Made by a program: the position numbers and the translations under genes. This document shows, one piece after another, positions 1 to 64,000 of a stretch of DNA of 64,000 nucleotides. Origin of the DNA: Romanomermis culicivorax. Taxonomy: Eukaryota > Nematoda > Enoplea > Mermithida > Mermithidae. The stretch covers positions 372,001 to 436,000 of the forward strand of contig CAWUHX010000100.1 in NCBI GenBank assembly GCA_963922205.1. Reading direction: 5' to 3'. The notes beneath the pieces were generated by a model. It was not told where the DNA came from. It saw nothing but the letters and a program-made list of their open reading frames with translations, and did no database searches. How positions within the stretch are numbered: the first letter of the stretch is position 1; each line of letters begins with the position of its first letter.

Positions 1-3000
1 TGAAACTTTCCTAAATTCATTTCTAATCTTTCGATGTCCAAAGTAAGGAATACTTTCGGCGTTCTAAAATTTGTGCTGTCAGCTTCTGGTTTTTGATTCA
101 GCTGTAGTTTTGCACTGATGCTTATAGGAGCCAATACTGCATTCAAAAAGTGATAGAGAAAATAAAGTAAAATTTTAGTGAATGCAATTTACTATAGCTA
201 ATTTCCTTTGGCGCATACGATTTGGTAGCGATTAATTTAATCATAGCATCCTGAAAAACATAAAGAAAAATTAAAAATGATAAATTTCCTCCACCATAGG
301 GTTTGTCATTCAAGTCTTCTCAAAAATTTACTGTTTACATGTGTACTTTGCCAAAATATTGTTACCCTCATTTCGTCTCGCGATTCCAGATTGGACATCA
401 AATTGCAATTCGAATTCCAATAAAACGACAAACTATCCAAATCAATGAGCTAAAAGTTGAATTTTATTCTATAGACAGCAGAAACAATTAGAAATACAAA
501 AAAATACATAAATTTTTTGAAAATTAATGAAAAGCGGAACCGTTGAACAACTTCCACGTTCACATTTTTGCATAACGGACTAAGTCTGTCATGAGTTTGA
601 GCCTTGAATGTTATGATCGTCGATTAAGCTAAAAATTACCTTGTAAAACAATTTCGCAGCGACGTCTTTGATAATTGTAGGAGTCCAATTAGCATCCGTA
701 GTCTGAAAATATCAGCTTCTGCACGAATTTTCGGTAAACATCAAATGGTTTCACTTGAAAAAATAATCTGCCGAGGGTGAAGCCTAAAGCAAATGGTCGT
801 TTACGATTCGTAAATTGATCTTCATAACGAATATGGATATTTTTTATTGTAATTTGGAGATTTTTGATCACTTGCGTGACCATTTTTTCTGTGAACGAGT
901 CTTCCTGAGCTTTTTGTTCGGGTGTTTTAGCTTTTTCGGCTTCTTCTGTTAGTAAAAAAACATATACAAGTAATTAATCACTCGGCTAAAATACAGAATT
1001 TGATCTGAACGACAAGCAGGTGGTATTCTAACACGTGAACAAGTTTTTTATACATTAGTAATTAGAAATAAGACAATGACCTGGAAAAAGACTATGCCAA
1101 CTTACAAGTATGAATTGGAAACGACAACAAAAAGTGATGACAGGTGTTGGAATAATCAAGGACTATAAGCCAGAAATGATTGCTGAACATAATCATATGT
1201 TTACTTTTCTTAGCTTTTCGAGCTTCTTCGATGCGGGATAATTCCGCCTGTTTTGTATCCTGTGCTTGTTTTTCTTCCTTGACAGCGTCATATTTAATTC
1301 CTAAACAAATAAATATAGAGTAATTGTGATACATCATCCGTGTGGTCCAACCTAAATTTGGGACGGCTAAAATGTAAAGGCCATCGATTTCTGCGATCAC
1401 CGGTTCGTTGTATAAATTCTTCCAAGGCACTTTCAAAACCAGCTTATCTGGAAAAAATTAGTGAGCTGTTCAGTTAATGATTCACAAAGCCACGATAACA
1501 CTATGAAATAATACACGTTAGGTCACAGATGTTTTGATAAAATCATGTTTACAGACATGGTCGACATGACACAGAATGAATGATCCACCAAAGAACTATT
1601 CGTCGTAGGCCGTACATTGCATACACGTAATCGAGGGGGGCGCCACAAGAATCCCCAGAAATCGTCGACTTAATGGCAAGCCATACGATGTTCCCCTTCA
1701 AAATATGTCGATAATATTGCTTAAATGGGCTAGCCATCCCTGTTCCCTCAACGGAAGAAATTGAAAAGGATCAATTTTTTGCAGAAAATGGTCATTTTTG
1801 ACACGAATAGACGAAAATGTCAATTTTTTCCGGGGCTTCGCGCCATAATAACACATTCTGATGTTTTTAAAGAAATTAATACTTTCTGAAGCATTTTCGA
1901 CTTCTTGGGGCAAAAGAAATCAAGTTTTTTCCTCTCAACAGCCACGTCTGAAATTTTGGACAACTGATGACCCCCACCTACAAGAGTCCCTTTAATCTCC
2001 AGAACTCGGAGCTCTGTTACATGTATAGTACATTGATGACTTCAAAAATCTACGATAATAGTTGTTCCAAACTCCAAAGCAATCTTACTTAAATATCCAG
2101 ATTTCAATTTTATCGGTAAATCGAGATTATCCTTAAATGAGAAAGAAAGTAATAGACACTATGTTCGTTCACATCAGACGAAATCATTGTATACTGTTGT
2201 GTTGTGTTTAAGGAAACAACGGTGTCCAAAATTTAGTTGCACGATATTTTGATCAAAGTGTACAAAGGTATGTTCATTATTTGGTGATGTGCCCCGGAGA
2301 CATTTTCATATCCGGATATTTTTAATGTTGTTTGCACAGAGGTAAAAAGAAGTCACATAGTAATAATACACTGGGTCAACTACAATACTACATAATATTC
2401 AATAGGTGCAATAACTTTTCGTCTTATATTCACGTAAACCGTGATTGTTATAAAAATATGTTACTTTTTTAAACTGCAATATTTCAGGAAGCACTGTAGG
2501 AAAAGTATAGCTTTTTTATATTTTTTTCCTTTTAGTGAAGAGTGAATTTATTAGGGTTGTCCCAGGCCCCGGCCCCGGCACCGGGGCAGCTGCCCCGGCC
2601 CCGAGCCGGGGCTAGGGTTGCCCCGGTTCGGGGCAAGACTACAAAAAATTAGTATTTTTGATAGTATAACAAGCTCGATTTATAATAAAATTGAAGTTTA
2701 GACTGTGACAAGTAAATATTCAGTAGTTAGTTTGACAGTAATACTTTTAGGAATCACTAAATTCATGTTCCATTTGGATAAAAGTTTAAAAGTTTTCATT
2801 ATATCCGGAACTGCACTTCAACTTTAATTGATTTTTTCAGAAAACGTACAATTATATTAGCTATTCATTATTACTGATTTGCCTAAACTTCAGCATACAT
2901 GTCAAAACATGTTTTCAAATTACCTAAGTAGTGTCCAAGAAGTTAGAGCTGAAGCGAATTCAGATTCGAGCCACAGTCATTCACTATGCAAAAGTGACAA

Positions 3001-6000
3001 AGAGAATGATGATGTTGACAAAGTTGTTATTTGGGAAAATGATGATTTTTGATTTTTCACCACAATTTTGTGATGTCTCCAACTTTCTTCTCGAGCATTT
3101 TTCAAAAGTTTCTCCCTTCCAGTGAGGGTTTTTTCCGTACCAGATGGAGTTTTTTGGGCTGGTACGGATCCGTACTGTACAGATTTTTTGATGTACAGTG
3201 CAACATAAAGCCTGACGATTCTTTTGATCACGTTATAGGATTTCCTGTCTGGAAAGTCATTTTCATGCATTTTAAAACAAATAATCCTGAAAATTTTCTA
3301 GCGCTTTGCGCCGGATTCAAATGATTTATAAGTTTGAACGTTAGTTCTGATTCACGGTTGCAAAATGTCGTCCTATCTCGTGGATGATGTTCAATCTTGT
3401 ATTGTTTCTTGACATAGTTGAAAAAAATCAAGATTTTTCTCGATCCTTTTGCAGTGTTTGAATATTTAATTTTTTTGTCTGCATCAGACCCTATCTAACC
3501 TATCAATCAATGCAGTATCATAGCTGACATGAAATTAAAAGAAAAAGAATCACCTTAAAAATTTTTCGATGTGATACATGAAGTATGGTACCACTGTGAT
3601 GTATATGTTAATATGTTATATGTCTGCCCCGGCCCCGGCCCTGGCTAAAATGTCTGCCCCGGGACAACCCTAGAATTTATATAATCTTTTTTATGCTTCT
3701 TAATCGAAAGACGGGCTTCATTAATCACTGTTAAAGTCGTTTACACAACGCTTTTACAGTAGGATTCTCAAGATTGGTTTTGTATGCCAAATCTGACGTG
3801 ACCATAGCAGTGTATTTTTAGCACGGTGCTAATGACTGAAAGGGAGAAATTTTCGAAAAAAAAGTCGAAAAGAAAGTTTAGAATATCACAAAAATGTGGT
3901 GAAAAGCAAAAATCGCCGTTTCAACAAATAGTTCCAGCCTTTAGATACAATGAAAAGATGTAAACGTTCATCGAAACAGAATGCGAATTTTCCGATTCCT
4001 AAAAGTATTAACGTCAAACTAACTACTGAATATCTACTCCTCGGTCAACTAATCAAGTGCATAATGTAAGAATGAACTGATTTAATTAGAATCCAATGAG
4101 AGTCTTATTCCTTTTAAAAGTACCAATATCAAGCATAATTTCGTGAGTCAATACAATAAAAGCATGTTGTCAGAATTGACAAACTCGCAAATTAGTTTGA
4201 CACCAACGAAGTATCATTTGTCAACAGTGCTAATGAAATATTTTTTCATTAGCACGAATGCTAATGGGATCGTGCCAAAAAAACTGCAGTGAATGATACA
4301 TGATGCAGTGAACAGTATATACACTTATATAATTTGAACATTTTGTTGTTTTCTTGTTGAAACTTTGTGTAATAACGTTAAAAAAAAGAAAAAAATAACC
4401 TAACTTCTTAGTAACCTTTACTTCTTTTTCGAACATTGAAAATATCCGGATATTTTTCCACATCCGGATATCCGCTTTTCAAAATGTCCGTCCGGATATC
4501 CGACGCACATCACTATTCATGACAGGTTTTTTGTAGCACGAGTACCATTAGCATTCGTGCTGATGAAAAAATATTTCATTAGCACAATTAGCATGTTTGA
4601 CAAATGTTACTTTGTTGGTGTCAGACTAATGTGTGAGTTCGTCAATTCTGATGACATGCTTTTATTTTATTACCTCATGAAATCATGCTTGATGTTTGTA
4701 CTTTTAGGAGGAATAAGATTCTCATCTGAATCTAATTAAATCATCTCATTCTTAAATTATGCACTTGATAAGTCGACCGACAAGGAAATATTCGTAGTTA
4801 TTTTGACAGTAATACCTTTAGGAGTTTGAATAAAAGTTTACATGTTTTCATAGTATTTGAAATTGCACTTCAACTTCAATACAGGTTCTCGGTTGATTTT
4901 TTCAGAAAATATACAATATTTGTTTACTCACTATAACTGATTTGCCTTAACTTCAGCTATGCCAAAACATCTGTTTTCAAATTACCCAAGTAGTGTCCAA
5001 GAGGTTGGCGCCGAAGGAAACTTAGATTCGTGCCACAGTCATTCACTATGCAAAAGTGACAGAGAGAATGAGTATATTGGCGAAGTTGTTATTTGTGAAA
5101 ACAGCGATTTTATATTTTTCACCACAATTTTGTGATATATTTAACTTTCTTGTCGAACTTCTTTCAAAAATTTCTCCCTCTCAGTCATTAGCACGCGTGC
5201 TAAAGTCCAAAAATTTCCGTTAGCATGGCTCTGGTTTCATTAGCACCGTGCTAAAAAACCTAGTTCATTAGACGTTCTGTTGGAAATCTTTGTAGTGAAG
5301 TAAAATTCAGATAGGAAGTTTCCAACCCCATCGAGAGAACAAAAATGGACTGGTTTAAGTTTTTGTTCGATCAAGATTTTGATCTATCGATTTTTGATCT
5401 GTTTTGTTTGACCAACAATGGATCGATCTACATCAAGCTATAATATATGTAAAATGCTGTATCTATATTTTTGACGTAGTGATGGATCTATCTCCATTGG
5501 CTTTTCTGTTGATGACAGTTACGATAGAACTTCCAGGGTGGCCACCGGTTTTTCAAAATGAAATTCCCGGTTTTCTCCCGGTTTTCCCGGTTATGTTTTA
5601 GAATTTTCCCGGTTAAAATTCAAAGTTCATATTATAACTGATTTAGAACGGACTACTTCTCGCTAATTATGATCCCGAAACGATCTTTTTAAATAACTCT
5701 GCGTGAATTCGATCGTTTCAAAAATCTTTCACGGACTATGTTATGCACTATTTTTGAGTAAATTCATTTCTGTGCATATTTACCTATTTCCAATTTTAAT
5801 TTATGCTTTAGATTTAAAATGCATACATTATCGAAACACTATTTTCATTCTTGACTGATCATGATAATTTTTGCTGAAATTTTTTAAACAGCTAATAACT
5901 CGATTAACACATTGTCATTGACATTCAGCTTCTAATCACGAAGAGCGATCGAGGCAATTGCGCACATACATTCACGTATTGTAGGGTAGGGGGAGGTGAA

Positions 6001-8713
6001 GCCTCCTACCTTAGACTCTGGACACGCCCTGACTAAAAAAATCGTCGAGCAGACCCCTGAACTTTTTCGAACACAAATGTTTTTCATTTCTATGCATATT
6101 TTGTATGAAAAACATGCTTGTGGAGCAGAGGTTCCCAAGGTCAGATATTTAAGGTAGGGGTAAAGTTGAAAATTTGCCTGGGTAGTGTAGCTAGATGTAC
6201 ACTGAACTATACATGCACATAGGGGGGTCGGGGGGGGGGGTAAACCCCCTACCTGAGACCCTGGACGCCCCTCCCTGGGACAAATATCGTGAAATACCCC
6301 TCCCTGAACTTTATCGGAGACAGTTTTTCTATATTTTTTTGCATGTTTTGTGCGAAAACGTGTTTGCGAATCTTTCTTTTGTCCATTGAAAAGTCCAGGG
6401 ACCCTCCCCCTAGAAAATTCTTGCCGTGCATATTTGCACTGAACGCGTCATTGTGTCTCAAAATTAGTCAACCAGTGATAAATTTCAAGGACTTTAGGTA
6501 AGAGTAATACCCCCTTATACCCCTCCCTATGGGACAGTCTGTTGTGGAGATTGTTTTTTTGCCCACCCAATCCCTCACATCCTTCAGTAAAAGTCCGAGG
6601 ACCATCCCCGCTGGGAAATTATTGCCGTACATGTCTGATTATGCATAAATACAATGAGAGAAATCTCAAGAAACAAAAAAAAAAGAAATTTGAAGACATA
6701 AAAAATCTAGCGGAGCATTAGCATTCAGTTTGGCAGGATTTTCCAAGAGTTCCTAACAAAACCGCGAAACTTTCTCAACAAATTTCTCCAGAAAATCGTG
6801 CAGTGAAAAATTTGGTATAGGTATACTCAGAAGTTTTGTATCTCGACACAAAAGACTATTCATTCATCCTTGAATAAGTAAAAAATTTCAGTAACGGTGA
6901 ATAAGAACTTCTAAGTTGGAAGCTGCGAAAAAATCATTCACCTATTGGCAGAAAAATTCACGACAATATTCTTTGTTAATGAATCTGATAGCAGCATGCC
7001 AAATCATTGGGAAACGTGAAACATAATATTGACAGGTTTTGACTCATAATTCGTATATTTTTTATTAGGCACCTATATTGATTTTCAGCGATGAGGCAGG
7101 CAACGCAATTTATCATACAGCCCTACGAATAAATTTTTTCATGAAACGCTCTTGAGTCTTGATCAGGGTTGGCAAAAACCAAACTTTTGGAATTTCGACT
7201 GTTTGGTTTTTTAATTGTTTTTCTGCTTTAATTCTTTAGAATGTTTGGCACATCAAAATAACTACGTAAAAAACTGCTGGAAGTTTCTTCTATCATTTTA
7301 GGCTAGTTAGGGTGTCTAAAAATGACAGCCAGAAGTATTAATCTCACGGGAGTGTCATCACTTTATGCTATAGGAAATCCCTATTATAACAATAGAAATA
7401 CAGTAACAGTCGGCACATAAGAAAGGAAAGCTAAGTCGAGAAATTAAGAAATGTAAAAACGGAGCAGGGCATGCGATATGTAAAGAGCTCAATAAAAAAA
7501 GAAGAATAATGATAAATAAAGAGAAATATACAACACGTAATCAATGTAGTTAAAACTCATAAGAAATCAATGTACAGAAGGAGCCAAAAAAAGGCGACCG
7601 GTACTGGCTTTCATAGCTTTCAAACGAGTGAAGCTTTTTTAATGCGGTTTCCTGCCTCGATAGGTAAAACATCTGGCATAAAAACTGCAAAGTTTCAGCC
7701 AGTTAATAAGTATGTATAAAAATAAGTTAATAAGTATGTATAAAAAAGTACAAAAAGAAAAAAAAATTGCCGCGAAGCGGCGAAATTTTTTTCTCATTTT
7801 TGTGTACTTTTGCACGAAAAATATTTCATTTGCCACAAAATTCCCGGTTATTTCCCGGTTATCCCGGTTTTCCCGGTTCGAAAAAAAATTCCCGGTTAAT
7901 TCCCGGTTTTCCCGGTTGGTGGCCACCCTGTAAGAACACAAAAAATAATTCTCATTTCTAGAGAAATCGGTAACAGGTTTGAAAATTGTAGTCAATAATA
8001 TAGGAATACAACTACTAATCATTGATGTGGAGCGAGAAAAAATAATTGCATACAAAGAAGATGAAGCTATAAAAGTTCTCCCACTGTAATCGTAACTCAG
8101 AGCACTGGTGATCTGCTACTTCAAACATCAGAAAAGAGAAATGTCGCCAAACTTTTTATGATTTGAAAATGATTTATTTTTCTAAATCATATAAATTTCA
8201 AACCATATAAATAGATTTTTTTCCAAATCGCATAAATCACTCTACCTGATACATAAATACGTATATCCGAGACGACACGAGAGGCTGAAGTGTAACTAAT
8301 TTTTCAAAACAAACTGAGCATAAATCATTTCGTACGTAGGAACTGACCAGTATTCCTTTAGATCGGTTCAGTTTTGTCCTTTTAGGAAAGTTGTTAGAAT
8401 ATTCACACACAAAATGTGTTTGAACATAATCGAAACACGTCATCATATGTTGATTTTCTCAGATAACTCAATTCTCCCGAGCTTTCAGCAGCCACCAACG
8501 TAGCTACCGAACGCAGAAACCCACCTTCCCGGTTTGCTAATATATGATGTTAAACTAAATCATCCTTACTAATGCAGTAGCTTTGATGTTCAAGTTGTTA
8601 AGAACAACATCACCGCCCCATATTCCCAAGTTCAACTGCGACGAATCGAGATTTTCCACGTAATCCCCTAAAAATCTATTCAATAAATTCGCGACAATCG
8701 ATTCGAAAACCAT
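1..8713 (-). CDS. VPS13: VPS13-family lipid transfer protein, N-terminal part (9 exons, runs off the left edge)
   Basis: VPS13 proteins are bridge-like lipid transporters at membrane contact sites, and their N-terminal chorein domain binds the donor (ER) membrane. Exons read on the minus strand: 8713-8570 (start ATG at 8713), 2131-2089, 1447-1352, 1300-1205, 945-755, 702-640, 449-366, 250-193, 136-1. Phases match at every junction and each intron is GT-AG. The family start [20 protein letters not shown] is clear. Other hallmarks are [16 protein letters not shown] (exon 3), [11 protein letters not shown] (exon 4), [20 protein letters not shown] (exon 5), TTDANWTP (exon 6), [13 protein letters not shown] (exon 7) and [14 protein letters not shown] (exon 9). 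About 303 of more than 3000 expected residues lie here. The gene resembles the VPS13A/C branch, but I cannot choose a paralogue. The exon 5 donor is a weak CAA|GTGAAA. Intron 1 (2132-8569) is full of transposons. Confidence 0.95.
2552..3672. mobile_element. hAT-type DNA transposon remnant (TAGGGTTGTCCC ends), 1121 bp, in VPS13 intron 1
   Basis: The ends are perfect inverted repeats, TAGGGTTGTCCC and GGGACAACCCTA, followed inward by CCCCGG-rich repeats. An 8-bp target duplication GAATTTAT flanks it at 2544-2551 and 3673-3680, the hAT hallmark. The interior near 2900-3030 keeps a short readable peptide ([18 protein letters not shown], then [10 protein letters not shown]) that looks like the N-terminal region of a decayed transposase exon. 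The same interior is found in the differently ended element at 4780-5190. It is non-autonomous now. Confidence 0.85.
3808..5263. mobile_element. Foldback hAT-like element with TTAGCACGGTGCTAA ends, in VPS13 intron 1
   Basis: Left (about 3815) and right (about 5253) ends are inverted copies of TTTTTAGCACGGTGCTAATG. Long imperfect inverted arms follow: about 3830-4262 against about 4535-5210, the left arm with deletions. The right arm (4780-5190) is homologous to the interior of the element at 2552-3672 although the ends differ. The centre (4440-4515) has repeated TCCGGATATCC motifs. No clean target duplication is seen. Scattered GCTAATG/CATTAGC repeats line the arms. Confidence 0.65.
5960..6520. 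repeat. G/C-tract repeats of the ACATGCACATAGGGGG type
   Basis: Two units lie in opposite sense here: GTAGGGTAGGGGGAGGTGAA at 5980 and ATACATGCACATAGGGGGG at 6205. They are followed by GTAAACCCCCTACC and a CCCTGGAC/CCCTCCC run. Related units occur at 45220-45500 and 46690-46740. The signature is a start of TACATGCACATA, G-tracts next to C-tracts able to form a hairpin, and a central T-rich TTTTGTGCGAAAA segment. Ends and target duplications could not be fixed. Confidence 0.5.
7165..7560 (+). repeat. Dispersed repeat, first copy (second copy at 13070-13430)
   Basis: Both copies begin with GGGTTGGCAAAAACCAAACTT and contain GAATGTTTGG(C/T)ACATCAAAATAAC, then GGAAATCCCTATT and CAATAGAAATACAGTAA, ending near GCATGCGATA. 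They are about 85-90% alike by eye over some 330 bp. The T-rich GGTTTTTTA part varies in length. There is no coding potential, and the family was not recognised. Confidence 0.7.
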
Positions 8714-8761
8714 TTTACAATCTTTTATTTATAACATTATTTCGTCAACTGAACTGACCCT
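8714..8761 (-). promoter_or_regulatory. 3' splice site and short 5' UTR just before the VPS13 start codon
   Basis: On the minus strand a T-rich tract ending in TTTTTTAG lies at 8760 and above, leaving 46 nt of leader (8759-8714) before the VPS13 ATG. It is a good 3' splice site. The matching donor is either in an upstream non-coding exon or on a spliced leader. No core promoter element is recognisable. Confidence 0.45.
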
Positions 8762-9235
8762 AAAAAATAAATAATTCGGTGAAATAGGATCTGAAAAAAC
8801 GTCGAATACTTTTCTACAAAATATCTTTTTGAAATGATATGTATATACGATTCATTGACTGAAACAACATGATGGCGGCTGAATCAACACATAATCTAAG
8901 AAATGGGCCCGCAAGATCTCAAGATGTTATCAAGCTCATCGGTTATATGATTACTTAGAATTATTTTCATCCAGTGCAAACGAATAACAAAGGATTTTAT
9001 CAATCGGAATAGCACCTGTCGTAGCTAAATCTATGAATAATCCCCAAACCTACGGTCTTTCTCCAAATCGTGCTTGTTGATAGGGAAAAGTTTTGGAAAA
9101 CGGAAACAAATTTGAGCTATTATTTCAATTCAGAATAAAATTGAAAGACTCAAGCGGTCAATAGTTCCGGTAATTCAAGGAATTTTTGCTTTTGGATCAT
9201 TTACTTAAGAATTATTCTACCAGACCTGAGCATGG
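8762..9235. other. Upstream flank of VPS13, no recognised feature
   Basis: This is AT-rich sequence beyond the VPS13 leader. I see no ORF of note, no RNA gene and no clear repeat. Any VPS13 promoter or first non-coding exon would be expected here or further right, but nothing in the sequence identifies it. Confidence 0.4.
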
Positions 9236-9480
9236 TCAGTCGGCCTGGAGAAAGTGAACTGGGATATTGTCAGGAGAGCATGGCCGTGCGCAAGGGGGGG
9301 GGGGGGGGCGGGGGGGGCGGCCGCCCCCCCTTATTGAGGCAGTAACTCTAAACCGAAAACATGCGTTTTGGTGGACTTTAAAAGGTCTAAATCTCAAAAT
9401 TTTCCGGCGCTTCGCGCCGGTCATGGGTATAATTATAACTATATTCTATCAGGCGCGGCCGTTAGCATATCTATAGTCTG
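9236..9480. repeat. GC-hairpin module plus long G-tract, minus orientation
   Basis: A G-run with a GGCGGGGGGGCGGCCGCCCC stretch (9294-9330) is followed by CCGGCGCTTCGCGCCGG at 9404, the perfect inverted hairpin module. Read on the minus strand it gives the order hairpin, GGAAAATTTTGAGATTTAGA, CTTTTAAAG. This is the interior of the hAT-like MITEs at 15447-16482 and 52983-53659. The GCGCGGCC at 9452 matches their GCCGCGCCTGA segment. Recognisable ends are missing. Confidence 0.6.
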
Positions 9481-9959
9481 TTTTTCTTGAAATGCTTCCA
9501 AATAATGAAAGTGGAAAGCAAGTAGTGTTTCAGATTTTTGCGATTTTCTGATAAACAATATATGATGTAGGACTGGAAATTTGTGAGCATACTAACCTAA
9601 CCTTTACCAATTTTTCGAGTGAAAAATTTTACAGTAAGAACTTTATGTAAACGATTTTGACGACAATATTGATTTGTGTCACTTTTCTATTTGGAAGCAT
9701 TTTATAAAAAACACACTATACTTCGACTTACTAATTAATGATCAACAGTTTCTATCAATCAAGTTAGCTCGTTTCATTTTCTAATCGTTTACAGTCAATT
9801 ATGTCGCCGAAAATAGAGATTTTTCATCAAGTCTCTCAATTTTTTCTCTCGATGATTGGAATTTTTTTAACGTTTGCAATCTGAACTTTTGCGTTTATTA
9901 AAATTGGAAATTGAAGACATTACTCTAGAACGCGATTTCAAAACATTTTTTCACGAATT

Positions 9960-10400
9960 ATCTGATGGAGAGATTTATTTTTCAGCGTTTTAGAATACAA
10001 AAACCCGAAAATTTTTCCGGCGCTACGCGCCAGAATGGGAGGCAAATTACGCTTCATCAGTCTGATTTTAATTCATTTTCCAACGTTATGAAAGTTTATT
10101 TTTCAGCGTTTTAGAAAGTGAAAATCAAAAAATTTTTCCGGTGCTCGGCGCCGGACCATTCTATAGAACACCAATATATTCTTCATGAGCTCATTTTGAC
10201 TAACATAACCAGAATTTTCTCAATTTTTTTCCTCATTTTTGCAGGTTTCTGACTACAAATACAACAAAATGCTTGAGAATGCTCCTAAAATGCATAAAAA
10301 AGGATCCGGAGCCACATTATAAGCGTTTTTAAAAAAGTGGAAAATTTTTGGAAAATGAGGAAAAAAATTTTGGGTCCGGTTCTCATGTGGAAAAAATCTG
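9960..10400 (+). repeat. Direct repeat unit A, first copy (second copy 10680-11455)
   Basis: It starts GGAGAGATTTATTTTTCAGCG. It carries two GC hairpins (about 10018 and 10137), then ACACCAATATATTCTTCATG and ACAACAAAATGCTT, and ends with CATTATAAGCGTTTTTAAAA and GTCCGGTTCTCATGTGGAA. All segments recur in the same order 720 bp downstream, so this is a tandem-like duplication with later insertions in copy 2. Confidence 0.7.
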
Positions 10401-10679
10401 TCAAAATGGGACTTTGGTTACTTTTAGAGAACAAAAAAATGAACCTTTAGTTCCCAATCCCACTGAATGAGAGAATCTCTATTCATAAATCAGATATTGA
10501 CAATCTCAATGTTTGTTACGAACAGAATTCGTCCGCGTTCAAGATAAATAAAAGTAGGTAATGTGACATTGTTTGTCTAATTTCCGAACAAAATAATGTG
10601 TTTAGTGAACATTCAGCTTCAATATTTCCGAAAATTTTCAACTTTACCCCTACCTGAAAAATCTGACCTTGGGGACCTC

Positions 10680-11455
10680 AGGTTGGAGAGATTTATTTTC
10701 CAGCGTTTTAGAATATAAAAAGCCGAAAATTTTTTCGGCGCTTCGCGCCGGAATGGGGGACAAATTACACTTCATCAGTCTGATTTGGATTTATTTCCTA
10801 ACGTTTTGAAGGTTCACGTTCCAGCGTTTCAGAAACTGAAAATCCGAAGATTTTTCCGGCGCTCCGCGCCGGACCAAAACTAAATAGAATTAGATGATCC
10901 TAATCCAAACCACAGAAATGTTGATAGCGGATAAATTCATGAGAACTCTATCGCTAACATGCTTTATCCGCTCCTGTAGAACACCAATATATTCTTCATG
11001 CGCTCATTTTGACTAACATAACCATAATTTTCTCAATTTTTCCTCTTTTTTGCAGGTTTCTGACTCAAAATACAACAAAATGCTTCGGTATGCTCCTAAA
11101 ATGCATGAAACAGCCATACCTGCAAGACCTCCGACCAGTTGGGGGGGGGGGGGGGGTAAATCCGAAATTTGGAGGGAGGGGGCCGAAAAAAGTCGAAATT
11201 TTTCTCAAAAAAGGCCAAAAAACACACTTTTTTGCAAATTTTTTTAATTTTTTCCAAACTGAGGGAGGGGGCTTGGGTGATGTTGGGTATATGGTTGGCC
11301 AAGTTGGGGGGGTCCCCCCAAACCCCCCCCCCCCAAGTACAGGTATGAAAACAGCACCCCCGTAGTCACATTATAAACGTTTTTAAAAATTTGGAAAATT
11401 TTTGGAAAATGAGGAAAAAAATTTCGGGTCCGGTCCTCATGTGGAAAAAATCTTC
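10680..11455 (+). repeat. Direct repeat unit A, second copy, interrupted twice
   Basis: It has the same order of segments as 9960-10400, with hairpins at about 10733 and 10857. Two stretches are absent from copy 1: about 10872-10976, and the MITE at 11115-11347. Copy 1 therefore acts as a paralogous empty site for both. Confidence 0.7.
11115..11347. mobile_element. CATACCTG-family G-tract MITE, copy a (233 bp)
   Basis: Ends CATACCTG and CAGGTATG are inverted. Flanks GAAACAGC (11107-11114) and AAAACAGC (11348-11355) form an 8-bp target duplication with one mismatch. Inside each end lie a G or C run of more than 10 and AAATTTCGACTTTTT/TTTTTGCAAATTTTT segments typical of the family. The unoccupied site is at about 10300. 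Confidence 0.8.
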
Positions 11456-11489
11456 GAGGAAAAAAATGGTGGCGGCAACTGGTCGGACC

Positions 11490-11788
11490 TCTTTCAGGTA
11501 TACCTTACGTTTAAGACGAAAAAAACTATTAAAGATTAAATGATAAGTGAAGGCAGACATGCTAAAACCGCGCCTGAGCTAATAATGATTATTAAAGTTA
11601 TTACCGGCGCGAACCGCCTGAAAATTTTGAGATTTGGACCTCCTAAAATGCAAAAAATGCATCTTTTCAGTTTGGAATGAAAACCCCAAATTTTTCTTCC
11701 ACATTTGTGGAAAGATCTCAAAAATTTTTTCCATATTCCAGATTTTTTTTCCACATTATAAAGTAAATGTGCAAAAAAACAGCATGCC
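11490..11788 (+). mobile_element. CCAC-type hAT-like MITE, 3' portion
   Basis: The interior GTTTAAGACG, then AAGGCAGACATG, then ACCGGCGCGAACCGCC with GAAAATTTTGAGATTT is followed by TTCCACATTTGTGGAAAG and a decayed terminus (GCAAAAAAACAGCATG). It matches the right half of the intact element at 15447-16482. The left part is missing or scrambled. Confidence 0.6.
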
Positions 11789-11838
11789 GAAAGCTTTTGG
11801 TCCAAAGAAAACTGGGAAAACGTGTGCTTCTTTACAGT

Positions 11839-12205
11839 GTTTTTTTTGTGCCAAAACATGATTTTTGGCACAAAAAAATTTGGAATAGCACAAAAAATTT
11901 TGAGCGTTTGTGCCAATTGGCACAAAATTATTGACTGGTCAAACATTAAATTTCCTTGATTTGTAGACGTTTTACGGGCTGAAAATGCAGAAAAATTTCG
12001 GCGCTTCGCGCCAAGTCAACGAATATTTATCATATTCTATTCGTAATTTGACCCCAACGCGAACGATTTCTCTTCGAACAGTGTATTAGTGTCGTTGCAG
12101 CAACCTCCATAGGCTGTCATTGTCAACGACTGATGAATGAAAAGAAATTCTGAATATGTTCTCTGTTCATTCTGTCAGATTAGGATTTAAAACTGATATT
12201 CTCAC
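11839..12205 (-). mobile_element. GTGCC-type hAT-like MITE, partial minus copy
   Basis: It begins with the terminus CAGTGTTTTTTTTGTGCC at 11839 and contains the subterminal palindrome GTGCCAATTGGCAC (11911). It then reads the reverse complement of the family interior, with CGGCGCTTCGCGCC at 11999, and stops where LINE sequence starts. Intact relatives are at 15018-16908 and 27144-28517. Confidence 0.75.
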
Positions 12206-12206
12206 T

Positions 12207-12968
12207 TTTTGTGTTGTAAAAAATGCCTATAATAGGTCTACTTTAATTTTCAAGTATTTCGTCTCCCGTGAGAAAAATACTCTAGCAAAGACTTTCGTTA
12301 CTTATGTACGTCCAATATTAGAATACTGTAGTTCAGTATGGAATCCACCTTTTTTAGCAGACATAAGCTACATTGAAAATGTTCAACGTAGATTTACCAG
12401 AAAGATTTTTGGTCATAAATCAGGTTTGTCCTATGAAGATAGACTTCAAAGGCTAGGTCTACGCAAGCTTGATATTCGTAGATTAGAATCTGCCCTCTGT
12501 ACCATGTACAACATAATCCACAAAAATACAATTCTAAATCCTGATGACTTTTTCTGTATAAACAACAACAATACGCGTCGTAATCATGATCTAAGATTGA
12601 CGATAAAGTCAGTTCATACTACTGCTTGCCAGTTTGATTTTTTTAACCGTTATATTAATGTCGGGAACTCTTTATCTTTTGATGTCGTTAATTCTCCCAG
12701 TTTGCACAGTTTCAAAGAAAAAATTAAACTTCTAAACTTTGATAATCGAATTGGGGGGGGGGGTGCATGTAAGTTGTTACTTTTCAAGTAACCTTTGCAC
12801 CCTATTGCTGCATGATTTTTCTATTTCTTAAAATATTTACATTACTTGCGAGTCGATTTACTAATTTTATTCTTTATATGACATTGTATTATGTATTTCA
12901 CTATGCATTTTTCTTTCGTTTTTGTTTTGTGGAACAGCAATAAATATTTTTCATTTCATTTCATTTTC
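12207..12968 (+). pseudogene. LINE (non-LTR retrotransposon) 3' end, 5'-truncated
   Basis: The sequence encodes the region after the reverse transcriptase core: TFVTYVRPILEYCSSVWNPP, IENVQRRFTRKI, SYEDRLQRLGLRKLDIRRLE. This is the conserved C-terminal pattern of CR1/L2/jockey-type LINE ORF2. A stop follows near 12791. The 3' UTR ends in AATAAA (about 12940) and an ATTTC-like short repeat, typical of these elements. It is 5'-truncated by insertion into the hAT-like MITE at 11839, whose sequence stops at its left edge. Confidence 0.85.
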
Positions 12969-13069
12969 CAGCGTTTCAGAATATCTAAATCCACGAAAAA
13001 TTTTCGGCGCTACGCGCCGAACAAGTCGATTCATATCACATCAACCGTCTTCATTTTCTCTCCAAAACA

Positions 13070-13430
13070 GGGTTGGCAAAAACCAAACTTTTGAAATTTC
13101 GACTTTTTGGTTTTTTATGGTTTTTTAATGGTTTTTTGGTTTTTCTATGGTTTTTTAGTGTTTTTTTCTGGTTTAATTCTTTAGAATGTTTGGTACATCA
13201 AAATAACTATGTAAAAAAGTGCTGGAAGCTCCCTGTATCATCTAAGACTAGTTAGGGAGCCGTAAAATGGCAGCTAGAAGTATCAATCTTATCAGAAGTG
13301 TTATTATTTTATACTATAGGAAATCCCTATTTAGCAATAGAAATACAGTAATAGTGGGCACATAAAAAAGGAACCATGAGTGAAGAACACAAGAAAAATA
13401 AAAATGGAACAGCGCATGCGATACACTGTT
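13070..13430 (+). repeat. Dispersed repeat, second copy of 7165-7560
   Basis: It has the same landmarks as the first copy (GGGTTGGCAAAAACCAAACTT, GGAAATCCCTATT, GCATGCGATA). It is cut at GCATGCGATA by the CCAC-type MITE that follows. Confidence 0.7.
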
Positions 13431-14470
13431 TTTTTCCACAAATGTGGAAAGGGGTCAAATTTTTTTTCCACATGTGGAAAAAATTTTTTTTCGTCTTAAA
13501 ATCCTCGTTTTTTTAACCTTAAAAATGCTCACAGACGCTTTATCGCACTGTTTTTGAGCTTTTTCAAGCCTCCCGGTGTTTTTAGAGAAGTTAATACATT
13601 AAAATTAGAGAAAAAATTGAAATGTTCGACTAAAAAGCCTAATCTACAAGCATTGTTGAACAAATTTTCTAGCAAACTATCCAAGAGCATAATTGACTTG
13701 AATTACACAAGAAATCAATGGTCAAGTCCTCGATGATGACAAGTGAAAGCCCAAAAAAGATGGTATTCTTTCCGATTTTTCGGGTATACCCAAAAATATA
13801 CCCAAAAAAATTTTTTTTGGGTATATTGACATTCTGGGATGCTGGAAAATCAATTTTCCGAACATTTATTTCAAGAATTAGATTCCAATTTTGTGTTCAA
13901 GAGTCGTAATTTCTAGAATTTTACTTGAAAAATTTTAAAATCTGTAATTTATTTGTAAACTCTCATGAACTTGGTCGAAAATATATGAGTAAGAGTATAA
14001 ATTTCCGAAAGATATTTCCAAGAAGCTTTTGAATTGATTTTACGTTAGCAAAGAAATAATCGCATCAAAAAGGCCGAAAAGATATGAGTAAGAAGAGAAG
14101 AAATTTCCGGAAACTACTTCCATGAAGTTTTGGATGGATTTTACGTTAAGAAAGGAATAATTGCTTCGAAAAGTTTACAGACTTGACGTATTGATCTTTC
14201 TCAAAAAATGTGTCAAGGGAAAAATGTGAGTCTTCATTAAATATCAAGATGAAATATTGAAGATTACCAGTTAAAACATGAGATAATACGTTTAAGATGA
14301 TTAAAACTATTAAAGATTAAATGATAAATGAAGGTAGACATGTTAGAAGCAGCGCCTGAGCTAGGAAATAAATAATAATGCATATTTAAGTTATAACCGG
14401 CGCGAAGCGCCGGAAAATTTTGAGATTATGACCTTCTAAAATGCACCAAAATGCATCTTTTCTGTATCCG
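13421..14470 (+). mobile_element. CCAC-type hAT-like MITE, right end degraded
   Basis: It starts CACTGTTTTTTTCCACAAA and runs collinear with the intact copy at 15447-16482 through the hairpin ACCGGCGCGAAGCGCCGG at 14397 to ATGCATCTTTTC. It diverges just before the expected right terminus. About 1 kb of it is shared with the intact copy. Flanks ATGCGATA and ATCCGATA could be a degraded target duplication, but the right terminus is gone. Confidence 0.7.
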
Positions 14471-14639
14471 ATATGATCAAACACATGACTCAAAAAATTC
14501 TGACAAGCCATTTTGGCTTGTTGGACTAAAATTCTACAAGCCATTTTGTCAGTCCAACAAGCCATGGCTTGTAAAATGCTAAAAAAAACTATGGGTCAAG
14601 TTGGGCCCCCCCCAAGTACAGGTATGGCTCAGGCTTAGG

Positions 14640-14874
14640 CATACGTGTAAGACGTCTGACCAGTTGGGGGGAGGTAAATCCGAAATTTGGGGGGGGGGGT
14701 AGGAAAAAGTCGAAATTTTTCCCAAAAAAGGCCAAAAAACATACACTTTTTTGCAAATTTTTTCAATTTTTTCCAAACTGGTGGGGGGGTTGGGGGGGGG
14801 TAAATGATTTTGGCTACAGGGTTGGCCAAGTTGGGGGGGTCCCCCCCCAACCCCCCCCCCCAAGTACAGGTATG
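14640..14874. mobile_element. CATACCTG-family G-tract MITE, copy b (235 bp)
   Basis: Ends CATACGTG and CAGGTATG with a perfect 8-bp target duplication GGCTTAGG at 14632-14639 and 14875-14882. G runs near the left end and C runs near the right enclose a TTTTTGCAAATTTTTTCAAT centre. A solitary right end (CAAGTACAGGTATG) at about 14613 shows a second, older copy just upstream. Confidence 0.85.
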
Positions 14875-15017
14875 GGCTTAGGCTTAGGCTTAACGCAATG
14901 TGAAATAGAAATAAAGGGTGAAAAGGTAGCTTATCATTGGAAATGATCAGTGGAGTGATTTTGGGAGCAGGTGGAAATAATTTTTGTCAAAAATTGGAAA
15001 AAAATTTGCATTTGAAT

Positions 15018-16908
15018 CAGCGTTTTTTTTTGTGCACGGACATTTGTGCCAATTGGCACAAGAGGCCAAAAAAATTTGTGCCAATGGCACAAAAAAAAAT
15101 TTTCCACTAGAAACATATACTGAAAACTGTGGAAAGATTTTTGGCCAAAAGTTTGATAAAAATATAAATTAAGGCTAAGTTTAACCGCATTAATTTTTTG
15201 TAAAAATCGTGCCCTGCCCAGCCTTACCTATTTTTCAGCTAATCATGTCAGTGAGATAAGAAAAAACTGTGCAGGGAAATAGTTCGCGGCGATTCAAAAA
15301 GAAATGAAATGCCGAGAAAATTAGGGCTCTAGAATTGATGATCAAATTGATTCAATTTTTGACTACGAATATCTATATAATATTTATTAACAATGTAAAT
15401 ACTAGAGGAAATAACGTGTAAAATTTTGTGGATTTTCGGTCCGAACCACTGTTTTTTTTTTTCCACGAACTTTTTTCCACAAATGTGGAAAGGGGTCAAA
15501 TTTTTTTTCCACATGTGGAAAAAATTTTTTTTCGTCTTAAAATCCGTTTTTGGCTTAAAAATGCTCACAGACGCTTTATCGCACTGTTTTTGAGCTTTTT
15601 CAAGCCTTCCGGTGTTTTTAGAGAAGTTAATTCATTAAAATTGGAGAAAAATTGAAATGTTCGACTTAAAAGCCTAATCTACAAGCGTTGTTGAACAAGT
15701 TTTGTAGCAAACTATCCAAGAGCATAATTGACTTGAATTACACAAGAAATCAATGGTCAAGTCCTCTCTGATGACAAGTGAAAGCCCAAAAAAGATGGTA
15801 CTTTCCGGCGCGTAGCGCCGGAAAATTTTTTGGGTATATTGACATTCTAGGATGCTGGAAAATCATTTTTCCGAACATTTATTTCAAGAATTAGATTCCA
15901 ATTTGGTGTTCAAGAGTCGTAATTTCTAGAATTTTACTTGAAAAATTTTAAAATCTGTAATTTATTTGTAAACTCTCATGAACTTGGTCGAAAATATACG
16001 AGTAAGAAGAATATAAATTTCCGAAAGATATTTCCAAGAAGCTTTTGAATTGATTTTACGTTAGCAAAGAAATAATCGCATCATAAATCATAGAGACTTG
16101 ACGTGTATTCATCTTTCTCAAAAGGAAAAAATGCGAATCTTCATTAAATATTATGATAAAATGTTGAAGATAACCAATTAAAACATGAGATACTACGTTT
16201 AAGATGATGAAAACTATTATAGATTAAGTGATAAATGAAGGTAGACATGATAAAAGCCGCGCCTGAACTACTTAATGAATAATGATGATTATTAAAGTTA
16301 TTACCGGCGCGAAGCGCCGGAAAATTTTGAGATTATGACCTTCTAAAATGCACCAAAATGCATCTTTTCAATATGAAAACCCCAAATTTTTCTTCCACAT
16401 TTGTGGAAAGACCTCAAAAATTTTTTCCACATTCCAGATTTTTTTTCCACATTATAGTGCAAATGTGGAAAAAAAAACAGTGGTCCGAACATTGCACCAA
16501 TTATATCGATTTTTCTGTTTGAATTAATCAAACACAGAAAGTAAGAATTTCAGTTTTAAATCCGAATCTGACTGAATGAACAGATAATAATTCAGAATTT
16601 GTTTTCTTTCATCAGTCATTGACAGCGTATGAAGTTTGCTGCAACAATACTGGTACACTGTTCGAGGAGAAATCGTTCGCGTTCGGATGGAATATTACGA
16701 GTAGGAAATATTATGATATTCATTGATTCGGCGCGGAGCGCCGAAAAATTTTTGCATTTTCAGTCCTTGAAACGTCTAAAAATCAAGGAAATTTAATGTT
16801 TGATCAGCCAAAAATTTTGTGCCAATTGGCACAAACGCTCAAAATTTTTTGTGCCATTCCAAATTTTTTTGTGCCAAAAACCATGTTTTGGCACAAAAAA
16901 AAACACTG
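15018..16908 (+). mobile_element. GTGCC-type hAT-like MITE, complete copy carrying a nested MITE
   Basis: Left end CAGCGTTTTTTTTTGTGC and right end GGCACAAAAAAAAACACTG are inverted. A perfect 8-bp duplication ATTTGAAT flanks it at 15010-15017 and 16909-16916. Subterminal palindrome GTGCCAATTGGCAC occurs near both ends (15048, 16820). Without the nested element (15447-16482) the body is about 847 bp. It includes the hairpin CGGCGCGGAGCGCCG at 16729 and a TTCGCGTTCGG segment shared with copies at 24220, 25305 and 27144. It has no ORF, so it must be mobilised in trans. Confidence 0.9.
15447..16482 (+). mobile_element. CCAC-type hAT-like MITE, complete, nested inside 15018-16908
   Basis: Left end CACTGTTTTTTTTTTCCAC and right end GTGGAAAAAAAAACAGTG are inverted, with a perfect 8-bp duplication GTCCGAAC at 15439-15446 and 16483-16490. 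Unoccupied versions of the same host sequence at about 24860, 26066 and 28115 confirm the insertion. Subterminal palindromes are CCACAAATGTGG, CCACATGTGG and CCACATTTGTGG. The interior has the hairpin ACCGGCGCGAAGCGCCGG at 16302. A second hairpin version lies at 15806. Confidence 0.92.
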
Positions 16909-16936
16909 ATTTGAATAATTTAGCTTCAACTTGGTT

Positions 16937-17297
16937 TCCGCGCCTCCATTTGCCGTCCATTGATCATTTCAGGTGATAAACTGCCAAAAATATGTGTTTT
17001 GCTCATTTTTGGACTTCACGCCTAAAAAATATTCTGCCCTTTAAATTTTCTCAGCATCCATTTCTTTTCGAGTCGTCGTACGTGAACTATTTTCCTGCAC
17101 AGTTTTTTCTCATCTCCCTGACATGGTTAGCTGAAAAATAGGTAGGAGGGCACGATTTTTACAAAAAATTAATGCGTTAAAAACGTTAAATTTTCATCAT
17201 ACTTTTTGGCCTAAAACTTTTCCGCAGTTTTCAGTATGTTTCTAGTAGAAAAGTGCCAATTGGCACAAATGTTCGTGTGCACAAAATAGAACGCTGC
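16937..17297 (-). mobile_element. GTGCC-type hAT-like MITE, minus fragment
   Basis: The terminus GCACAAAATAGAACGCTG (17279-17296) and the palindrome GTGCCAATTGGCAC (17252) are followed leftwards by the family's AAACTTTTCCGCAGTTTTCA and CTGACATGGTTAGCTGAAAA. The other end is missing. Confidence 0.7.
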
Positions 17298-17403
17298 TCG
17301 TTCTATCCGCACGGATACAGTAATTTCGCAAATTACTTTTTTTAATCAGTGTACGTGCATAACTTGCTTACGCTTCGACAAAATCGGCTGTGACTTCGAC
17401 TAA

Positions 17404-17631
17404 AGGGTCATTTATACTTGCCTTTTTCGACGGAACGGAACGAATCGCCAACAGCTTGAAACGTCCACCCTGGAAGTCCACTTTAGGTCGGAAAGGATAA
17501 GTGAAATTTTGTGGAAAGCGACTGACGGTAACCTCCAACCAAACCGAACGGAACGAAAATTTCTTTTTCGTTCAGTTAGCTTGTGTCAATTGTAATACGT
17601 TCCATCGGAAGAAGCAAGTATAAAGGATCCT
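17404..17631. mobile_element. 228-bp MITE with AGGGTCATTTATACTTGC ends
   Basis: Inverted ends (AGGGTCATTTATACTTGC and GCAAGTATAAAGGATCCT) and a 3-bp TAA duplication suggest a PIF/Harbinger-type MITE. The body has GGAACGGAACG repeats. A second copy lies at 23611-23838. Confidence 0.65.
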
Positions 17632-20600
17632 TAATGGATAAGCTAAAACTTGGGCTTGTTCTTAGCATTCCTCCTAGTAGTTTGGTTGACCAAGCGGTGC
17701 TAGTCAATAGTCATTCGGTCTATTTTTAATTTTAGTGTCAGTCTACAAGGATCAATATTGAGGAAGGTATATCACTGCTGACAAGGAGCCAGAAAAGGAA
17801 AATAGATCGAGGCATGAAGATGAACATGAACCATCTCTGTCCTTACAGTACAACCGCCTACATAAATATCAAGTCTTGCGGCGTTTTCTTGCAATCCAAC
17901 TTGTCTGTCTCACATAATCATGACATGAGCTCTCATGAAAAGTGGTAGCCTATCCTAATCCGTAAGGCAACAATCAGTAGTTGAACAAGAAAACAGCAAT
18001 AAACAAACAAAAAAGAACGATTATTTCGAATTAAATTATTGTTTCGAGATTGTGAAATCGGTATTCTACTGCATTGTTGGCAGACCAGAGAGTAAAATAT
18101 TCCGTGGAAGAAATGTTTCGATTGTTGGAATGGTTGTATAGTGAAAAATGAAAAATAACCATGAAACGTGCTTGAGAGAATTAAAGTTTGTCAGTAAACA
18201 AGGGTGGATGGACTGATTATTCCTGAAAAGGAAAAAACGAAATTATAGTCAAAGGAAAAATATTTCAAGCAGTGAGACTAGATCAACATTCTATGTTCTC
18301 CAACTATAGTTCCGAAAGTAGCTATCATCTGAATCTGAAACTGGACCAGTCCTGCAAGTTTTTGTACAACAATGCACGATGATTTCTCCAGAACTATTTT
18401 GCCACGCTAATGTTTCTCCTAACAGACTGCAGCTAGCAGTAAGATTCAGTACAAAAAGCAGCTGAATTACTCCCAGAACAATGTTTTATCGGAATGACAC
18501 CGTATGTTTTTGGCGACGAAATTCAAGTTTTCTCTTGATTTTTCAAAAGGCTTTTATTGTCGAATCCGTATAACGTCGGATTTATCACGATGGAACTGAT
18601 TGCCGACCTGCCTCAGAAATGGTTTTGGAATGGGCTGTCGGTGCGTTATGCCGACCATAGTTCTAAGAAATATTTCCAAATATAGTGAAGTATGTAAATT
18701 AACCAGAAATACGTAAAACAATAACAGGAAATTTATGATTAAATGCGTATTCCAAAACTTCCATAAAGCCCTATTCAGAAGTAAAAAATCCTAGGATTTT
18801 TGTTGCCAACAGTCGGCCACGGTCGGCTGATTGCACTTTTGAATTGGGCATAACTTTTCATCCAGAGTGCACTGCGTTCGCATATTTAGTTTAAAAATGA
18901 ACCTTTTTGACTGCCACAATGAATTAGAAGTCGTTTTCCAATTTGAACCTTCGATACACAGTAAGCTGAATACAGTAAAAATTTGATCATTCTTACTTAA
19001 ATTTTTTTTCTCGTTGTGCATTTCCTAATCCGAAAACTCTCTTTATTTTACCGCAGTATATCTTCTTGCTTTCCCTTTAATACTGATGTGGCTCACGATA
19101 TTCGATTTTAACGAAGTCCCGTTTTGGTACTAATTCATCGAACGACGTCTGCAATAAATGTACTGTATTAAGAAATTCACTCAATCAAGTTGAGCAGTGT
19201 CCATTGACCGAATTCGGTCAATGCTTTTTCAACTGCTGACAGGGTCCGGGCAGGAGAAGATGCCATGGCAATGGCAGTCTGATATTGACCGCTTCATCAA
19301 GTTCAAAATACAGTAAAACGATGAATTTCGTAAATTTACTGAAAAGACGACAAAACCTGCTTGTCACTATAAAGATATGCACACTATATTCTAACAAGCT
19401 CAGTATTCTATGTGTGCAATTCAAAGACAATTCTGTCGGGAAAAAGATTTGTGACGTTGGGAATTTGACTTAATTATTAGTATCAATCAGTCTGATTGGT
19501 TTGCTGAACTTTGTAACACCTAAATCACTCAAATAGACTTAATCGTTGATGCTAAAATAAGTCAGAATTTGATTCGAGACGCCATTTCAGGTACCGTTGC
19601 GTTTTGACCACCTGTCTCTACAGCCAACAAATTTTTCTCGTTCATAGCATGGACTATCCTTGAGTGACAGTAACGTTTCGTCCGCTATGTTTTTTTGTGT
19701 CGCCATAAGTCTTGAAGCATTCTAATCAATTTGGCAGAGTTCTAAATATTTTTGAAAAAAATTGTCAGTCTGACCCCAAAATTCCTAACACGTGGAAATT
19801 TTTTTCGAATAATAAATTTTCCATTGGAATTACATGATTTTTCAAAGAAAAGTCAACGTTATGTCTTCACTTTTTTCCGAAATAAATGGGTTTTGTGTTT
19901 ATTACAGTATTATGTTTCAAAAACCGGTCAGTTCTTGTGTAAACGTAACAGATTTTTCAATGCAAATCCTGTAAAAATAACAAGTTTGCCTCGTAGAACT
20001 CATAATCTTTTGGATAAAAATCACGATGTAAGTCGCTGCTTAAACGAACATGAGACACTATGAAATGTTCTCCTTCTGGACATCTTTCTTAACGTTTCTT
20101 TTCTGTGATAAGTTTTTTAGCCATGTAAATGAACGAAATGACTCGTCAACCGGATAAACTTTGACCTTTATGCAAGTAAGCCTCATGCAATATCCAAATT
20201 GTCACTAAACGTATTAAAGTATCTTAACTGAAACTGATCGTTGTTGGTATCTCGCTAAAATAATAACAATTAATTGGCTGAACCGGGACAGCGGCTAAGA
20301 TGCAATGGTGTCTGAATTGGCATGCTGGCTGAATCGGCAAACAATCAAAATACATATTGTACAGTACACCTGCTAGGATAAAAAAATTCGATCTTACAAT
20401 AACAGAAGACCATTTTCCATATTTTGAATACCCACTAAAATCCAAATCAGAATTATTTTATCATCATCAACTAAGTCCATTTGATTGATTTATAGCGAAT
20501 TTTTTATAAAATGCTTGTAAAGTGAAATTTGACAAATATTGCACTGTCGTTCAAGTCGTTTACACAAAACTTTGACTACGAAATTTTTATTCAAAAAATA

Positions 20601-20640
20601 GTTAAAGGTTGGTTGAACACGCTCACAGGTTTTCGGCGCT
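17632..20640. other. About 3 kb with no recognised gene or repeat
   Basis: The sequence is AT-rich, with no family-type reading frame and no copy of the repeats found elsewhere in the window. A 309-nt open frame at 19752-20063 has no recognisable motif. A GACCGAATTCGGTC palindrome at 19206 is isolated. The stretch ends at a weak remnant of the GC hairpin (TTTCGGCGCTACG, 20632). Confidence 0.5.
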
Positions 20641-20699
20641 ACGTGACATAGGGTTGAGCTGGAAATCTTGAAAGTCTAGAATACTACTTGCATTCCACT

Positions 20700-23611
20700 C
20701 TCATCACGAATCCATCCAGGACATTTTGATCCCTGACGTTCATACAAAAATGAGAATTGTTCCTGATGTAAATCATATGGAAGTCCAAATACATCTTCTG
20801 AAAAAATACAGTATTAGATATTCTTGTATTTTGCTTGGTGATTTTAACTTGCAACAACTTCTCACATGTACATATGCAAAAATGTCTGCTAGTATCGAGG
20901 GTGATGCATTATATTCTTGCTGATACTGGGTTTGATTCATACACAAATAATCCCACCAGGAATGGGAATTTTCTCGATCTCATATTCTGTGTAATGCAAA
21001 ATCATTAGTATCAAATGTTCAGAGTGCCCCATCTTTTTCTACTAGTGACCATGACTCTGTTACTTTTTTTATTCATGATAAATTGCCCCATGAAACTAAT
21101 AATTTTTTTATCCCAACTTTCGTAAGGCTGACTATATTATACTGATATAATATATGTTTCCTTGTCAATCTTTTTTACTAGCTAAAGTGAATTAGTTTTT
21201 AGTTTTTTCCTCTTATTCTAAGATAAATGATTTTTATGTCAACTTTCTATCTGTCTTGCAGCAAAAGGAGTAGAACTTTATGACACCTTGAAGAAATTTT
21301 GTAGAAAGAAAAAACTTCTATTTCTAAAGAAATTAGAAAAAGAGAAGCTAATTTTGGTGGGAAAAATATAAACTCTTCCGACATCAAATTATAAAAGAGA
21401 TGAATCTTGTTAGAGCTGGAAACTTACGCCAATCTTACCAGTATGCGAATAGTAAACTTTCTGCATCCACGGCTATTTCCTGATCTTAAATATAGAGACA
21501 TAATTGCCATAAATAATATTGATAAAGGACTTGCTGAATGACTATTTTTAATTTATTTTCACCAAATCTGAAAATATTTCTGAGCCTAACCTTACTTCTG
21601 ATAAAAAAAATCTGAACTCAAATTCTCTTGTGGTTTTAATTTCCTCACTGTCCTTTCAGTGCTCAAAAATCTCAAACCAACGTTATCACTGGGTCCCAAC
21701 AATTTATGTGCATTCTTTTTAGGAAACTTCACCTCATTCTCTCTGAACCATTGTCAACTATCTTTGAAGTCTCTTATAGGACTGGAGAAATACACTATTT
21801 CTGGTGTGAGGCAATTATTGTTCAAATTTTCAAAAAAGGTGATTCGACATTGGTTGAAAATTCCAACCAATTTCTTTGTGCTGTATTTCATGCAAGGTCA
21901 TGGAATCGATTATTATTGAATATGATGAAGTGATTGAAAATCTGCATTTTCTGTCGTCTGAACAGTATGGTTTTCGGAAATCTATGTCTTGTGCTCTGCA
22001 GTTGTTGCATTGTATAAATATATGGTCACGTTCACTTGATAAGAAGTATCACATGCGGACGAATTTTGTCGAACGTCACATGATTCAAATCACAACTTTT
22101 CGTTATGTTTTTCGTTACGTTTTGTGTTACAGTAATTTACATCAATTTTATGTTTCGTTTCTTATAATTTTTACATGCAATTTATGTGTGTACTTTTTAT
22201 GTTTCGTTTCTGTTTCATTTGTGCACAGTTTATTTCCGTTTCGATTTAATATTTTCTATCGCACACATAGACTACGGTATGTACCCGCTAGTCAAGAATT
22301 TCCGTTAGAGATAAGCTCTCCGAGCCCATCGCTGTAATTGGAGCACAACATGCACCTCTTATCGGTAAAAACCAGTGATGTTTCGCAACATGAAATGACT
22401 AGTTTGAAATTCTTACTAGTTGACGTTCCTATGTTAAGCATGGAGAGTGAAAACTCGCCCCAATGCTTAACGTTGTGAACTGGAAAATGTCTATGTGACC
22501 ATAGGCATTCTGCAGCGATTTCCGCTGCAGAAGTTAGCTTGGGGGAGTGTTAACTCCGCCCAAGGCATACTGTAGTTTATGGAGCCCTTTAAAAGGGCAT
22601 GTTTGGTTAGTTTTTCACTCATTTTTGGGCCTAATTGGTTGTTGCATTTTTAGCCTGGGTCTTGCGTTTGCCATTCGTCGTTATTATTATATTTCTATAT
22701 TGTCAACTGCATTAGCTGCTCCTCAAATAAAATTTGCATATTCTCGCCTCCAGTCTTCTTTACGTGGCCTGCTACAGTATCCCAACCGTTGGAGTTCACC
22801 ACCCGTCACCATTGATTGAGAACCCCCATCACCCTCCCCGAGGAAATGCTTGATATCGCCCCTGCCGAACCGCAGCCGCATTACCACTTACGCCAAATCA
22901 CTCTGGATTCCCGTACCCGCTCACCGTCGTCCGTAGGATCCACGCTTTGACCCCAGAACCCGTCGCCCAGCGCCGAGTACTTTGAGAAGAGGATTTAGTG
23001 AGTCTTCTCAAGGGTTATTATTGTTGAGGGTATATTTGTGGGAGTCTCCCCTAAGCTAGTTTCCCTTGGAAGTACCCTCACTTAAGAAAGCCCTCAGACC
23101 CTTAAAGTCAGGGCCAATAAGGGGATTTAGGTTAACAATCGGGTCCCCTACAGTACGCCATTCTGCGAATGGCACCGTCCTTCATTCCCAGTGAATGAGG
23201 ACTATTGATTGGCACCCCTGACCCAGCCGCATTGTCCATTGTTCTACAGCATAACCCAAGGACAAGGCCGAGGTGCACCATAGGTTTACCTGTGGTAGTA
23301 CCAGCTGGGTTAGGTTCCCAAACTGAATATATAACCGGAGCCACCCCACGGGGTCACAGCATGTCACCTACAGTGTCATGGCCATATTTCCTATGGGATA
23401 TGGTATGGGTTTTCCTATCAATGTGACTGATCACCAATCTACTTAATGTGACATGGCTCCCAATTTCAGTTAATGTGACAGAAGGTACCAATGGAGGTTA
23501 TATATATTGACCCTTGTGAAGCTTTTGACACAGTACCTCATGACATTCTCATTCAGAAGTTGATGAAGATCGGTATCCCCAGAATCTGTTTCAATTGGAT
23601 TTCTTCTTTCT
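20700..23611 (+). pseudogene. LINE copy, endonuclease and reverse transcriptase, broken by an LTR insertion
   Basis: Fragments in order are: endonuclease LLGDFN (20830), NNPTRN and a TSDHDSVTFF-like segment (21040-21075); RT LKNLKPTLSLGPNNLCAF (21660), EPLSTIFEVSYRTGEIHYFW, IIVQIFKKGDS (21810), CKVMESII, LSSEQYGFRKSMSCALQLL (21950). Then comes a 1434-bp insertion, and then MEVIYIDPCEAFDTVPHDIL (23491) to WISSF. Many frameshifts and stops are present. The copy is truncated at 23611 by a MITE. It is closely related to the minus-strand copy at 35400-37400, which lacks the insertion. Confidence 0.85.
22047..23480. mobile_element. Probable solo LTR (1434 bp) inside the LINE
   Basis: It begins TATCACATGCGG and ends TAATGTGACA, so the ends are inverted with TG..CA geometry after one change. 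It is flanked by GAAG (22043-22046 and 23481-23484), a 4-5 bp duplication. The homologous LINE at about 36200 reads straight through the site, proving an insertion. The interior has a possible TATA-like CCTTTAAAAGGG (22585), no gag/pol coding and GC-rich segments near 22850-22990. This fits a solo Gypsy-type LTR. An unrelated TIR element is possible. Confidence 0.7.
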
Positions 23612-23838
23612 TGCCTTTTTGGCGGAACGGAACAGAACAGAATACAATCACTTCGACGTTATCGAACCAAAACGAAATTTTCGTCCCGTTCCGTTCGGTT
23701 GGAGGTTATCGTCGGTCGTTTTCCAAAACATTGCACTTATCCTCTGCGATCAAAAGTTGATTTTCAGGCTGAACCTTTCAAGCTGTTGTCGATCAGTTCC
23801 GTTCCGATCCGTCGAAAAAGGCAAGTATAAATGACCCT
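23611..23838. mobile_element. MITE with GGAACGGAAC repeats, second copy
   Basis: The right end GCAAGTATAAATGACCCT matches the left end of the element at 17404 in inverted sense. The left end is reduced to CTTGCCTTTTT. Internal GGAACGGAACAGAACAG and CCGTTCCGTTCGGTTGGAGG segments are shared. It truncates the LINE. Confidence 0.65.
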
Positions 23839-24219
23839 TTAGAGTTAACCCGTAACGTCCTTTATATACGGCGTAGTAAAAATATATAGTCTCAGTAAAT
23901 GCAGTGTATCTCATTCAGTTCGCAATTTGAAATTGTGTTGTTTTTATTTATCCAACTTGCATGGTTTAGCGTTTAAATGAAAACTGGCAATTGTGTTTAG
24001 TGTACTATAGTAAGCGCAGTGTTGCCAGCGACTGTTTCCGCCCGCCATTTTCGCGGTTTTCAGTCCCCTGCCCCTCTGGCGGTTTTTGCGGCGGTTTGAC
24101 TATTTGGCGGTTTTGCCGTGGTTTTTGGTCTTTTGCCGTGGTTTTGGCGGTTTTCAATTTTTTGCTTACCACATGAACGCAAGATCAGGGTTGGCGGCAG
24201 CGTATTTTTGTGCACGGAC

Positions 24220-25279
24220 CAGCGTTCTTTTTTTGTGCACGGACATTTGTGCCAATTGGCACAAGAGGACAAAAAAATTTTTGCCAATGGCACAAAATTT
24301 TCTTTTCACTAGAGGCATACTGAAAACTGCTGAAAAGTTTTAGGCCAAAAGTTTGATAAAAAGTTATTGTTTAACGCATTAATTTTTTGTAAAAATCGTG
24401 CCCAACCTATTTTTCAGCTAACCACATACCTGTACTTGGGGTGGGGGTTGGGGGGGGGCCCCCCAATTTGGCCAACCCAGTACCCAAAATCATTTTCCCC
24501 CCAGTTGGGAAAAAATTAAAAAAATTTGCCAAAAAGTGTATGTTTTTTGGCCTTTTTTGGAAAAAATTTCGACTTTTTCCTACCCCCCCCCCCAAATTTC
24601 GGATTTACCCCCCCCCCCAACTGGTCGGAGGTCTTACAGGTATGGCTAACCATGTCAGTGAGAAGAGAAAAAACTGTGCAACAAAATAGTTCACGGAATC
24701 CCTAAAAGAAATGGAATGCTGAGACAATTTAAATAGCTCTAGAATTGTTCAGAAAGTTCAAATTGATTCAATTTTCGACTACGAAAGAATATCTATGTTA
24801 TGTGTATTCAACAACCGTGTAAAGACTACAGAAAATAAAGTCGAAAATCGTGTGGATTTTCGATCGAAGCATTGTGCCATTATCAACGATATCGATTTTT
24901 CTATTTGAATCAATCAAACACAAAAAGTAACAATTTCAGTTTTAAATCCGAATCTGACTGAATGAAGAGAGAATATTCAGAATTTCTTTTCACTCATCAG
25001 TCGTGAAAGCCTATAAAGTTTGCTGCACGATACTAATACACCGTTCAAAGAAAAATCGTTCGCGTTCGGGTTACGAATAGGAAATATTATATTCATTGAT
25101 TCGGCGCGAAGCGCCGAAAAATTTTTGCATTTTCAGCTCCTAAAACGTCTAAAAATCAAGGAAATTTAATGTTTGACCAGCCAAAAAATTTGTGCCAATT
25201 GGCACAAACGCTCAAAATTTTTTGTGCCATTCCAATTTTTTTTGTGTCAAAAACCATGTTTTGGCACAAAAAAACACTG
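24220..25279 (+). mobile_element. GTGCC-type hAT-like MITE, inner copy
   Basis: Ends CAGCGTTCTTTTTTTGTGC and GGCACAAAAAAACACTG, with flanks GCACGGAC (24212-24219) and GGACGGAC (25280-25287), an 8-bp duplication with one mismatch. The hairpin CGGCGCGAAGCGCCG is at 25103. It carries a CATACCTG-family MITE at 24425-24644 and provides the empty site for the nested element at 15447. Confidence 0.88.
24425..24644. mobile_element. CATACCTG-family G-tract MITE, copy c (220 bp)
   Basis: Ends CATACCTGTACTTGGGG and CTTACAGGTATG, with a perfect 8-bp duplication GCTAACCA at 24417-24424 and 24645-24652. The same host sequence without the insert (TTTTTCAGCTAATCATGTCA) is at about 15233. Confidence 0.92.
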
Positions 25280-25403
25280 GGACGGACACAAGATGGCGCA
25301 GGAGCAGCGTTTTTTTGTGCACAGACATTTGTGTCAATTGGCACAAGAAGCCAAAAAAATTTGTGTCAATGGCACAAAACAAATTTTTTTTACTAGAAAC
25401 ATA

Positions 25404-25565
25404 AGGTAAAGTGGGGTGACTTTGATCAGCAGAGTATGGCATTTGATAACTATTTGAGATCAGCAGGTCATTTTTGCTGTGTAGACAACCTGCTGATCTC
25501 AAATAGTTATCAAATGCCCCACTCTGATCAAAGTCGCCCCTGATCAAAGTCACCCCACTTCACCT
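25404..25565. mobile_element. 162-bp palindromic MITE, first copy
   Basis: The element is nearly one perfect hairpin: AGGTAAAGTGGGGTGACTTT against AAAGTCACCCCACTTCACCT, with a CATTTTTGCTGTGTAGAC loop. It interrupts the GTGCC-type element between AAACATA and CTGAAAAC. A second copy is at 27704-27848. TA-type target use is likely but not clean. Confidence 0.75.
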
Positions 25566-26498
25566 CACTGAAAACTGCGGGAAAGTATTAGGCCAAAAGT
25601 TTAATAAAAATTTAACGTTTGACGCATTAATTGTTGTAAAAATCGTGCCCAACTTATTTTTCAGATAACCTTGTCAGTGAGACAAGAAAAAACTGGAAGT
25701 TTTTACAGATGGCGGTGGCCATGCCGAACCATTTGGCCGTGGCCCCGCCGAAACATTTGGAAGAGCTTCTACAACGCTGCGCTCTTCTGGCGCAGCTGCT
25801 GTACCCTAAGCCTAAGCCTAAGGAAAATTTCAAAGGTAGGGTAAATTCGGTGGCCAGCGTTATCTGCAGTTTACCCAAAAACTGTGCAACAAAATTGTTC
25901 ACGAAAACCCAAAAAATGGAATTCTGAAAAATTTTTAATAGCTCTAGCATTGTTCAGGAAGTTCAAATTGATTCAATTTTCGACTACGAATATCCATGTA
26001 CTTATGTATATTTAACAACAATGTGAAGACTAGAGAAAATAAAGTCGAAAATTGTGTAAATCTTCGGTTGAAACATTGTACAATTACCAACGATGTCGAT
26101 TTTCCTATTTGAATCAATCAAACACAAAGAGAGTAAAACCTTCAGTTTCAAATCCGAATCTGACAGGATTAACAAAGAATATTCAGACTTTCTTTTCATT
26201 CATTAGTCATTGACAGCCTATACAGTTTGCTGCAACGATACTAATACACTGTTCATAGAAAAATCGTTCGCGTTCGGTTCAAATATACGAATAGGAAATA
26301 GGATATTCATTGAGGGCGCGAAGCGCCGAAAATTTTCTTTATTTCCAGCCCCTAAAACGTCTAAAATCATGGAAATTTAATTTTTGACCAGCCAAAAATT
26401 TTGTGCCAGTCGGCACAAACGCTCAAAATTTTATGTGCCATTCCATTTTTTTGTGTGCAAAAAGCCATGTTTTGGCACAAAAAAATACTGGTTGGCGG

Positions 26499-27135
26499 GC
26501 AGTAATTTTTGGCTTGAGTTGTTTTTTTGGATTGAAAAATTTTTTCGGGTTTTTAACTAAAAAATTCATTTTTTCTATTTTGTTCTCGAGAATACCCGTT
26601 TCCTCCTGATTCAACAATCAAATTGAGAGTTGAGCCGACTTTAGTAACTGCAATGCAGTATTTTCTGCCACTTTTTGTGCGGCGGTTTTTTGGCGGTTTT
26701 CACATTTCTTGTTGCGGTTTTTTAGGTCATTTCGCGGTTTTTCACTAAAACCATTCAACAACACTGAGTCAGCGCCGTATAATCAAAATTTTTGTCCGGC
26801 ACTAAATTTTTTTCAGTTTTTTTTGTTTTTCTTATATTTCGCGCCCGGGGTAGATTTTACCAAGGAATCCGGCTATTTCAGTCGAAAAGCGCATTCATTT
26901 TTCATCAGAATGCTTTTCATCGCATCGACTTACCTAGCATGATGTATTTTTGAGAATTTTTGAAAAAATAACATTTTCTTAGCTTTTTTTGCGTTTTGGA
27001 TGATTTTTTACTGAGCGAAAATGGTCGATAGTAAGGAAATATTTATATGTTTGGGCTCCCCTTCCAAATGCCTGCCCTCTCCACAACTTTAATTATAATT
27101 ATAATCGTTAAAGTAAATAAACAGCAGTTTTCATA
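26499..27135. other. Spacer between two hAT-like MITEs
   Basis: AT-rich sequence with runs of GGCGGTTTT (26680-26735) resembling those at 24060-24150 on the other side of the nested complex, so the complex was inserted in a GGCGGTTTT-rich stretch. No gene is seen. Confidence 0.4.
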
Positions 27136-27311
27136 GACAAGAGCAGCGTTTCTTTGTGCACGCACATTTGTGCCAATGGCACAAAAAAAATTTTTTCTAC
27201 CAGGAACATACTGAAAACTGCGGAAAAGTTTTAAGCCAAAAGTTAACGTTTAACGCATTAATTTTCTGAAAAAATCGTGCCCAACCTATTTTTCAGCTAA
27301 ACCATGTCAGT

Positions 27312-27559
27312 CATACCTGTAACTGGGGGGGGGGGGTGGGGTTTGGAAGGCCCCCTCAACTTAACCAACCATATACCTAACCCCCCCCCCAGTTTAGAAA
27401 AATTTGAAAAAATTGGCAAAAAAGTGTATGTTTTTGGCCTTTTTTGGGGAAAATTTCGACTTTTTTCGACTCCCTCCGCCAAAATTTCCGATTTACCCCC
27501 CCTCCCCCGAAATTTCCGATTTACCCCCCTCCCAACTGCTCGGACATCTTACAGGTATG
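27312..27559. mobile_element. CATACCTG-family G-tract MITE, copy d (248 bp)
   Basis: Ends CATACCTGTAACTGGGG and CTTACAGGTATG, with a perfect 8-bp duplication ATGTCAGT at 27304-27311 and 27560-27567. A short internal duplication of CCGAAATTTCCGATTTACCC precedes the right end. Confidence 0.92.
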
Positions 27560-27703
27560 ATGTCAGTGAGATAAAAAAAACTGCAAGAAAATAGTTCACG
27601 AGGACTCTAAAAAAATCGAATTCTGACAAAATTTGAATACTCTATAATTGTTTAGGAAGTTCAATTGATTCAATTTTCGACTACTAAGTACGAATATGAA
27701 TTA

Positions 27704-27848
27704 AGGTAAAGTGGGGTGACTTTGATCAGAGTATGGCATTTGATCAGAGTATTTGAGACCAGCAGGTCATTTTTGCTGTGTAGACAACCTGCTCATCTCT
27801 AATAGTTATCAAATGCCATACTCTGATCAAAGTCGCCCCACTTTACCA
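27704..27848. mobile_element. Palindromic MITE, second copy
   Basis: The inverted arms (AGGTAAAGTGGGGTGACTTT and AAAGTCGCCCCACTTTACC) and loop match 25404-25565. The sequence is shorter and slightly diverged. Confidence 0.72.
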
Positions 27849-27853
27849 CATAT

Positions 27854-28063
27854 CATATCTGTAATTGGGGGGTCTAGGGGGGGATCCTCCCAACTTGGCC
27901 AACCATATACCGAACCCTCCAACCCCAACCCAGTTTGGAAAAAATTAGAAAAAATTGACAAAAGAGTGCCTTTTTTTGGGAAAAATTTTGACTTTTTTCG
28001 ACCCCCTCCCCCAAAATGTTAAATTTACCCCCCCCCCCACTGGTCGGACCTCTTACAGGTATG
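27854..28063. mobile_element. CATACCTG-family G-tract MITE, copy e (210 bp)
   Basis: Ends CATATCTGTAATTGGGG and CTTACAGGTATG. Flanks CCACATAT and CTACATAA match at 6 of 8 positions, consistent with an old duplication. Confidence 0.75.
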
Positions 28064-28799
28064 CTACATAATGTATTTAAAAACAATGTAAAGACGAAAA
28101 CTGTATAGATTTTTGGTCGAAACATTATACCATTACACACGATATCGATTTTTCTATTTGAATCAATCAAACACAAAAAGTAAGAATTTCAGTCTTGAAT
28201 GCAAATCTGACTGAATTAACAGAGAATATTCAGAATTTCTTTTCACTTATCAGTCATTAACAGTCTATAAAATTTGCTGCAACGATACTACTACACTGTT
28301 TGAAAAGAAATCGTTCGCGTTCGGGTCAAATATACAAATAAGAAATTGCGCCGAAATTTTTTTTGCATTTTTAGCCCCTTAAACGTCTAAAAATCAAGGA
28401 AATTTAATGTTTGACCAGATAAAAATTTTGTGTCAATTGGCGCAAACGCTCAAAATTTTGGGTGTCATTCCAAATTATTTTGTGCCAAAAACCATGTTTT
28501 GGCACAAAAAAACACTGGACAAGAGTACTCAGAAATAACTGAAAATATGATTTTGATAACAGGAAACATGAAAATATAAAACCCCTAACGTCCTGTTTGG
28601 GGTCGATTCGTAGCCAGGATTTTTTCCTATGGGTGCACTGGAAAATTTTTACTCACTGCGCACCGTTTTTTTCCTCAAAGATTTTTTTCCACATGAGAAC
28701 AGGACCCAACATTTTTTACATTTTCGCTATTGTGGATACGAGGTGATACTTGACGTGGTATTTGGCGAAAGGTTGTTTGCGATTGGTGTATAACATTAT

Positions 28800-29045
28800 G
28801 ATTCTCCATTCCTTGGCCTTACAATTGCATAAAAATTATATAACGCTTTTATTTTGCCCGTAGGCACACAATGAACAAATAATAATACAGTGGTTATAGT
28901 AATGCGACGTTTCGGTAGTCTACCTACTACCTTCCTCAGGTGACAATAAACTCCTTTTTACAAAATTCGCTACTTGAGGGAATTGAATCCTGGTCGTTTG
29001 ATTGAGAGTCTAGAGCGCTACCACTGGGCCATGGGGGCCAGTAGT
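28800..29045 (-). repeat. tRNA-derived SINE with a CGAAACGTCGC core
   Basis: On the minus strand a tRNA-like head has box A-like GGCCCAGTGGTAGCGC and box B-like GGATTCAATTCCC (29035-28980). It is followed by CTGAGGAAGGTAGTAGGTAG and ACCGAAACGTCGC, the body pattern common in animal SINEs that borrow a CR1-type tail. The tail near 28830 is AT-rich. The anticodon arm is not well paired, so this is not a functional tRNA. Confidence 0.65.
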
Positions 29046-29279
29046 AACTTGTTTAGAAGTGCTATATATCCTGACTTGGGGGTACTAGTTCAGACTTGGG
29101 TACCTGTCTGTTGCCCTTCTAAGGAATGCTTGGTTCCATATGTGGCCTATTTCAATGCTCTTACTACCTACATTTTTTGACCCCACTTTTTCCATCTCAA
29201 TGGTTTCTCTGATCTTCCTTTTGTAGGCATTAGGCTCTTGGGCAAGTATGGTGGTATTGTCAAAATTGGGTGTACATCC

Positions 29280-29960
29280 ACATCAGAGCACCCCATGGGG
29301 GGGTATGGGGGGGTATTACCCCCGTCTTAGATTTGAAAATTCATTTACTACACCCATAAAAACAGCTCACTATACCAAAAAATTTTGGTAGACTTCATCC
29401 TCTCCCCAGTAGGTTATACTAATTCGAGAAAAATTGCAGAATGTGTGATTCTGAGGAATTACTCGCTGCTCTTTTTGACACATTTACTGAGCAAATGATA
29501 ATGGGAAAATATGCAACTTCTGTGCCATATAGCGATTTTTAGGAAAGGATATGAGTACATTAATATATACTACTTGTAGGAAATCATTATAAATATAATT
29601 AGGAGATGAAATAATGAATGACTTATGTATATGTGATTAATAAAAAAATCGCCCCTTGGGAAGAAAAACATTGTTCTTAAAATTCTGCCTCTTCATGCTC
29701 TCCTTTCCTTTGCCCGCTTCTGCATTGGGTCATCTGTGCGCATATGGTTACCCAAGCTGTGGCATACTTTCCTGCTATGAGTTGAGACATGTGAGGTCTG
29801 TTGACGTGGATCAGGAGTGGTACTTGGTTTCAAACTCGTAGTTTATAGTGTAATGGGATTAATAATACTAAAGTCACATTCAGCATCAGGACTTTCAAAT
29901 GGAAGCACTAGTTACAATACACCAGTTTTAACCACTTATTGGCACAGTTAGAATTATGAA
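29280..29960 (+). repeat. Dispersed repeat with CACCCCATGGGGG start, copy 1
   Basis: The order AGAGCACCCCATGGGGG, CGTCTTAGATTTGAAAATTC, CCCCTTGGGAAGAAAAACAT, TGTGCGCATATGG, GGCATACTTTCCTGCTATGA is the same as at 40984-42720. An open stretch (ILSCYELRHVRSVD) is conserved in both copies, suggesting a decayed coding element. Here the site GTGCGCAT is unoccupied. The copy at 41424 carries an 886-bp hAT-like element at that point. Confidence 0.75.
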
Positions 29961-30470
29961 TGATAGAGAAAAAATTATCAATTGGCAAAACATTCAAACA
30001 GACCATATTATAAACCATAGTAAGATCTAAATGAAGCCGTTGTAGGTCTAATCGCTCTGAACCCAGGTGGTTGAAACGTTCATCATAAGATAATGTAGTA
30101 TCATAATCTAGTATTCTCTTGGTGAATCTCCGCTGAACTTTCTCAGAAATTAGGATTCCAAACTACTGTGGCGTATTCTAATAATGTCTAACATAAGTAC
30201 TAATGAAAGCCTTTGTAAGTAAATGTTTATTTCTAGTGCAGTAACTACGAAGTATCAAACCTACAGTAAAACAGCCTTTCCGGAAAATATGGGTGTAGTG
30301 AGCAGAATTAGATGGTGTACCAGTAATTGTAACACCTGTAGATCCGTAACTTTTGTTGTACTTGGTATATTAATATCATCAAAATAGTAATTTATACACA
30401 GATTATTTTTACCAAGATGTAGAGCATTACATTTGTTGAATGCCATACTCATACCTGGACAAACTCTATC
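29950..30470 (-). pseudogene. LINE 3' fragment, minus strand
   Basis: The minus strand encodes MAFNKCNALHLGKNNLCINY, FDDINIPSTTKVTDL, then EKVQRRFTKRILDYD, DERFNHLGSERLDLQRLHLD. These are the RT thumb and C-terminal segments of a CR1/L2/jockey-type ORF2, in order but with frameshifts. It is the same broad family as 12207-12968. Confidence 0.8.
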
Positions 30471-31594
30471 GGTTCATCTGGTACCAGCAAGCCCAAAAAG
30501 TTGGTTGGTTCCCGAATCGTTTTGATGGTTGCCATGCCAAACAAAGGCAGTGAACCGGATGCATATAGTAAATTTATCTTGTAGAAAATGGACAGAATGC
30601 AATCTCTCAAGTTTATTTGATAGTCTACACACTTTTTAGGACATACCAGTGTACTAGTTTAAGTTTTTTTGTGTTTCGACTGCTGGCACTGATGAAAAAG
30701 TGCATTTTGGTGCAATTTAGAAGGTCAAAATGTCAAACTTTTCCGACGCTCTGCGCCGGCAATGGCAATAATTTATAATGTTCACTACAACTAAGCTGAA
30801 GCCAAAAAAGAAGTCAAGTTTTATTTCTCAGTTATCCACGATTGTTTCCATGGATCTGCTATATGTTCCTGCCAGAGTGAGCAAAACTCGTCACTTCATA
30901 GCGAGAATATAATTTTCATGATTAATATGAATTTGTTGATTTTTCTTACATCTCTCCATACATTTATTTAATACCATCATTTTCCTAGGGAAAATATGAA
31001 CTGAGAGTATTACAAATTACCTTTACCATGAATGTAGTCAGAGGGATTGAAGGGCCATGCCCTCCAAATGTTTCAAGTGTTAAAAAAAGTAGAGGTGCCT
31101 TTCGTTTTTTTCTTCAAGAAGAAGTCAAGTCAGAAAAGCCAATTTTACAGCAAATTGAGCGAAAAAAGATGTATGCCACCATACCTGGACAATAGGTTTA
31201 ACTAGATGCAACTATGTACCAGTTGAGGCGACTTTGGTACCAAACGACTTGATTCTCAGCACTTGATCATGTTTTGTGTGTGAAGCGATTTTAATCGGAA
31301 AGATGGGATTGAGGGCTCAGAGAAAGACTATGAAATGCAAAAACTAGACGACCAACCAACCAGCTTATCAGGAAACAATCCATCAATCAACCAAGTAATA
31401 AGGGAGTCAATAAATCGACAAATCGGTGAATTGACCAAATGGAGAATTAACCAGAAAATCATAAAGTTAACTGATCACTGGTTGCTTCATCGAATCAACC
31501 ATAAAATCAAATAACCAGCTAATCAGAAAATCACCCAATAAGAGAATCAAGGTATCAACAGAATAACCAGGGGATCAACCAACCAATCACTAAT

Positions 31595-31998
31595 CATACA
31601 TGTAACGGAGCTCCGAGGTCTGGGGGGGGGGGTTGGAGCACTTTTTTTCGGGCCGGGGGTCAGTAATTCCCAAAATTTTGGGGGAGGGTCTCTGAAGGAA
31701 AAAATCGATTTTTTCATGAAAAATTTCCGAAAAATGGTTCAAAAAGTAGTAATTTTTGTCTGAAAAATGATAAAATATATATACATATGGCGCGAAGCGC
31801 CGACAAAATTGACGTTTTTGACCATTTTTTGTTCAAAAATTGACATTTTTCATGAAAAAATGACATTTTTCAGTATTTTTCCGACTAAAACTATGGGGAT
31901 CCCTAGGGCTACCATATGGCTAGTCATTGGATTGGAAAATCCTGGTGGGGGGGGGGGGTCGCCCAATGGCTAGCCATATCCCCCCAATTACATGTATG
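31595..31998. mobile_element. CATACATGTAA-family MITE, copy 1 (404 bp)
   Basis: Ends CATACATGTAACGG and CCAATTACATGTATG, with a perfect 8-bp duplication TCACTAAT at 31587-31594 and 31999-32006. It contains G-tracts near both ends, the hairpin GGCGCGAAGCGCC at 31788 and repeated TTGACATTTTTCATGAAAAA. The left part resembles the unit at about 1740-2030 in VPS13 intron 2. Confidence 0.9.
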
Positions 31999-32556
31999 TC
32001 ACTAATCAGGTAATCAATCGGCCAACCAACCAATAAATCAGGGAGTCAATCAACCAACCTGGGAGTTAACTGACCGATAAGAAAATTAACCACAATTTTG
32101 CTCATTTTACACATTTTAAAAATGATTTCAACTTCAAGTGGAAAAAATTTTCTCGTGCGAAAAAAATTTTGAGTTATTTCTGCACAGTGCGGATGAAAGT
32201 GTGTAGAAAAAACCCTGATCTGGAAGAAGGTTTGTGCAAACATACACTCAAAATCATGGTTTTTATAGAATATAAAAAATTTTTTGCTGACAAAAAGACT
32301 CGTACAAATAAAACACCAGAGTCACACCTACTATTTTTTAATTATAAACAAGATAATAACTAGTAGCTTCGGATCAAGGGTCGTGCACCCTGACGAATTC
32401 ATGAGGATCAAAATCAATGGTTCACCAATTGAAAATTTCAATCCAAAAAATATACTGCTCAATGGCCGAGTTTGCGAAGTGATGATCCAACCATGGGAAC
32501 AAAAACCATTATCAAATTATCAGATAAAAATATATATACTCGTATGCTTAAGCACA

Positions 32557-32755
32557 TATACCTGTAATTAGGGGGCCATAACTTGGTCGAACCTTGGACC
32601 CCCCTAACTCGGAAAAATTTGGAAAAAATAGCTCGTTCGGCCTTTTTGGGGAAAATTTTCAGTTTCTTTATGTTGACTGCCCAAAATTATGGGACCCCCA
32701 CCCAAAAATTCGGTATTTACCCTCTCCCCAACTGATCGGATCTCTTACAGGTTTG
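32557..32755. mobile_element. CATACCTG-family MITE, copy f, diverged
   Basis: Ends TATACCTGTAATTAGGGG and CTTACAGGTTTG. CTTAAGCA on the left and CTTAAACA on the right suggest the 8-bp duplication, offset by 2 bp. Confidence 0.65.
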
Positions 32756-33159
32756 CTTAAACAATTATATCACCACCAAGTCATGTATAAATGCTTCACT
32801 GGATTCCATTGGTGGTTGGTAATCATGTTGGCTAATTCCTGGATTTATCGGTTTCGTTTCCTTGATGTTCGATTGATTCCTTTTTGGCTGATTGCTTGAT
32901 TCTTGAGTTAATCAGTTGGTTAGTTGAGATTAGTTTCCTGATTAGTTGGTTTGTTGACCCTGTGATTCGGATGATAATTTCCTACCTGGCTGATAAGTTG
33001 GCTGATTCAACTATCCAACTAAACAGTCAGTTAAAAAATTACCTGCAAATTATAATTGCTATTATTCCGTTTTTTCACCTAGTGGATCAACCAACTAACA
33101 AGGAAATCAAAGTCAATTGCTTTTCCTTGTTAGTTGGTAGATTTCCCGGCAGTTGGATT

Positions 33160-33900
33160 TTGGTTTATTCCCATATTAGTTGTTAGTTGATTGATTTCCT
33201 GATTCACTAGATGGTTGGTTGGTTGATTCCTTGATTAGCTAGTTGGTTCCCTGGTTGATTGCTTGATTTACCGATTGTTTACTTGGTTGGTTCACTGATT
33301 CTCTGATTAGTTGGTTGTTTAGTTCATTGATTCTATGATTGGCTGATTGATTTCTCAGTTGGTTGGTTGGTTGATGGTTCGATTTGTTAGTCGGCCGATC
33401 CATTGATTCTCTGATTGACTGGCTGATATCCTGGATGGTTGGTTGTTTCCTTGATTGGTTGATTTTTTTCGTTTATTCCATGAATGATTGGTTGGTTGGT
33501 TCCCATGGTTGGTTAGTCGGTTGGTTGATTCCCCGATCGATTAGTTGATTGATGCCTCAATTGGTTAGTTGGTCGATTCATCGATTCTCTGGTTAGTTAG
33601 CTGATCCCCTGGTTGATTGGTTAGTTGTTTCCCTGATTGGTTGTTTGATTGATTTCCGGGTTGCTTGGTTGATTCCCTGGTTGATTGATTGGTTGGCTGA
33701 TTGATTGATTGATTCCCTGGTTGGTTGGTTGTTTCCCTGATTGGTTGATTGATTCATTGATTCACTGGTTTGTTGATTGATTAACTGATTAGTTAGATTG
33801 GTTAACTGATTCCCTGACTCATTGGTTGGTGCGTTCATTCTCTGGTTTATTGGCCGATTCCCTGTTTACTTGGTTAGCCTTTGAATTCTCGATTGCATAT
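33160..33900. repeat. GGTTGATTCC-type minisatellite
   Basis: Dozens of degenerate 8-12 bp units (GGTTGATT, CCCTGATTGG, GGTTGGTTG) fill the stretch. Its complement fills 31345-31600 and 31990-32085. Open frames here encode Asn/Gln/Thr-only peptides and are artefacts of the repeat. Confidence 0.85.
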
Positions 33901-33938
33901 TCTCGTTTAAAATCGGTTTATATACAAAGCATGATCTG

Positions 33939-34158
33939 CATACCTGTACTTGGGGGGGGGACCCCCCAACTTGGCCAACCCTGTTCCCAAAATCATCCCC
34001 CCAACCCCCCCCCCCAGTTTGGAAAAAATTAAAAAAATTCGCCAAAAAGTGTATGTTTTTTGGCCTTTTTTGGGAAAAATTTCGACTTTTTTCTACCCCC
34101 CCCCCAAATTTCGGATTTACCCCCCCCCCCCCAACTGGTCGGAGGTCTTACAGGTATG
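33939..34158. mobile_element. CATACCTG-family G-tract MITE, copy g (220 bp)
   Basis: Ends CATACCTGTACTTGGGG and CTTACAGGTATG, with a perfect 8-bp duplication ATGATCTG at 33931-33938 and 34159-34166. It is the cleanest copy in the window. Confidence 0.93.
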
Positions 34159-34257
34159 ATGATCTGGTGCTGAGGATCTAGTCATCTGGTACCGAGGTCG
34201 CGTTATCTGGTACTGAGTTGGATCCAGTTGAACCTATTGTCCAGGTATGGCCAAACT

Positions 34258-35367
34258 CAGGCCCGCAACTAGGGGGGGAATAGGGGGAATTCCCCCCCCT
34301 GAAATGAAATCTGAAAAAATTTTAGCGTATCTGATCGAGCGCATGTATGTGAACAAGTTACTACTCTTGGCACCTGTGAATTTTTTTCTATCCCTTTATT
34401 GAATCATAAAAATGAAGGGTTAAAGGTACAAATATTATATTTTATAATAAAATTTGCATGTCTAACAGTGTAATGCATTTGTTGAATATTGATTGACTTT
34501 CATTTCGCTGTTTCCTACATAATATTACGCTTTTCCTTGCTGTACGTATTTTATAATTTGCATTGGATGTATAGTAGGGGTTAAAGTTTATGAAAATTTT
34601 TTCGGGATTGTTTCAACTTTTGAATCTAATACAATATGAAGCGTATCACTAGCTATTTTACATCTTCAAATTTAAACAACAAGCATCAATGTATAGCATC
34701 AAATTCAGCTTCTTCGCGTGAATCTAGTGCTGCGAATGATTCTCAAAAACCTTCAGAATCAGAAAGAAATGTTTGATTCGTGAGGCGTTTTTGGGCTTTC
34801 AGAATGTTTCTGAAACTACTGGTAAATGAGCTGTGATTAAAATATTATTGAAGTTTCAAAGAGCATTACAAAATTCTAGGCGAAACCCTTCGCTTGAAAA
34901 TTGTTGACATGTTAAAAGAAACGGGCATTGAACTGAGTAGCCTAATCGGACAGGGATTCGAACGTAATACATAAAGTTAAGGTATTCGAACGTAATACAT
35001 AAAGTTAAGAAGTACATAATTTAATAACCAAGAAATTTCTCCCAAACGTTCAGTCACAAATGAAACAAATGTACCCTTTTTGAATAGATTTCATTAGTTG
35101 TTTAGTGCCAATAAATTTTGATCTTGAGTTTTCTCAATTATGTATTTTAAATATAGCATTTTAAGAAATTTTTCGAGCACTAACAGTGCTAAAAATTGAT
35201 TTTTTCTGGGGTTTCGCCCCAGACCCCACCAGGGGGCGCTTAAGCGCGCCACCCTGGACCCCTCAGCCCACTAGTCGGTCGCTGCAGGACCTCCATTCGC
35301 CGAGTTTTGAGTAAGTCAAAACATTTTGGTGATTCCCCCCTGAAAAAAATTCCTAGTTACGGCCCTA
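34258..35367 (+). pseudogene. hAT transposon with a fossil DUF4371-type transposase
   Basis: Ends CAGGCCCGCAACTAGG and CCTAGTTACGGCCCTA are inverted. Flanks GCCAAACT and GCTATACT match at 6 of 8. The interior begins MKRITSYFTSSN (34634), typical of transposase starts. It later reads IREAFLGFQNVSETTG (34776) and RLKIVDMLKETGIELSSLIG (34888), the pattern of the DUF4371/ZMYM1-like hAT family. Stops and frameshifts break it, and the dimerisation domain is absent. Confidence 0.75.
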
Positions 35368-35399
35368 GCTATACTCTATATATTTTCTTTGCACCAAAG

Positions 35400-37400
35400 G
35401 TCAATTTAGTTTAGGTCGGATTGTAAAATAACTGAGTTTTCTGATTGGTTAAAAGTTTTGAGATCATCTGCAAAAATAACCAATTTACTACTAAGGTCCA
35501 AATTACAGACAGTGGGTTAACGTGGGTAAGAGTAAAAGTAAAATGGCGGGTAAAATCTTAGGTAAATAAAAGTTGAGTAAAATCGTATGTGAATAAAACT
35601 CGAGTAAAATCTCGGGTTAAAGCCGAGTAAAGTTCGGATAAAATCGTGGGTAAAAAAAGAGGGTTAAAAGCAGGTAAAATCGTGAGTAATTTTTTTACCA
35701 TCCATTTTATCCAATTCGAGATTACTGGAAGTGGGTAAAGTAAAAGTCGGGTAAAAAGTTGATGAAAAAGACGTGAAAATAACCTGCGATTTTACCCGAA
35801 CTTTACTCAGCTTTAACCCGAGATTTTACTCAAGTTTTATTTACCTACGATTTCACCTGATATTTTACTCGACTTTTATTTACCTACGATTTTACCCGCC
35901 GTTTTACTTTTACTCTTACCCACGTTTGACCCACTTTCTGTAATTTGGGCCTAAGGTCCAGAATACACAAATCATTTATATAGATCAAAAATAGGCTGGC
36001 TCTCAGGACACTAGCCTGGGGCGCTCCACTAGTTACTGGCAATGACTTTAAGATGGCACACTTAACACTAACGGGCTCAGGAAAGAAGAAATCCAATTAA
36101 AACAGATTCTGGGGATACCGATCTTCATCAACTTCTGAATGAGAATGTCATGAGGTACTGTGTCAAAAGCTTCACAAGAGTCAATATATATAACTTCCAT
36201 TGGTACTTTCTTACGAAGTGAACGTGACCATATATTTGTACAATGCAACAACTGCAGAGCACAAGACATAGATTTCCTAAAACCATACTGTTTAGACGGC
36301 AGAAAATGCAGATTTTCAATCACTTCATTATATTCAATTTAATAATCGATTCCATGACCTTGCATGAAATTCAGCACAAAAAATTGGTCGGTAATTTTAC
36401 ACCAATGTGGAATCACCTTTTTTGAAAATTGGAACAATAATTGCTTCGCACCAGAAATAGGGTATTTCTCCAGTACTATAAGAGACTTCAAAGATGGTTG
36501 ACAATGGTTCAGAGAGAATGAGGTGAAGTTTCCTATAAGAGAATACACATAAATTGTTGGGACCCAGTGATAACGTTGGTTTGAGATTTTTGAGCACTGA
36601 AAGGACAGTAAAGAAATCAAAACCACAAGAGAATTTAAGTCCAGATTTTTTATCAGAAGTAAGGTAAGACTCAGAAATATTTTCAGATTTGGTGAAAATA
36701 AATTAAAAATAATCATCAAGCAAGTCAGCTTTATCAATATGATTTATGGCAATTATGTCCCTATATTTAACATCAGGAAATAGCTGTAGATGCAGAAAGT
36801 TTACTATTCGCACACTGATAAAAATGGCGTAAGTTTCCATCTCTAACAAGATTTATCTCTTTCATAATTTGATGTCTTTTAGTTCCTGATCTCAATTAAT
36901 TTCTAGCCATTTTATATTTTGTAAGGTTGAGGACAGAGGGAAAGAGTTTAGATTTTTCCCACCAAAATTAGCTTCTCTTTCTCTAATTTCTATAGAAATA
37001 GAAGTTTCTTCTTTCTACAAAATTTCTTCAAGATGACATAAAGTTCTACTCCTTGCTGCAAGACAGATGGAAAGTTGACATAAAAATCATATCTTAGGAT
37101 AAGAGGAAAAAACTAATGACTAATTCACTTTAGCCTGCAAAAAAGATTGACAAGGAGACATAGTCAGCCTTACGAAAGTTGGAATAAAAAAATTATTCAG
37201 TTTCATGGGACAATTTATCATGAATAAAAAAAGTAACAGAGTCATGGTCACTAGTAGAAAAAGATGGGGCACTCTGAACATTTGTTACTAATGATTTCGC
37301 ATTACAGAATATGAAATCAAGATAATTCTCATTCCTGGTGGGATTATTTGTGTATATGTATCAAACCCAGCATCAGCAACAATATCACGCATGAACCATG
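35400..37400 (-). pseudogene. LINE copy, endonuclease C-terminus and reverse transcriptase, minus strand
   Basis: Read on the minus strand: SDHDSVTFFIHDKL (about 37250); KNLKPTLSLGPNNLCVF (36590); ENLHFLPSKQYGFRKSMSCA (36318); MEVIYIDSCEAFDTVPHDIL; LPVTSGAPQASVL and LIYINDL (36030-35960). Then a 457-bp MITE intervenes (35495-35951), followed by KLVIFADDLKTFNQ, the FADD catalytic box (about 35485). Frame breaks are frequent. It is close to the plus copy at 20700-23611. Confidence 0.85.
35495..35951. mobile_element. 457-bp palindromic Harbinger-like MITE splitting the LINE
   Basis: The termini GGTCCAAATTACAGACAGTG and, inverted, GGCCCAAATTACAGAAAGTG differ at two positions. A 3-bp TAA flanks both sides (35492-35494, 35952-35954), as in PIF/Harbinger. 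Each arm (about 190 bp) is built from variants of GGGTAAAATCG and AGTAAAATCTCGGGTTAAAG. It separates LINDL from FADD in the LINE reverse transcriptase. Confidence 0.8.
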
Positions 37401-37429
37401 ATATGGCAGACATTTCTTCATATTTACAC

Positions 37430-37960
37430 GTGTGAAGTCACACTTCACAAACAACTCACTTAATATAGGATCTCGGCAAGTGAAAATGAAGAAAAAAATA
37501 CGTTTCGTTACAAAATGCTGGAGAGCTGTCTAAAATCTGCTATGCAAAATTGGTTGAGAGAGGGCAAAACATGGCGTTGCAAAAAATTGCATAATATTGA
37601 CAAACAGGCACAGTTTATTTTGTCATGTTATAATCAGGTGTTTCCTTGGTGGTGTCCAATGCGTCATCAGAGCTTAATTTTTCTGCATTTGACGTTGTTC
37701 ACACCAACTTGGGTAATCGATTGTCATCTGCATCGGTCGAAAAACTAGTCTTCATAAAATTCAATGCTAAAAATTTTGTCGATGGTGTAGAGGCAAATGA
37801 TTTTATCTCTTACAATGAGTAATTTGTGTAACTTTAGTGATATTGTATTTGCTTTATTTTTACTTGGTTCGGGTCGATCATTATGAAATTTAAAGTAAAC
37901 CTGATGAAACCAAGAAAAACCCTATAGCCCAAATTCGAAATTTTGAAAATGGAGTTTTTC
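37430..37960. other. No recognised gene
   Basis: AT-rich sequence with a 234-nt open frame at 37515-37748 showing no recognisable motif. It may be the 5' part of the LINE or unique DNA. Confidence 0.3.
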
Positions 37961-37969
37961 CCAACCCTG

Positions 37970-38170
37970 GACATTTGTGCCAATGGGCACAAATGGCCAA
38001 AAAAATTGTGCCAATAGCGCAAAAAATTTTTATTCCAATATACTGAACTTTTGAAAAGTTTCAAGCCAAAAGTTTGATAGAAACATAAGTAAAGATACTT
38101 CCACCACACTTTTACATAAAAATCGTCCCTAACCTATTTTTATCTAACCACGTCAGTGAGATAAGAAAGA
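37970..38170 (+). mobile_element. GTGCC-type hAT-like MITE, left-end fragment
   Basis: GGACATTTGTGCCAATGGGC, AAAGTTTCAAGCCAAAAGTT, AAAATCGTCCCTAACCTATT and CACGTCAGTGAGATAAGAAA match the family body in order. The true terminus and right half are absent. Confidence 0.65.
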
Positions 38171-38273
38171 ATGATTGAGAAACGGGTTATACGATTCGAA
38201 AAAATATCGAATCCTGCGGGAATGAAAATATTCTTCTAGAATGCAGAATGTGGTCCATAAACTAGGGTGGAAG

Positions 38274-38642
38274 TATACGTGTAATTGGAGGGAAGTGCTA
38301 TGGGAACCCCCCAGGATTTTCCAATCATATGGCTAACCATATGGTAACCTAGACCCCCATACTTTTGGTCGGAAAAATACTGAAAAATGTCAATTTTTTA
38401 ATGAAAAATGTTAATTTTTGAACCAAAATGGTCAAAAATGTGAATTTTCGCGACGCTTCGCCCCATGAATACATTTTTTCGATCTTTTCAGAAAAAATTA
38501 CAACTTTTCGAACTTTTTTCGTGAAAAATTGATTTATTTTCCTTGAGAGACCCCTCCCCCTAAAATTTTAGTAATTACTGACCCCCGGCCCCAAAAAAGT
38601 CGCCCGACTTCGCCCAGACCTCGTGGTTCCATTACATGTATG
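38274..38642. mobile_element. CATACATGTAA-family MITE, copy 2 (369 bp)
   Basis: Ends TATACGTGTAATTGG and CCATTACATGTATG, with a perfect 8-bp duplication GGTGGAAG at 38266-38273 and 38643-38650. It is in opposite orientation to the copy at 31595 and shares GGATTTTCCAATCATATGGC. A degraded hairpin CGACGCTTCGCCCC lies at 38451. Confidence 0.88.
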
Positions 38643-39817
38643 GGTGGAAGTGTTGCTGAGTATTATACCTAAATTCTCCCTGCCCAAAATTTTTTAAATT
38701 TTGCAAAATTTCCGGTTGGACCCCCAACTGAAAAATTGGGAAAAAAGTACCTTTTGGCCTTTTTGGGAAAAATGTTCGACTTTTTTCGCCTCCCCCCCAA
38801 ACTGGTCAGACCTCTTACAGGTAATGATCAAAATTAATAGTAAAAATGTAACAAACAGCCAAAGCGAGGAAAAGCTAAATTGCGTAGAAATTTGGCTGCT
38901 CACATATCTGTACTTGGCCAAAATGAAGAATCATAGACTGCATTTAAATCATTCTTCCTACCGACGCGAAGCACCAGAAAAATTTTTGGATTGGAAGATG
39001 CATCTTTTTAACAGAACGCTGGAAGATGCATCTTTTTAACACTTATTCCATGACTTAAAATTTGATTTTTCCGGCCTAATGGTGTTCAGGCTTGAATAAT
39101 GTGTGAATGTTTTCAGTCAGATAGGCAGCTAAAAAATTACCATACAAGTTCGAAAAATTGTTTAAAAATTATAATTTTGTTTAAAAACAGTGAAAAATGA
39201 ATTTATGGCGCACAAAAATTTGCTCTCTTTCATTATTTTTCCGACCATAAGTTTATAAGGGTCTCTACTATCTACATGTCTTAGCCATGATTGGCAAATC
39301 TTGTGGGTGGATCACCAGATGGCTAGCCGTATCGTCGGTGATTTTGGGGGTTCCTATGGTACTTCCCTCAATTACATAGCGATAGGTAGACCAAACTTCT
39401 ATAACATCGTAATTAGAGCCCCCTCAATTCGATCGGACCTACATATTACTCAAATGTTGGACCCATCCCAGCTCGCCCAAAATTGCGTAAAAAACATCAT
39501 TTTTTGGCTTTTTTGGGAAGATTTTCGAAATTTCAGGTTTTTCCTGGGCTTTTTATGGACCTCAAAGAATTTTGGGGAAAATAGATACCTCACCCCACTA
39601 GTTAGAAGTTTTACTCCCCAACCGACCGGGCCCAATTTTTTAATCAGATATTTAGTCGAAAGTTTGTCTTATTTCTTGACGTGCTTTCAATGAAATTTTT
39701 TATGCCATAATTGGCACAAATATGTGAAAATTAGTAGGTACTGAAGTAGAAAAAGGATGAAAAATCTGTACTGTGGAAATCGCGAAGTTTCAATCTTGTT
39801 TCATTATACATTACTTA

Positions 39818-39860
39818 TTGTTTCAGATTCGCGTTTTATTGATTAAAATATAATCCGCAA
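39818..39860 (+). promoter_or_regulatory. 3' splice site and short leader before the ERI1 start codon
   Basis: TATTGTTTCAG ends at 39826, leaving a 34-nt leader before the ATG at 39861. It is a strong acceptor with no matching coding exon upstream, so it belongs to a 5'-UTR intron or a spliced-leader addition site. Confidence 0.5.
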
Positions 39861-42800
39861 ATGGCTCAAGATGTCTCAATGCCCGAATTGTTGTCGAATA
39901 TGCTGAAATCAGCCCGTCTAGAACATGTATGTATGCTTTGTGTCTTTTTTCCAATTTTAAGGTTGTAGTATTTATATTTACATCGTACTTAACAATGATA
40001 TCACTCGTCGTTTTCAGTTTCCCGAAATGAATCACGTCAATTCTTTGAAGAAAGAAGAGCTTCGAGAATACCTTAGAAACGCGGGTTTATGTACGCTGTA
40101 AGAATTTGTATTGAAATTTGCATTCCCGAATCCTTTTCGATTCGTTTTTTACGACATCGAATGTCTAGCGTGGAAAACTTCATCTCCCGCGTCCTCGAGC
40201 ATTTTTCAATCGTTTAATTCTCGAAATTATCCCATTCATTTACCAATGCGAGCAATATTTTACTATTCATTTTATTAGGGGCACAAAACAAACACTTTGC
40301 CATCGATTGAGATCTTTTTTGAAGAAGCGAACGTTCAAAACAGACTCGAAAAGTTTTATACGCGATAAATATTTCGATTATTTGTGCGTCGTTGATTTCG
40401 AATGCACTTGCGAGCCTGGGGATAATTTAACTTATAATCACGAGATCATTGAATTTCCTATGGTTTTACTTAAAACGACAACATTGGAGATAGTAAGAAC
40501 TAAGAATTATAATGCGATTATATTTGATTTTTTTGTACTGCTTGTTGTTTCAGGTAGACGAATTTCATTCTTATTGTAAACCAGTCATAAATCCAGTTCT
40601 TAGCGATTTTTGTAAAAATTTGACTGGAATCACACAGGTTAGTCAGACATTTCTGTTGATTTCAATTATTTGTAATTGGTTAAAATTTCATAATTCCACA
40701 CGGTGATTCGGATTTAACGCAAGTGAGTACGGTGTGGCCAAAAAATCGAATCTATACTATTCAATTCAATGACTTCATAAATTAATTATTTCCCATCTTA
40801 ACTTTTACTGAACCATGAAAATTTCGCCGAGCAGAAGTGTTAAGTTTCACAGCATTGTCAATATTGTGATAGCCCACCAACTGGAAGTGCACTTTTTCTG
40901 TTCAAAATTTTACATATTTCATTTTGAAAACATTTTAAATCAGTGTAATTCTATAACAAAAACATCTTAAAATGCTATTTGGCAGAGCACCCCATGGGGG
41001 CGTATGGGGGGTATTGCCCCGGTCTTAGATTTGGAAATTCATTTACTACCCCCGTAAAAATAGCTCACTATAGCAAAAAATTTTGGTAGAACTCATCCTC
41101 TCCTGAGTAGATTATAGTAATTCGAGAAAAATTGCACAATGTGTGCTTGAGAGGAATTACTCACTGGTCTTTTTGACACATTTACTGGGCAGATGATAAT
41201 GGGAAAGTATGCAACTTCTGTGCCATGTAGGGACTTTTAGGAAAGGATGTCAGCACATTAATATATACTAATTGTAGGAAATCATTTGGGAGATCAAATA
41301 ATGAGTTATGTAAATATGTGATTCATCAAAAAATCGCCCCTTGGGAAGAAAAACATTATGTTCTTAAAATTCTTCTTCTTCATCCTCTCCTTTCCTTTTT
41401 ACCGCTTCTGTGTTGGGTCTTCTGTGCGCATTAGGGATGAGATGAATCCCGGATTCGGCCTTTTTTTTCTGGATTCGGATTCGGCTTCACTGATTTTCCA
41501 GATTCGGATTCGGTAGTTTTGCCTTTGACTGACTTTGAAAATGACTTTCAATCTTTGACTGACTTTGAAAATGACTTTCAATCTCATTCATATGGATTAT
41601 CTAATACGAAAGCATCTTCAAATTTTATTCGATTCGCAAAAAAAACAATCAACTAATATTTGAAAATCACCAATGGCAAATTATATTTCATAAAAAGTAC
41701 CTTTTCGAAAAACTTCCATATATTACATATTCATGTATTAGAGATTAATTATATATCTGAAGTAGGAATAAACTATTAATTGATCTTCAAAGCGAATGTG
41801 TGCAGCAGTTGGCAGGCGCGTGAATTTGGGTTCCTTGATTTCATTGAAAAATGTCAGATTAGCCGAAAAATAGTAACTCCAAGGTCTGGCCCCCTATATC
41901 TCACCCCCAGTTAAGGACAAATGGAGAATAGTCGTGCTAAACACGGCATCACAGTTGACATTACTAGAACTCCATCCATCCCATCCAAACGCGGAAAGAA
42001 ATCACACAAAGAAATAAAACCTATATATTACTGCCTCTGCGCAGAAAAGCATCAAAAAAATTTCTGCTTCAACCCTTAATAGTCTGCTACGAGCAGAGAA
42101 ACCCTGCTTCTATAAAATAAATATGTTAAAGTAAAATAATTACATTAACCTACACAAAATGTCGTTAATAAATAGTGCGCGTTTGATTTGACAAAAATTA
42201 ATGTAGGGTTCGGATTTGGATTCGCCCGAATTCTAAATAGAGATTCGGAGTCGGTACTGACTAATTTCTTGGATTCGGATTCGGAAACTACATAAAACCG
42301 GATTCGTCCCATCTCTAGTGCGCATATGGTTATATTTCTATACCCACGCTGTGGCATTCTTCCCTGCTATGAGTTGAGACATGCGAGGTCCGTTGACGCG
42401 GATGGGGAGTGGTACCTGGTTCCAAACGGATGGGGAGTGGTACCTGGTTCCAAACTGATTCAGAATCAAATGTGGTTAATAATACTAAAGCCACATTCGG
42501 CATCAGCACTTCCAATTGGAGGCACTGTTACAACTCTCATCAGTGATGGAATAAGCTCTCCTGAAGATGCTGGTTCAAATAATGTTTCCAAAAGTATGTT
42601 GTGCCCGATTCTTGAAATGTGCAGGAATCAGTTGACGCGACAATCTTCAAAGTCTGGCTATTCTCTGCGTATAATTAGTGCATTCAAGTTGCATGATTAC
42701 AGCTGGTAAATGGGGTTGAAATAGTAAATGTTTTTTGACTGTAAAAAGCGTAAAGGAGGGGCATTATTCATCGTTGTAAGTTCTAAGTGAGAATTGTTTT

Positions 42801-45800
42801 GTGGTGAAAGTACGTACACCACCCCCCTCCGCAAAAAAGTCGAGAGCAAAAAAAAAGGTCACGGCATGGCGCGCGGCATATGTCAAGTACTAACCTTACA
42901 ATTTACGATTTTACCCCTACCTAAATTTTCGACCTTGGGGATCTCTGCTATTTAGTTTGCCTAAATTGACTTCAAATGTTCAATTGCAGCTTTAGTAAAA
43001 TTTTCTAACTGTTGATGTTTGAAGCAGAGGACAGGCTACTCTGTAGAGTCAATGTAATTAGAACATACCTGTAATTGGACGGGATGTTGGGGGCAGGGGA
43101 CCTCCACAACTCGGTCGGATCCAGTACGCAAATGCTCGGATTCCACTCCTCCAGTCGTTAATTTGGGCAAACAATAGCATTTTATCCCTCTCCTCTCAGG
43201 ATTTTAGTAAATGTGGGTACCCCCACCCCACGAATCGTTAGTTTACCCCCCCCACCTAGTTGACCGGTAAAAAAGGTCATATTTTTTGGCGCTTCGCGAG
43301 AAATTTTCAACATTTTTTACGTCGAATTTCGGTTTTCACACCACCTCTAACCCTCTCTCCCAGATGAGCCGCATCGGCTCAAGAGACGTTGATCCTACTA
43401 GCGCCACGGAGCTATCACATGTAATACAATATGTTTAATAAAAATTTTTTCAGGAAAATGTCGACAATGCTCCCGAGTTCCCAGAAGTATTGGAACGCGT
43501 CGAAAAATGGTTGATTGATCACGACCTCCAGACTCATAAATATGGATATGCATTTGTTACCGACGGGTAATACTTTCTCAAGTTATACATAGCCGAAATA
43601 TTGGTACTTTACCGTAAACAACGTCAATCAATGTGGAGCTCATTTTTCGCTAAGTTTCTGACTTTCTGGCAAATAATACATTGTTTATCGCCATCCTTGG
43701 GCTTTCTATACATTGTTCATCGCCATCCTTGGGCTTTCTAGCTTTTCGAGGAAATCTAATATTGTCGCTGCTCCAATAAAAGGTTCTATTTCCACTTTTC
43801 ATGAAAATGAAGTTGGACCCATTTTAAGGTCTTGATCAAGACCTTAAAATGGGTAACCTAATTTGCATTTGTACCTAATTGTACCTAATTTGCATTTGAC
43901 AAAAGTTTCTCAGCTAACTGTTATATTGCTTCATTAAGAAATTTAGAATAAGAGAATCGAAAGCCGACTTGTCGTACACTATCGAAACATTGGATGCGTT
44001 TGTCTTTAAAAGATCAAAAGTGAATATAAAACTTTTTGTCGGAGCAGCAACGATATGCAACTCTTGTATATTTTCCGTAGAAGCGATTATTTTATAATTT
44101 GTAAGATGTTCATTTCAAGGTAAATCCTAGCATTTCCAGCTTGTTTAAATAATGACATCTAGGTATGATAGGCAAATAATCAGATAATTGAGTTGAGTAT
44201 TGTGCTAAATTGAAAATCTCATTTGTTGAGAATATCAGGTTGATAAGACTCTGGTTCGTTTTTCGAAAAAGTTTTTACGTCCTTTCAGACCTTGGGATTT
44301 CGGTCGTTTTTTCCAAGCGCAATTACAAAATTTACAAAAGTCGATACCTCATCATTTCCGTTATTGGATAAATATACGTCGGCTGTTTTGTCAGCATTTT
44401 AATTTGAAAAAAACCAATTTGAAACAAATGCTAGGCCTGTTGGACATGCAGTTCAAAGGTCGGGAACATTGTGGCTTGGACGACGCGCGAAACGTGGCCC
44501 GCGTGGCATCTGCTTTAATTGAGAAGGGATTAGAATTTAGAATCAATGAGATGATGCTGAGGCGAAATCGACTGAAAATTCGAGCGGCGAAGAGAGAAAG
44601 AAAAAATGCTGTTAAAGAACGAAGTTCAAGTAATGCATTTTTCAACTAAATCTGGCTAATCCAACTTGGACCCGGTTTTAAAACTTCGATGTCCGTTAAT
44701 AATGCATTCAAAAGGGATAGAACAATGTCTGGATCCGCTACTCTGTATGTTCAGACCTTCTTGTGATATTTTTGTGGCCCGCAGATTGGCGACTTCGCTG
44801 AAATCAGCATTCTCCGGTGAATTCTCTCCAAAAACTAAGGGGATGGGGTGATCACCCCCTCGCGTCGTTCTACGTTTATGTATGCCTGCTGTCAGATTAT
44901 CACGGACGAATTCGAATGCGGATCCGGACCTGCTGCTATTGTTAAAGTTTGACACACGCTCAGAAATATGGCAATTCCAGTTTATTGTTTCACATTGTTC
45001 TATTTTTTCAAAAATCTCTAAGCAACAGCGGTCAAATTATATCCGGCGAAGAAGCATTTTTCATTGCTCCTAAAATTTATTCAAGTTTCTTGTTCGGTAT
45101 TTGAGGTTGATCAAGAGGATATTTGCCATATTTGTTAAGAAAAGAGCACAAATCGAAATATTCCTTCGTTTCAGGGTACTCACATTTCAATGACGACGTG
45201 TAACTCATGCTAACCGTACATGCACATAAGGGGTAGGAGGTAAACCCCAGACATGCACGGCAAGATTTTTTTAGGAGAGTCCTTGGACTTTTTATCGTGG
45301 GGGATAGGGGGGTAAGCAAGCCAAAAAAAGTTCGGCAAGCCTGTTTTTCATACAAAATATGCACAAAAATCATCAAAAAAGCTGTCTTGAAAAAAGTTTG
45401 TTTGACGATTTTTTGGGCCAGGGGGATGGCCAGGGTTTCAGGCAGGGTTTTTTTGGTTTTTTTATGACAGGCCATCTGGCTCCCAAGGTCAAAATTTTCT
45501 CAAATTAGATCAGGCATTATTCAAATCAATCATAAGGGTTTTTTTTCGGACAAGCCTGGTTGATCTGTAACTTGGCGAAAAATTTGGTTGCACAGATTAA
45601 TTTTTAGTTGCTCACTCTAAAATTGATGCATTCGCTTAATTTCATCAGAAAAATGATTAAAGGTTACTTCCCTTGTATTTCATTCACTTCGCGTCAGTTC
45701 CTGACTTTTGAAATTGAATTTCTTAAGTCTGGCTAAAGTAACTTGTCCGGTGCCTAGCGCCGAAAAATTTTGATTTCGAGGTCTCTAAAATGTCGGAAAA

Positions 45801-47230
45801 TGCATTTTTTCAGCACTTTCTACTGCAACTCCGATGACCGACCTTCTCACCATTTGATTGGCGGAAGAGGTCAAACATTTTAATTCCATTTTGGATCTTA
45901 TATATCTGGAGAAAGTAATTTACCAATCACAATTATTTATCAAAAGCGATTGTTTTCACATGATCTATAACAAAAAGGCGCGATAGGTATTATACTTCGG
46001 ACTTGAATATCTCCGGCGCTTAGCACTGAAAGAAAATTTTAGTTTATGATTTTCTATAGCGTTGGAAAATGAATGCTTCTAATATCATTTTCCTGCATGA
46101 AGAGTCTATTTTTTCAGTGAATTCCATGTGTTTTCAGTGGAGCAAACTAAAATTCAAAAATTAGGCAAGCAAAGATGAATCTGAATGGCTTCTTCAGATA
46201 GCAAGAACCTCTGCCATTTTCCCATGCTGATGATATTTTAATCATTTTCCAAATGCAAAAAGTTATGTTCGCCATAGCCGAAAATTCTAAAGCGCCGCGA
46301 AACGATTTTGCTAAAATAATCTAGAAAAATCTTGATTTTTGTCAAATACGTGGAAAAAACAATAAAAGGTCAAGCATTCATCCATAACATGCTGGTTTTT
46401 GAAAGATACAAGTATAACCTAGGATGACATTTCCTAACTGCACAACAGAAATGATACCAAGAATCACAAATGAAATGAAATGCGGCGCGAAGCGCCCGAA
46501 AATTTTCGGTATTTTTCATTTCAAAATGCATAAAAATGCATCTCCGCATAGGAAGCCCTATAGCCTAGTCAAAAAGGGTAGGTAGGCTCTCATTTTTACA
46601 AGCCGATTTGGCTTGTGCCCCTGAACTTTTAGGAGCCCATCAAAATTTTTAGGAGCCATGGCTCCAAATTGACCCAAAAAAAATCCTGGTCTCATGTAAG
46701 GGGGTTTACCCCCTACCCTCTATGTGCATGTATGGTAAACCCTCCTACGTGAGACCATCATGAGGGATCCGGACCCGAGCAAAATAATTTTCTTGATCCA
46801 GACGTGACTTAGTCAGAATATTGTATCCGTCCCATCCCTAGTATTCAGCTCGTTTGTGGAAATACAATTTGTAAAAATTCTAATTTTTTCCAAATGCGCT
46901 TCGTATTCATCTATTTTCTGGGGTGATGATGAGTTGATATTGTGAAAACAGCCATTGTCTTGTCAGAAACCTAAGCTAAAAAAAAAGTTCTTACAACTCA
47001 TTTCGTACCTTAAAGATTCCCTTCTTTTTTCAGACATCTCCATCACCGAAGAAGATAGCGCACCGACAGCAGACGAGAATCCTAAACACGGCGGTCAGTT
47101 CTTTTTGCCGTACAAAGTGTTGGGAGTGACGAAAGCCGAATTCTTAATGAACGTTTACGAACAGTGTTTAACGTGCGACGAAGAAGAAAAAGAATACAAT
47201 AACGTTCAAGATGATGATTCTGACGTTTAA
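39861..47230 (+). CDS. ERI1: 3'-5' exoribonuclease 1 (ERI1), 7 exons, 364 aa
   Basis: ERI1 is a DEDDh exonuclease that trims histone mRNA 3' ends and 5.8S rRNA and degrades siRNAs. Exons: 39861-39926, 40018-40097, 40279-40492, 40554-40637, 43454-43566, 44289-44629, 47034-47230. Every junction is GT-AG and in phase. A SAP RNA-binding domain (SLKKEELREYLRNAGL) lies at about residues 31-65. The nuclease domain follows, with VVDFECT (D88, E90), VTDGPWDF (D185) and GREHCGLDDARN (H246, D251), so all five catalytic residues are present. After LEFRINE a Lys/Arg-rich stretch leads to a last exon with an acidic tail (CDEEEKEYNNVQDDDSDV). This tail is not part of the family core. Total length is close to human ERI1 (349 aa). 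Intron 4 and intron 6 hold transposons. OMA1 follows 533 bp downstream on the same strand. Confidence 0.96.
40984..42720 (+). repeat. Dispersed repeat, copy 2, split by a hAT-like element (ERI1 intron 4)
   Basis: It is collinear with 29280-29960, interrupted at GTGCGCAT by the element at 41432-42317. The part after the insert extends the conserved reading ILPCYELRHARSVDADGEWY. A 26-bp internal tandem duplication (GGATGGGGAGTGGTACCTGG) occurs near 42400-42450. Confidence 0.75.
41432..42317. mobile_element. hAT-type element with TAGGGATGAGATG ends (886 bp)
   Basis: Left TAGGGATGAGATGAATCC and right CGTCCCATCTCTA are inverted. A perfect 8-bp duplication GTGCGCAT flanks it at 41424-41431 and 42318-42325. 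The unoccupied site is at 29738. Subterminal GGATTCGGATTCGG repeats lie at both ends, and there is no transposase. Related ends occur at 46830 (CCGTCCCATCCCTA) and 49698 (TAGGGATGGGCATG). Confidence 0.9.
43072..43432. mobile_element. Diverged CATAC-family MITE in ERI1 intron 4
   Basis: It starts CATACCTGTAATTGGACGGG and ends near CGGAGCTATCACATGTAATA, so its two ends resemble the CATACCTG and CATACATGTAA families respectively. It includes TTGGCGCTTCGCGAG, a damaged hairpin. It lies about 20 bp before exon 5 of ERI1, close to the branch point region. Confidence 0.55.
44660..45204. other. ERI1 intron 6, first part, no recognised feature
   Basis: AT-rich intron sequence with a few short open frames and none family-like. 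Confidence 0.4.
45205..45500. repeat. ACATGCACATA G/C-tract repeat in ERI1 intron 6
   Basis: GTACATGCACATAAGGGGTA and GGTAAACCCC (45218-45250) are followed by GGACTTTTTATCG, a G-run and GTTTTTCATACAAAATATGC, matching units at 5960-6520 in mixed order. A short related end (CCCTCTATGTGCATGTATGG) is at 46715. Confidence 0.5.
45745..46560. repeat. Three diverged GC-hairpin modules in ERI1 intron 6
   Basis: Hairpins CCGGTGCCTAGCGCCG (45751), CCGGCGCTTAGCACTG (46012) and GCGGCGCGAAGCGCCC (46482) are each followed by GAAAATTTT or a variant, and a TCTAAAATG-type box. The spacing to the TAAAATG box is as in the intact MITEs. Terminal repeats are not recognisable. Confidence 0.6.
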
Positions 47231-47351
47231 ATATTAATGGTGACATTTTTTCGCGTATTTTCGTTCGAAGCGATGCCTTTCAAAACGACGTACATACGAG
47301 TAAAAGTGAAGTAATCTTTCTATTATCTTTCCGTTTTTTCATTTCTCGACG

Positions 47352-47357
47352 AATAAA
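47352..47357 (+). terminator. Poly(A) signal for ERI1
   Basis: AATAAA lies 122 nt after the ERI1 stop codon in an AT-rich 3' UTR with no other candidate closer. It fits cleavage well before OMA1. Confidence 0.6.
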
Positions 47358-47500
47358 AAATTTAACACTTGACTTTTACGTGATTGCAAATACTTAATAT
47401 CGATGATCAAGATTTGTTCGATGATAGAGTAAGGTTAGAATGAAGACATTGTTTTCTGAGCACTAAAATTTGCGTAATGGTCGAAAAAACGACTTCGTTG

Positions 47501-47673
47501 CAGGGTTTTTCCCTCGCACCGGTCGTTCCGCATCTTGCGGAAATCGGCCAGAAAAATTTCTGCACCACCATTTAAAACCACTAAAAACATCAAAAATTTT
47601 CCGTTCCATGCGAAAAACTCCAAAAATTTTCCGCACGACTCCAAAATAATCCGCACTGTGCGGAAAAACCCTG
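47501..47673. mobile_element. 173-bp hAT-type MITE (CAGGGTTTTTCC ends) between ERI1 and OMA1
   Basis: Left CAGGGTTTTTCCCTCGCACC and right CACTGTGCGGAAAAACCCTG are inverted. Flanks CTTCGTTG (47493-47500) and CTTCGTAG (47674-47681) are an 8-bp duplication with one mismatch. The palindrome CCGCACTGTGCGG sits at the right end. It lies 90 bp before the OMA1 start codon, inside the likely promoter or leader intron. Confidence 0.85.
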
Positions 47674-47731
47674 CTTCGTAGAGAAAATGAAATTTCACAT
47701 CGTGCATAGAAATGTGATCGATAACCTTGTG

Positions 47732-47762
47732 CTGTTTTTCAGGGTTGACTCTACGCTTGGAT
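47732..47762 (+). promoter_or_regulatory. 3' splice site and short leader before the OMA1 start codon
   Basis: GCTGTTTTTCAG ends at 47742, 20 nt before the ATG at 47763. The frame is open across the site, so an upstream coding exon cannot be excluded, but the ATG begins a good mitochondrial presequence. Confidence 0.5.
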
Positions 47763-50700
47763 ATGCGACAATTATTGCGATTCAGTCGATATTCATGCCA
47801 TCAGTCGAGGTTATCAATAAGAGCAACAAGTCCGATCATAGGAACTAACTTTCGACGACCGTATTTCGATCAAAAACCTGGCTGTATTTTAAATCAATCA
47901 AAACGAAATTTTCGTTTATCCTATCCATATAGAGCCATAAATCCGCTGTTATGGGCATTACTACGACCATTGACACAACTTGGCGCCATTTTGTTCGGGA
48001 GGTATGTGGTCCGATGTATTAGTTTGCAAGCATCTATAAACTATTTTTTCCGAGTATTTGAGAATTGGAACGCAAAAGGATGTTCAGGCAAAGAAAAAAT
48101 AACCTGAATCGCGAACGTCTTTTCTCACAAATTAACCGTAGCTGATTTGCAATAACTGGAGGAAAAAAATATGCACCATCTCGCGGATTTGTCGTCTGCA
48201 AAAGTATTTCTTCACTTTCCGAATCTCACTTTTGAAATAAATGGATTATAAATAATATTTTCATGGTTTGCTGTTAAGTAGAACCAGGCCTGTAGGCAGG
48301 GGGTTGGGGGGCTATGGCACCCCTGAACTGTTTCAGGTGTTAAAAAAGGCAGAGGTGGGACCTTTGGTTTTTGTTTTCTTCAGGAAAAAGTCAAATCAGA
48401 AATGCCAATTTTACAGTAAATTAAGTAAAAAAAATGTGTGCCTGGTCTACATTTAGACAGTCAAAAAAATATTTTATGAATACAGACTTTAGCCAAGTCC
48501 AAATGTAGACTGGTCTTTAGACTTTAGCTCTGTCTATAGACTTTGGACACGAGCCTCTTTTATGAATTATGGCCCCTGGGCTAGTTGTCATAGCGCTCCC
48601 TCCTCAATTGTATGTATGGTCGGAAGTAGCCGAAATTCGTGTTTATTCTTTGCGCATTTCAAAAATTCAGAAAAACAAAGAATTCCATAAATCACATTCA
48701 TATCATTTATTACCTTTTGTTTTCTTTTAGAGCATTTCGCCGATGGTGGCTCGCCTTACCAGCCGAAAAGCGGAAGGAACATTTCAAGAACTTTGTCAAG
48801 AATAAAGGAACGCTTCTGTGTAAGGTGTTGGCATACGATGTTGTTTTTTGCTTTTCGTCTGATTTAAAACTTTGGTTCAATTTTTCAATAGTCAGAATCT
48901 CATAGTTGGTAAAAGTCCTTCATTCTTTTATTCCCCCTGATCAGAAAATAGTTTCACTCTGCCAGTTTCTTGAATCATCTGGCTGATTGACTAAAACTTC
49001 CAGAATATTTATGCGTTGCAATGCTATGCTTTGTATCCTGGTCCTCTATGAAGCTGCTCGTGGATATTTATTTGTGGACCATGATGTTGTTCCAAATTTG
49101 TTTAAAAATTTTTTGTGTAGTCATTGAAAAGCCACACAATTTTTAGAACATTATTCGAGAGTTTTCTAGAAAGAACTGCAATTAGAACTGTAGATTTCTA
49201 AGTGCGCAAAATCCACTTGAGAAATGATTAATTTGGGAAGCGTAGTGAAAGACTCCGTTATATTGAATGAAGATTCCAAATTTTATTCAAGCAATCACTT
49301 GGAACTTTATCCTTATGTTCTAGCTTCTAGTGGAGAATTACCAATTTCCTAAACACTAGAGATGTATCGGGAACTCGGGCCCAAATTAGACCCGAAATTA
49401 CCCGATTTGCTGGACCCGGGCCCGATATTCTTAAAATTTTAGACCCGAACCCGATATTTTCAGAATTTTGGACCCGATACATCTTTAGTTCTTATTATAT
49501 GAAGATGTACACAAAAGTAAAAGTATGTCGCACAGATCAGCGTCTTGAAAAATATAATGGACCCGGACCCGAAATTACCCAATTATCTTGCTGGACCCGG
49601 ATCCGATATTCTTGAAATTTCGGACCCGGACCCGATATTTTCAAAATTACGTACCTGATACATCTATTCACATAAAATTCCTTATATATAAGTCGTAGGG
49701 ATGGGCATGATTCACTTTTTTGACTGGATCCTAAAAAAGCTCCATCGGATCCGGATCCAGATCCACAAAACTGCAATCGTCGGGTCTTGATCCAGAAGGA
49801 CGGATCTGACCGGATCCGAATCATGTATATAATATAACAGGTGTCCCGAAAGTTACTTCTGGACTTCATTTTTAAATTGATATTCAACAATCCAATGTAC
49901 ATCTGTCTACACTATTGCAGTGTGTAACTACAGTACTTGGAGGAATAAGGCAAATGCGATGTATCACTTGCTTCATTGCACTTGGCCGCCATCTAGACTT
50001 ATACACTGGCATAGTCGATGACAGACTGAACTGTATACTTTACTGCATAATTCTGGTTCAAAATCATGTAAAGCTTCTGAAATATACCATCGTAGTTTGT
50101 CGAGGTTCCCAGGTTGTTGACCATATACTTTATCTTTGATGAAGCCCCAGAGGAAAAAATCAGGTGTAAGATTGCAAGAGCATGGTGGCCATTCAACTGC
50201 ACCACGCCTACCTAACCAACGATTGGGAAACTTTTCATTTAGCCAGCGCTTAACGGGTTCAGCGTAATGAGCAGGGGCTCCATCATGCATGAACCAAAGG
50301 GCCTGGGCTTCCGGTCGGTTTGATAAGTCTGGCCAAAATTTGTTGTTGAGCATGGCCAAATAAGTTTCTTTGTTGACGGTGGCGTCGAAAAAATATGGGC
50401 CAATAATGCCTTGGGACCAAATCAGAGCCCAAATGCATACCGAAGGAGATGTAACTGGAGTTCCAATTGTTGCTTTGGATTCTCTGCAGCCCAAAAAATA
50501 CAATTATGCCTGTTAATGTAGCCGTTCAAGTGAAATGTGGATTCATCCGACCATTAAACGGAATCTTCTAACTCTAGTTGGTTGTCAAGTTTTTGAAGCC
50601 AGTTTTCGCAAAACTCTAGCTGCCTGTCGTAATCATCTTCTAACAAGCCATGAATGAGGGTAGGATGAAAGGCCTCAATATGATGTTCCTTAAAAATCCG

Positions 50701-51168
50701 TTGAATTGAAGTCCGGGTAATTTCCAATTGGTTTGAAGCTCATCTAAGTGAGGTGCTAGGGTTATCCATGAACTTCGTTAAAACATTATCTACATTTTCT
50801 TCTGAATGAGCGCTTCAAGGTCGTCCACATCGAGGCAAGTCAGCTACACTACCTATCTCATCAAAACGTTTGTTTAAATTAAGAATAGCATGGGCAGTTG
50901 GTTGTTCGGAGAATGAATGTCGACGCCAATCCCAGACGACTTGTTCTGCATTTTTCGAAATTGAGTATAATCGTACACATTTTACATAATCTTCTAAATC
51001 CAACTGCTGGAACGCCATTTAATTATATTAAAACTTTAAGTCAATTAGTTACCTGGAAAATGATATAAATATTAGGTCATAATAATTACGTTGAACAAAG
51101 TTATCAACATTCAAAAGCCCGAAGTAACTTTAGGGACACTCTCAAACCAATAACAGCGCCTAACAGCG

Positions 51169-51204
<36 letters not shown>

Positions 51205-54200
51205 TCATATGAATGAATAATCGTCTGTATATGTTTAATAGTGCCAATTCGTATTTTTTAAGTTCAATAGTTATTATGATAATTATTGAAATTTGAAGCA
51301 AATTTAAACAAATGCTCAGAATCTTTAAACTAGAATTTTTTGCAAGCCTCAATCTGCACCGTGCAGAAAGGACCGGAAAACTTCTGCACTGAATAATTTT
51401 TTCCGGTTCCTAATGAATATAAATAAATATAAATTTTACTACTTTCAGTTTGGATTATCAGTCGGGAAATAATCGCATTGAATACGCGAAGGAAGAAGTA
51501 TGAGAAAAATCAATGAATTCATGTTCGTCAACGAGTTTTACGACTTTTAATATAAGATGAGACATGGCAAGTTCATCAAACTAATAAGGGATAAATCAGG
51601 AGTGAAACTACACCTTTTTCGCCGTGTTTCAGCTTAATTACCGGCGCGAGCCGAAAAAATTTTAGATTTTGACTTTCTAAATCGCATACTAAATGCATTT
51701 GTTCATCAAAAAATTTTCCGCCTGGCCAAAAGAACGCGCTGTGCGGAAAAAATCTGCTTAAGCGCAGTATTTATATTGTATAATGCTACAGTCAGACGAG
51801 TGAAGTAAAGTAGGAATTGTGCCTAGAAAATATTGGATTTTGACCTGCTAAAAATCAGAAAATTTACCTTTTTATTGATTCTCTCAGCAGAAGAAATACC
51901 GAAAACTTTGACTGCTTCTCGATCAAAAATTTCTGTTGTTTGCAAAAAATGCTCAGAAATTTTTCTGCATGGCCAAAAGAACAGTGCAATGTGCGTAAAA
52001 AAGATTGCTTTGAACAATATTATTCCATTCAGAAAGTAAAATTACATCTGTAAAGTCAATAAAAAATCTAGACTTAAGATCTAAGCTGTTTTTTATCGAC
52101 AAAACTAATCGAAGTTCATATTCGCAGTCTCACCAGAAATCTTCTAAAGGATGATACAGTTGAAAAATTACTCTGTGTCAAGTATAATTTGATTACTGTT
52201 GGTTTGGAAATTTTATAAACGTCAATGTAAATCCAAGTGAATATAGTTTTCATTATGACCTATCTCAATCATCAACAGCGTCGATTCCGTATCCGAATCC
52301 AAAAAATTTGTTTCATCAGTTCCGCATAAGGATCAAGAAAATTTTTTCATCTGATCTGGATTCGAATCCAGAAAATTGCAATGATCGGATCCGGGTCTAG
52401 AAATTGGGGCGAATATCCTCGGATCTGAACAGCCGGCCTATCACTAGGGAGTGGCCAGCTGGAGTGTAGTGCTTTGAAGTTTGGCGTTTGAATTTTTTAT
52501 TTTGTAGATGGCGTCCTTATTTCTATGGGGCTGTTGTCGTTGTATTACTATTATCACATCGACAAGTGCTCTTTGACTGGTCGTAGACGTTTTATCACGA
52601 TTACAAGACACCAATTTGATACGATGTGTGACCTACAATCTAAACTAGTAAGGTTCAACTTGAAAAATGAAATCCATTTATTTTCAAATAAAACCTCTGC
52701 GGAGGAAAGGCTTATGATTCACGCGGATTCTTTTTTCAAATGTTGATATGTTGTTGGCCTATCTGTTGCGGTCAATTTGAGAACAAAAATAACCGCATGT
52801 GCGTACGTGATTTATTCTCTTCTAATGCATCTTTTTGCAATCCAACGGACCTGTGGTTGGAGGGGGGACCCTATACCCACCCTCCCCCCCCCCAGTTTGG
52901 AAAAAATTAAAAAAATTTGCAAAAAAGTATGTTTTTTTGGCCTTTTTTGTGAAAAATTTCGACTTTTTTCGACCCCCTCCCCCAGTGTTTTTTGCACTGT
53001 GCAAAACTTTTTCCGCTCGTGCAAAACTTTTTTTTCAGGTTTTTTGCGTCGTGCAAAAAAATATTTATCAATTGTGGAAAAAAATTTGGTGTTTTCGTAT
53101 AGAAAAGATACATTTTGGTGCATTTTAGTAGACCCAAATTTCAAAATTTTCTGGCGCTTCGCGCCGGTTATAACTTTAATAATCATTATTATCTATTTTC
53201 AAGCTCAGGCGCGACTTTTAGCATGTCTACCTTCACTTATCACTAATTTTTAATAGTTTTCATCGTCTTAAACGTATTATTTCCTGTCTAATTGGCGATC
53301 TTCAATTATCATTATATTTAATGAAGGAAGATCCCCATTTTTCCTTCATACATTTTTTGAGAAAGATCAACACATCAACTTGGTGCATTTTAGAAGGTAA
53401 TAATCTCAAAATTTTCCGGCGCTTGGCGCCAGTTATAACTTTAATAATCATTAGTATGTATTACGTAGCTCAGACGCGGCTTTCAGAATGTCTACCTTCA
53501 CCTATCATGTAATGTATAATTGTTTTCGTCATCCCAAACGTATTATTTCATGTTGTACAAAAAAAACCCTGTTCATAGTACAAAAAAATTTTTCGGCGTG
53601 CAAAATTTTTTTGGTGATTTTTTTGCACCGTGCAAAAGAGCTCGTGCAAAAAAACACTGCCCTCCCCCCAAATTTCGGATTTACGCCCCCCAACTGGTCG
53701 GAGGTCTTACAGGTATGCAATCCAAGTCTGATTTTGGAAAGAATGGACCCTTCATAGGAAAGATAGATCATTCGTGGAATAGTTCTGGGTAATATTATCC
53801 TCTTAAGAAAGAGTCCAGTGCATATAGGTCGCAGCTTTGTCCTTGAAATAGTGTTTTGTTAAAAAGTCTGACATGTTCATGAATAGAATTTTACTCTTGA
53901 GCAATCCTAATAAGTCCTTTAAAAATACTCTAAGAATTGGCGCTATTTCTAGAAAACTCGATAGAAAGCTGCTCCTCGAGAACGAGATTTTTGAAATTCG
54001 TCATGCAGTTTTTACTCAAATGTTTCCCGCTTTTATTTAATGTTTTTTTTTTTGGGGGGGGGTTATATTACGCTATTTAATTTGATTTATCTAATTTTAT
54101 TTTTTCACAGCTTTTGAAGCAATTGCAATCGTTCATTCTTCGCGATAACGACTTTCGAGTTTTGTTTATAAAACGAGTTGCTCGGCGGCTATTGTCTGCA

Positions 54201-57200
54201 AACACAGATTTAGAAATGATAAAAAACTTTAATTGGTCGGTTTACGTTATTGACGCAAAATTAGCTAACGTTTTAGTTGTACCTGTAAGTTTTTCTGTTC
54301 TTCAAGCTATAATTTTGTTTACTGTTGGGTCATATTAACTTTCAATAACGAAACTGTTATTTTCCCGTATCAATTGTTTTTTATCATGTTTATGAGGTAG
54401 TGAATAGTTTTTCGAATTTTCTGGTATTTGCAAGTATCTTGTCGGATCACCTGAATCCAATTTTACAGCATAACTTCTATAAATCTTTGATCGTTCCAGA
54501 GTTCTTGCAGTGTGTATTTAAAGCAAAAAAGAACCACTGAACGAATTTTTCGAACGAAATATGTCTAGAAAAAAGAATACTTTTTTGTAAATTTTTTCAA
54601 GAAGTTTTGTAAAGTTTTACAAAAGAAATTGGAATTTCGCATGCGCAATATTTAAAGTGGAAGTGCTATGATACAACCTGAAGTGAGTATTTTGCTTCCA
54701 CTGTCCGAAGTCCAAAGTCCCGCTTTACGGTATTTAGTGTCCTCAATTTTCTAAATCGCATAATCAGTGGAAGGAAGTCGGAGAAAATAAGGAATTATCT
54801 TAGTTGCATTGCAGTTAATCCTGATAGATGTAACTTGGCTCCTATAGGTAATTTTTTTCTGTGTGAACCATCAATTGCCCAAAATTTCAGGGGACATTAG
54901 AGGCGAAAAACCTTCGACTAAAAAGTCCGAAAAATGGTTCAAAATTTTCTAAAAACCCACAGCAATATGTGCTCATTTGTGGCGCAGTGTGCTGAAAAAT
55001 TGGACATTTTTGACTATTTTTTGTTGTACCAAAAAATTGACATTTTTAGTTTTTCCTTCCAAAAGGGTATAGTGCCTATAGCTAAGCAATTTTTGCCGTC
55101 CCCAGTTAATTATATTTATATTTCTAGCTGGTCACGTCAGTATAATGCACTCTTATTCTTATCGGGTTGTTTTTTGATTTTTTGTCATCCATCTAGAATG
55201 GTAATATATTCGTTTTTACCGGAATGTTGGACAATTTCGAGAACGAGGATCAGTTAGGCATCGTTTTGGGCCACGAAATGGCTCACGCTATTCTTGGCCA
55301 CGGAGTACCATTCGCTTATTTCAATTCCGCTTTATATACCATTTAATCCAGTTCTCTTAAAGTTGGAACAAGCGAGTTGGAGTCAGTTATTGGATAGCAT
55401 TATGCTAATTTTTATTGCCATCATTTGGGCCGCAGTACCGGCTGTTGCGGCTGCCTTAACGCATTGGTTCGCTTATACGGTCATGGAAGTATGAGAATTA
55501 GCTTAAACAAATTCTATGATCCAGATATTTGCTTCTTTTCTGTTGAATATAGATTGTAACGCAGTTACCACATACAAGAAAATTAGAAATCGAAGCCGAC
55601 GATTTTGGTCTTAAAATGGCTTCAAAAGTACGCTGGTACAATTGATTCTGAGATTTTTAGTTTATGAGTTTGCGGTTTTCAGACATCTAAGTAGAAAACT
55701 GTGCAATTGGATTGTCTAGAAACGAGTGTGACTAACTAGAGCGTCAGTTTTGTTAATCGTATTATTTAGTGTAAATGACGTTTTATTAGAAAAACTTGAC
55801 TTAATATGCAGAAATTACGTCATCTATCGAAAATTTATATCATTTACTCGGATGGTATACGCTGAAGATATCGATGGTTAAAGCTCGTTCTAATTTTATT
55901 TTTGAATATTTCAAATAATACCCATATCGATCTCAATATTGTTTTACTGGGTTCCCAAAATGGGGGAAATAGATTATAATAGTCGACAAAAATAAGAGAA
56001 AACATGCATCTTAGTTGACAAAAACTTATAATTTAATGGCACAATTAGTAAGTTCTGTCGAGAGGGGTTACTTCGAACACATCTTCAATTTCTAGCAGTA
56101 TGCTGATTATGAAATCAATGAAATTTGCATGACACCATTCATTTTTGTTTGCACCTTGAGCACAAACTGCAAATCAATGTTTCAATTGCTTGCATGATAG
56201 ATTTTCTTAGGATACTTCTTTTCTATATGGAAAAGATATCGTCAGATCTGTAAAAAGGTGAGTAACTGTTACTTTTTTCAATGCTGTTCGGTGTATAACA
56301 ATTTAAGATATCAAGGAGAGTAAGTCGACTCACAACACAATTGATGCCTAGCGTTGTTTTACGCACTTCGTGCAAGTTATGTATTGGTCTTCTGATTTTT
56401 GTAATGACTATAGTGCAATTGGTGGGAACCAAATTTTATCTGTCAGGAATCAATATTTGCTATGTATGTAACATATTTTGAGGAACGAAGTAGTTCTAAT
56501 TCAAATACTTCTAAATTTTTGTGAAATAAGGAAAAATCTACAAAATAAAACATAAGGCCTCCTCAATGTTGTCTCCTCATTAGCTTGGAGCACGGGAAAG
56601 CTGTCTATATTAGTATTGCTTTGTTTCTTTTGCATATTAGTCGGTTGAAAATGTAAATTTCAAGTTTGCGAAATCGAGTATGACGAAATGTCTTATTTTT
56701 ATCATAATTTACTTTGAAATGGTACTGTCCAAATGATTCTTTTTTTAAATGTAGATGTTGTCCGAAGTAACATCATTGAAGTGTTTATTTTGATCAATTT
56801 ATATTCGCTGTGAAGAATTTTCAAAATTTCCCCGGTGTCCAAGCCTCGAAGTTACTTTGAACAGCGTGTCTTTTTTAAATCTCAGGACAGCTTAAAGATT
56901 CAAAACTATTTTTCTCGTACATTTACACTCCAACATCGTCTATATTTTGGAACGAATTTGAAGTGAATAGAGGCAGTGATTCTAAAGGTATACAAGTTCA
57001 AGACTGTCAGTTTAAAGATCTGGACGTTATACGTAAAAAGGAGTTGCATTTGGTTCCTAATGAGCGACGCACCTTGTTCATGTACACTTTGTTTAGATAT
57101 TTTTACAATATTTGTGTGCTTTTGGACAAATATAAGCGCTTCAATTTCAAAATATGACTTTAGGCCTGTTTCGATCCTCGTGAAGTTTACGCTTTCTGGA

Positions 57201-57640
57201 CGGCCGCGATGATGAAAAGCAAAGTCAAGCAGGAGATCAGTTTGCCCGATTTCCTTTCTACGCATCCAAATCACGGTGATCGAGCCGCCCGATTAGACCC
57301 CATTATCGACGAAGTAATTTTTTTGCGTCTTTTCTTCTACGTTTTGACTGTACAAAAAATACACGGATGGTTTCTACATGTTCAAAGAGTAATCAAAGAA
57401 AATTTCCGGAAACGGTTCGCTCCAAACTTCGATCGTTAATTCACTCTTTTTTTATTGAACATGTTTGATGAGCTAGAAGTATTTCAAGAAAAAAATTTCA
57501 TGATAGCAGTGTTGCAGGCTTTGAAAGTGAGAGAAAGCTGTGATTGTCCACCGCTGAAACGTTACGATCCCCGGATTTTGGCCGACGTTAAAAAGGAAAT
57601 GATTGAAAGGCAATTGGCTATGAAGGGCAACATTTTGTAA
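47763..57640 (+). CDS. OMA1: OMA1 mitochondrial zinc metalloprotease, 9 exons, 403 aa
   Basis: OMA1 is an inner-membrane M48 peptidase that cleaves OPA1 and DELE1 on mitochondrial stress. Exons: 47763-48001, 48731-48819, 52508-52647, 54111-54284, 55197-55304, 55363-55488, 55565-55627, 57164-57313, 57518-57640. All junctions are GT-AG and in phase. The N-terminus (MRQLLRFSRYSCHQSRLSIR) is Arg/Ser-rich without acids, as in a mitochondrial presequence. Family blocks are AFRRWWLALPAEKRKEHFKN, HIDKCSLTGRRRF, NGNIFVFTGML, then the zinc site HEMAH (H240, E241, H244), KLEIEADDFGL (E300, D304), SLPDFLSTHPNHGDRAARLD and CDCPPL. Hydrophobic segments lie near residues 111-125 and 258-282. It is shorter than human OMA1 (524 aa), mainly at both termini. 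Introns 5 and 6 are 58 and 76 nt, while introns 2, 3 and 7 exceed 1.4 kb. Confidence 0.97.
48285..48625. repeat. Dispersed repeat in OMA1 intron 1 (CAGGCCTGTAGGCAGGGGG)
   Basis: GTGTTAAAAAAGGCAGAGGT, CTTCAGGAAAAAGTCAAATC and CCAATTTTACAGTAAATTAA also occur, diverged, at 31060-31165. The start CAGGCCTGTAGGCAGGGG looks hAT-like but no partner end was found. A GTCTA-rich tract (48465-48550) follows. Confidence 0.5.
49362..49680. repeat. Two palindromic CCCGAT-repeat units in OMA1 intron 2
   Basis: AGATGTATCGGG (49365) and CCCGATACATCT (49474) are inverted ends of a 120-bp unit filled with GGACCCGGGCCCGATATTCT variants. A second unit (49555-49675) has only the right end (CCTGATACATCT). No target duplication is seen. 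Confidence 0.6.
49698..49832. repeat. TAGGGATGGGC end with GGATCC repeats
   Basis: TAGGGATGGGCATGATTC followed by GGATCCGGATCCAGATCC resembles the ends of the element at 41432-42317. A possible partner right end with GGATCCGGG is at 52385-52450. No intact element is visible. Confidence 0.45.
49837..51142 (-). pseudogene. Mariner-type transposon with broken DD41D-like transposase
   Basis: Ends GGTGTCCCGAAAGTTACTTC and, inverted, GTGTCCCTAAAGTTACTTCG. On the minus strand, 51018-50815 encodes the helix-turn-helix N-terminus (LEDYVKCVRLYSISKNAEQV). A middle part follows with the first catalytic Asp (WSDEST, preceded by a stop). Then 50503-49973 has FMHDGAPAHYAEPVKRWLNE, GRRGAVEWPP and LTPDFFLWGFIKDKVY. 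About 40 residues separate the second and third Asp, where 41 would be usual, because one residue before the last Asp appears lost. Frameshifts make it inactive. Confidence 0.85.
51172..51203. repeat. (TA)n microsatellite
   Basis: Sixteen consecutive TA units immediately beyond the right end of the mariner remnant. Confidence 0.95.
51350..51770. mobile_element. CCGCAC-type hAT-like MITE, diverged
   Basis: CTGCACCGTGCAGAAAGGAC near the left and GCGCTGTGCGGAAAAAATCT near the right recall the termini of 47501-47673. Between them lies ACCGGCGCGAGCCGAAAAAA followed by TTTTAGATTTTGACTTTCTA, the interior module of the CCAC- and GCAC-type elements. A further right-end-like segment is at 51955-52010. 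The borders are uncertain. Confidence 0.5.
52846..53717. mobile_element. CATACCTG-family MITE, copy h, split by a GCAC-type MITE
   Basis: The degraded left end CGGACCTGTGGTTGG and right end CTTACAGGTATG are flanked by a perfect 8-bp duplication CAATCCAA at 52838-52845 and 53718-53725. Removing the nested element (52983-53659) restores a normal family member of about 187 bp. It lies in OMA1 intron 3. Confidence 0.88.
52983..53659. mobile_element. GCAC-type hAT-like MITE, complete (677 bp), nested
   Basis: Ends CAGTGTTTTTTGCAC and GTGCAAAAAAACACTG, with a perfect 8-bp duplication CCCTCCCC at 52975-52982 and 53660-53667. Subterminal GCACTGTGC and GCACCGTGC palindromes lie at the ends. The interior holds two tandem, minus-oriented copies of the module also found in the CCAC-type element 15447-16482, each with its hairpin (53152 and 53417). 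Confidence 0.9.
53740..54110. other. OMA1 intron 3, last part
   Basis: AT-rich sequence with a T10/G9 run at 54043-54063 just before the exon 4 acceptor tract. No other feature is seen. Confidence 0.4.
54285..55196. other. OMA1 intron 4
   Basis: The stretch 54930-55100 (AAATGGTTCAAAATTTTCTA, TTGGACATTTTTGACTATTT) is a diverged piece of the CATACATGTAA family without ends. The remainder shows no feature. Confidence 0.4.
55628..57163. other. OMA1 intron 7
   Basis: 1.5 kb of AT-rich DNA with no repeat shared with the rest of the window, no RNA gene and no family-like reading frame. It appears to be the least transposon-loaded long intron here. Confidence 0.45.
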
Positions 57641-59312
57641 AAAAAGTTGTTTTGTAAAATATGCATGATGTGTGTTTTTTAAACGCCACATGAGAAACGA
57701 AACCGCATCGAGTACTGACGAAAAAGTATTCATAGTTCTTTCCTTTTTCTGTTTTTTAAAGATAACAATTTTTAGTCGCATTTAATTTTAGTAGTCTTTC
57801 AGCAGAGAAAATTATACGTCATCCCTTATATCGCGTGCCATAATTTAGTCGTTTTATTGTCGATATCATCGACCGTGATGTTCACATTAAAGTCGCATTC
57901 CTTGAAATAGTTCACATTCTTGTCGATCTATAGCCCACTTGTGTAACTTTCACCACTGCAGAAAAACGCAGAATTTCTCCGTGACAATCGGAAAGCCTAT
58001 CTTCCAAGATGAAGCACGATAGTAGGATTGTGTTGGACACCTGGGGTCGTATGCACGAATGTCGCTAAAATACGTGCTGAGGACTTGAGCGGTGTTAGTT
58101 AACACGTGTTAAATTGCTAACGCGGCTTAAGTTTGAGACGTATGCACAAACGTGGATTAACAGCCGCCGGTGTTAAATTTATTGACACGGTTTTAAAAAT
58201 TTTAAGTCGTGTAAAACTTCCAAATTTAACCTTTTAGCAAGCACAGACTTGCCAAAAAAACAACATGAACAAAAAATATTCTTTTTTGTTCATTTGAATG
58301 AAATTTGCTTTGTCAGGGTCTAAGTTCTTTAAAAGAAAACTAGGTAGGAGTACTGTAGAGTTAACGCAATTTTGATATGTAGGTATTTGGCCCCTGAATG
58401 CTTATGTCCTTGGGTAGTGGATCTGTAATTTTAAGATTTATTTGAAACTCTCTAAAATTAAATATACACTAGTACATACTTGGAAATAAATATGGTGTGA
58501 AACTGTCTTCCGGTACTGCTGGCGGTACATATTTATCAATGTAATAACAATATAAAGAAATAAGTGAATAATATAAATGAATGAACGAAATAAATTGTTT
58601 TAATGATCTGAAACCGAACTAGACTGAACGAGTCGAACTGAACAAGTTGATAAGAACCGATGATACTGAAGGGAAAGAGTTGGACAGAAGCACGAACTGA
58701 ACAGAGGATAAGAGTTACCGGCTCTTACATACAGCTTTTCATGCTAGCTTGGTCTAATTAACTTCTGCTATCTTATCTTTTGATTAATGTTTGTTTTTGT
58801 TTATTTCACACCATATGTGTGTGCTCTAGCAGGAGCAAAGGTTGCTGTATTTTTATCTGAGAGGTCTAGGTAATTATTTGCCTCTTTCGACCCATCTGCT
58901 TCCATTCCTGGTAGTTCATCTTGTTTTAGGAGGCCTGCGTTTAAGATCAGCCATATAACTCCCATTTATTTTATACAACATATATTTTTGAACCCTTAGA
59001 GGATTCCATACGGTCGGAACCTTTCGATACTTACTTTGTACAGGTATTTTTATTTTCCACTGAACCGAAATTTCAAGGTTCATTAGGTTTATAAGTTATC
59101 TTTCGAGATTACGTTTGCATGATTGATAATATTTTCATTTGGTTCCATATGTGCAAAATTCAAGTGAAGCGATAAAAATTAAGATAATAATAAAATAACT
59201 AGGAATTGACATGCTTTTCTCACAAACACTACTAGAATTTAATATGTTTGAATTTTCACTTTTGCTTGACAGCTTCTCTGATTCTGTTGTTTTTCTCGTG
59301 AATGGATTCCAG
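57641..59312. other. Downstream flank of OMA1, no gene recognised
   Basis: AT-rich sequence. A short inverted motif (GGGTCGTATGCACGAATGTC at 58044, ACGTATGCACAAACGTGG at 58138) with GTGTTAA repeats may be a small MITE. Nothing else is seen. Confidence 0.4.
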
Positions 59313-59539
59313 TCAAAAATCGTGAAGGAACTCATAATTTCGATGTGGAAGAAACTGAATTTGTATTGGAATGTATTTCCGAACGTGCTGACACTATTGA
59401 AAATAAAAAAACTGATTCGAAATCGGTGCATGTGAAAAATTCGGCGTGGGATGCCATTAAGGAAGCATGCAAGTCTAATCCAAATGTTAAAAAGTGCTCC
59501 AAAGAGCAATTATTCGACAAGTGGAGGAACTTGAAAGCA
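59313..59539 (+). CDS. Isolated exon encoding a Myb/SANT-like DNA-binding domain
   Basis: A GATTCCAG acceptor and a GTAATG donor bound 227 nt open in one frame (2 + 75 codons). The peptide reads NREGTHNFDVEETEFVLECI, ISERADTIENK, KNSAWDAIKEACKSNPNVKK and EQLFDKWRNLKA. The spacing of the three tryptophan or aromatic helices (F..E, AWDAI, KWRNLK) fits the MSANTD/zeste-type Myb-like domain, which binds DNA in transcription factors and also in PIF/Harbinger second proteins. Neither the first nor the following exon could be found, so it may be a gene extending right or a transposon remnant. Confidence 0.5.
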
Positions 59540-59941
59540 GTAATGATCTTACATTTGAATTTCATGTACTATATCACAGAGTTTTCAAGTGAAAACCATG
59601 CTGTAAATTAGACAATTCAACTCTGAAAATAATGCAAAAATTATGCAAATTGATGTGATCAAGCAAAAATGGAACTTATAAAAAGAAAATAGCATCGTTG
59701 GCTGTCTCAGCTAAGTTCCATGCATCGTCGTTTTCCGAGTATCCTGTCTTCATCGACTTGACAAAATATGGTGGTCCCTTTGCATAATAAAATTTTTTGT
59801 ATGTACTGTAAAGCGGCCAAAATAGCGCAACTGCGTTTTGTGTAACGATTTAAATTTTCTTTCAGTAAAGTTATCGATCGAACCCCGCTAGTTTTAGTCA
59901 GTTTGTATCTTCAAATGATGTCTCAAAACAGTGATTCTCTG

Positions 59942-60625
59942 TAACGGTTCCTGCACACTGGGTGATAGCTTCTCTACCACCGACTGCACAGCCCTGCATC
60001 GCCCGTTTCGACTGCAGCAGTGCTCGTCACAAAAATCCAGGTCTGGGCCCGTGACTTGGATGAGCAACATCAAGTCTACAGATTCAGAGGAAAATGCATG
60101 ATGGCACTTTTTGCACATCGTCACATTCTCCTCCTAGGGAAGTGTGACGCCCTCGACACAACATTCCTCCCCCTGCTGAGGCAGGTAAGAGGCCCCCTGG
60201 TACGGTCACCAATGTTGTATGCCCAAATCCATGTGGCAGGCGCGTAAGAAAAATAATGCTCGGTGAGGGGCTCAAACCCTCGACCTTCTGCATACAAGGC
60301 AGACGTGCTACCAACTGCACTAACCAAGCCAAGTGGATGGTTCGGATGTGGTTGTAATGGTGGTGAGTGTGGGGCATGCCGCCTAATGAATAGCCAGACG
60401 CACCACTACAACACCCCTCGTAGGAAGGGCCCTGGATGGTTACCAAGTAACGGTTCTCGCACACTGGGTGATAGCTTCTCTACCACTGACTGCACATCCC
60501 TGCATCGCCTGTTGCGACTGCAGCAGTGCCTGTCACAAAAATTCAGGTCTGGGCCCGTGACTTGGATGAGCAACATCAAGTGTACAGGTTCAGAGGAAAA
60601 TGCACGGTGGCACCTTTTGTGCATT
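59942..60625 (-). repeat. SINE-like repeat array containing a tRNA-like unit
   Basis: Two direct copies of a 180-bp segment (59942-60125 and 60448-60625; GCACACTGGGTGATAGCTTC to GAGGAAAATGCA) flank a middle segment with the tRNA-Thr-like fold at 60257-60329. On the minus strand the order is repeat body, tRNA-like, repeat body, as in two head-to-tail tRNA-derived SINEs of which one lost its head. The second protein-like motif in each (DLDEQHQVYRFRGKCM) is a by-product of conservation. Confidence 0.6.
60257..60329 (-). tRNA. tRNA-Thr(UGU)-like cloverleaf, probably the head of a SINE
   Basis: The 73-nt minus-strand sequence folds fully: acceptor GCTTGGT/ACCGAGC (one G-U), D stem GTGC/GCAC, anticodon stem TCTGC/GCAGA with loop CTTGTAT (anticodon UGU), T stem GAGGG/CCCTC with loop TTTGAGC, discriminator A. 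Box A TTAGTGCAGTTGG and box B GGTTTGAGCCC are intact. The T-loop has T where most tRNAs have C (TTCGA). Because it lies between SINE-like repeats it is more likely a SINE promoter than a working tRNA gene. Confidence 0.6.
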
Positions 60626-60639
60626 GTCACATCTCAATA

Positions 60640-61280
60640 CAGCGAAGTCTCAATACAGTGATTCTCAAAACAGTGAAGCCTCAGAACAGATTCATCTTTA
60701 GAATGGAAAAATGAAGATTGGGCAGGGTAGACGTTTTGGCGCATGGCCTATTTGGTCCTCTATTTCGATCTAGTGGCTGTTTGCCGCACATTTGGGCACA
60801 AATCGCCAGATTTCTGACATTATGGCTCTATAGCGTGACATTACAAGACATTTACGACTTTACAGCTTTTTATTTTGATTTGATTATTATTAACATATCT
60901 AACATGCATGTTTTTTGTTTCTTTTTCCTCTATTGACTTATTCCCTTGCTAGAAAAAGAAGTGGACTAGATTTTTGAGAACTTGGGTCAAAGTTGGAAAA
61001 AATTCACTTTCCTTATATTGGATTTTCATTCTTTCTCAAAAAAATTTTCTATGTCTGTGAAAAAGTATATTCTGCAGCGTCGTGCATTTTGTCCTTCAAC
61101 TGGCATCAACTACAGTAAAATTTTTCTATATGAAAATTATATGCACCTGACTTCAAGTGTAAAGAAATAGTAAACCAATAGCATTCTAACTCCCGACCAA
61201 TTCAAAACTCCTGCCTTTCACACTAGCTGAAAAATAGTGAGGGAGGCATATTATAGTCATTTTCAGAGCTATAAAGGAAC
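60640..61280. other. Unassigned, one arm of an inverted pair
   Basis: The segment 60948-61085 (AAGAAGTGGACTAGATTTTT to TATATTCTGCAG) recurs in inverted sense at 63762-63900. The two lie about 2.7 kb apart and flank the foldback element. No gene is visible. Confidence 0.5.
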
Positions 61281-61665
61281 CTGAGGTTCGTTGCACTAAC
61301 CCAACTTGAGAATAATCCCAACATCGGGATTAAATTGATTATCCTGAGTTTAAGCTATTCACAATGTCCAAATTATTTTCTTCCAATACACAAACCATAC
61401 TCACTTCAGGATTAACTAAAACTGAGGTTTAAGTTCAGGTTTGGGAATTGCAGAAATTTTTATATTTATCTGCTTTAGAGATAAGAAAATTATGCGAAAA
61501 TTTTAGTGCAACCCAACAGCTCGAGCTGGGGATAATCTCGACATTGAGCTCATTATGATCCGGATGACATTCAAATTTTACCGAACTTGAGATCAAACCG
61601 AGTGGCCTCTTTGTTCGCAATTACTTTGAGCTCGAGCTCAGACCCCTTTAGTGCAACTGGGATTC
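61280..61665. repeat. Possible MITE with TTGCACTAACCC / TTTAGTGCAACTGGG ends
   Basis: GGTTCGTTGCACTAACCC (61286) and CCTTTAGTGCAACTGGG (61648) are inverted, with an internal TTTTAGTGCAACCC copy at 61502. The body has GAGCTCGAGCT palindromes. Target duplications are not resolved. Confidence 0.45.
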
Positions 61666-62005
61666 GGTTACAGTGATTGGGCACCGATCTGCAAATGGGA
61701 GAACAGGGTAAAGCATACAAAAATGCACCTGATTTAGGCCTGCCTATATCAAGAGTGTGCGCGAAATCCCATACCCGGTCCTCCCTGACTCTACTTGCAC
61801 TCCCATAGCAACAGTACGACTTTTTTGAAAGCAAGATCGGAGCGACCAAGAATGGTGAAATTGCTTCCCATTTGCAATCCCGCAAAAAGTGCTCTTTCTG
61901 CGAATTTCAGTTTAAATCCAGAAACTGTGAATGATCCTATTTTGTTCAATAAGAGAATAAATTTGTTTGTAGCTTGGAATCAGTAGAACTTACGGAGTGA
62001 ATTCT

Positions 62006-63354
62006 GGTTCTAGGACAATTCGTCCCCCACAATTCGCCCCTGGTAATTCGCCCCCACTGCACTTCGCCCCCGGAAAATTCACCCCCAACACAATTCGCCC
62101 CTGAGCAATTTGCCCCCAGTAATTCGCCCCTGGTACTATACTTACCAGGTTTTAGATTTAAAAACAATTCCATGATACGTTATGTAATATATCTTCAGAT
62201 TTTCTTTTTTCAGCTTCATTTCTTGAAACTTTTTATCGGGATCTATGGAGAGCAATTAAGATTATGACGAAGTATCACAGTTATTCTACATGTGACTCTA
62301 TCGTGTTCTTCACTATCTTTTTTGTGACAACTTTTTGTTGTAGCAAATACAAAAAAGAATAAAAATAAAAAAAAAAGAAGAAAAATTAAAAGGAAAAAAA
62401 ACCAGAAAAGAAGAATGAGAAAAAATTAATCAAAAAAATATAGAAGAAGAAACTAAACAAGAAAGATGAAAGACAAAAAAGAGGAATACAAGAAAAAAAT
62501 TAAACGAAAAGGAACAAAAATAAAGAAAAACAAATGCAGATCGAAAAACATAAATGACTCGTTATTCTGTCTATAATATCCGTGTTACAAATTGAAGTTC
62601 TGAGTCAATTCTCCCAGGTATTCACGCCATCAGACTAAAATTTGGCATGGTTTCTGGGGATTAGGACACCATCATTACAAACTTGAAAAAATATGAATTT
62701 GTAAATTGCCAGTGTTGAGATTTTTGACAAATTTCTGGTCAAAATTGATTATTTTCCGTCAGATAAACTTTAGCTGCAAGCTTTAATTTTGAACTTGGCT
62801 ACACATTTTGTTTCAAGTGGAAAAACAACTGGCCATTTCAATTCTAGGGAACTACTGCTCAAACACTTGTATTGCTGACTGTACAAGTAAAAAATGCTTA
62901 TACTGACTTGGTACTAACCGCACCAGTAAAAAAATCTTATATTCAAAGAAAATATAAAGAAATTATTTGTGGACCTTTATTTGGAACATTGCTGTAGATC
63001 TCTTTCTTCTTGTACACAATACTTGCACCCTGCATGCAGAATTCATAAATAAACATGCTATTTCGGCCAGGAAAAATCTCTAGGTATTGTGTATGGATGT
63101 GTAGAAGTGCTATTACATAACTGCTAACAACCTAGTGGAATTATTTTTAAATCTGAATTTTTGAATTATAAAACAGTGAATTGGGGCCAATTACTGGGGG
63201 AGAATTGTGGGGGGGGGGGCGAATTGCTCAGGGGCGAATTATCCGGGGACGTATACTGCAGTGGGGGCGAATTACCAGGGGCGAATTGTGGGGGACGAAT
63301 TGCTGGGGGCGCATTACTGGGGGCGAATTACTGGCGGCGAATTGTCCGTATCCC
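62006..63354. mobile_element. Foldback element with inverted minisatellite ends (1349 bp)
   Basis: The left 130 bp are repeats of AATTCGCCCCNN and the right 170 bp are GGGGGCGAATT, so the ends are inverted minisatellites. A perfect 9-bp duplication GTGAATTCT flanks it (61997-62005, 63355-63363). The outermost 17 bp (GGTTCTAGGACAATTCG against GGGATACGGACAATTCG) are inverted. The middle has an A-rich AAAAAGAAGAAAA tract (62350-62560) and no coding frame. A 9-bp duplication fits Foldback or Mutator-type insertion, not hAT. Confidence 0.85.
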
Positions 63355-63363
63355 GTGAATTCT

Positions 63364-64000
63364 ATACGATATGTTATATAAAATGAGTGAATGAAACGTA
63401 TCTTGCGCAATCAATTTAGTTCTTAGAAGACTTTGTGCTGTAGCTCTTTTTTCTAAAAAAGCTGAATGGGATTTTATGTGCCACTTTCCCTCAGTTGATT
63501 CCTTTTGTTGACACCAAATTCAGTAAAAATGTCTAACACAGTTGGAAGCAAACATGTGTGAGAGGGGACATGGGGGTATAAACTTCCACTAGGGTTTTGG
63601 AACTGGAAAATTTGTTATGCAAAAAAATTTTCGGTCAACTTTTTTTGAATTTTTTGTCTCACAAAATGCCAAAACACCAAGGTCCACGCCTGTACCCTCC
63701 TAAAAATTTCAGAGATGCACATGCTTGGTTGGAAAGTGTGTTGATGCACTCAGCTGCAGAATATACTTTTTCACAGACATAGAAAATTTGTTTGAGAAAG
63801 AATGAAAATCCAATATAAAGAAAGTGAATTTTTTCCAACCTTGACCCAAGTTCTCAAAAATCTGGTCCACTTCTTTTTCTAGCATGGCAACTGTCGAAGC
63901 AAGTATATTCTCCTTTTTTCTGCCCCATCGGGGCATTTTCTAATAAACTAGTTCACCTCTTTTTAGTGGGCCTCAATCATGCACGAAAATCTTCATAGAA
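63364..64000. other. Right edge of window, no recognised gene
   Basis: It contains the second arm of the inverted pair (63762-63900, see 60948-61085). Short open frames on both strands arise from that repeat. Nothing else could be assigned. Confidence 0.4.

Follow-up and report, generated by a model that had tools for sequence, protein, structure and literature searches.

Shared cores beneath different end codes in non-autonomous hAT-like elements of Romanomermis culicivorax, with one end change traced to nesting

Introduction

Families of small transposable elements with different ends around a common interior have been described before, and one case comes from Acropora corals, in which the CMITE families have different terminal repeats, a well-conserved common interior and tandem arrays (PMC2872659). 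These are piggyBac-type elements of about 100 bp with TTAA duplications and a 75-bp interior whose origin is, according to the authors, unknown, and a figure legend in the same account presents a new element, CMITE-IN, as assembled by CMITE insertion (PMC2872659). In Drosophila mojavensis there are chimeric copies of Galileo whose two ends come from different subfamilies and whose flanks do not match, and some copies take their interior from another subfamily (PMC3573991).

The elements described here were found in, or traced from, a window of 64,000 nt, the whole stretch of DNA that was analysed (Romanomermis culicivorax assembly GCA_963922205.1, contig CAWUHX010000100.1, 372,001-436,000, forward strand). 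They are like the CMITEs in having different ends on one interior and differ, as far as the cited parts of that account go, in that they carry 8-bp duplications and a core about 850 bp long and that the parents of one end change have been recovered (PMC2872659). The Galileo chimeras resemble one fusion in the window, W13, whereas Galileo itself, in the cited parts of its account, belongs to the P superfamily, makes 7-bp duplications and recombines between subfamilies of one element, and here unlike codes were joined by nesting and deletion (PMC3573991). A further likeness is with the MER6 MITE and its captured SINE V domain, a MITE that spreads a domain from another element, but that MITE derives from Mariner and carries a piece of a SINE, and the cited portion of the account has no successive end changes (PMC6887750). 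The CMITEs are already a published case of common interiors beneath unlike ends, and Galileo one of chimeric elements; what is added here is the recovered parents and the layered ends.

Two complete elements and their common core

15447..16482, plus strand: element A, complete, non-autonomous and hAT-like, with CCAC-type ends, carrying the core at A 100-925
15439..15446 and 16483-16490, no strand: left and right target-site duplication (TSD) of A, GTCCGAAC, perfect over 8 bp
52983..53659, minus strand: element B, with GCAC-type ends, the core reversed and in two tandem units; TSD CCCTCCCC, perfect over 8 bp
53115..53287, minus strand: B core unit 1
53380..53553, minus strand: B core unit 2, 82% identical to unit 1
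11506..11779, plus strand: fragment of the right part of an A-like element, 86% identical to A 748-1029 and bearing CCAC-type motifs
9355..9473, minus strand: core fragment with no recognised ends, within 9236-9480

Both elements are members of a non-autonomous, hAT-like clan marked by CASTG, a T-tract and a code that is specific to the family, often palindromic and repeated below the end. A preliminary description of the window had taken both to be complete with perfect 8-bp duplications, and their TSDs and many near-identical copies bear this out. In each search the genome count is drawn from the 40 highest-ranking candidates, and for A it is a lower bound, the 40 having been scored out of 4892 first-look candidates; all 40 match at 98-100%, from query position 1 or 9 to 1036. 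For B, 34/40 scored copies span the query from at most 7 to at least 672 at 92-100%, and three B copies (two on C165, one on C33), equal in score and length, may be one duplicated insertion. When end positions were allowed to vary by up to a few tens of bases, TSDs of at most one mismatch were found at 7/8 A loci and 25/30 B loci.

Several features of these elements are those of hAT elements and of MITEs. Among the A, B and B-long loci (B-long being a long GCAC form), an 8-bp TSD is present at 34 of 40, perfect at 30 and with a single mismatch at the others. The target preference of hAT elements is nTnnnnAn, and the TSDs fit it, with T at position 2 in 20/34 and A at position 7 in 21/34 (the 34 include one insertion counted twice). 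As in hAT, the ends begin with CA and finish with TG (CACTG..CAGTG and CAGTG..CACTG). The elements are short (677-1115 bp), high in copy number and homogeneous, with terminal inverted repeats, identity among scored copies being 98-100% for A, 92-100% for B and, in two further families, 93-100% for H and 81-100% for F. As expected of a MITE, which has no transposase gene, A contains no ORF of at least 120 aa (ATG, GTG or TTG start), and the two ORFs that touch B (52777-53253, 52812-53186) both cross its edge. The 7-bp duplications and long TIRs with internal repeats that mark Galileo were not seen, the duplications being of 8 bp and the ends about 80-100 bp long, nor was the TTAA duplication of the piggyBac-type CMITEs.

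A hAT dimer-domain search of the genome gave 150 scored matches, and adjoining DNA was read for 48; among these 48 none was identified as the owner of CASTG-T-tract ends, only some families' ends being readable. Those hAT families with readable ends have other ones, e.g., TAGGGATGGGC, TAGTGATGTGCC, CAGRGCCGTGCC and CAAGGCTGG. An Rfam scan of the window returned one tRNA and nothing at the elements, and in Pfam one of three window proteins (49973-50503) matched DDE_3 weakly, under the cut-off.

The common interior of A and B, earlier put at about 180 bp, is real and longer, with 313 bp at 81% (E-value 5e-81), extending into the innermost CCAC motif of A, and a further 178 bp at 85% between A and the second tandem unit of B. 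The match scores 286 bits; no score above 30 bits against A was obtained from 200 dinucleotide-shuffled versions of B, which rules out similarity by chance. The core measures about 850 bp and stands beside at least seven end codes; the idea of one core under several codes holds. The related end-less interior proposed at 9236-9480 is a weaker case than described, with 128 bp matching A at 77%.

One end change traced step by step

The change of code from F0 and H to F can be followed through surviving copies. F0 is an empty host with CTGC ends (L079 97-465, 369 bp, TSD CTGCAGAC), and the 20 matches of its type, query included, which run from at most 7 to at least 360, are 327-418 bp long and hence without the core. 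H, the donor, has CCCC ends (L072 6242-7232), and its 40 scored matches all extend over query 31-958 or more, at 93-100%. F, the reduced product, again has CTGC ends (L096 111-1225) and at least 19 full-length copies (19/40 scored, from at most 9 to at least 1101); it consists of F0 1-84, H 1-910 and F0 266-369, and at its left join H begins at the exact base after CTGTTAC. An unreduced nested copy at C22, read at its two ends with a further insertion in the middle, passes from F0 ..CCTGTTAC to H1 on the left and from H991 through ACTCTTAA to F0 interior 105-286 on the right, and the same right junction, the H end followed by ACTGTTAC, is present at L007. The junctions of F show a decayed TSD (CCTGTTAC, ACTGTTAC, ACTCTTAA), and an F copy at L010, one of the few whose flanks were read, has a TSD with one mismatch. 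This code change occurred by nesting, and its parents survive: empty host, donor, unreduced copy and reduced product.

It could be supposed instead that all ends descend from a single ancestral one and diverged together with the interiors, with no swapping. Divergence cannot yield an intact CCCC left end inside the CTGC ends of F, nor can it account for F0, which lacks the core, or for the unreduced copy at C22; for F it is refuted.

Nesting in the window and layered ends

15018..16908, plus strand: element E, complete, with A nested inside; TSD ATTTGAAT on both sides
53069..53084, minus strand: CCAC-type end relic inside B, adjoining the GCAC end (TTTTTTTCCACAATTG on the minus strand; aligns to A 945-957)

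The nesting of A in E was absent from the preliminary description. E has CAGCG/CAGTG ends with GTGCCAATTGGCAC and GGCAC motifs and is 847 bp long minus A; an A-free copy lies at L002 270-1134 (81%). E sequence occurs within 20 bp of an end in 16/40 A copies, and at both ends in 6/40, whereas E covers 1.9-6.6% of other sequence (binomial P 1.6e-9 at 6.55% cover, 6e-7 at 10%). A in E is the first step of an end change, caught in the window. At L034, a candidate for E-type ends wrapped around the A core was rejected, because the E end at that locus is truncated and points inward, which makes it a neighbour and no wrap.

The junction that matches the CCAC relic of B is present in other B loci, and at L010 B is inserted in F (TSD CATCGGAT), where nesting is directly visible. 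Beneath the left GCAC end of B-long lie relics of two other ends, CCAC and CTGC, and in 4/4 long copies, which share one insertion site and so represent one lineage, the layers are the GCAC end within 1-81, the CCAC relic within 92-151 and the CTGC end within 144-237, then the core; on the right side the relic is degenerate (TTTTTCACACTTAA). Such relics inside GCAC ends, too, cannot come from divergence. All six B-long copies that show flanks (L089, L090 and L091-L094, L089 being the element of L071) lie in a larger repeat, X, with one flank and one TSD in common. The many 98-100% B-long copies, where flanks were read, spread inside X and not by their own GCAC ends, and they are no proof of independent transposition under those ends.

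The presence of the same core beside at least seven codes is also what would be expected if it were genomic sequence captured several times independently, as in Pack-type elements. In F and B-long, though, the core is flanked by the end relics of other elements, and no single-copy source turned up incidentally; we consider such capture very improbable.

End codes and the core tree

A and H align end to end, CCAC against CCCC (A 9-985 at 83%). Seven motif copies align gap-free, read by eye; at the variable position H departs from A in 7/7, taking the CCCC/GGGG form in six, and changes number 10/38 in motifs versus 27/153 in spacers, with no strong excess in motifs. CCTC-type ends match the A right end at 74.7% over 182 bp (L072 6058-6235), and GCAC and CTGC left ends match at 74-79% over 61-65 bp. 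Judged by alignment, the CCAC and CCCC ends are homologous and changed in place along with the core, and the CCTC ends are probably homologous to both and likewise changed in place; since the GCAC and CTGC ends are alike, some "different" codes may be in-place descendants.

The core tree was built from a short unit (187 columns) in 32 hand-picked rows, labelled by reading flanks because automatic labels were too coarse. End type needs 7 changes for 7 codes, the minimum being 6, so that end swaps are rare founding events. A dedicated "system" of the modular, end-swapping kind proposed earlier is not supported. Nor does the tree show repeated capture, as a single origin for the core is not rejected for GCAC (AU p 0.345) or CCAC (AU p 0.247). 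Of the two origins once proposed for the codes, nesting made at least one change (F0 and H to F), repeated capture lacks support from the tree, and in-place change also occurs.

That end code follows core on the tree, and that the CCAC, CCCC and CCTC ends align, speaks for divergence. The gradual end divergence that the preliminary description had set against its own proposal is indeed found for CCAC/CCCC, probably for CCTC, and in the GCAC/CTGC likeness, but not for F, and divergence is quite unlikely as the general explanation.

The hairpin module

16304..16328, plus strand: hairpin CCGGCGC-GAA-GCGCCGG followed by AAAATTTT, a module found across families
51637..51705, plus strand: hairpin module of the old element 51350-51770, the sole part of it found alike to A

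Perfect GGCGC-N3-GCGCC hairpins occur at 16 places in the window, which the preliminary description did not record, and in none of 40 shuffles. A wider survey found 109 instances in 18 sequence clusters, one of which (L015) looks unrelated, in 345 kb of genome sequence, much of it chosen for core copies; L001, L009, L089, L046 and L057, being overlaps of other sequence, were left out of the hairpin-instance, core-row and F-junction surveys, and L001, L009 and L089 were also dropped from two other tabulations. The evidence for pairing in the stem is modest: the five inner pairs were in part imposed by the search pattern, and in the outer T-A pairs the A could be part of an A-run that the pattern also specified.

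With so many instances, the shared part might be the hairpin alone, a small mobile or convergent module in many families, and this largely accounts for E and for 51350-51770. The latter had been described as a related interior with CCGCAC-type ends. Its 72 bp at 79% around the hairpin are related to A, yet they amount to little more than the hairpin module and are not cargo; no clean ends were found (the best candidates have 7/12 TIR bases and one TSD mismatch), and its other copies are old (64-83%). For A, B, F and H the hairpin-only reading is refuted by 180-860 bp shared beyond the hairpin, and the earlier caveat that A and B might have only the hairpin in common falls with their 313 bp; overall, we regard this reading as exceedingly improbable. 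A claim that E and element G share nothing with A except the hairpin was too strong, given extra matches: one E copy has a weak 145-bp match to A (68%, E-value 4e-5), and G has a second match, 81 bp at 75%, away from its hairpin.

A fusion of two core-bearing elements

13424..14593, plus strand: W13, a fusion of two core-bearing elements, with a CCAC-type left end and A-like to 14071, then L095-like with an AAGCC-type right side

W13, also absent from the preliminary description, is 91% identical to A up to 14071 and 95% to L095 from 14072, with informative sites of 58:10 to the left and 4:40 to the right of the break (Fisher p 2.6e-16; 0/500 permutations) in an alignment that folded a repeated stretch together. 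L095 may itself be a complete element with two unlike ends (TSD of 6/8 by eye); at the ends of W13 a TSD was looked for and none was found. The joining of an A-like left to an L095-like right and the missing TSD fit an exchange of ends by ectopic recombination or gene conversion, as in Galileo. However, A 540-641 occurs twice at the join (102 bp), so that W13 is the product of end joining and not of aligned homologous exchange. The left join of F is, moreover, an exact insertion junction, and an F-to-A switch near the hairpin in the B-long core is not significant (p ~0.04; 51 to 79 of 500 permutations). Recombination as the source of the end changes is, in our judgement, unlikely.

Discussion

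It is highly probable that the core passed between end codes in discrete nest-and-delete steps, with in-place code change in addition. An element would insert into another of a different code, as seen for H in F0, A in E and B in F. A deletion would then take the far end of the guest and the interior of the host, so that host ends flank the guest core; F displays this outcome, and for B, where no empty GCAC host was recovered, the relic suggests both steps. The composite would become a family under its outer ends, F and B being multi-copy families, and repeated rounds would produce layered ends, as in B-long. End joining of two core-bearing elements also yields fusions such as W13, and a code can separately change in place along an end, as from CCAC to CCCC. 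Each code would presumably be read by its own transposase, with a hAT transposase as the putative mover.

It is common for one DNA transposon to insert into another; ordinary nested transposons differ in that here the outer ends go on to found a family carrying the inner core. Among the titles and opening abstract lines listed by a literature search, with most subscription journals outside its scope, none described layered ends together with an empty host that had been recovered.

The origin of MITE families with different ends and common interiors can stay open, and here one change is readable stepwise in a single genome. Repeat annotation by interior alone or by ends alone will misgroup these elements. 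Layered ends offer a tool for relative dating, as older codes lie inside younger ones. Far more tentatively, and with considerable doubt, nesting-based end change may be a standing route by which a non-autonomous core outlives the loss of any one transposase: cores would move to the code currently served, layered relics would record the order of active codes, and the hairpin would be kept for a function of its own, as an insertion target or an aid to transposition.

Elements with different ends and a common interior

The preliminary description held that elements of the window carry one interior (here, the core) under different end motifs, or codes.

15447-16482: element A, hAT-like, CCAC ends
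52983-53659: element B, GCAC ends, core reversed
15018-16908: E, the host of A

The ends and perfect 8-bp duplications of A and B proved to be exactly as described. In a search of the genome (359 Mb, 595 contigs), A is a high-copy family with 98-100% identity in 40 of 40 scored copies, and so is B, with full length in 34 of 40 (92-100%). A target-site duplication (TSD) with at most one mismatch was found at 32 of 38 A and B loci, and the B loci having one differ from one another in insertion site. hAT elements prefer T at position 2 and A at position 7 of the target; these bases stand there in 20 and 21, respectively, of 34 duplications from a set that also took in two loci of B-long, a longer GCAC form, which fits hAT elements.

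The common interior is real as well. A matches reversed B over 313 bp at 81% (E-value 5e-81), scoring 286 bits against a maximum of 30 in 200 dinucleotide shuffles of B, and a second core unit inside B is 85% identical to A over 178 bp. In B the match extends into TTCCACAATTG, the counterpart of the innermost CCAC motif of A, followed by the GCAC end; this stretch is a relic of the CCAC code within B. Related interiors had also been claimed at 51350-51770 and 9236-9480, and likeness was found within both (72 bp at 79%, 51637-51705; 128 bp at 77%, 9355-9473), but it is weaker than claimed.

Nested insertion and layered ends

One change of ends could be followed from its parents. F (L096 111-1225; L and C numbers denote pieces and contigs of the same genome) has CTGCAC ends and the core, F0 (L079 97-465, TSD CTGCAGAC) has ends of the same kind without the core, and the donor H (L072 6242-7232, one mismatch in its TSD) has CCCC ends and the core. 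On the left F 6-82 aligns with F0 7-84, H 1-910 starts at base 83 of F, and on the right F0 266-363 is taken up again at F 1004. H was therefore inserted behind ..CTGTTAC of F0, and its last 81 bp were deleted together with F0 85-265. The unreduced form occurs at C22, read at its two junctions with an additional insertion lying between: F0 ..CCTGTTAC is followed by base 1 of H (L099), and base 991 of H by ACTCTTAA and the F0 interior (L098). The right junction recurs in L007, where the end of H is followed by ACTGTTAC. Each is a family: F0 with 20 nearly full-length, core-less matches (query counted), H with at least query 31-958 covered in 40 of 40 scored matches (93-100%), and reduced F with 19 of 40 scored matches spanning ≤9 to ≥1101, at 84-88% identity, the query itself apart.

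Immediately upstream at C22, L099 10-74 holds a further CCCC-type end beside GTAACAGG (the F0 site reversed), apparently a nest inside a nest. At C183:195022-195761, and at places like it, elements with CTGC ends carry different inserts at position 162-176 of F0; these come in overlapping pieces, which may reflect another nested insertion.

B-long measures about 1187 bp in L091-L094 and 941 bp at L071 723-1663. Inward from its left GCAC end, each of the 4 long copies has first a CCAC relic (79-84% to A 12-67), next a CTGC end (78-85% to F0), and then the core; in L091 the CTGC end is followed by a short leftover, TACTGTTTTTGTCGC, resembling a CCCC end. The CCAC relic of the right side is degenerate, and the 941-bp form is without the CTGC layer. 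The right junction is common to B and B-long, and B looks like a B-long reduced further and doubled internally. The B-long copies examined all sit at one insertion site inside X, a larger repeat at L089 1085-3617. Their number is therefore uninformative on the mobility of B-long itself. X, 97% alike across L089 and L090, has one end near CAGGGTTCATACAAAG and contains the hairpin and AAGCC motifs.

The stretch 13424-14593 is A-like up to 14071 (91%) and L095-like from 14072 (95%), and holds A 540-641 in two copies. Its informative sites switch sides sharply (p 2.6e-16; 0 of 500 permutations), and no TSD was found at its ends; it is best read as two core-bearing elements united by end joining.

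The kind of phenomenon is already known from coral CMITEs, in which the interior is common and the ends differ (PMC2872659), and from Galileo, with chimeric copies whose flanks do not match (PMC3573991). What is new, as far as searches of open papers show, is that both parents and an unreduced intermediate could be recovered and that the ends lie in layers.

The hairpin and the host of A

The hairpin CCGGCGC-GAA-GCGCCGG followed by AAAATTTT, or near variants, occurs at 16 places in the window, and its pattern in none of 40 shuffled windows.

Perfect GGCGC-N3-GCGCC hairpins in the window (n = 16)
9406, 10019, 10737, 10858, 12000, 13006, 14399, 15807
16306, 16730, 25103, 26315, 31789, 46484, 53153, 53418

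They mostly adjoin a AAAATTTT-like stretch, within many otherwise dissimilar repeats. In 345 kb of partly selected genome sequence, 109 instances fall into 18 sequence clusters, one of which appears unrelated. Among 18 representatives, 9 have C-G as the outermost stem pair and 6 have T-A, and such paired variation of outer pairs is a modest hint that the stem is conserved. The hairpin explains most similarity between families having little else in common.

A sits within E (TSD ATTTGAAT), which is 847 bp long without A and bears GTGCC/GGCAC motifs. Beyond the hairpin (25 bp at 92%) E has little in common with A; in one copy of E a weak match to A extends over 145 bp (68%, E-value 4e-5). E sequence lies within 20 bp of an end in 16 of 40 A copies (39 of which also came up in the search with A alone as query), and at both ends in 6; a few adjoining pieces are short, 34-36 bp. 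Background cover by E is 6.6% in the remainder of the window, 2.4% in B flanks and 1.9% at hAT loci, which predicts about 3 such copies in 40; the binomial P is 1.6e-9 for a background of 6.55%. In four copies (C282, C367, C5, C23) the adjoining piece starts at or beside the E hairpin (query 1705-1715).

Candidate transposases

A genome search scored 150 matches to the hAT dimer domain. hAT families with readable ends have ends unlike CASTG-T-tract, and no owner of such ends was found among the 48 matches examined; each code may have its own transposase. A hAT element in two copies 99% alike (L069 1854-5749, with an 844-aa ORF, and L070 1683-5578), with ends CAGRGCCGTGCC and perfect 8-bp duplications, is probably an autonomous, recently active family. 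Another hAT family, ending CCAGCCTTG (L074, L079, L081, L086, L087, L088), is flanked by one of the present MITEs in 4 of 6 copies (E at L074, L081 and L086; A at L088), a hint that these MITEs are insertion targets. Window 49973-50503 is a transposase remnant with a weak, below-cut-off DDE_3 match.

Probable gradual change and inheritance of the ends

A 9-985 is 83% identical to H, ends included. All seven motif copies alignable without a gap differ at one same motif position, and six of those in H have become CCCC/GGGG. When every position is counted, motifs show little more change than spacers (10/38 vs 27/153, raw counts). The left ends of GCAC and CTGC elements also resemble each other (74-79% over 61-65 bp). 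From these two likenesses the codes would form two groups, within which change seems gradual, and the one between-group change with recovered parents came about by nesting. The end-swapping of the preliminary description stands for that case; within groups the codes seem to have changed in place.

The core unit adjoins seven sequence types (CCAC, CCCC, CTGC, GCAC, AAGCC, GTAC and CCTC). On a core tree of 32 hand-picked units and 187 columns, the seven labels require 7 changes, where 6 is the minimum and shuffling gives a mean of 18.7. GCAC, CCAC and CTGC are each split, supported branches compelling only one change each, and an AU test did not reject a single clade for GCAC (p 0.345) or CCAC (p 0.247). 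End and core are therefore mostly inherited together, and swaps of ends are rare founder events.
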